Translations under genes and position numbers: made by a program
The notes under the pieces: generated by a model
Told to the model about the DNA's origin: nothing
What the model saw: the letters and a program-made list of their open reading frames with translations, nothing else
The model's database searches: none
Origin: a virus
DNA: 24,176 nucleotides
Virus record (IMG/VR): IMGVR_UViG_3300046459_000177
Location: 1 to 24,176 of that record
Strand: one strand, 5' to 3'
In this document: piece by piece, positions 1 to 24,176 of the stretch
How the letters are laid out: every line of letters begins with the position of its first letter
How positions within the stretch are numbered: the stretch's first letter is position 1

Positions 1-383
1 GCGTTGAGCAGTGCGGCAGCGAAGCCTCGGGCGTCCTTCGCGGTAATCGCCAGCGTCACGCCGGGGCCGTCTGCACCTGCCGTGCGGAGACCGACGCGGC
101 CAGACGCGAGGCCGACGACTTGCGCCTGCTCGGACGGCGTAACCGCGCACCGCACGTCGTATAGCGGGCCTGCGGGCATACCGGACTCGTACGGCTCGTC
201 GTCGTCGGCCTCCAGCTCGAAGCCTGCGGCGGCGTACTCCATAAGGAAGGCCGCCACGGCGAGCACTTCGGCCGTGCCACTCGGTGCCAGGCTGCGCACG
301 AACTCAGCGCCGAAGGCCAGCGCTTCGCGGGCGGTGAACTCCTCCAGCACTGGGCCGTCAGCCTCGGGTGTTGTGTCTTCCAC
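1..383 (-). CDS. Hypothetical protein, 3' end cut by the window edge
   Basis: The reading frame stays open from a GTG at 383 to the left edge of the window, about 127 codons. The start is chosen because AGAGG lies eight bases before the GTG and the upstream gene stops only two bases away. The visible protein begins MEDTTPEADGPVLEEF and is acidic and alanine-rich. It has a helical N-terminal half, an acidic patch (EADDDEPYES) near residue 70, and a C-terminal part with beta-strand character. I see no known motif. It is the last gene of a run of four tightly coupled small genes starting at 1037, so it is probably co-transcribed from the promoter-like site at 1110-1138. Function unknown; the true length cannot be judged. 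Confidence 0.7.
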   Translation of the reverse strand, partial: MEDTTPEADGPVLEEFTAREALAFGAEFVRSLAPSGTAEVLAVAAFLMEYAAAGFELEADDDEPYESGMPAGPLYDVRCAVTPSEQAQVVGLASGRVGLRTAGADGPGVTLAITAKDARGFAAALLN

Positions 384-385
384 GG

Positions 386-721
386 TCAGTACCTCTCGGA
401 CTCGGGGCGGATACGCACGACGTTGCTTACCTGCGGGATAAGCACGAGCGGGCCGCAGGCCCTTAGCTCTAGCTCGCGGTCTCGGTTAACGCGGGCGTCC
501 ACGTAGAACGACGGGCCGAGCTTGAATCGCACGCGGGCGTCGGCACCGAGCCCTACCGGGATGTCGGCCCACGGGTGCAGTACGGCGCTAGAGCCGTCCG
601 GGTCGGTCGCGTAGCGGGCCTCGTCGGCGCGCTGCTCGGCGTCGTCACGCTCGCGGCGCAACTTGGCGAGCAGGTCTTGCGCCCAGCGGGGCAGCTTGTC
701 TTCGCGCGGATCGAAGCTCAC
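386..721 (-). CDS. Hypothetical protein, 111 aa, N-terminal coiled coil
   Basis: The GTG start at 721 is supported by a strong GAGGGGG four bases upstream and by a GTGA overlap with the stop of the 27-residue gene before it. An upstream in-frame ATG at 790 would run through that gene and is less likely. Residues 1-40 (MSFDPREDKLPRWAQDLLAK, then an Arg/Glu/Asp-rich stretch) look like a charged amphipathic helix or short coiled coil. The rest, with the segments GPSFYVDARVNRD and LVLIPQVSNVVRI, has alternating beta-strand character. No family recognised. Such small proteins are common in accessory blocks of actinophages. Function unknown. Confidence 0.7.
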   Translation of the reverse strand: MSFDPREDKLPRWAQDLLAKLRRERDDAEQRADEARYATDPDGSSAVLHPWADIPVGLGADARVRFKLGPSFYVDARVNRDRELELRACGPLVLIPQVSNVVRIRPESERY

Positions 722-801
722 TCGTCCCCCTCGCAATCGCCGCAGTCGCAGCACTCGTAACCGTCGCGGTAACAGGTGCAGTGCTCGCACTCCTCGCTCA
801 C
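718..801 (-). CDS. Cys-rich microprotein, 27 aa
   Basis: A 28-codon frame fits exactly between two neighbours and shares GTGA overlaps with both: its GTG (801) overlaps the stop of the membrane protein upstream, and its TGA overlaps the GTG of the next gene. The product has seven cysteines in 27 residues (pattern C-x2-C-x-C-x7-CC-x-C-x2-C), with acidic residues between. This pattern could bind zinc or another metal. There is no separate ribosome binding site, so translation would depend on coupling. The perfect fit into the overlap chain is the main evidence that it is real; a fortuitous frame is the alternative. Confidence 0.6.
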   Translation of the reverse strand: MSEECEHCTCYRDGYECCDCGDCEGDE

Positions 802-1037
802 CACATGCCGCCCGACAGGAAGTGCACCGAGAGCCACGCCATGAAGGCGAGCAGCAGGAAGCGGCGAAAGCGCGTCCACGCGGTAACGGGCCGGGTCATG
901 TCGCCGCGCTCAGTGCCGAACCATGCCCAGACGTGCTCGGAGAGCGTGTCGCCGTTCTTCGAGTTGAAAAGGGCGACGCCTTCGACGACTGCGAAGTAGG
1001 CGCCCCAGATAAGCCATAGGACCGTGTAAACGCTCAT
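798..1037 (-). CDS. Small membrane protein, 79 aa, two predicted helices
   Basis: The product starts MSVYTVLWLIWGAYFAVVEG, giving a first membrane segment at about residues 4-24. A second hydrophobic segment (FLLLAFMAWLSVHFLSGG) lies near the C-terminus. Between them is TLSEHVWAWFGT, a motif I associate with a widespread family of small actinophage membrane proteins of unknown role. The ATG at 1037 has GAGAGG about seven bases upstream. A class II promoter-like site (1110-1138) and a hairpin (1056-1093) precede it. It heads a coupled run of four genes. It could be a lysis accessory or a membrane modifier; nothing in the sequence decides this. Confidence 0.75.
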   Translation of the reverse strand: MSVYTVLWLIWGAYFAVVEGVALFNSKNGDTLSEHVWAWFGTERGDMTRPVTAWTRFRRFLLLAFMAWLSVHFLSGGMW

Positions 1038-1055
1038 TAGTGCCTCTCATAACGA

Positions 1056-1093
1056 CGCGAGCCCCTCGGCCTGGAGGTACCGAAGGGCTCGCG
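1056..1093 (-). other. Leader hairpin between class II site and membrane protein gene
   Basis: Two 14-base arms (1056-1069 and 1080-1093) pair with one mismatch around a 10-base loop. On the transcribed strand no U-run follows, so it is not a classical intrinsic terminator. It lies between the promoter-like motif at 1110-1138 and the ribosome binding site of the gene at 1037, so it would be part of the 5' leader, perhaps as an attenuator or stabilising element. Confidence 0.5.
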
Positions 1094-1109
1094 TAAGCGG
1101 GTGTGACTA

Positions 1110-1138
1110 GTAATGGGCCAGCACGGGGCGCGGTGTAC
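1110..1138 (-). promoter_or_regulatory. Class II promoter-like site 1
   Basis: Reads GTACACC, 11 bases, TGGCCCATTAC on the minus strand, pointing at the gene run starting at 1037. One of nine sites in this window with identical spacing. Confidence 0.7.
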
Positions 1139-1140
1139 GC

Positions 1141-1392
1141 CTAAGCGAGCACGCGGCGTGTGATCGTCTGCGTGGTACGCCAGCCCGTCGGGGTAGTCCG
1201 TTCAATCTTCGCCACGATCCGGGGCAGCTCGGGCTCGTTCGCGTCAAGGTGGGCCATTGCCTTCGGGTAGCTTGCGAACGCGGCGGCCTCGTCAGCGAAC
1301 GGGCCGAACGTAACCGACTGCTTCGCCCACGACTGGCGCTCGTAGTCGTACGCCTCCCACTCGGCGCGGATGTACCAAATTGGGTCGGTCAT
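1141..1392 (-). CDS. Hypothetical protein, 83 aa
   Basis: Starts at an ATG whose A is also the last base of the upstream stop codon (TAATG), a sign of translational coupling; GGAGAAC precedes it. The protein (MTDPIWYIRAEWEAYDYERQ at the start) is rich in aromatic and charged residues, with alternating beta strands and a helix around ADEAAAFASYPKAMAHL. No family or catalytic motif recognised. The stop lies three bases from class II site 1, which marks the end of this three-gene unit (2172 to 1141). Function unknown. Confidence 0.72.
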   Translation of the reverse strand: MTDPIWYIRAEWEAYDYERQSWAKQSVTFGPFADEAAAFASYPKAMAHLDANEPELPRIVAKIERTTPTGWRTTQTITRRVLA

Positions 1393-1589
1393 TAGTTCTC
1401 CTCGGGGTCGTACGCGGCAAGCGCGAGGCGCAGCTCGGTAACGTCGGCGGCGGTAAGCCAGACTTCGACCTCGGTGCCGTCGTTAACGAACACGCGCACG
1501 ACGGTCTCTTTGCCGTCTAGGTGCGACGGCGGGTAGAGCGTGAGTGTGATGCCGTCAGAGTCGGTGATAGTCGTAATCGGTGCGGGCAT
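1392..1589 (-). CDS. Hypothetical protein, 65 aa
   Basis: The frame extends upstream to 1700, but the ATG at 1589 (MPAPITTITDSDGITLTLYP) has AGAGAGG seven bases upstream and gives a compact protein; the extension is low-complexity Pro/Arg and overlaps the previous gene. The product looks like a small beta-rich fold (strands ITLTLYP, TVVRVFV and EVEVWLT) followed by a helix (AADVTELRLALAAY). No known family. It is coupled to the next gene by TAATG. Function unknown. Confidence 0.7.
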   Translation of the reverse strand: MPAPITTITDSDGITLTLYPPSHLDGKETVVRVFVNDGTEVEVWLTAADVTELRLALAAYDPEEN

Positions 1590-1674
1590 GTCTTGCCTCT
1601 CTACGAAGGGCACGGGGCCGCCCTGCGGCCTTTGCGGCGGCACAGAGCGACCCCGGAAGCGGGCGGCGGGTGGG

Positions 1675-2172
1675 CTAGTTGGCGCAGAGTGGGCAGTCAC
1701 ACGGGTAGCGCGCGGGCGTGGACTCGTGCTCGTCGACGGGCTCGGGCTCTAGGTGGTCCACGGCGTGCACCGAGTACGGGTAGGTGTCGGCGTCGGCGAC
1801 GCGCCTAACGCGGGCGACCGGGAAGCCTGCGGAGCTAGTGCCGAGGCTCACGACGCGCACGAGGTCGCCGCGCACGAGCGAGGCGAGGTACGGGTAGTTC
1901 TCGGTGACGGCGTAGACCTTGCCGACCTCGGGCAGCGCGGGCTCTACGGGCTCGGGCTCGGGGCGGGTGACCTCGTAGCCGAAGTGGGCGGCGAGGCGCA
2001 GCGTCAGGTCTAGGGCGTCGGCCTCGGTGATGTAGCCGTCGCCCGACACGAAGCCCTGCGTCTGGCACGACACGTAAAGGCCCTTGCCGCCAAGGCCGGG
2101 GGCGATGACGACCTCGTAAGCGAGCGATAACGACTCGCGCGTGATCTCGGTCGGGTATATAGCGGGAAGCAT
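1675..2172 (-). CDS. Hypothetical protein, 165 aa, C-terminal CDCPLC
   Basis: First gene of a three-gene unit under class II site 2. The ATG at 2172 has GGAGG five bases upstream. The N-terminal 80 residues suggest an alpha/beta domain. A Pro/Glu linker (about 90-100) is followed by a segment of strands (GKVYAVTENYPYLASL, GDLVRVVSLG) that reads like a small SH3-like or KOW-like barrel. The C-terminus ends YPCDCPLCAN, three cysteines that could ligate a metal together with a partner. No close family recognised. An SH3-like barrel is only my impression of the strand pattern. Confidence 0.72.
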   Translation of the reverse strand: MLPAIYPTEITRESLSLAYEVVIAPGLGGKGLYVSCQTQGFVSGDGYITEADALDLTLRLAAHFGYEVTRPEPEPVEPALPEVGKVYAVTENYPYLASLVRGDLVRVVSLGTSSAGFPVARVRRVADADTYPYSVHAVDHLEPEPVDEHESTPARYPCDCPLCAN

Positions 2173-2206
2173 GTGCCCCTCCAGGGCTAGGCGGTTGGTT
2201 GCCTAT

Positions 2207-2235
2207 GGAATGGGCCAGTAGGGGGCGAGGTGTTC
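2207..2235 (-). promoter_or_regulatory. Class II promoter-like site 2
   Basis: Reads GAACACC, 11 bases, TGGCCCATTCC on the minus strand. It overlaps the stop codon of the HNH gene and lies 35 bases before the ATG at 2172, which has its own Shine-Dalgarno sequence. Confidence 0.7.
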
Positions 2236-3001
2236 AGTCGTCGTCGAGATTTATTACGTGCCACTCGAACGCGGGCGACATCACGCGGGCGTAAATCTCG
2301 GGGTCGCGCTCGGCGATCCAGTCGAGCACGTGCCGGGCACCCTTAGACGTGTTGCACTGCTCGCACGCGGGCACGAGGTTGCACGCGTGGTCGGGGCCGC
2401 CGTGCTTGCTCGGCCACACGTGGTCGACGTGCTCGAAGGGGGCGGCGCAGTGCACGCACTGCCAGATATCGCGGTCTTCCCATGAAGGCAAAGCGCGGCG
2501 CAGTAGCCGGGCTTTGCCGCAGGCACGGCATACCGCCCGGAGCCCGCTCGCCTGGGTAGCGTCGGCACTAAACGCGGCGAACGGCAGCGAAAAGCGGCAG
2601 CGGCGGCAGCGTTGCAAGCCGTCGGGGCGGTGCTCGGCTCGCCATGCCTCGACCTGGTCGCGCGTGCGAGCGGCGTTGCGGCGCATGCGGTCGCGATCGG
2701 CTGCACGCTTGGCCTCGCGGACGGCTGGGTCCTTGCAGCGCTCGCGCTCGGCGGCGTTTAGGACCTTGCGGACGGTCGGGTCCTTGCAGCGCTCGCGCTT
2801 GGCGGCGTTCTTGGCGTTGCGATACGTCGCGTCGGCCTGGCGGGTGGCCTGGCGGGCGCGCTTGCACGATCGGCAAATCGTGGTGTACCCGTCGGGCCTG
2901 CAAGCGTCGCGCACCATCTCCGCGAGCCGAGCCTCGCCGCACGAGCGGCACTCGCACCCAGGCCGGACGCGCCATCGTGGCTCTAGGTCGGTAGAGGTCA
3001 T
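2234..3001 (-). CDS. HNH endonuclease with extra zinc-binding Cys pairs, 255 aa
   Basis: The C-terminal third carries a recognisable HNH nuclease: CVHC (about residue 182), then FEHVDHVWPSKHGG, NLVPACEQCNTSKG. This gives the histidine-aspartate motif, the central Asn and the zinc-binding CxxC pairs of the family. Upstream are more Cys pairs (CRSC near 18, CRSC near 43, CRRC near 134, CRAC near 158), which suggest zinc ribbons or DNA-binding fingers. Residues about 68-95 hold a duplicated RERCKDP unit. The ATG at 3001 has no Shine-Dalgarno sequence; class II site 3 ends six bases before it, so a leaderless mRNA is likely. Phage HNH proteins act in homing, nicking or packaging; its isolated position beside the integrase favours a free-standing homing-type nuclease. 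Confidence 0.85.
   Translation of the reverse strand: MTSTDLEPRWRVRPGCECRSCGEARLAEMVRDACRPDGYTTICRSCKRARQATRQADATYRNAKNAAKRERCKDPTVRKVLNAAERERCKDPAVREAKRAADRDRMRRNAARTRDQVEAWRAEHRPDGLQRCRRCRFSLPFAAFSADATQASGLRAVCRACGKARLLRRALPSWEDRDIWQCVHCAAPFEHVDHVWPSKHGGPDHACNLVPACEQCNTSKGARHVLDWIAERDPEIYARVMSPAFEWHVINLDDD
2729..2814. repeat. In-gene tandem repeat in the HNH gene
   Basis: Two nearly identical units of about 30 bases, spaced 48 bases apart, encode the duplicated RERCKDP helix in the HNH protein. Few silent differences separate them, which suggests a recent internal duplication. Confidence 0.6.
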
Positions 3002-3007
3002 GCCGTA

Positions 3008-3036
3008 GGAATGGGCCAGCGGGGGCGGCGGTGTAC
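3008..3036 (-). promoter_or_regulatory. Class II promoter-like site 3, leaderless configuration
   Basis: Reads GTACACC, 11 bases, TGGCCCATTCC on the minus strand. Six bases (TACGGC) separate the last C from the ATG of the HNH gene, so the ATG is placed at the expected +1. Confidence 0.75.
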
Positions 3037-3061
3037 GGCCAGTTGCCGGGCCGGTGGGCGG

Positions 3062-3176
3062 GTCAGTGCAGAAAAGACGAAAAAAACTGCACTTCTGCTT
3101 CCTTGTCTAAGAGAAGAAGAAGAACTCTCCTAAGCAAGTAATACAGAAGTGCAGTTTTTTAGCGGTTTTCTGCACT
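3062..3176. repeat. AT-rich 115-bp long-hairpin element, copy 1
   Basis: About 40 % GC by hand count, in a genome that is clearly GC-rich. Arms of about 32 bases (GTGCAGAAAA...CTGCACTTCTG and its complement) pair across a purine-rich centre that itself pairs imperfectly. Each outer arm also holds a local GTGCAG/CTGCAC hairpin. U-runs follow the inner stem on both strands, so it can act as a bidirectional terminator. It lies just after the integrase gene. Copy 2 at 20350-20464 differs at three adjacent positions only. Confidence 0.85.
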
Positions 3177-3206
3177 AGCCCAGGTCAGCAGGGGCTAGCC
3201 CCCGCG

Positions 3207-4649
3207 TCACTCGGCGTCGGGGTCGGTGTCTTGCTGCCAGTGAATGTCGAGCCGGGCAGGGTCGAAGCCACGCGGGCCACGCTTGCCGGGCTTAAGGACC
3301 AGTGCGAGGGTTGCCTCGGCGAGCAGTGCGCGTCGGCCGTCGGTGTCGCGGCCTTCCCACTCGTCGAGCATCGTGCGGCCGGTCGGACGCATCTCCACCT
3401 GCACGCCTTGTGGCTCGGCTGCGAGTGCGTCGCGGTCGGCCTGTAGCTGCGTGAGGCGCGCGAACGCCTCGGCGGTTGCCTTCGTGCCCAGCTCGGTCAA
3501 GGTTGCGGCAATGGCGTCATCTAGCGTCGCCAGGGCTTCGCCTCCGGTGACGATGGCGACTCGCTCGAATACCGGCATGTGCGCGGCACCCTTGAGAAAC
3601 TCGCCGGTCACGTACGCCTCGATAGGAAGCGCCGAGACGACCACGGGTTGTTTGCAGTTGCCCCCGTCTGCGTTGCGCTGGCAACGGTAGGCGATCTCGC
3701 CGTTAGTCCTGTGTGCGACCTGTAGCACGCCGTGGCAGGCGAAACACTCCAGGAGGCGGGACAGTAGGCGCGTCGGCTTGCGGCCGGGCTTCTTGCGGCC
3801 GTCGGGTTGCGGGTTGAGCAGTGCGCGCAGGGCGGTAACCGTGGGCATGTCGAGCACGGCCGGGAATGGGGTTAGGGCGTGCCCGCTCTCGTCGCGGATT
3901 ACCTTGCCGTCCAGCGTCACGCGGCCGAGGATGTGATCTCCGGTTATCGCTTGGCGCAGGGTCACGCGCGACCACTCCGGGGCGCGTCGTGGCGGCGGGC
4001 CTTGCCTGTTTAAACGGCGTACGACGCTCGTAAGGTTCTCGCCTGCGAGTAGGTCGTTAGCGGCCTGGCGTAGGGCGTCGGCCTCGTGCGGCTCGATAGC
4101 GAGGGTTTTGCCGGGGCCGTCCGGGGTAGGGGCGACGCGGTATCCGTACGGTGCCGGGCCTCCGGGCCAGCGGCCAGCCTTGCGAAGGCGGGCGTATTTA
4201 GCGATGGCGCGCTCTTTGATTCGCTCGCGCTCGTAACGGGCGCTCTCCGCACCGATTAGGAACATCATGCGGAAGGCGACGCCGTTAGCGGAGTCGAGCC
4301 CCTTTGTGTCCATGAGCCGGACGGGCTTACGGATCACCTTGCCGGTCTCGGGGTGCTTGCCTTCCATTACGTCGAGCAGTAGCGCGGCGACGTTGAGGCC
4401 CTCGCGCGTCATCCTATCGACGTGATGCGCTACCAATATGTCGGCGCGGCCGTTGCGGGCGTCGTCGAGCCAGCCAACAAACTGCGGCCGGTCGCGGATC
4501 GCGCCCGACAATCCGTCGTCGATGTGCTCGGCGACGATCTCGAAGCCCTCGCGCTCACACAGTGCGCGTAGGTCGGTTCTCATGCCCTCTAGCGACGTAT
4601 TCTCGTCGTTAGCGGCCTTGCTGAGCCTCACGTAGAGCGATGCTCGCAA
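3207..4649 (-). CDS. int: Large serine recombinase (phage integrase), 480 aa
   Basis: Site-specific integrase that would join phage attP to host attB. The N-terminus reads LRASLYVRLSKAANDENTS with the nucleophile serine in RLS at residue 10. The resolvase domain continues with DDGLSGAIRDRPQF and ADILVAHHVDRMTREG, where the Arg residues of the active site sit. The recombinase domain follows (GGPAPYGYRV near 165), then a zinc ribbon with CFAC near 300 and two later cysteines, and a short C-terminal tail. The length is close to that of R4-type integrases. The start is TTG at 4649, preceded by AGGAGG. No class I or II site precedes it, only a weak promoter-like region, so it may be expressed apart from the lytic units. 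Copy 1 of the 115-bp element follows its stop; attP is probably near one end of the gene but I could not define it. Confidence 0.95.
   Translation of the reverse strand: MRASLYVRLSKAANDENTSLEGMRTDLRALCEREGFEIVAEHIDDGLSGAIRDRPQFVGWLDDARNGRADILVAHHVDRMTREGLNVAALLLDVMEGKHPETGKVIRKPVRLMDTKGLDSANGVAFRMMFLIGAESARYERERIKERAIAKYARLRKAGRWPGGPAPYGYRVAPTPDGPGKTLAIEPHEADALRQAANDLLAGENLTSVVRRLNRQGPPPRRAPEWSRVTLRQAITGDHILGRVTLDGKVIRDESGHALTPFPAVLDMPTVTALRALLNPQPDGRKKPGRKPTRLLSRLLECFACHGVLQVAHRTNGEIAYRCQRNADGGNCKQPVVVSALPIEAYVTGEFLKGAAHMPVFERVAIVTGGEALATLDDAIAATLTELGTKATAEAFARLTQLQADRDALAAEPQGVQVEMRPTGRTMLDEWEGRDTDGRRALLAEATLALVLKPGKRGPRGFDPARLDIHWQQDTDPDAE
4008..4015. other. GTTTAAAC inside the integrase gene
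   Basis: Read as CGT TTA AAC (Arg-Leu-Asn) with a TTA codon. Confidence 0.8.
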
Positions 4650-4687
4650 CGTGCCTCCTAGTCCGTTTTGACATGTGCGTTTGCGAG

Positions 4688-4718
4688 CATAGCCGAGCCC
4701 GCAGTCATGCGTCTAGCC
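4688..4718 (-). promoter_or_regulatory. Possible integrase promoter
   Basis: On the minus strand TATGCT (-10-like) is preceded at 18 bases by TAGACG (-35-like), about 40 bases before the TTG start of the integrase. Weak match and no second example; low confidence. Confidence 0.25.
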
Positions 4719-4753
4719 GCACGTCATAACAAGGCACAGACCAGCACAAACGC

Positions 4754-4785
4754 AAAAGCCCCGCGCCGGAATGTCCGGGCGGGGC
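4754..4785 (-). terminator. Intrinsic terminator after the DnaJ-like zinc-finger gene
   Basis: A stem of 12 GC-rich pairs with a three-base loop (ATG) and one bulged G is followed on the minus strand by TTTT. It lies 20 bases after the stop at 4806. Confidence 0.8.
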
Positions 4786-4805
4786 TTCGTGCGGGGGCTG
4801 GCGGG

Positions 4806-5594
4806 CTAGGCCGCCTCGGCAAGCTCGGCCACGATCGCGGCCTTAGTCGGGCGCGAGTAGAAGCCGAACGCCTCGTCTTTGTCGGAGCGCTTCACGGTCG
4901 CCGTGAAGGTCACGCGCGAGCCCTTCTCGACACCGAGGCCGAGAAGGTCGCTCGGCATGGAGCCGTAGACGCGCGCCCCTTCGCCGTCAAGCTCCACGGT
5001 CAGCTTGTAGACGTACCGCTCGGTGTACGAGAAGCGGTCTAGCTCCTCCTTGACGCTAACCACGGTGCCGGACAGCACGCGGCGGCCTTCGGCGAGCGCC
5101 TTACGCGACGCGGCGTGCTCGGCGTCCTTCGCGATGATGCGCTCAACGGCGGCCGTCTGCGCCTCGGTGAACTCCTTGCCGTTGCCCAGCGCCGCGAAAA
5201 GCGAGCGGGCGAACTCGGAACGCTGCCAGTTGGCGTCGACCCACGCGAGCACGCCGGGGTGAGCGGCGGCGTAAGCGGCGCGCTTCGCCTCGCGGGCGGG
5301 GGCCTCGGCAGCGAAGGCGGCGGCCTTGGCGAGGCGCTCGGCGTCGGCCTTGGCGTGCTTGCGAGCCGTCGCGCGGGCCGAAGAAACGAGCACCGTACGC
5401 GAGCCCGAGCCCCCGCAGTCGAAGCAGTACGGGCGGCCTAGGGCGTCCTTCCAGTAGGTGCGCCCGCCGTAGAGGCCGGTGCCCCCGCAGCCGATGCAGT
5501 CGAGCGAGACGCGCTCGGAGCCCTTGCGGCCGGGGAACGGGTCTACGTAGATGTCGGCGGCGGTCGGGGTGGCGGTGGCGGTGGCGTTTGTCAT
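4806..5594 (-). CDS. DnaJ-type zinc-finger protein with OB-like C-terminal region, 262 aa
   Basis: Residues 30-65 hold CIGCGGTG and CFDCGGSGS, two CxxCxGxG-type motifs as in the zinc centre of DnaJ; the J domain itself is absent. A long Ala/Lys/Glu-rich helical region (about 70-110) follows. The C-terminal part (GRRVLSGTVVSVKEELDRF, YVYKLTVELDGEGARVYGSM, GSRVTFTATVKRS) has the strand pattern of an OB fold, so nucleic-acid binding is plausible. The ATG at 5594 lies six bases after the -10 of class I site A and has no Shine-Dalgarno sequence: a leaderless mRNA. The N-terminal MTNATATATPTAAD resembles that of the 61-residue gene at 6418, part of a duplicated segment. Similar proteins occur in actinophages; no defined role. 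Confidence 0.8.
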   Translation of the reverse strand: MTNATATATPTAADIYVDPFPGRKGSERVSLDCIGCGGTGLYGGRTYWKDALGRPYCFDCGGSGSRTVLVSSARATARKHAKADAERLAKAAAFAAEAPAREAKRAAYAAAHPGVLAWVDANWQRSEFARSLFAALGNGKEFTEAQTAAVERIIAKDAEHAASRKALAEGRRVLSGTVVSVKEELDRFSYTERYVYKLTVELDGEGARVYGSMPSDLLGLGVEKGSRVTFTATVKRSDKDEAFGFYSRPTKAAIVAELAEAA

Positions 5595-5600
5595 GTACTT

Positions 5601-5629
5601 AGCTTAGCTGCGTAAGACGACTTACGCAA
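5601..5629 (-). promoter_or_regulatory. Class I promoter/operator A
   Basis: TTGCGT, 17 bases, TAAGCT on the minus strand; six bases later the ATG of the zinc-finger gene. A perfect palindrome TGCGTAAG-TCGT-CTTACGCA covers the -35 and spacer, as expected for a repressor site. Confidence 0.8.
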
Positions 5630-5630
5630 C

Positions 5631-5638
5631 GTTTAAAC
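5631..5638. other. GTTTAAAC palindrome
   Basis: Perfect 8-base palindrome between the terminator and promoter A. One of nine in the window. Confidence 0.85.
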
Positions 5639-5642
5639 GCAG

Positions 5643-5672
5643 AAAAGCCCGCCCCAATTTCGGGACGGGCCT
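5643..5672 (-). terminator. Intrinsic terminator after gene 5685
   Basis: A GC-rich stem (about nine pairs, loop with AATTT) followed by TTTTCTG on the minus strand, 13 bases after the stop. Confidence 0.8.
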
Positions 5673-5684
5673 TCGTGCGCGGGC

Positions 5685-5903
5685 TTAGTCCTGGTCGCCG
5701 TAGAGAGCGTCGGCCCACTCCCACGGGTCCATGCCGTCAATGGTCCAGCCGTCGCCGTCCTGGACGATGTCGGCCGGGTCGATGGCGGACACGCCGAGAA
5801 GGTCGTAGCGGTCGTTGAGCGCGCTAGCGAGGCGGCGTGCGGTGATCTCTTGCACCGGGCCTTCGGGCGTAAGCGCGGCGTATGCAAACTGCGTCTCGGT
5901 CAT
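5685..5903 (-). CDS. Hypothetical acidic protein, 72 aa
   Basis: The ATG at 5903 follows AAGGAGCCCCCGCA, a Shine-Dalgarno sequence with a C-run that recurs at several starts here. The protein (MTETQFAYAALTPEGPVQEI at the start) has a helix around ARRLASALNDRYDLL and an acidic tail with WTIDGMDPWEWADAL. No family recognised. It probably shares a transcript with the gene ending at 5934, 30 bases upstream. Function unknown. Confidence 0.7.
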   Translation of the reverse strand: MTETQFAYAALTPEGPVQEITARRLASALNDRYDLLGVSAIDPADIVQDGDGWTIDGMDPWEWADALYGDQD

Positions 5904-5933
5904 TGCGGGGGCTCCTTCGGGTGTGGGTTGAGT

Positions 5934-6173
5934 CTAAGCGGCGGTCAGGGTGGCGAGCATCTCTGCGGCGTGCCGGTCGACGGCGTCCCACGCGCGGCGG
6001 GCCTGCTCGTTGCGGGCGGCGTCGATCAGGGTGCGCAGCGTGGGCGAGGTAGGCACTACGGCCTCGGCCTTGACGATGCGGTCAAGCAGCGCGAGCAGCG
6101 AGCGCAAGCCGTCGTCGGTGAGCGTGACGACGTGCGCGGGGGTAAAGCGTTCGGGGTCAAGGCGGAAGGCCAT
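5934..6173 (-). CDS. Hypothetical helical protein, 79 aa
   Basis: ATG at 6173 with GAGGAG eight bases upstream. Mostly alpha-helical (LTDDGLRSLLALLDRIVKAE, LRTLIDAARNEQARRAWDAV); no motif I can name. A terminator-like hairpin (6195-6220) lies just before it and no clear promoter sits in between, so expression may need read-through from the 61-residue gene upstream. Function unknown. Confidence 0.68.
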   Translation of the reverse strand: MAFRLDPERFTPAHVVTLTDDGLRSLLALLDRIVKAEAVVPTSPTLRTLIDAARNEQARRAWDAVDRHAAEMLATLTAA

Positions 6174-6194
6174 TAGGGGACTCCTCAGATAGGA

Positions 6195-6220
6195 AGCCCG
6201 CCCCGTTTCCGGGGCGGGCT
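6195..6220 (-). terminator. Perfect 10-bp stem-loop after gene 6233
   Basis: AGCCCGCCCC pairs perfectly with GGGGCGGGCT around GTTTCC. Only CTTCC follows on the minus strand, so termination may be weak and allow read-through into the gene at 6173. Confidence 0.6.
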
Positions 6221-6232
6221 GCGTGTGGGTTC

Positions 6233-6418
6233 TTACGCTGCGCAGCGCGGGCAGTAGCGCTCGCCCACGTGAGCAATAAGTGCGCCGAGAAGGTCGCCGC
6301 CGTGGTTGGCGGTCATGGCGTCGAGCACGGCGGCGTAGTCGGCGTTGTCGGCTTCGATGGCGGCGCGGGCGGCGGCGTCACGGGCGGCGGCGGTGGCGGT
6401 GGCGGTGGTGTTTGTCAT
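6233..6418 (-). CDS. Small Ala-rich protein, 61 aa, C-terminal CPRC
   Basis: The ATG at 6418 sits six bases after the -10 of class I site B with no Shine-Dalgarno sequence, so a leaderless transcript is expected. The N-terminus MTNTTATATAAARDAAARAA copies the start of the zinc-finger gene at 5594, as part of a duplicated promoter-start cassette. The body is helical and the protein ends RYCPRCAA, a single CxxC pair. It could be a remnant produced by duplication, but the intact frame, promoter and terminator suggest it is expressed. Function unknown. Confidence 0.65.
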   Translation of the reverse strand: MTNTTATATAAARDAAARAAIEADNADYAAVLDAMTANHGGDLLGALIAHVGERYCPRCAA

Positions 6419-6424
6419 GTACTT

Positions 6425-6453
6425 AGCTTAGCTACGTAAGACGCCTTACGCAA
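6425..6453 (-). promoter_or_regulatory. Class I promoter/operator B
   Basis: TTGCGT, 17 bases, TAAGCT, then six bases to the ATG at 6418. The palindrome is TGCGTAAG-GCGT-CTTACGTA, one base short of perfect. Confidence 0.8.
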
Positions 6454-6455
6454 GT

Positions 6456-6463
6456 GTTTAAAC
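6456..6463. other. GTTTAAAC palindrome
   Basis: Between the terminator after the DUF2637-like gene and promoter B; flanking bases extend the symmetry (TGTTTAAACA). Confidence 0.85.
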
Positions 6464-6467
6464 ACAG

Positions 6468-6497
6468 AAAAGCCCGCCCAGTTTCGGGCGGGCCTTT
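6468..6497 (-). terminator. Intrinsic terminator after the DUF2637-like gene
   Basis: A nine- to ten-pair GC stem with loop GTTTC or GAAAC, followed by TTTTCTG on the minus strand. Confidence 0.8.
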
Positions 6498-6508
6498 CCG
6501 GGCGGTGC

Positions 6509-7453
6509 TTAGGCGGCGTCAGAGACGGTCGCCAGTGCGTCGCGCACCTCGACACGCGGGATGTTCAGAGCGGCGGCACCCTGCGCAATCGTCAGGTCGG
6601 GGTTTTCGTCCTTGAGGTTCAAGAACAGTTGCCGGGTTTCGCTCATGTTCCGCTTGCGGTCGGCCTCGGGGGCGGTCGCCTCCAGTGCAGACCGGAGCGT
6701 CCAGCGCTTAATACCGAGCTTGTCGGCGGCTTGCTCCTGCGTGATGCTCGGGTCAGCTTTTACGAGCGCCTCGTAGAGGCGGCGGGTTTCGGCGGCCGGG
6801 CGGGGTGCAGTCGACGTAATGGCGGGCTCGGCGGCCGAGGCGGGAGCGCTGGCGTTGCTCGGGGCGGCCGACGCCATGCGGTCGTGAAGCTCCGCCACGC
6901 GGGCGGGCGGCGTGATGTCGACCGGGCGGGCGGGCATGGGCGGCGTGTAGGCGTACGGGTCGGCCGGGGGCGTGTACGGGGCGGGCACCGTGGCGGGGGC
7001 GTCCTCTTCGGTCATCGTTAGGCGGCGCTTGCCGGTGACGAGCAGGGCGGCAGTTGCGCCGAGCATGAGACCGTCAATGCCAATAGGGCCGATCACGTGC
7101 ACGATGGCGTCTTCGCCGTAGTACGCGAGCAGTCCCGAGGCGTGGTTGTAGCTCACGATCGCGGTAACGGCCGCGACTGGCAGCGTGGCGACGAAGCGAA
7201 GCACGCCCATCCAGAAGCCCTTAGGCCAGGCAACGCGGGACATGACCTCTACGGCCAGGAACAGGAACACGGGCCAGAGCACCGACGAGATCACCTTGCC
7301 CGCCATCGGTTGCCAGTCGGCAAGCGCGCCGGTCGGCGGGATGTACGAGTGTGCGATGTTCGCGGCGATAGACGCGGCACCCGCCACTACCAGAGTGGCG
7401 TACGCCCAGCCTCGGCCCGCTGTAGCGGCCTTGTAGGCGGTTAGCTTGCTCAT
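6509..7453 (-). CDS. DUF2637-like membrane protein with two C-terminal HTH motifs, 314 aa
   Basis: The N-terminal half has four hydrophobic segments at roughly 15-35, 52-72, 84-104 and 118-140, arranged as in DUF2637 (SpdB-like) proteins of actinobacterial plasmids and phages. A Pro/Ala linker (about 150-220) leads to two helix-turn-helix-like repeats: ITQEQAADKLGIKRWTLRSA and LTIAQGAAALNIPRVEVRDA. The layout predicts a membrane-tethered protein with its DNA-binding end in the cytoplasm. Start ATG at 7453 with AAGGAG eight bases upstream. A hairpin containing a class I-type palindrome lies in its leader. Known SpdB relatives are linked to plasmid spread; in a phage, regulation or DNA positioning at the membrane is a guess. 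Confidence 0.8.
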   Translation of the reverse strand: MSKLTAYKAATAGRGWAYATLVVAGAASIAANIAHSYIPPTGALADWQPMAGKVISSVLWPVFLFLAVEVMSRVAWPKGFWMGVLRFVATLPVAAVTAIVSYNHASGLLAYYGEDAIVHVIGPIGIDGLMLGATAALLVTGKRRLTMTEEDAPATVPAPYTPPADPYAYTPPMPARPVDITPPARVAELHDRMASAAPSNASAPASAAEPAITSTAPRPAAETRRLYEALVKADPSITQEQAADKLGIKRWTLRSALEATAPEADRKRNMSETRQLFLNLKDENPDLTIAQGAAALNIPRVEVRDALATVSDAA

Positions 7454-7498
7454 TGTGTCTCCTTACTAGGGTCTGCTGGTTTAGGCGCTCTCCGTGGC

Positions 7499-7538
7499 GC
7501 TGGGCGCTGCGTATGGCTTCGTACGCAACGCGCCCAGC
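7499..7538 (-). promoter_or_regulatory. Hairpin containing a class I-type palindrome (site F)
   Basis: TGCGTA-N8-TACGCA is nested inside outer arms GCTGGGCGC/GCGCCCAGC, giving about 15 pairs in total. On the minus strand the left half reads TTGCGT as in the class I promoters, but no good -10 follows. It may be an operator, a terminator without U-run, or both. It lies between the metallopeptidase stop and the DUF2637-like gene. Confidence 0.55.
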
Positions 7539-7546
7539 GTGCCGGA

Positions 7547-8329
7547 TCACGCGACGTTCATAACCTCTTTGTTGCACGGGCAGATCGGGGCTCCGTGAGC
7601 CTCCAAGTGCACGCGCGACGTGCGCGCGATGTAACCGCAGTCGGGGCACTCGCACTTCACCATGCGGGTTGTCTGCTTCTTCGGGCCGTCCGCACCGTTG
7701 CCCGCCGAGATTTGGCCGTGCGGGTACGCGCCGAGAAGTGCGGCCATGTCGGCGAGCTTCGCGGTCATCTCGTCGCCCGCCTGCGTGGCAGTCAGCTTGC
7801 CCTCTAGACCGAGGCGGCGGGCCATCTTGGCGAAGTCGCCCTTGTGTCCGCTCTGGCAGTCGTCGACCGCGTGCACCAGCTCGTGCGCGAGGGTTTCGAG
7901 CACCTGCTTGTGGTTCATGAGCACGGGCGAGATGAAGACCTGCGCCACCTTGTCGGCCGTCGCCAGCGTCGGCCAGCACTGCCCGATCGTCTTGTTTTTG
8001 CGGCCACTGCCACCAGGCCAGCCGACCGAGACGCGCACGGCCGGGATCGTGCGGCCAATCTCGGCGAACATCGGGCGGAACTGCTCGACGGCGGCTACGA
8101 GCCACTCCTCGCGGGTCGCGTACGGCTCGGGGGCTTCGGTGTACTGCGGCCGGGCGGCGTCAATGGCAATCGCCTCGGCGTGGTCGCCCTCCACGGTGCG
8201 GCCATCCACGAGCCACTGGCCGGTCTGCTTCGCCTCTGCGAGGAGGATCTGCTCGCACGGTGGGCAGTCGTAGAGCATTCCGGGCTCGTGCGGGTAGTCA
8301 ACGTGGGCGGCGGTGTCGTAGTTCGGCAT
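7547..8329 (-). CDS. SprT-like zinc metallopeptidase, 260 aa
   Basis: The catalytic motif HELVH is at residues 149-153 (LETLAHELVHAVDD), followed by a histidine at 162 (GHKGDF), the usual third zinc ligand of SprT/WLM-type peptidases. Cys pairs at both ends (CPPC near 22; CECPDC at 226-231 and CPC at 250-252) suggest zinc ribbons. SprT and Spartan relatives cleave DNA-bound or crosslinked proteins; many actinophages carry such a gene of untested role. The frame opens upstream to 8407 but the ATG at 8329 has GAGGAGG seven bases before it. Class I site C lies at 8371-8399. It is followed by the DUF2637-like gene, probably on the same transcript. Confidence 0.85.
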   Translation of the reverse strand: MPNYDTAAHVDYPHEPGMLYDCPPCEQILLAEAKQTGQWLVDGRTVEGDHAEAIAIDAARPQYTEAPEPYATREEWLVAAVEQFRPMFAEIGRTIPAVRVSVGWPGGSGRKNKTIGQCWPTLATADKVAQVFISPVLMNHKQVLETLAHELVHAVDDCQSGHKGDFAKMARRLGLEGKLTATQAGDEMTAKLADMAALLGAYPHGQISAGNGADGPKKQTTRMVKCECPDCGYIARTSRVHLEAHGAPICPCNKEVMNVA

Positions 8330-8362
8330 TTGCGTGCCTCCTCGGGCGGGGTGTTCGGGGGT

Positions 8363-8370
8363 GTTTAAAC
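8363..8370. other. GTTTAAAC palindrome at a predicted transcription start
   Basis: Directly follows the -10 of site C, so it would span the expected +1. Confidence 0.85.
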
Positions 8371-8399
8371 AATCTAGCACCGTAAGAAGTCGTACGCAA
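8371..8399 (-). promoter_or_regulatory. Class I promoter/operator C
   Basis: TTGCGT, 17 bases, TAGATT on the minus strand, with a half-conserved palindrome (TGCGTACG-ACTT-CTTACGGT). It drives the metallopeptidase gene, which has a normal leader and Shine-Dalgarno sequence. Confidence 0.7.
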
Positions 8400-8408
8400 C
8401 TGCACACG

Positions 8409-8439
8409 AAAAAAGCCCCGCCAACAGGGACGGGGCTTT
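8409..8439 (-). terminator. Intrinsic terminator after the secreted-peptide gene
   Basis: Stem AAAGCCCCGTCCC/GGCGGGGCTTT with six T residues after it on the minus strand. Confidence 0.85.
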
Positions 8440-8452
8440 GATCGGGCCGAGG

Positions 8453-8695
8453 TTACGGGCGCTTAATCGGCATGATCGCCGTGTGCAGAACGCCGGTCGG
8501 GGTCGGGCACGCCGACGGGAACAGATTGCAACGGTTGATCGGCATGATCGCCGTGTGCAGGGGCGACGGGCGGTACAGCGTGCGAGTCGGGCTGCTCGGC
8601 GCAGCGTTCGCGGCGGCCGAGAGACCGACGACGGAAACTGCGACCGTGGCGACTGCGACGAAACTAGCGGCGGCAAGTGCTACGTGACTCTTCAC
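8453..8695 (-). CDS. Small secreted protein with repeated LHTAIMPI(N/K)R motif, 80 aa
   Basis: The GTG start at 8695 has AAGGAG nine bases upstream. Residues 1-31 form a clear signal peptide: Lys2, a hydrophobic core (VALAAASFVAVATVAVSVVG) and ANA before the likely cut. The mature part of about 49 residues contains LHTAIMPINR (46-55) and LHTAIMPIKR (70-79, one residue from the C-terminus), separated by a loop with two cysteines (C56, C63) that could form a disulfide. It follows the second sigma-factor gene and ends in a strong terminator. A signalling peptide, a surface or exclusion factor, or a lysis accessory are all possible; no homologue comes to mind. Confidence 0.75.
   Translation of the reverse strand: MKSHVALAAASFVAVATVAVSVVGLSAAANAAPSSPTRTLYRPSPLHTAIMPINRCNLFPSACPTPTGVLHTAIMPIKRP
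8466..8560. repeat. Two identical 23-base repeats inside the secreted-peptide gene
   Basis: Positions 8466-8488 and 8538-8560 are identical, 72 bases (24 codons) apart and in frame; they encode the core of the two LHTAIMPI(N/K)R units. Identity at silent positions suggests recent duplication or gene conversion. Confidence 0.8.
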
Positions 8696-8784
8696 TGCGT
8701 GTGGCTCCTTACGGTTGGTTGCGTAAAACGTAGCACGCGCGGCACACAGACGGCGCGTAGTTGTCTGATAGGCGACGGGCGGCG

Positions 8785-9318
8785 TTACGCCAGTGCGCCG
8801 ACTAGAGCAGTCGCAAGCGCGGGCCGTAGACGGCGCGACCAGGCGGTAGACAGCCCGCCGACGGACATGCCGAGCGACCGGGCGACCTCGGCCTGCGGCC
8901 GGTCTTTCATGTAGTGCTCGGTCACGTAGGCGCGCTCCCAGGACTGGAGCCCTTCGAGCACTGCGGCCACGGCCTCGCGTAGGTCGATCTCGGCGGCGTG
9001 GTCGGCCACTTCGTCGCCCTCGTCGGCCGGGTCTAGCGACTCCGTGTTGGCGGCCGTTAGGGGCTCTTTGCGACCCTGCGTGCTCGGCTCACCAGTGAAG
9101 CGGCGGCCTCGGGTCACGTCGAGCACTGCGCGGCGGGCCACGACGGTTAGCAGCCCGTCAAGCGGGCGCGGGTCGTCGCCGTGCGCTTCGATCGCTTGCC
9201 ATACCGCGATACGCGCTTCTTGTGCGGCGTCGTCGCGCAGGCCGGGCCGGACCCGCTCGGCCGCCATAAGGCGGATAAGCGGGTCCATGCGGGCCAGATG
9301 CTCGTTAACGAGCGTCAC
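8785..9318 (-). CDS. Sigma-70 family factor 2 (short, regions 2 and 4), 177 aa
   Basis: Residues about 10-70 resemble sigma region 2: MDPLIRLMAAERVRPGLRDD, then AAQEARIAVWQAIEAHG (the core-binding helix) and VVARRAVLDVTRGRRF (-10 recognition helix). A linker of about 40 mostly acidic residues leads to region 4 at about 120-177: LQSWERAYVTEHYMKDRPQA, VARSLGMSVGGLSTAWSRRL, an HTH. The size and two-domain build are like ECF sigma factors. The GTG at 9318 overlaps the stop of the 50-residue gene (GTGA), so the two are coupled. The unit is preceded by class II site 4. It could redirect host RNA polymerase; a DNA-binding regulator without sigma activity is the alternative. Confidence 0.8.
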   Translation of the reverse strand: MTLVNEHLARMDPLIRLMAAERVRPGLRDDAAQEARIAVWQAIEAHGDDPRPLDGLLTVVARRAVLDVTRGRRFTGEPSTQGRKEPLTAANTESLDPADEGDEVADHAAEIDLREAVAAVLEGLQSWERAYVTEHYMKDRPQAEVARSLGMSVGGLSTAWSRRLRPALATALVGALA

Positions 9319-9467
9319 CGCTTCGTGCCGGGGCGAGCCGGAAGGCCGTAGACGGTCTCGCGGAAGCTAGCGGCGTTCAAGGCGTCGACCTCGTCGCGCT
9401 CCTCGAAGGTCAGGAACTCGTAAGCGTCGCCCTCGGGCGCGTCAGCGTCGTATCCGAACTCGTTCAT
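9315..9467 (-). CDS. Small acidic protein, 50 aa, coupled to sigma factor 2
   Basis: The ATG at 9467 follows AAGGAGCCCCAA, a good Shine-Dalgarno sequence. The product, MNEFGYDADAPEGDAYEFLT at the start and LPARPGTKR at the end, has an acidic N-terminus and a helix around FEERDEVDALNAASF. Its stop overlaps the GTG of the sigma-like gene. A small acidic protein encoded immediately before and coupled to a sigma factor is a possible anti-sigma or partner, but this is inference from position only. Class II site 4 lies 31 bases upstream. Confidence 0.7.
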   Translation of the reverse strand: MNEFGYDADAPEGDAYEFLTFEERDEVDALNAASFRETVYGLPARPGTKR

Positions 9468-9497
9468 TTGGGGCTCCTTCGTTTGGTTAGTTGCTCA

Positions 9498-9526
9498 GTA
9501 ATGGGCCAGCGGTGCACGCGCTGTAC
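9498..9526 (-). promoter_or_regulatory. Class II promoter-like site 4
   Basis: Reads GTACAGC, 11 bases, TGGCCCATTAC on the minus strand, upstream of the 50-residue gene and sigma factor 2. A class I-like palindrome (9529-9556) abuts it. Confidence 0.7.
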
Positions 9527-9528
9527 AC

Positions 9529-9556
9529 CGCTAGCCCGTACGACTTCTTACGCACC
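9529..9556 (-). promoter_or_regulatory. Class I-like site H, overlapping the stop of sigma factor 1
   Basis: Minus strand TGCGTAAG-AAGT-CGTACGGG followed by TAGCGG at a 16-base spacing. Its core (CGTAAGAAGTCGTACG) is the same as in site C but in opposite orientation. Imperfect; possibly only an operator. Confidence 0.4.
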
Positions 9557-10309
9557 GAGCGCAGTACGCATCTTGCCGAGTGCGCGCTGCCGCGTGCGCT
9601 GCGTCTGTACGCGACCCATGCCGAGGCGGTTGCCTACCTCTTCGTCGTGCAAGGGCTCGGGGTCGGTGAAGCCGTAGCCCATGCGGCACACGTCGCGCTC
9701 CACTGGCGCTACGGCCTTAAAGGCGAGATCGCACATGATGCGGTCGTTAACGTCGGTGATCTCTTGCTCGCTCGTGAGGTTGCCGAGCGTGTCGTAGAGC
9801 GCGTCGCCCTTCGCCTCTAGCGCCCGCTCAAGCGAGGTAACCGAGCTAAGCGAGGTAAGGACGGCGAGCAGGGTATCCGGGCGCATGTCGTATTGCGGGG
9901 CGATGCGCATTGCCTCGTCTACGTCGCCCTCGGCGTGGGAGAGGATGCCGAGCGCCCGCTTGAGCGTGCGAGACGGGATCGTAAAGCCGCCCGTCGTGTC
10001 GGCCGTCGTGTCGGCCATGCACTCGGCCAGCGTCTCGCGCATGGTCGAGCTGAGCCGGTCAGAGCTTGCCGGGTCGAAGCGCTTAATGGCGGTCATGAGT
10101 GCGATCACGGCGGCCTGCTGGGCGTCGTCGCGGTCGAGCACGCCCCGGAACTTGGCGACGGCCTTACGGAGCACGGGCACGTACGCGGCGAACAGACGGA
10201 GCGTGGCGGCCTCGTCGCCAACCTTCGCGGCGGCAATGAGCGCAGTCTCTTCGGCGGCGTCGGTGACGGGTGCGGGGTCGGCGGTCCAAATCGTTGCAAA
10301 AGCAGACAT
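9548..10309 (-). CDS. Sigma-70 family factor 1, 253 aa
   Basis: Residues about 18-85 resemble region 2 (EETALIAAAKVGDEAATLRL, FAAYVPVLRKAVAKFRGVLD, then DDAQQAAVIALMTAIKRFDP); the RFDP motif is typical of sigma region 2. A middle region of about 110 residues could replace region 3. The C-terminal part (VERDVCRMGYGFTDPEPLHD, EEVGNRLGMGRVQTQRTRQR, ALGKMRTAL) is a region 4 HTH. The ATG at 10309 has GGAGG six bases upstream, better than the ATG at 10327. Class I site D and a terminator-like hairpin lie in the leader. Likely role: redirect host RNA polymerase to phage promoters, with the class II sites as candidate targets. I cannot tell from sequence which of the two sigma-like proteins reads them. 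Confidence 0.8.
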   Translation of the reverse strand: MSAFATIWTADPAPVTDAAEETALIAAAKVGDEAATLRLFAAYVPVLRKAVAKFRGVLDRDDAQQAAVIALMTAIKRFDPASSDRLSSTMRETLAECMADTTADTTGGFTIPSRTLKRALGILSHAEGDVDEAMRIAPQYDMRPDTLLAVLTSLSSVTSLERALEAKGDALYDTLGNLTSEQEITDVNDRIMCDLAFKAVAPVERDVCRMGYGFTDPEPLHDEEVGNRLGMGRVQTQRTRQRALGKMRTALGA

Positions 10310-10328
10310 GCGAGCCCTCCAGGGCATG

Positions 10329-10356
10329 AAAAGAAACGCCCATGACCAGGCGTTTC
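10329..10356 (-). terminator. Terminator-like hairpin in the leader of sigma factor 1 (possible attenuator)
   Basis: GAAACGCC pairs with GGCGTTTC around an 8-base loop and is followed on the minus strand by TTTT, between promoter D and the Shine-Dalgarno sequence. Transcripts from D must pass it to express the gene. Confidence 0.65.
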
Positions 10357-10389
10357 GAACGGGTGTTCTGTGCGTTTGTCAGCTAGGCG

Positions 10390-10419
10390 ACCGTAGCTCG
10401 CGTAAAACTTCTTACGCAA
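10390..10419 (-). promoter_or_regulatory. Class I promoter/operator D
   Basis: TTGCGT, 18 bases, TACGGT on the minus strand, with palindrome TTGCGTAAGAAGTTTTACGCGA. About 80 bases before the start of sigma factor 1. Confidence 0.65.
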
Positions 10420-10447
10420 GTCTCTGACCAGGGAATGTGAAAGACAA

Positions 10448-10481
10448 CACAGCCCCGACCTGCGAAAAGGCCGGGGCTGTG
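10448..10481. terminator. Strong hairpin after the DNA polymerase unit
   Basis: CACAGCCCCG pairs perfectly with CGGGGCTGTG (ten pairs) with a partly paired inner loop. TTGTCTTTC follows on the minus strand and CTTGTGTGT on the plus strand. It separates the gene ending at 10519 from promoter D. Confidence 0.75.
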
Positions 10482-10518
10482 CTTGTGTGTCCGTTATTCA
10501 GTTAGGCGTGCGAGGCGC

Positions 10519-11985
10519 TTAGTGCTGCCAGTGGTCGTTATCCGGGTTGTGCGAGTGCCCGAAGTCAGAGTGACATGCGTCGTAGACGGGCGTGCCTGCG
10601 TCGTCGTCGCCGGGCGCTACTGCCGGGTCGGTAAGCGGGTCGGGGGTCGGCGCGTCGCCCTCGGGGGGTGCCGGGGCGTCCGTGTCGGTACCAGGGTCGG
10701 GTGTCGCCGGGTCGACCTCGGGCGCAGGGGCCACGGTCGGCGGTGCCGGGTCGACCTCGGGGGCAGTGTCTACCGGAGCCGGGTCGGTCGTCGGCGGTGC
10801 CGGGTCGACCTCGGGTGCCGGGTCAGTTGCCGGGGGTGCCGGGTCGGTTGCGGGCGGCGCGGGGTCCGACACAACGGGCGGCGCGTCGGTCGTGGGCGGC
10901 GGTACGAGGATCGGAATAAGGATCGGGGGCACGGGGTCGGTAGGCAGGATTAGCCCGCCGTCGGCCGATGTAGGGGCCTTGCCGGTGAGGATCGCTTGCA
11001 CCGCGTTCTGCACCGACGGCGGCAGCGTGATCGCAGAGGCCAGCATCGGCCCACTCGACGGCCGGGCGGGCTCGGGGAGCAGCCCCATAGCGACGGCGGA
11101 TGCCGTCACGTCGGCCGGGACCATGCCGCCCCCGTGAAGCTCGGTCGCCCACAACTTGACGCGCGCAGGGTCGGTCCCGTAAATCGCCCAGCGCGAGCCC
11201 TGCGTGAGGTTAGGTAAGCGGTCGCTCTGGTCATCCCGGTACGGCGCGAACCAGAACGCCAGCGCGCGAGCGTTCGCAAACACCCGGAGCACGTTCTGCT
11301 CGGGCAAGCCCGTGTCGGGGTTTACGTACGAAAACACAAACGCCAGCGAGTCGGGGCCGACGTACGCCTGTGCGGACAGGTGTAGCCCCTCCTGCGTGAC
11401 ACACGAGGCGGTGAGCGTTAGCGACGGGTCACACAACCACGCCGAGCCGGTCTTGACCTGCTTAAACACTGCGTCATCCCAGGCGTGCGAAGCGCTCGCG
11501 GGCTGCGGCGAGCCCCCGAAGCCCCCGAAGGCAGTCACGCCGACGGCGGCGACGGTTGACACTACGGCCGCCTTACCAACGAACACGCCTACCTTGCGCG
11601 TACGGGTCTGCGGGTCGATGCGCCGGGCACGTCCGACGTAGCGGCGGGGGCGGTCGGCGTAGCCCTGGGCGTCGTCGTCGTCGTCCAGCTCGGCGAACAC
11701 GTCGCCAGTTAGGGCCGCCACGGTCACGGCGGGTATGCCGTGCGCGTCGGCCTCGTCCAGGTCCCAGCCGACGACGTAGCCGGGCAGCGTTGCTACCCAC
11801 TCGCACGTAAGCAACAGGGTTAAGTCGGCCATTGTCTGCGAGAGCAGGTCAACCGAACTTGTGTATCGACGGGCGGGCGCAGCCTCCACGACCTCGAAGC
11901 ACGCGAGTGAAAGAGCGTCCCTGGCAAGCCAGCGCTCGGCGTCGTCGTCGGGCCGCGACTCGCCCGCCAGGAACACTCGTACCAT
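10519..11985 (-). CDS. Membrane-anchored protein: DUF4406-like N-domain, TM helix, Pro-rich tail, 488 aa
   Basis: The ATG at 11985 (MVRVFLAGESR) is preferred to the GTG at 12012 because the first strand fits a domain start and lies five bases after the upstream stop. Residues 1-110 resemble DUF4406, a nucleoside 2-deoxyribosyltransferase-like fold: VFLAGES, a helix, then ADLTLLLTC and GWDLDEADAHGIPAVTV. A basic region (about 120-150) leads to a hydrophobic segment (VGVFVGKAAVVSTVAAVGVT). Then comes an outer domain with two cysteines (WLCDPSLTLTASC) and many aromatic residues, and about 90 residues of Pro/Asp/Thr repeats (PAPEVDPAPPT-type). The end is CHSDFGHSHNPDNDHWQH, His-rich. The inside-out topology is inferred. 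It ends the polymerase operon. Confidence 0.75.
   Translation of the reverse strand: MVRVFLAGESRPDDDAERWLARDALSLACFEVVEAAPARRYTSSVDLLSQTMADLTLLLTCEWVATLPGYVVGWDLDEADAHGIPAVTVAALTGDVFAELDDDDDAQGYADRPRRYVGRARRIDPQTRTRKVGVFVGKAAVVSTVAAVGVTAFGGFGGSPQPASASHAWDDAVFKQVKTGSAWLCDPSLTLTASCVTQEGLHLSAQAYVGPDSLAFVFSYVNPDTGLPEQNVLRVFANARALAFWFAPYRDDQSDRLPNLTQGSRWAIYGTDPARVKLWATELHGGGMVPADVTASAVAMGLLPEPARPSSGPMLASAITLPPSVQNAVQAILTGKAPTSADGGLILPTDPVPPILIPILVPPPTTDAPPVVSDPAPPATDPAPPATDPAPEVDPAPPTTDPAPVDTAPEVDPAPPTVAPAPEVDPATPDPGTDTDAPAPPEGDAPTPDPLTDPAVAPGDDDAGTPVYDACHSDFGHSHNPDNDHWQH
10600..10890. repeat. Low-complexity repeat coding the Pro-rich tail
   Basis: Many short, imperfect units related to GCCGGGTCGACCTCGGGTG encode D-P-A-P-type repeats of the membrane protein. 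Several units are nearly identical, consistent with slippage or unequal exchange. Confidence 0.7.
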
Positions 11986-11990
11986 TTGTC

Positions 11991-12356
11991 TTACTCGCTC
12001 TCGCCGTGCCACTCGTTCAGGGAAACTTCCAGCCCGCGCCGTACACCGCGAACTGCGATAACTGCGCTGCGTAGCAGGTTGCGTGACCTTAACAACTGCT
12101 GTGAGAGATGCAAGCGCCGATCGTCGAGCACCGTGTCTAATACCGGATTCGACCTGCGGTTCTTCTCGCGCTCGGCGGTGTCTTCGCGTGGGCGGGCGAC
12201 CGGAGCCGGCAAAAGGTGCACATCAATAACCGCAGGTAGCACGGCCTCTAAGGCGTCTACCTCCGCGCGGAATAGTTCGAGCAGGTGCGCCATGCGTGGC
12301 GCTTCGGGATCGTCGGCGATGTTGACTACCTGTGACATATCTCTAACATCCCTCAC
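11991..12356 (-). CDS. Hypothetical helical protein, 121 aa
   Basis: The GTG at 12356 overlaps the DNA polymerase stop (GTGA), which favours this start; an ATG at 12338 with GAGGG eleven bases upstream is the alternative and would give 115 residues. Largely helical (MAHLLELFRAEVDALEAVLP) with a basic C-terminal half (DRRLHLSQQLLRSRNLLRSA, VRGVRRGLEV). No motif recognised. Position directly after the polymerase suggests a replication accessory, but that is context only. Confidence 0.7.
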   Translation of the reverse strand: MRDVRDMSQVVNIADDPEAPRMAHLLELFRAEVDALEAVLPAVIDVHLLPAPVARPREDTAEREKNRRSNPVLDTVLDDRRLHLSQQLLRSRNLLRSAVIAVRGVRRGLEVSLNEWHGESE

Positions 12357-14182
12357 AGTTGCGCCCCGTAGCCATGGCCCCAGCTAGGGCCGTAAACCTC
12401 CGGGTCTGACTCGATACGCACGCCGTAAAACGTGCTTTCCATTACGCGGCCTATCTCGCGTATGACCTCCTCGGCATGTTCCGTCGGGGCTTGCCCGATT
12501 AGCTCGTCATGTACGGGCAAGAGCAGGTGGTCACCTAGCCCCGCGTCGAAAATGTCCACGATGGCTTGTGCGAGCAGGTCGCGCGCCGTCGACTGGACTA
12601 CGTAGTTAGTCGCGGCGTAGAGCCGATCGCGGTCTAGCGGCAAGTGTCGACCGGACGGCGTAACGACCTCTTTGCGGCCGTACTCGGCGCGGTTGACGAG
12701 CTTGCGCCCGAAGCGCTTAATGCCTGGGAACGTCGCGTCGTACGCGGCGATAGCGCCTCGCACGGCTTCGATGTCTGCGCCGGTCTGGCGCGAGATCGTC
12801 GCAGCGCCGCCCCCATAGACCTTGCCGAAGCCGACGGCCTTAGCAATTTTTCGGTGCGCCTTCGTGAAGTCCTTGCCCCAGACGGCCTCGGCGGTGAACG
12901 AGTGCAGGTCGAGCCCGTCGGCTATGGCGGCCTTCATGGTCTCTTCGCTAGCGAGCCCCGCGAGCACGCGCATCTCTACGGCCTGGTAGTCGGCGGCGAT
13001 GATGGACTGTCCACGGTCGGCGATGAACGCTCGGCGAATCGACCAGTTACCCGACGGTAACTGCTGGAGCGGCGGCCGAGATATCGACATGCGAGCCGTG
13101 CGGGCCTGGAGCCCGCCAATACTCGCGTGTAAACGGTCTTCCGCATCCTTGAGCGTTAGGAACGCCTCGGCGTAGGACTTCGCCCACTTGCCCGCCCGCT
13201 TGCTTCGCAGCACCGCGTCGGCGAGCGGGTTAGCGTCGCGGGCTTCGATGCGCTCCCACTCGCGGTCTAGGTCGGCCAGAGGCATAAGCACCTCTTTGTC
13301 GACCTTGACTAGCCCCGACTCGGTGCGCTCGGTCAGCGTCTCGCCCATGGCGGCCAGCGCCTCGGCTACCTGCTTCGTCGAGTTGACGTTAGCGACGCCA
13401 TAGCGCGCGGCCACCTTGCAGAACTCTTCGGCCTCCACGAGCAGCTCGCCCCGGAGCTTCTCGACGTAGGGCACGTCGAGCCGGAAGCCCTTGCGCTGGA
13501 GCATTGCGAGCAGCACGGCTAGGTGATGCTCGAACTTAGAGAGATTGTCTAGCCCGATATCGCGCACCATCGGGGCAATCTCACGAAGCAGCCGCACGGC
13601 CAGGATCGGGTCTAGCCCCGCGTAACGCACGTAAAGCTCGTTATCAATCGGGATGCCAGCCCAGCCGGTGTCTTTCGTGAAGCCGTGGCGGTGAAACTCG
13701 GCCGTTAGCCCGTCCTGCGTGTCCGGGGCGGCCGGGTCGACGTAGACAGCCGACAGCGGCTTGAGCTTGAGCCCGACGCCGCCTTCCTTCGGGTCGCGCG
13801 GGTCTAGGAGGTGCGCCAGAATGCGCGTGTCAAACATGCGCGGGCCTAGCTCCTCCAGCGGCACGCCCAGGTGCAGGTCTACCTCCTGGAGATCAAACGA
13901 GGCGTTATGGGCCACGTACATACGTGGCTGGAGCAGCGCTCGCCGGATCGCCTCGCGGAAGAGGTCGACACGCAGCACCCACGCCTCGCGGTCGTTGCCG
14001 AACTGAGCGAGCCGCACGGCGTGGCCGGGCGTGTAGATGTCGAGCCCAGTTGTCTCGGTGTCGAAACCTAAGACCTTGTCGCCCTGGGCTAGGAACATCT
14101 CGAAGCCGTAGAGGTCTTCGTGCCGCTCCGGGTAGTAGATGGTGCACTCCACGCCCGCGAGCGGTTGCGTGTACGTAATCAA
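12353..14182 (-). CDS. polA: Family A DNA polymerase with 3'-5' exonuclease domain, 609 aa
   Basis: Replicates the phage genome. The exonuclease domain has FDTETTGL (D41, E43), YVAHNASFDLQEVD (about 100) and YAGLDPILAVR (about 190). The polymerase domain has ARMSISRPPLQQLPS and motif A AADYQAVEMR. Motif B is RKIAKAVGFGKVYGG and motif C is PVHDE (HDE at 558-560). No 5' nuclease domain is present, as usual for actinophage enzymes. The frame is open far upstream, but the TTG at 14182 has AGAGAGG eight bases before it, follows a terminator-like hairpin, and gives a standard length. The two downstream genes are coupled or nearly so. No promoter lies between the hairpin and the start, so expression probably needs read-through from the primase or gene 14688 promoters. 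Confidence 0.95.
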   Translation of the reverse strand: MITYTQPLAGVECTIYYPERHEDLYGFEMFLAQGDKVLGFDTETTGLDIYTPGHAVRLAQFGNDREAWVLRVDLFREAIRRALLQPRMYVAHNASFDLQEVDLHLGVPLEELGPRMFDTRILAHLLDPRDPKEGGVGLKLKPLSAVYVDPAAPDTQDGLTAEFHRHGFTKDTGWAGIPIDNELYVRYAGLDPILAVRLLREIAPMVRDIGLDNLSKFEHHLAVLLAMLQRKGFRLDVPYVEKLRGELLVEAEEFCKVAARYGVANVNSTKQVAEALAAMGETLTERTESGLVKVDKEVLMPLADLDREWERIEARDANPLADAVLRSKRAGKWAKSYAEAFLTLKDAEDRLHASIGGLQARTARMSISRPPLQQLPSGNWSIRRAFIADRGQSIIAADYQAVEMRVLAGLASEETMKAAIADGLDLHSFTAEAVWGKDFTKAHRKIAKAVGFGKVYGGGAATISRQTGADIEAVRGAIAAYDATFPGIKRFGRKLVNRAEYGRKEVVTPSGRHLPLDRDRLYAATNYVVQSTARDLLAQAIVDIFDAGLGDHLLLPVHDELIGQAPTEHAEEVIREIGRVMESTFYGVRIESDPEVYGPSWGHGYGAQL

Positions 14183-14206
14183 CGGCAGAGCCTCTCTACG
14201 CGAAAG

Positions 14207-14241
14207 CCCCCGGAAGCGCCGCGCGTGGCGGGCCTCCGGGG
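14207..14241 (-). terminator. Terminator-like hairpin directly before the DNA polymerase
   Basis: CCCCCGGA pairs with TCCGGGGG and inner GC pairs extend it; CTTTCGCG follows on the minus strand. Its weak U-tract suggests partial termination between gene 14260 and polA. Confidence 0.6.
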
Positions 14242-14244
14242 GTC

Positions 14245-14252
14245 GTTTAAAC
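14245..14252. other. GTTTAAAC palindrome
   Basis: Between the stop of gene 14260 and the hairpin before polA. Confidence 0.85.
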
Positions 14253-14259
14253 GGGGTGG

Positions 14260-14688
14260 TTAGAGCTGCTGGCGGAAGAACTCCAGCACGGCCACGGCGA
14301 GATCCTCGTACGTCGCGGGCTCGCCATCGTTCGGCGTGTCGGCATCGGCCAGCACGTCGGCCAAGCGGGCGATCATGTCGGCCGTCGGGCTCTCGTCGGG
14401 GGCGTCCGTGCCCGAGCTGGAGCAGCACCCGCGCGAGCCGGTCGGGACGCTCGCGGGCGTGCGGATTACCTCGCCCGAAGCGGTGCGGATCTCGTCCACC
14501 CCGCCCATGAAGTCGGCGTGCTCCCACATGCCGGGGAGAGCGTCTCGCGACGCCTTGGCCCGGTCGATGGATGCCCTTAGCGCGGCCATCAGGTCGGGCG
14601 CGGCTGGCCGCTTCGGTACCTCCGGCAACGGGTCGCCGCAGAGGCCGAGCAACGGGCAGCCCCCGCAAGAGTCGGTGCAGTCGTTCAT
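14260..14688 (-). CDS. Hypothetical protein with N-terminal Cys cluster, 142 aa
   Basis: The ATG at 14688 follows GAGGAGCCCCCAA. The N-terminus MNDCTDSCGGCPLLGLCGD carries four cysteines spaced C-x3-C-x2-C-x5-C, compatible with an iron-sulfur cluster or zinc. The middle (PDLMAALRASIDRAKASRDA) is helical, a CC pair sits near residue 88, and the C-terminus is an acidic helix (YEDLAVAVLEFFRQQL). No family recognised. It lies between primase-helicase and polymerase, with class II site 5 embedded in the end of the upstream gene. A metal-dependent replication accessory is possible; this is inference from the cluster and context. Confidence 0.75.
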   Translation of the reverse strand: MNDCTDSCGGCPLLGLCGDPLPEVPKRPAAPDLMAALRASIDRAKASRDALPGMWEHADFMGGVDEIRTASGEVIRTPASVPTGSRGCCSSSGTDAPDESPTADMIARLADVLADADTPNDGEPATYEDLAVAVLEFFRQQL

Positions 14689-14699
14689 TTGGGGGCTCC

Positions 14700-17219
14700 T
14701 CAGAGGTCGTAGATAGACGGGCCGGTAATCGGGGTCGTACGTGAGGAATGGGCCAGCGGGTTATCCGCTGTACGGTCTTCGTCGCTCGAATCTGGCGCGG
14801 TGATATCCGGGGCGTGGTCGGTCGCACGTGCGCGCCGAATGCCTCGCATCTCCATGCCGGTGTTCGCCCGCTTCTGGTACGCGCCGCGCTCCTCCAGGGC
14901 TGCGAGCAACGTCTTGCGGGTCCAGCGCGAACGCTCGGGCATCGCTTCGTCGTCGCACCACTGGCGATATGCGTCCCATACGAGCTTCGTTGCCACGGAG
15001 CCCTTTTCGTCGTGAACGAAGACGCCGGGCAGGAAGCCCGACAGCGCGTCGGAGGTCTGCCGGTACTCCTTCGTGCCGTCGACGATCGCGGGCGGGTCCT
15101 GCAAGCCGTCGCGGTACCACTCGATAGCGCCACGGACGGCCCACGCGAGGATGCCCTGCGCCTCGGCGAGCAGCTTTGCGCCTAGCTTGTGATCGCGCTC
15201 ATGCGGCTTAAACGTCCGCTCGAACGGGATCAGCTTTACGCGACGCCAGAGCCCCTCGTCTTGGCCTTTGAAGTTCGGCTTGTAGTTCGTGGCGAGCATG
15301 AGTAGGAACGTCGGCCGGAACTCGAAGAACTCCTTACGCATGAAGCGCGCCGAGATCAGGTCACGGCCGGTCACGCGCTTAAGCACGGCCTCGGCCATCG
15401 GGCGGCCTTGCTCGCCCTCGGCAGCCATGACCAGACGCGCGCCCTTGAGCGCGGCGAGGTCGTTAGGGATGCCGCCCCCGCCCTTCGAGTCTTCGAAGGT
15501 GCTAAACGGCGTCGTAACCGTGTGCTCGCGGAAGACCTCCGTAAGCGTGTCGGTTAGCACGCTCTTGCCGTTCGCACCCGTGCCCCACATGACCGCGAAG
15601 CACTGCTCGGCGGTCTCGCCGGTCACGCCGTAGCCGACGATGCGGGCCATGTACTGAGGCATTCCCACGTGGCGCTCGTGCGGGAAGACCTCGCGCAGGA
15701 ATTGTTCCCAGCGGTTGCACTTCGCCTCGGGGTCGTAGTCCAGCTCGACGCGGCGGGTAAGCAGGTACGCCGGGTCGTGCGGAAGCAGCGCGCCCGAGCG
15801 CATGTCGACCACACCGTTTAAACACGCGAGTAGGTGTGGCTGCTTGTCGAAGTCGTTAACGTCGGCGGCCACACCCTTAAGCGCCTGCGCCTCGCGCACC
15901 ATTGCGTCGATACCGCGCGACGAGTTTGCGTGCCTGGCGAACGTGCGAAGCAGCCCGACACGCTTGCGAAGCTCCTTGGCGCTGTCGTCCGGGTCGCCCG
16001 CCTCGTCGATGGCCTTAAGCGCCTCAGTAAGCGAGTCGACCTCGGACCAGATAGACCGGGCGACCTCCTGGGCCTCGGTGCGTACGGCGTCAAGCTTGTC
16101 GACACGCCAGACGCCCTCGTGGAGCAGCAAAAAGCCGACCTCGGGCGAGAAGCGCATACCCGAGCCGTTGGCCTCCAGGTGCGCCTTAAGGCGGTGCGCG
16201 GCGGCAATGTCGGTCACGTCGTTCTCGGTCCAGACTTCGAGCCGAGTGCGCAGCCCTCCGGGGTCCTGCGCGGCGTTGACTGCGCGCACGAAGTCGCTAG
16301 CGAACGTCGCCGGGTTGCCCTCGCGCCACGAGGTCACGTCGTCGCCGTCGGACGGCGGCCGAACCTTACGCACGGACACGCCGAGCGCGGCCAGCTTCGC
16401 GGCGAGCGTCTTTGCGAAGCCGTCGCCCGCGTTGTCGGCGTCGCCCACGATCACGACCGGGCGGCCGTCGGCAATGGCTGCGATCTCTTCGGCGTAGCTC
16501 TCGGCGAGCAGGCCAGCGCCCCGCACGGCGATAACGTCGTAACCCACGGCGCACGCGGTAAGGCCGTCGCCTGGGCCTTCGGTGACGATGACCTCTGCCC
16601 AGCCAGCCGCGCCAGGGAAGTAGGCCAGCTTCGACCACGACGCGCCCTCGGGCGACTTCGCGCCCAGCCAGCGAACCTTCGCGTTAGGGTCCAGCGCGCG
16701 GGCCTGGTAGCCCCTCGGGACGCCGTCGCGGTCACGGAAAGGAACGACGAGACGCGGGCCGCCCGGCAGGCCGGACACTAGGCGGCGGTCTTCGTAGACG
16801 GCCGGGCCTGCGTAGCCCAGGCCGAGGCGCTGGGCGTCGGCGTAGTCAATGCCGAAGCGCTCTAGCGCATACTCCAGCGTCGGGATAGCGGCCGAGTGTT
16901 GAATGCCAGCGGCGTAGCCGTCCAGCTCGACGGCCAGCGCGGCGACGGCGGCCGGGTCAGCGGGCACGTTGCGCGACGTAGCGCGGGCCTTGACGGTGCC
17001 GGGCGTGATCGCGGCGAACTCAGGCCACGTCATGCCCAGCGCCTTAACCACGTCGGGAGTCGTGCAGCCGGTGCGGCACTTGAGCAAAAGCGCGCCGGTC
17101 TCGCCGACGGCCACGCGCAGCGAGGGGTGCGAGTCGGCGTGCGACGGGCAGGGCACTAGCCAGCCGTCGGCCTCGTCGACTACCTCGGCGAAGCGCGCGA
17201 GAAATTGTTCTAGGGTCAC
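14700..17219 (-). CDS. Primase-helicase, CHC2-type zinc finger + Toprim + D5/SF3 helicase, 839 aa
   Basis: Residues about 20-65 form a zinc finger (CPSHADSHPSL ... CRTGC) as in bacterial-type primases. Toprim follows at about 210-300 (VIVTEGPGDGLTACAVGYDV, VVIVGDADNAGDG). After a helical linker, the D5-family superfamily 3 helicase has Walker A GTGANGKS, a central strand LVMAAEGEQG and LMLATNYKPNFKGQDEGLWR with the Arg finger region RRVKLIPFER. A C-terminal winged-helix-like region (VWDAYRQWCDDE) ends the protein. The enzyme would synthesise primers and unwind DNA at the fork. The GTG at 17219 has AAAGAGG seven to eight bases upstream. Class II site 6 is 36 bases upstream. The last codons contain class II site 5. 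Confidence 0.93.
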   Translation of the reverse strand: MTLEQFLARFAEVVDEADGWLVPCPSHADSHPSLRVAVGETGALLLKCRTGCTTPDVVKALGMTWPEFAAITPGTVKARATSRNVPADPAAVAALAVELDGYAAGIQHSAAIPTLEYALERFGIDYADAQRLGLGYAGPAVYEDRRLVSGLPGGPRLVVPFRDRDGVPRGYQARALDPNAKVRWLGAKSPEGASWSKLAYFPGAAGWAEVIVTEGPGDGLTACAVGYDVIAVRGAGLLAESYAEEIAAIADGRPVVIVGDADNAGDGFAKTLAAKLAALGVSVRKVRPPSDGDDVTSWREGNPATFASDFVRAVNAAQDPGGLRTRLEVWTENDVTDIAAAHRLKAHLEANGSGMRFSPEVGFLLLHEGVWRVDKLDAVRTEAQEVARSIWSEVDSLTEALKAIDEAGDPDDSAKELRKRVGLLRTFARHANSSRGIDAMVREAQALKGVAADVNDFDKQPHLLACLNGVVDMRSGALLPHDPAYLLTRRVELDYDPEAKCNRWEQFLREVFPHERHVGMPQYMARIVGYGVTGETAEQCFAVMWGTGANGKSVLTDTLTEVFREHTVTTPFSTFEDSKGGGGIPNDLAALKGARLVMAAEGEQGRPMAEAVLKRVTGRDLISARFMRKEFFEFRPTFLLMLATNYKPNFKGQDEGLWRRVKLIPFERTFKPHERDHKLGAKLLAEAQGILAWAVRGAIEWYRDGLQDPPAIVDGTKEYRQTSDALSGFLPGVFVHDEKGSVATKLVWDAYRQWCDDEAMPERSRWTRKTLLAALEERGAYQKRANTGMEMRGIRRARATDHAPDITAPDSSDEDRTADNPLAHSSRTTPITGPSIYDL
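14745..14773 (-). promoter_or_regulatory. Class II promoter-like site 5, inside the end of the primase gene
   Basis: Reads GTACAGC, 11 bases, TGGCCCATTCC on the minus strand. It lies within the last 25 codons of the primase-helicase and points at gene 14688, 57 bases away. The motif is kept although it is coding sequence. Confidence 0.7.
15816..15823. other. GTTTAAAC inside the primase-helicase gene
   Basis: Read as TGT TTA AAC (Cys-Leu-Asn), using the TTA leucine codon that is rare in high-GC actinobacterial genes. Confidence 0.8.
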
Positions 17220-17254
17220 GGGTGCGGCCTCTTTCCGTTGGGATGTGTGCGTAA

Positions 17255-17283
17255 GGAATGGGCCAGAGAGCGGCGCGGTGTAC
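17255..17283 (-). promoter_or_regulatory. Class II promoter-like site 6
   Basis: Reads GTACACC, 11 bases, TGGCCCATTCC on the minus strand, directly after the terminator at 17287-17324 and 36 bases before the primase start. Confidence 0.75.
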
Positions 17284-17286
17284 GCG

Positions 17287-17324
17287 AAAAGCGCCCAGAC
17301 CTCGCGAGAGAGATCCGGGCGCTT
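17287..17324 (-). terminator. Intrinsic terminator after the resolvase gene
   Basis: AGCGCCC pairs with GGGCGCT around a partly paired loop, followed by TTTTCGCG on the minus strand. Ends the 18218-17336 gene run. Confidence 0.7.
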
Positions 17325-17335
17325 CTGCGGTGCGG

Positions 17336-17785
17336 TTACGGCCTCGGGAACGGCCGGGCGAGATCGGCTGCGGCCTCGTCGGCGAGCCACTCGGCGGGCT
17401 CGCAGGCGGGCTGGTCGGCCGCGAGATTCTCGGCACGCGCCAGCCGAAGCACGAGCCGCGCCCACGTCTCTATCGACATGACGGCGTAGCCCTGGCCTAC
17501 CGACTTACGCGGGCGCTTGATTAGCGCCACGGCGTAGTCCTGGCCTGCGTGCGCCTTCTGCTTCTCCGCGCCTGCGAGGCCGACGTTTAGCGCCGTCACG
17601 ATGTCGCCGTAGTTCTTGTTCTGCACGGCAAACGGCGGGATGCCGCCGAGGTCGCCCACGTCGTGCGGGCCTTCCTGGTGCGGGCGGTGCGGTCTGAGCC
17701 CGAAGCGCCCGCCGAAGAACTCGGCGAGCGTGTCGCGGCTGTCGGACTCCCACTTAGTGCCCTTGGCCTTATTCGGGTTGCTCAT
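17336..17785 (-). CDS. Holliday-junction-resolvase-like nuclease, 149 aa
   Basis: The layout fits the small phage resolvases of the PD-(D/E)XK superfamily. It opens with a basic N-terminal helix (KGTKWESDSRDTLAEFFGG), then RPHRPHQEGPHDVGDLGG with the likely metal-binding Asp. The strand PFAVQNKNY gives the x-x-K, and EKQKAHAGQDYAVALIKRP closes the fold. The usual E-x-K reads Q-N-K here, which occurs in some members. It would cut recombination or replication branches before packaging. The ATG at 17785 overlaps the upstream stop (ATGA). The C-terminal 35 residues are Ala/Pro-rich and probably disordered. The main alternative is a general VRR-type nuclease. Confidence 0.72.
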   Translation of the reverse strand: MSNPNKAKGTKWESDSRDTLAEFFGGRFGLRPHRPHQEGPHDVGDLGGIPPFAVQNKNYGDIVTALNVGLAGAEKQKAHAGQDYAVALIKRPRKSVGQGYAVMSIETWARLVLRLARAENLAADQPACEPAEWLADEAAADLARPFPRP

Positions 17786-18045
17786 ACGCGGCCGTCCAGG
17801 AAGTGCACGCGGTCGGCCGGGTCAAGGTGGGACTTGACGAGCGAGCGGCGGAGCACGAGCAGGTGCTTGTGCGCTCGCGGGTCCTGCATGGCGTACGGCT
17901 GCACGTAGACGCGCTCTACGCGTATGCCGTCGCGTGACCCTGACGCGGGCGTGACCACGTGCGTAATGCCGAGGTCGGGGTTTTCGCGTTTGATGCGTTC
18001 GCCCTGCGCATGATTGGCGGCTAGCAGGAATACGGCGTTAGTCAC
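17782..18045 (-). CDS. Hypothetical protein, 87 aa
   Basis: Middle gene of a run of three, coupled at both ends (GTGA with the gene before, ATGA with the resolvase). The protein MTNAVFLLAANHAQGERIKR starts with a strand and a helix, and the pattern strand-helix-strand (ITHVVTP, IRVERVYVQPYA, HKHLLVLRRSLV) suggests a compact alpha/beta fold. I associate this layout with small unnamed proteins in actinophage replication modules, but not with an activity. Function unknown. Confidence 0.72.
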   Translation of the reverse strand: MTNAVFLLAANHAQGERIKRENPDLGITHVVTPASGSRDGIRVERVYVQPYAMQDPRAHKHLLVLRRSLVKSHLDPADRVHFLDGRV

Positions 18046-18218
18046 TCTGCGCCCCCAGTCTTGCGGGCGATGCGCAGTGCGCGCCGTGCGCGGCGTCGGG
18101 CGTCGTGTTCGATCACGCGGCGTTCTGCACGGTTCAGCGCCGGGCCACGGTCACGGATGGCGGCAGCACGGGCGAGCCGCATTAGCTGGTCGTCGATGTC
18201 GTAGCGGTCGTCGTTCAC
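18042..18218 (-). CDS. Small basic helical protein, 58 aa
   Basis: The GTG at 18218 has TAGGAG seven bases upstream; the longer frame from 18266 would run through a terminator hairpin and is rejected. The protein MNDDRYDIDDQLMRLARAAA is acidic at first and then strongly basic (RAERRVIEHDARRRARRALR), helical, and could bind nucleic acid. It is coupled by GTGA to the next gene. Its Shine-Dalgarno sequence directly follows the terminator at 18233-18274, so its expression depends on read-through of the RDF-like transcript. Confidence 0.65.
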   Translation of the reverse strand: MNDDRYDIDDQLMRLARAAAIRDRGPALNRAERRVIEHDARRRARRALRIARKTGGAE

Positions 18219-18232
18219 AAGCGCTCCTACGG

Positions 18233-18274
18233 AAAAGCCCAGGGGCGAAGGGGTTAACCTCCGCACCCTGGGCT
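18233..18274 (-). terminator. Hairpin between the RDF-like gene and gene 18218
   Basis: AGCCCAGGG pairs with CCCTGGGCT; inner bases around GGTTAACC pair further. TTTTCC follows on the minus strand and the next Shine-Dalgarno sequence comes at once. Confidence 0.75.
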
Positions 18275-18298
18275 AGTTGGGTAAGGCTTCTTACGGGT
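18270..18298 (-). promoter_or_regulatory. Class I-like operator G
   Basis: GTAAG-N4-CTTAC palindrome between the RDF-like stop and the hairpin, with class I spacing, but ACCCGT and TAGCCC are poor promoter hexamers and the -10 overlaps the hairpin arm. More likely a binding site than a promoter. Confidence 0.4.
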
Positions 18299-18306
18299 TC
18301 AGCGGT

Positions 18307-19002
18307 TTAGAACGGGGGCTCGTCCAGCTCGACGGGGGCCGCCTTGATGATCTCAAGGCTTGGCTTCGTGTAGCTCACGGCCTGCCCTGCCTTCGTGGTG
18401 AACGAGACGGGCTCAAGGCCGAGCCAGGCATACGCCGGGCCGTCGATCGCGGCGAGCTTCGCCTCCGGGGCGATGATGTCCTTAACGAAGGACCACGAGC
18501 CCGTCGTAAACTTGAACTTGCCCAGGTCGGGGGCGTCGGCGAGCTTGAAATAGATGGTGATGCTCGGCTCGCAGCCGGTGCCGTCCTTCGCGGCGGCCTT
18601 GCGCTCGGCGAACGTTGCCGGGCACTGGCAGGGCTTGCCCTCCGCGCCTTCTCCGCTCTGCTCCACGCCGTCGCAGCGCCGGATCGCCTTATTGTTGCGC
18701 CCCCAGAGGTTCATACCCTGGCGCAGCGCGTTCGGGCCTTCAAGCCAGACCTTGACCCTGGTAGCCGTGGTGAACACTTCGAGCGTGTCTTCGCCGGTAG
18801 CGTCCCACTCGACAGCCTCGCCGCCGAACATCTCGGCCACGGCGTCGGCTACGTCCGGGTCGCCGGACGTGACACGCCACTCGGACAGCGACGCGGGGCG
18901 CTTGTTAATCATGTGCCCAGAGCGGAAGCGGCCGACGAGGTCTTCACTAAAACGCGGCTTCGGGGCGGCCTCGGGGTCGGTGTCAAAAATGCGCAAGCCC
19001 AC
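18307..19002 (-). CDS. Recombination directionality factor-like protein (phiC31 gp3 type), 231 aa
   Basis: The protein MGLRIFDTDPEAAPKPRFSE, with RSGHMINKRPASLSEWRVTS, LWGRNNKAIRRCDGVEQS, CQCPATFAERKAAAKDGTGC and SWSFVKDIIAPEAKLAAIDG, follows the pattern I know for the gp3-like family of actinophages. In phiC31, gp3 binds the serine integrase and switches it to excision. The four cysteines near 115-148 could hold a zinc. The GTG at 19002 follows AAGGAGCCCCGCAC. Class II site 7 lies 42 bases upstream, placing the gene with lytic functions, which suits an excision factor. Many family members are untested; a ssDNA-binding or replication role is an alternative. Confidence 0.65.
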   Translation of the reverse strand: MGLRIFDTDPEAAPKPRFSEDLVGRFRSGHMINKRPASLSEWRVTSGDPDVADAVAEMFGGEAVEWDATGEDTLEVFTTATRVKVWLEGPNALRQGMNLWGRNNKAIRRCDGVEQSGEGAEGKPCQCPATFAERKAAAKDGTGCEPSITIYFKLADAPDLGKFKFTTGSWSFVKDIIAPEAKLAAIDGPAYAWLGLEPVSFTTKAGQAVSYTKPSLEIIKAAPVELDEPPF

Positions 19003-19043
19003 GTGCGGGGCTCCTTTCAGGTTTGGGTGATCGGTTCGAAGTA

Positions 19044-19072
19044 GTAATGGGCCAGCGGGTGCCCAGGTGTTC
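19044..19072 (-). promoter_or_regulatory. Class II promoter-like site 7
   Basis: Reads GAACACC, 11 bases, TGGCCCATTAC on the minus strand. It shares bases with the stop codon of the LAGLIDADG gene and precedes the RDF-like gene. Confidence 0.7.
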
Positions 19073-19439
19073 AGCGATCTAGCGGCAAACCTGGCGGGCG
19101 CGAGAGCACGACCGGCGTCTTAGTCGTCTTCGCGGCGTGACCTAGCACGGTCGCAATGTGCGCCGAGCGGCGAGCGCCCATGTGCGGCAAGATTGCGCGC
19201 ATGACGGCCTCGGCCTTTTCGCCGGTCGCCTCGGCGTGAAACATCGCCTTGTGCGGGGCCTGTTTAAACGCCATGCGCACCGATACGCCCATGAGCGTCG
19301 CTGCGCGGCCGACCACGTCACGATCGACCATGCCGACCCGCACGCGGGGGTAGCGCCCCCGGTGCAGGTCGAAACACGCTTCACCCTCGGCCAGCCCAGC
19401 CAGCCAGATAACGTCGTCGCGGGATGCCTGCTCGATCAT
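19071..19439 (-). CDS. LAGLIDADG-type mini-protein (putative homing endonuclease), 122 aa
   Basis: Near the N-terminus VIWLAGLAEGEACFDLHRG matches the LAGLIDADG helix, with the acidic residue (E) at the expected end. Strands PRVRVGMVDRDVV, helix GRAATLMGV and MFHAEATGEKAEAVMRAILP fit one monomer of the family, so it would work as a homodimer. At 122 residues it is short but complete for a single-motif member. The ATG overlaps the exonuclease stop (ATGA), which is unusual for a mobile endonuclease and suggests it is now part of the operon. It may cut DNA in a replication-linked role or be a captured homing gene. Confidence 0.7.
   Translation of the reverse strand: MIEQASRDDVIWLAGLAEGEACFDLHRGRYPRVRVGMVDRDVVGRAATLMGVSVRMAFKQAPHKAMFHAEATGEKAEAVMRAILPHMGARRSAHIATVLGHAAKTTKTPVVLSRPPGLPLDR
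19262..19269. other. GTTTAAAC inside the LAGLIDADG gene
   Basis: Read in frame as part of GCG TTT AAA CAG (Ala-Phe-Lys-Gln). Confidence 0.8.
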
Positions 19440-20254
19440 TTGGCGGCCACCGCCTTACGCGGCGCTGCGGTGCGCTTCGTCGGCTTCGCGCCAGCGTTGA
19501 GCGGGTTGCCCAGCATCGACGACTTAAGCTCGCGCTCGTAGCGGAAGACCTCGCGCAGGTGCAAGAAGACCTTAAAGACGGACTCGTCGAAGCGGCACGG
19601 CACGAGCTTCCAGCCCTCGGGGCGAACGTGGAGCACGCCCGAGCCGTCGGCCTGCGGTAGCGGTGTCCGGGTGCCGTCGGCGGAAACGATGTAGTCGGCG
19701 TGACCGTACGCGGCGAGCTGCACCGCGACCTCTTCGTGCACGCCCGAGCGGGTCGTCTTCCAGTCGAGCCAGACCAGCTCGCCCCGGATTTTCGCCAGCG
19801 CGTCGAAGCTGCCCGCGTAGTCGTGGGCCTCGCTCCAGACGGTCTCTTCCAGATGCACGAACTCGGGTTGGAACTCATCCAAGAACTCTTCGAAGTGCGC
19901 CACGTACGGCTTAAAGTCCGGGTGCACGCGGGAGATCGTCTCGCCCGAGGCCATGCGCTCGAAGATGTCGTGGACTTCGGTGCCGACGTTGGCGGCGTTG
20001 TTCACGTCGCGGTCGGGGGCACGCTTGAGCATGTCTACGGCGGCCTCGCGGTTGCCCTTAATCATCAGGTCGACGACCGAGCCGACGTTGTCTACGGCGA
20101 ACTCGGATACGGCCTTGGCTGCCCAGTACTTGAGGAAGCCCTTAGGGAGCATGTTCAGGATCGACGTAACGCCGGGGGCCTTCTCGCCGGTCTCGGGGTT
20201 GACGTAGAAGCGGGCGTCGCCGCGCTTAATGGTGTTGACCTTAGGTGTTGTCAC
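19436..20254 (-). CDS. RecB/Cas4-like PD-(D/E)XK exonuclease, 272 aa
   Basis: Motifs in order: GTEVHDIFERM (His of motif I, about residue 93), EAHDYAGSFDALAKI (Asp, about 150), LVWLDWKTTRSG (D-x-K, about 162) and VAVQLAAYGHADYI (QxxxY). This is the pattern of phage RecB-like or Cas4-type exonucleases used in recombination and replication. The N-terminus (KAPGVTSILNMLPKGFLKYW) matches the family's usual opening. The GTG at 20254 has AGAGAGG eight bases upstream. Class II site 8 is 36 bases before it. The C-terminal tail is Lys/Ala-rich. No recombinase is seen in the window. Confidence 0.82.
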   Translation of the reverse strand: MTTPKVNTIKRGDARFYVNPETGEKAPGVTSILNMLPKGFLKYWAAKAVSEFAVDNVGSVVDLMIKGNREAAVDMLKRAPDRDVNNAANVGTEVHDIFERMASGETISRVHPDFKPYVAHFEEFLDEFQPEFVHLEETVWSEAHDYAGSFDALAKIRGELVWLDWKTTRSGVHEEVAVQLAAYGHADYIVSADGTRTPLPQADGSGVLHVRPEGWKLVPCRFDESVFKVFLHLREVFRYERELKSSMLGNPLNAGAKPTKRTAAPRKAVAAK

Positions 20255-20289
20255 CGCTGGCCTCTCTGTCGTGTTTCAGGGACAGAGCA

Positions 20290-20318
20290 GTAATGGGCCA
20301 GACGGGGGGCGGGTGTAC
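20290..20318 (-). promoter_or_regulatory. Class II promoter-like site 8
   Basis: Reads GTACACC, 11 bases, TGGCCCATTAC on the minus strand, upstream of the exonuclease gene. Confidence 0.75.
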
Positions 20319-20349
20319 GCCCGTGGGCTGGGAGCTTTCAGGCGGCGGG

Positions 20350-20467
20350 GTCAGTGCAGAAAAGACGAAAAAAACTGCACTTCTGCTTCCTTGTCTAAGA
20401 GAAGAAGAAGAACTCTCCTAAGCAAGTAATACAGAAGTGCAGTTTTTTTAAGGTTTTCTGCACTGAC
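20350..20467. repeat. AT-rich 115-bp long-hairpin element, copy 2
   Basis: Matches 3062-3176 at all but three adjacent positions. Here the ends are a perfect 14-base inverted repeat (GTCAGTGCAGAAAA). It lies just after the stop of gene 20477, in the place where other units have a terminator. Confidence 0.85.
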
Positions 20468-20476
20468 TCGGCGGTC

Positions 20477-21085
20477 TTACCCCGCGTGCCTGCCCCGCGT
20501 CAGGGTACGTACCCGCGTCATGATCTGCTCTAGCGTCGCCTGGGCGAGCGCGCGCTCCTCGTCGTCAAGGTGCGAGATAGCGGCAGGCTTGACCCGCTCT
20601 AGGTGGATGAGTGCCAGCGCCAAGAGCCGAAGCGGCGACGTTTCAGCCGGGGCGGTCTCTTCACGCACGAGCCGAAGCTGCGCCGAGCGGGCGTTACGCG
20701 ACACGCGGGCCTTCTCCTGCGATGAGTGCTCGACGAGCCCTAGTGCTTCTACCTCGCCGTCGGTCAGCCGCTCGCGCACGAGCGACGACACGTGGTAGCG
20801 CACGGCGGCCTGCACGTTGCTTTTCTCCTCGGCCGTCATCCCTGCCTTTGCGTACATGTCGCGCATGTGCTCGCGGTAGGCGTGTGTGCGGCCTGCCCAG
20901 TCGGGGTTACCTGCCTCGTCTAGGATCGCCTCGCGCATGTCCACGGAGAGCGCAGCAATGCGCCGTAGCAACTGCGTACGTTGCTCGCGGTCGTCGCCCA
21001 CGTTGCGCAGGGCGCGCAGTGTGCGCACGAAGGTACGGTCTACCTCCTCGGTCGGGCTGGGCATTTCCTGCTCCTCGACAGTCAT
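20477..21085 (-). CDS. Hypothetical helical protein, 202 aa
   Basis: The frame opens upstream to 21184, but the ATG at 21085 (MTVEEQEMPSPTEEVDRTFV) is preferred: it lies seven bases after the -10 of class I site E, and the extension would cross a terminator. The protein is almost all helix, with many Arg and Glu residues (VRTLRALRNVGDDREQRTQL, VQAAVRYHVSSLVRERLTDG, LVREETAPAETSPLRLLALA). No HTH is convincing. Being alone under an operator-type promoter, it may be a regulator, but I do not recognise it. Leaderless translation is expected. Confidence 0.7.
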   Translation of the reverse strand: MTVEEQEMPSPTEEVDRTFVRTLRALRNVGDDREQRTQLLRRIAALSVDMREAILDEAGNPDWAGRTHAYREHMRDMYAKAGMTAEEKSNVQAAVRYHVSSLVRERLTDGEVEALGLVEHSSQEKARVSRNARSAQLRLVREETAPAETSPLRLLALALIHLERVKPAAISHLDDEERALAQATLEQIMTRVRTLTRGRHAG

Positions 21086-21092
21086 AGCGGCC

Positions 21093-21121
21093 AGCGTAGG
21101 CGCGAAAGACGCCTTACGAAA
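21093..21121 (-). promoter_or_regulatory. Class I promoter/operator E
   Basis: TTTCGT, 17 bases, TACGCT on the minus strand, then seven bases to the ATG at 21085. Palindrome TTCGTAAG-GCGT-CTTTCGCG is degenerate. Confidence 0.65.
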
Positions 21122-21150
21122 GATCTTATTAGTGCCTATGTTCCCAGGTC

Positions 21151-21158
21151 GTTTAAAC
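21151..21158. other. GTTTAAAC palindrome
   Basis: Between the terminator after the dNMP kinase and promoter E. Confidence 0.85.
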
Positions 21159-21161
21159 AGC

Positions 21162-21212
21162 AAAAGCCCCCGCGTCGGGCGCAACCTTATTGGCTGCTCT
21201 CACGCGGGGGCT
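21162..21212 (-). terminator. Intrinsic terminator after the dNMP kinase
   Basis: AGCCCCCGCGT pairs perfectly with ACGCGGGGGCT across a 28-base loop; TTTTGCTG follows on the minus strand. Confidence 0.75.
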
Positions 21213-21236
21213 ACTGGGCGGTACGTCCGTTGTGCG

Positions 21237-21776
21237 CTAGCTCACTACGGAGTGGTAATAGTCGGCGAGGTCGTGGAGCTGCTCCACCGTGCTGTCATTC
21301 GTCACCGACCACGCAAAGCGGCCGTCTAGCGCGGTCTCGCTTATGTGATTGTCGGTCGAGACGAGGCCGGGCCGCCGAATCCGCACGAGGTTGCCCATTG
21401 CCTCTACCCAGTCGGCCTCGTTCGGAAAGCGCACGTCTGTAATCACGACCGGGCCGAGGGTCGCGCGCGCGCGGTCGGCAACCACGCGGAGCCAGAATCC
21501 GGGGTCTAGCTCGCGGATGCCCACGCCGAAGCGCTGGAGCGTGCGCCGGACCTCGGGCAGCTCCTTAGCGTGCTCCCAGCCTCCATCACGCGCGAGGATG
21601 TGCGAGAGCCGGATCTCGTGAAAGCCAACGACGATCGGATCTAGCGCGAGCGCCGCCTCCTTAAGGGCGTCAGCGAACGCGAGGCGGGTATAGCCGTGAG
21701 CCTCCACGAGCCGGGCGGCGAAGGTGTCTTTACCGGAGCGCTTGCGGCCGGTGAGGCCGATAAGTGGGTATGCCAT
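21237..21776 (-). CDS. Deoxynucleoside monophosphate kinase, 179 aa
   Basis: P-loop at the N-terminus, IGLTGRKRSGKDTFAARLVE (residues about 6-25), as in T4 gp1-like dNMP kinases. YTRLAFADALKEAALAL follows, with the LAFAD-LK motif for the nucleotide acceptor. Then come LQRFGVGIRELDPGFWLRVV and PVVITDVRFPNEADW, the DVRF-NEA motif typical of the family. It phosphorylates dNMPs to supply replication. The ATG at 21776 has no Shine-Dalgarno sequence; class II site 9 ends five bases upstream, so the mRNA should be leaderless. It is a single-gene unit closed by the terminator at 21162-21212. Confidence 0.9.
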   Translation of the reverse strand: MAYPLIGLTGRKRSGKDTFAARLVEAHGYTRLAFADALKEAALALDPIVVGFHEIRLSHILARDGGWEHAKELPEVRRTLQRFGVGIRELDPGFWLRVVADRARATLGPVVITDVRFPNEADWVEAMGNLVRIRRPGLVSTDNHISETALDGRFAWSVTNDSTVEQLHDLADYYHSVVS

Positions 21777-21781
21777 GCGAA

Positions 21782-21810
21782 GTAATGGGCCAGCGCCCGT
21801 AATGCTGTAC
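21782..21810 (-). promoter_or_regulatory. Class II promoter-like site 9, leaderless configuration
   Basis: Reads GTACAGC, 11 bases, TGGCCCATTAC on the minus strand, then TTCGC and the ATG of the dNMP kinase. Confidence 0.75.
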
Positions 21811-22060
21811 GCCCGCCCGTTGCCCGCCCGAGTCGGGGCGGTCGCCTTGGCGGGGCCGCCCGAGGCATGGCGGTTAGGGCACCCTGCCCGCCCGGATTTT
21901 TGCCGGCTCGTGGCCTTAGGGTCGCCTAACTTAGGTCAACCTGCCCGCCCGTAGATACGCCGAAACGCCCCGCTCCTCGGGCGGGCCGAAGGCGGGGCGC
22001 ATGGCGTCAACCTAGGTAGACGCCCGGTGATCTAGCAGGGGTGAGGCGGGGCGGGCCGCC
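21811..22060. other. GC-rich gene-free junction between lysis and replication regions
   Basis: No convincing gene. It holds four copies of GCCCGCCCG (about 21813-21950), a GC hairpin with arms CGCCCCGC/GCGGGGCG at 21965-21998, and a 22-base near-palindrome centred on CCTAGG (22003-22024, 20 of 22 positions symmetric). AGGTTGAC occurs twice on the minus strand (about 21950 and 22015), the second within the palindrome. It may combine a terminator for the lysis genes with a regulatory site or origin; I cannot separate these. Confidence 0.5.
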
Positions 22061-22474
22061 TCAGATATTGGCGTCCTTCGTGGCGGCCTCGAAGGCAGCC
22101 CAGGCGGCGTCGGCCGGGTCCTGGGCGGGCGTGGCGGTCACGGCCGGGATGATGGCGGTTGCGTCCACGGCCACCGGGGCGTCCGGGGCGACAGACGCGG
22201 CGGGCACAAGCACCAGGGCGGGCGAGGTCGCCCGAGTCAGGGCGGCCGGTACGGGCATTAGCGGCGTGCCGTCGGCGGCCTTCGGGTCCTTGACGGGCGT
22301 TACGTGGCGGGCCGCCCAGACGGCCAGCACGAGCGGGCCGCCCACGGTCACGAGGTCGACGACTGCGCCGGACTCGGCGTCAGGGATTACGACGCCGTAG
22401 TGCTTGAGCGCCGCGACGGCGACACCGACGACTGCGACGACGGCCGCGCGGTTGAGGATCGGTTGGCGATTCAA
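22061..22474 (-). CDS. Holin-like membrane protein, 137 aa
   Basis: The TTG at 22474 (MNRQPILNRAAVVAVVGVAV) is chosen because AAGGAG lies eight bases upstream; the GTG at 22483 overlaps that site. There are two hydrophobic segments at about 10-28 and 42-60 (VVDLVTVGGPLVLAVWAARH), then VTPVKDP, a motif common at the end of the membrane part of actinophage holins. The C-terminal 75 residues are Ala/Pro/Val-rich and unusually long for a holin. It lies directly after lysin and the XhlA-like gene, which supports a role in membrane permeabilisation. Confidence 0.7.
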   Translation of the reverse strand: MNRQPILNRAAVVAVVGVAVAALKHYGVVIPDAESGAVVDLVTVGGPLVLAVWAARHVTPVKDPKAADGTPLMPVPAALTRATSPALVLVPAASVAPDAPVAVDATAIIPAVTATPAQDPADAAWAAFEAATKDANI

Positions 22475-22486
22475 TGTGGGCACTCC

Positions 22487-22702
22487 TTAGTGAATCTGGG
22501 CTACGACCGTGGCGACCGTGCCGACGATGGCGGCAAGGCTTACGGCGGTCGTTAGGGCCTGCTTAGGTGTGACGCCGACCGGGCGCTCCTGGAGCGCGCG
22601 CAGCCGGGTCTCGTGGTCTTCGTGGCCTTCGCGCAGGAACTCCAGCACCGTTGTGACGCGCTCCAGGATTACGCGCGTCTCGGTGCTGGGCTCGTCGCTC
22701 AC
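22487..22702 (-). CDS. XhlA-like small membrane protein, 71 aa
   Basis: The N-terminal 40 residues (TETRVILERVTTVLEFLREG, HEDHETRLRALQ) form an amphipathic helix or coiled coil. A single C-terminal membrane helix follows (ALTTAVSLAAIVGTVATVVA). This is the build of XhlA-type holin accessory proteins. The GTG at 22702 overlaps the lysin stop (GTGA). It probably acts with the next gene to release or activate the GH25 lysin. Confidence 0.75.
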   Translation of the reverse strand: MSDEPSTETRVILERVTTVLEFLREGHEDHETRLRALQERPVGVTPKQALTTAVSLAAIVGTVATVVAQIH

Positions 22703-23655
22703 GTCGCCAGCTTTTCGGCGAGCTTCTCCACGACCTTCTCGGCCAGGGCGTCAAGGTCGACGGCGTCGGCCGGGTTAAGCCCGTCCAGCTCGGCCTTGAC
22801 GGCTTGGAAGCCGAGCGCGTTCTGATTACGCGACTGGAGGCCGTAGTAGCTGATAGACGCGAGCAGCGAGTGCAACAGAGTGCTAGGGCCGCTGTACTTA
22901 ACGTCGGGTTGGTCGACGAGCGTAATCGGGGCGTTGAGGATCGCGTCACGAATTGCGGTGTAGTCGTCCGGGTCGAGCTTCGCCATGAGTGTTTTTCCCT
23001 TCGGGTAAGCCAGTTCGGTTAGGTCGGCGAGCGAGCCTCGAAAGGCGTTCGCGTCGCATGTGGATTGGCCTGCGATCTTGGTTTTAGAGCCGTATTGCAG
23101 GACGGCGGGAACTTGGCCCGAGTAGGCATCCCAGCGCGAGGAGTCGTCGCCGGGGTAAGCACCCTTGAACGTCGTTACCGGGTTGCTTCCGTAGTTGCTC
23201 GCCCAGAGCGGGACGCCCGCGCCCTTGAGCATGTCTCCGTACACCCACTTAGGGCCGTAGATGAACGGGGTATGCGTCGGGACGTTGGCGAGAAGACGGT
23301 GCGCAAACGCCTCTACCTCGGTCGCCGTCGGCGTGCCGTCGGCCCAGCGCTCGGCGTCGATCTGGAGCAGGAAGGGGCCATCGCGCCAGCCGGGGGCCTG
23401 CGCGTCGAGAAGGTCTAGGAAGCGGTCGGCCTGCGGGTTCTGCTTGCCGTTGTGGTTGACGTAGTACGCGCCGATTAGCGGGATACCTGCGGCCTTGGCG
23501 CGCTTGTAGAACGTCGCAAACTTGGCGTCTGTGTACGAGGTGCCCTCGCCGATCTTGTGCGTCATGAACGAGATACCGGCCGCCTTTGCGGCGACCAGAT
23601 CCATAGGGCCTCGGTCCCAGTCGTAATGACTGGCATCCCAGCCGTAGAGCGGCAT
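22699..23655 (-). CDS. GH25 muramidase endolysin, 318 aa
   Basis: The N-terminal 210 residues match glycoside hydrolase family 25: YGWDASHYD at the start (catalytic-site Asp), GISFMTHKIGEGTSYTD, PLIGAYYVNH, FLLQIDAERW (the D-x-E motif with the catalytic acid) and PFIYGPKWVYG. The family hydrolyses the MurNAc-GlcNAc bond of peptidoglycan. The last 100 residues (LDPDDYTAIRDAILNAPITL and a terminal coiled segment ALAEKVVEKLAEKLAT) lack a known wall-binding domain and may mediate oligomerisation or binding. ATG at 23655 with AAGGAGG eight to nine bases upstream. A terminator hairpin sits just before the Shine-Dalgarno sequence. Confidence 0.93.
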   Translation of the reverse strand: MPLYGWDASHYDWDRGPMDLVAAKAAGISFMTHKIGEGTSYTDAKFATFYKRAKAAGIPLIGAYYVNHNGKQNPQADRFLDLLDAQAPGWRDGPFLLQIDAERWADGTPTATEVEAFAHRLLANVPTHTPFIYGPKWVYGDMLKGAGVPLWASNYGSNPVTTFKGAYPGDDSSRWDAYSGQVPAVLQYGSKTKIAGQSTCDANAFRGSLADLTELAYPKGKTLMAKLDPDDYTAIRDAILNAPITLVDQPDVKYSGPSTLLHSLLASISYYGLQSRNQNALGFQAVKAELDGLNPADAVDLDALAEKVVEKLAEKLAT

Positions 23656-23677
23656 CTATGGGCCTCCTTAGGGCATG

Positions 23678-23701
23678 AAAAAAGCGCCCGGAATGGGGCG
23701 C
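23678..23701 (-). terminator. Intrinsic terminator between tail gene and lysin
   Basis: GCGCCCC/GGGCGC stem with six T residues on the minus strand, 14 bases before the lysin Shine-Dalgarno sequence. Confidence 0.8.
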
Positions 23702-23722
23702 ATGTGTGGTCCTGTGCGGTGC

Positions 23723-23730
23723 GTTTAAAC
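23723..23730. other. GTTTAAAC containing a stop codon
   Basis: The TAA stop of the structural gene (GTT TAA AC) is part of this copy. Confidence 0.85.
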
Positions 23731-24176
23731 GCTTGCGCCGGTGATCTTTCCGCCCGCGCTAAGCGCCTTGCCCTCGTCGGTGACCTTGATCCACGGGGCG
23801 CTCGCGCTGGTCTGCCCTGTCAACTGACCACTAACGACCGTTGCGGGCTGCGTGAAGACAAGCGCCAGTGGCGCGTTAACAACGGCGGCCGTGTCGTTAA
23901 CGACATAGCCGATGCGGCTTACGGGCTCGTCGGTGTTTGCACTCGTGCCGATTACCGGGCGGGCACCCTCTACTAGCACGGTGCCGGACGCATTGGTCTT
24001 GCGAAGTTGCAAGGCAGGTCGGACAAGTGACGCCGCGCGGTACACGCCCAGGTGCTCGACGCGGTAGGCGCGGCCAGGCTGCCACGCGATAGACGCCGTG
24101 GTGTAAAGGACAGTTGGCGTAGTGCTGGCTGGGAAGCTAACCACGCTCGCAATCTGCTCGAACAGCACAACGCCAC
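23725..24176 (-). CDS. Structural protein, probably minor tail or fibre, 5' end outside the window
   Basis: The frame is open to the right edge; a GTG at 24168 exists but no ribosome binding site can be judged, so I treat it as partial. The visible part (VVLFEQIASVVSFPASTTPT, YRVEHLGVYRAAS, LQLRKTNASGTVLVEGARPV, then SRIGYVVNDTAAVVNAPLAL) is beta-rich with Thr/Ser/Ala turns and no Cys. It looks like the immunoglobulin-like or fibre-type domains of phage tail proteins. Its position just before the lysin agrees with the end of the structural operon. The exact role is not determined. Confidence 0.65.
   Translation of the reverse strand, partial: GVVLFEQIASVVSFPASTTPTVLYTTASIAWQPGRAYRVEHLGVYRAASLVRPALQLRKTNASGTVLVEGARPVIGTSANTDEPVSRIGYVVNDTAAVVNAPLALVFTQPATVVSGQLTGQTSASAPWIKVTDEGKALSAGGKITGASV

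Follow-up and report, generated by a model that had tools for sequence, protein, structure and literature searches.

What reads the nine copies of a two-part sequence that recur in the 24,176 nucleotides analyzed here (virus record IMGVR_UViG_3300046459_000177, positions 1 to 24,176; hereafter the window)? The pattern GWACASC-N11-TGGCCCATTMC matches the window nine times with zero mismatches, each time on the minus strand, and a tolerance of three mismatches yields no further sites. By chance, the full two-part pattern is expected 0.11 times (mean of shuffles; maximum, two), and the nine copies listed in an earlier, sequence-only reading of this DNA are exact in number, position, and strand. 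The shuffles discriminate, unlike a crude null for the most repeated 10-mer in the window, under which 3 of 100 Markov sequences also hold a nine-copy word. The right half, TGGCCCATTMC, has nine copies in the record, all on the minus strand, and none when read backwards; a repeat finder gives the same nine sites as a 37-nt family (D1). A C precedes the TGG in all nine sites and a T lies just after the motif in eight of them, and the left half is better written as (T)GWACA. At the two sites of the TGAACA form (2207 and 19044), the TGA also ends translation of the gene before it. An Rfam search of the window gave no match.

The exact motif finds only three single matches in viral_contigs, one of which (L009) is an almost identical piece of this very phage; it is thus the shared architecture, and not the exact sequence, that identifies relatives. 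The primase was used as bait for these in viral_contigs; when the sequence before the primase gene was first scanned for k-mers, a codon-usage signal was dominant in several loci. Phages and prophages of Arthrobacter, Microbacterium, and Curtobacterium have homologous sites before the kinase, exonuclease, recombination directionality factor (RDF), and primase genes, and each repeats its own variant of TGARCA-N11/12-nnGGCnnnYTnY. On the right side, the variant of the window is GGCCCATTCC, and Halsey, L015, L017, and L040 have GGCCGACTCC; no repeated site was found in L050, L057, and L060 with the pattern used. Eight complete or nearly complete genomes contain 63 forward and 0 reverse sites. The sites of relatives are at orthologous genes. 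The class is not particular to the phage of the window, and the proposed fixed gap of 11 bases holds for all nine window sites but varies by one base in relatives. In the literature searched, these motifs are not described for these phages.

Among 150 sites drawn from 26 phages, 139 (93%) have a purine at core position 19, as against purine frequencies of 12% at position 18 and 29% at position 20; in 24 of the 26 phages, most sites have a purine there. ATGs that open ORFs of at least 50 codons peak at core positions 18–19. The conserved purine is the seventh base after the proposed −10 hexamer CATT(A/C)C, and its position, shared with the start codons of leaderless genes, is predicted to be +1. 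The original placement of the −10 hexamer is supported by this purine and by the leaderless ATGs that coincide with it, and CTGGC just 5′ of the hexamer is likewise conserved. The −35 element is better placed one base further upstream, with a spacer of 17–18 bases and not just the 17 first claimed.

Site 1 (21782–21810; this and all other sites are on the minus strand) precedes a deoxynucleoside monophosphate kinase gene (21237–21776), and its predicted +1, 21776, is the A of the kinase ATG. Site 2 (20290–20318; predicted +1, 20283) precedes a Cas4-type exonuclease gene (19436–20254), with a 5′-UTR stem, CTCTGTC...GACAGAG, downstream of the predicted start. Site 3 (19044–19072; predicted +1, 19037) lies before the RDF gene (18307–19002) and site 4 (17255–17283; predicted +1, 17248) before the DNA primase/helicase gene (about 14700–17219). 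Site 5 (14745–14773; predicted +1, 14738) lies within the primase gene, at its 3′ end, and precedes ORF 14260–14688 and the DNA polymerase, and this location is conserved in relatives. Site 6 (9498–9526) is directly 3′ of a sigma factor gene and is followed by a small ORF (about 9315–9467) and a second sigma-like gene. Site 7 (3008–3036) precedes an HNH/endonuclease VII-like gene (2234–3001), where the predicted +1, 3001, is again the A of the ATG; site 8 (2207–2235; predicted +1, 2200) precedes ORF 1675–2172, and site 9 (1110–1138; predicted +1 near 1103–1104) precedes ORF 798–1037. All sites do point toward the next gene, as was claimed, although nearly all genes of the window share that strand anyway. 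Terminator-like hairpins are found immediately 5′ of several sites: a long hairpin with a terminal T run (20341–20464, minus strand), which is a duplicated element, adjoins site 2 upstream, and its second copy, 95% identical (3053–3176, minus strand), adjoins site 7 upstream. A separate palindrome, GTTTAAAC, has nine occurrences.

The candidate reader of the sites is a sigma-70-family factor encoded at 9548–10309 (minus strand). Its profile matches SigA (E = 2.2e-17) collinearly over positions 18–262, with regions 2, 3, and 4 in order and a helix-turn-helix in region 4.2; a structure model (pLDDT 86, pTM only 0.54) has sigma factors as its leading PDB matches. As a query alone, the protein found no match in viral_contigs. 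In the relatives, a sigma-70-type gene is located downstream of the DNA polymerase, Pfam sigma regions 2 and 4 are detected in the homologues, and the gene is found wherever the site class is well defined and the sequence following polymerase is covered. Of the two sigma-like genes, only the first is family-wide; the small sigma-like protein at 8785–9318 (minus strand) has its sole match among all compared loci in L059, a Micromonospora prophage, and none in a phage record, and it is a less likely general recognizer. The window sigma gene has a host-type promoter, TTGCGT-N18-TACGGT (10390–10419, minus strand), with a palindrome-like spacer (CGTAAG...TTACG). Of 33 phages, 18 have a promoter of the TTGCGT...TAnnnT type no more than 300 bases 5′ of the sigma gene (0.025 expected in each); a site of the phage's own class just upstream of this gene was found only in phiC31 and phiBT1. 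The host-type promoter in about half of the relatives suggests a cascade.

The early promoters of phiC31 reportedly function in lytic growth alone, according to work from the 1990s, and we know of no factor identified as their activator. In phiC31 and phiBT1, a site that is similar on the −10 side (GCCGACTCC in phiC31, of which the window sequence is a variant) precedes the same early-region genes under the same strand rule, so that both phages resemble the window class in the right half and share its gene positions; in the window, these are the kinase, exonuclease, RDF, and primase genes, with polymerase served by the site at the primase 3′ end. The sigma-like gp12 of phiC31 also lies in the same place as the window sigma factor and is related to it in sequence over regions 2–3. 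These correspondences lend comparative support to the suggestion that the window sites are equivalents of the phiC31 early promoters. However, the window −10 element is CATT(A/C)C, unlike that of phiC31, and its upstream half is GWACA, whereas phiC31 and phiBT1 have no recognizable TGARCA half. The window sites are therefore filed as a variant that would work alike and not as the same subclass. In addition, gp12 lies behind an early-class site, whereas the window sigma gene has a host-type promoter; because the sigma-like gene of phiC31 and phiBT1 is behind a site of its own class, it cannot be the sole starter there.

Divergence of the sites was compared with that of the encoded proteins by Mantel tests, which are lenient with related sequences: motif distance correlates with sigma distance (r = 0.25, p = 0.03) and not with primase, polymerase, or RDF distance (r about 0). 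The partial correlation of motif and sigma is 0.33 given primase (p = 0.01) and 0.15 given kinase distance (p = 0.13; not significant), and among eight genes sigma tracks motif divergence best, if modestly. The TGAACA type of −35 element goes with V, I, or L at the residue that aligns with E585 of sigma-70, TGAGCA with P or Q, TGGGCA with S, and TGAGTA with A, with one exception; the TGAACA/residue split is a single clade and so perhaps one event. A host genome of 4.8 Mb carries two prophages; all 7 sites of one variant are around the prophage to which they belong, and 4 of the 5 sites of the other variant are around theirs. We lean, by a narrow margin of confidence, toward an actinophage lineage in which an inherited sigma factor was kept while its promoter code diversified into mutually exclusive variants of constant architecture, with two prophages in one cell running separate codes.

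The nine sites are probably a phage-specific promoter class read by host RNA polymerase with the 9548–10309 sigma factor. The sites and where they lie, the purine signature, the family of the sigma factor, and the sequences of the host-type promoters are observed; from these we infer activity in vivo, which factor reads the sites, and the succession of events. In the proposed mechanism, the sigma gene would be the first to be turned on, from its host-type promoter. Host RNA polymerase carrying this sigma factor would then bind (T)G(A/T)ACA and CATT(A/C)C, 17–18 bases apart, and activate the replication, excision, and nucleotide genes, with RNA starting about 7 bases after the −10 element and, in the two leaderless cases (kinase and HNH), at the ATG itself. 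Sigma factor and sites would drift together in each phage lineage, giving each phage its own promoter code.

The sites could be phage-specific promoters with a different reader: the second sigma-like protein, some activator, or a host sigma factor in modified form. The second sigma-like gene does lie behind site 6, the position of gp12 behind the same site class means that another factor may start the class in phiC31, and the motif–sigma correlation is low. We nevertheless judge such a reader unlikely, given that the second protein has its only match among the compared loci in one prophage while the promoter class is family-wide, and that the first sigma factor is present where the class is well defined and the relevant region covered, and tracks the motif best.

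Readings in which the sites are not sigma-dependent promoters fare worse. The stoperators of mycobacteriophage L5, to which the repressor of that phage binds, are short, asymmetric, repeated sequences in small intergenic gaps, oriented with transcription, and the likeness in shape, together with a phage that is probably temperate (it has a serine integrase gene), could point to binding of a repressor or roadblock protein. A repressor site would have no reason for a fixed pyrimidine–purine step or for alignment with leaderless ATGs, the two-part spacing of 17–18 is that of a sigma factor, and the palindrome noted above is a better candidate operator than the nine sites; we consider this reading very improbable. 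Still less credence goes to a phage RNA polymerase of the single-subunit, T7-like kind as the reader. Its promoters, too, would be alike within a phage and divergent between phages, but the annotations of the genomes read include no polymerase of this kind, and the one-base variation in spacing is as with sigma factors; a PF00940 search gave no match, which is weak alone because the control set matched nowhere either. An element acting in translation or in the mRNA, as the start-associated sequences of cluster K mycobacteriophages do, would account for most sites being upstream of start codons. Their distance from the start codon varies widely, however, one conserved site is in coding sequence, and an ATG at the predicted +1 would put the motif outside the mRNA, leaving this reading as improbable as the T7-like one.

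Redirection of host RNA polymerase to phage-only promoters by a phage sigma factor would liken the sigma-dependent promoters preferred here to the middle and late promoters of SPO1 and T4, which are sigma-dependent but of unrelated sequence; the window class has a G+C-rich −10 region and variants per lineage. In Microbacterium phages of clusters EC, EI, and EG, small intergenic gaps likewise hold repeated motifs that all face the same way, and those of EC and EI also encode a sigma factor (PMC7302621). These motifs differ in sequence from the window sites and are either 18–30 bp elements of no assigned function or inverted repeats (PMC7302621).

Promoters of the phiC31 early type were already known; what is new is the breadth of the class, its per-phage specificity, the predicted start sites, and the candidate sigma factor. 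The comparison nominates a gene for phiC31 early-promoter activation together with start sites, and would let lytic control be mapped in one way across a large group of phages of soil actinobacteria, with Arthrobacter, Microbacterium, Curtobacterium, Micromonospora, and Streptomyces as hosts. If the diversified code is real, gp12 would be named as the phiC31 early-promoter activator, and the lineage would amount to a naturally occurring collection of orthogonal sigma–promoter pairs. With only a few residues and bases setting them apart, such pairs would lend themselves to the study of promoter recognition and to use as expression tools for G+C-rich actinomycetes. In the relatives, the regulator is mostly annotated only as a 'DNA binding protein'.

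The nine copies of the bipartite motif reported in the sequence-only reading, at 1110, 2207, 3008, 9498, 14745, 17255, 19044, 20290 and 21782 on the minus strand, were all recovered. The pattern GWACASC-N11-TGGCCCATTMC (the window variant, GWACA...CTGGCCCATTMCT) matches exactly at nine of nine, tolerating three mismatches adds no further site in the window, and dinucleotide shuffles of the window give 0.11 on average. TGGCCCATTMC by itself occurs nine times in the 24-kb record, always on the minus strand, and a repeat finder not supplied with the motif recovers the same sites. Essentially all genes of the window also lie on the minus strand, in the transcription order kinase (21237-21776), an unnamed ORF, Cas4 exonuclease (19436-20254), a homing-type endonuclease, recombination directionality factor (RDF, 18307-19002), small ORFs, primase (about 14700-17219), DNA polymerase (12353 to about 14200), a sigma-70-family protein (9548-10309), a second sigma-like protein (8785-9318), an SprT-like protein (7547-8329), serine integrase (3207-4649) and HNH (2234-3001). 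Between polymerase and sigma, a 497-aa ORF (10519-12012) carries a long proline/aspartate-rich repeat tail (PAPPATDPAP...) and had no match in Pfam or PHROG. The window is the early region of a phage related to those of Arthrobacter cluster AZ (Azeevirinae), Microbacterium and Curtobacterium, with phiC31 as a more distant relative. Its sigma is closest to those of two prophages in Micromonospora (L059 and L050) and of viral records L012 and L015, and the host is likely Micromonospora-like.

A site of the same architecture lies 5' of primase in most of 30-odd relatives. In annotated genomes, sites precede the kinase, exonuclease, RDF, primase and some later genes, and one falls within the primase 3' end. 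Each phage repeats its own distinct variant: TGAGCA...CTGGCGCACTNCT in KeAlii, ...CTGGCCCTCTCCT in DrManhattan, TGAGTA...GGGGCACCCTACA in Elezi, ...CTGGCCGACTCCT in Halsey, ...TGGCCGTCTCCC in Honk and GGGCA...GGCGGTCTCCT in phiMiGM15. Strict patterns in eight genomes gave 63 forward and 0 reverse matches (seven each in KeAlii, DrManhattan, Elezi, Honk and phiMiGM15, six in Halsey, 10 in phiC31 and 12 in phiBT1). The proposed equivalence to the phiC31 early promoters is supported, the homology being one of position and partly of sequence: phiC31 and phiBT1 carry GGTTGCCGACTCCCTT and GTCACCGACTCCCTT, respectively, at the same genes, with -10-side bases resembling Halsey CTGGCCGACTCC but without the TGARCA half. 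The 4.8-Mb genome of Pseudarthrobacter siccitolerans holds two prophages of this kind. Of the seven copies of the first one's variant, all lie on one strand and within 35 kb around that prophage; of the five copies of the second one's variant, four are inside it and one is on another contig. These distributions argue against host promoters, and one cell holds two codes side by side.

The alignment of 150 sites, drawn from 26 phages, was anchored on CTGGC, with its first base as position 1. A purine occupies position 19 in 139 of them (93%) and a pyrimidine position 18 in 88%, against 9-49% purine at the remaining positions from 13 to 30. The position-19 purine holds by majority in 24 of the 26 phages; in the other two, phiMiGM15 and L023, the pattern is apparently displaced by one base. 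ATGs opening ORFs of at least 50 codons concentrate at positions 18 (n = 5) and 19 (n = 11), including those of the window's kinase (21776) and HNH (3001). A pyrimidine followed by a purine at a constant position, coinciding with leaderless start codons, is as expected of a transcription start site. Such a start would place the -10 hexamer at positions 7-12, which is where the previously proposed CATTAC/CATTCC falls. The fixed spacing claimed with it is constant in the window and varies by one base among relatives (17-18 bases between the -35 half and the -10). In many relatives, exonuclease transcripts would start with a small hairpin, located at the predicted +1 or directly 3' of it (e.g. 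CTCTGTC...GACAGAG), differing in sequence per phage and constant in place (window 20254-20290; L045 19475; L047 19832; L043 20101). Promoter function is predicted from sequence with high confidence, and the nine sites are a real, phage-specific class with a probable dedicated sigma.

The 9548-10309 protein was aligned with 24 relatives encoded at other loci, and their profile gives collinear matches to SigA and further sigma factors over regions 2, 3 and 4 (up to E=2.2e-17). Its AlphaFold2 model (pLDDT 86, pTM 0.54, domains loosely placed) has sigma factors as top PDB matches. phiC31 gp12, in which Pfam detects region 2, is related to this sigma by profile comparison (probability 75, E=2.6e-5, regions 2-3) and by BLASTP from the DrManhattan sigma (E about 5e-6). 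The second sigma-like protein had zero matches among phage records and, among the loci compared, one, in Micromonospora prophage L059 (14761-15267, 59% identity).

Across 24 phages, motif consensuses diverge in step with the sigmas (Spearman 0.25 between the two distances, permutation p=0.03), the highest value among eight genes, and not with the primases (-0.01). The correlation persists given primase (partial 0.33, p=0.01) and is not significant given the kinase (0.15, p=0.13), which ranks second at 0.19; the link between sigma and sites is suggestive, not strong. More pointed evidence comes from the residue aligned with E585 of sigma-70: V, I or L with a TGAACA-type -35 (window, L012, L013, L015, L059), P or Q in TGAGCA phages (exception L024), S in TGGGCA phages and A in the TGAGTA phage. 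Since the TGAACA phages form one clade, their split from the others may be one event; the S/TGGGCA versus P/TGAGCA split inside the Microbacterium clade requires at least one additional change. Sites in L022 are mixed. We hold with moderate confidence that the 9548-10309 sigma reads the sites.

About 110 bases 5' of the window's sigma gene stands TTGCGT-N18-TACGGT, and 18 of 33 phages (two being near-copies of others) have a host-type promoter of this kind within 300 bases of theirs, against 0.025 expected per 300 bases. An own-class site directly 5' of sigma was found in none of the 33 except phiC31 and phiBT1; in phiMiGM15 one lies 173 bases 5'. The simplest order would be that host polymerase makes the sigma, which then opens the nine sites. 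In phiC31 (29908) and phiBT1 (30522), unlike relatives, an early-class site stands before the sigma-like gene 12 and would make that gene self-activating. The window has its host-type promoter, with a palindrome-like spacer (CGTAAG...CTTACG), also before SprT (at 8399) and before two further ORFs (at 6453 and 5629), adjoining GTTTAAAC palindromes. The pattern TTGCGTAAG-NNN-CTTACG-TAnnnT, its palindrome within the spacer, occurs at 10419, 8399, 6453, 5629 and 9537; two of the five have an ATG soon after the -10, and that at 9537 is in tandem with the promoter site at 9498..9526 (-).

The 8-base palindrome GTTTAAAC occurs nine times in the window against 0.15 expected (4008, 5631, 6456, 8363, 14245, 15816, 19262, 21151, 23723). 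Relatives carry GTTTACAC at similar places (5' of DNA polymerase, beside host-type promoters), and the phiC31 counterpart is CTACTCACGTGAGTAG; these are candidate repressor operators, separate from the promoter class. A 124-bp element, a candidate terminator or mobile element, is present in two 95% identical copies (3053-3176 and 20341-20464), each immediately 5' of a promoter site and forming a single hairpin of great length that includes a T run (-60.9 kcal/mol, z -8.6); L032 has a hairpin of different sequence at a similar place.
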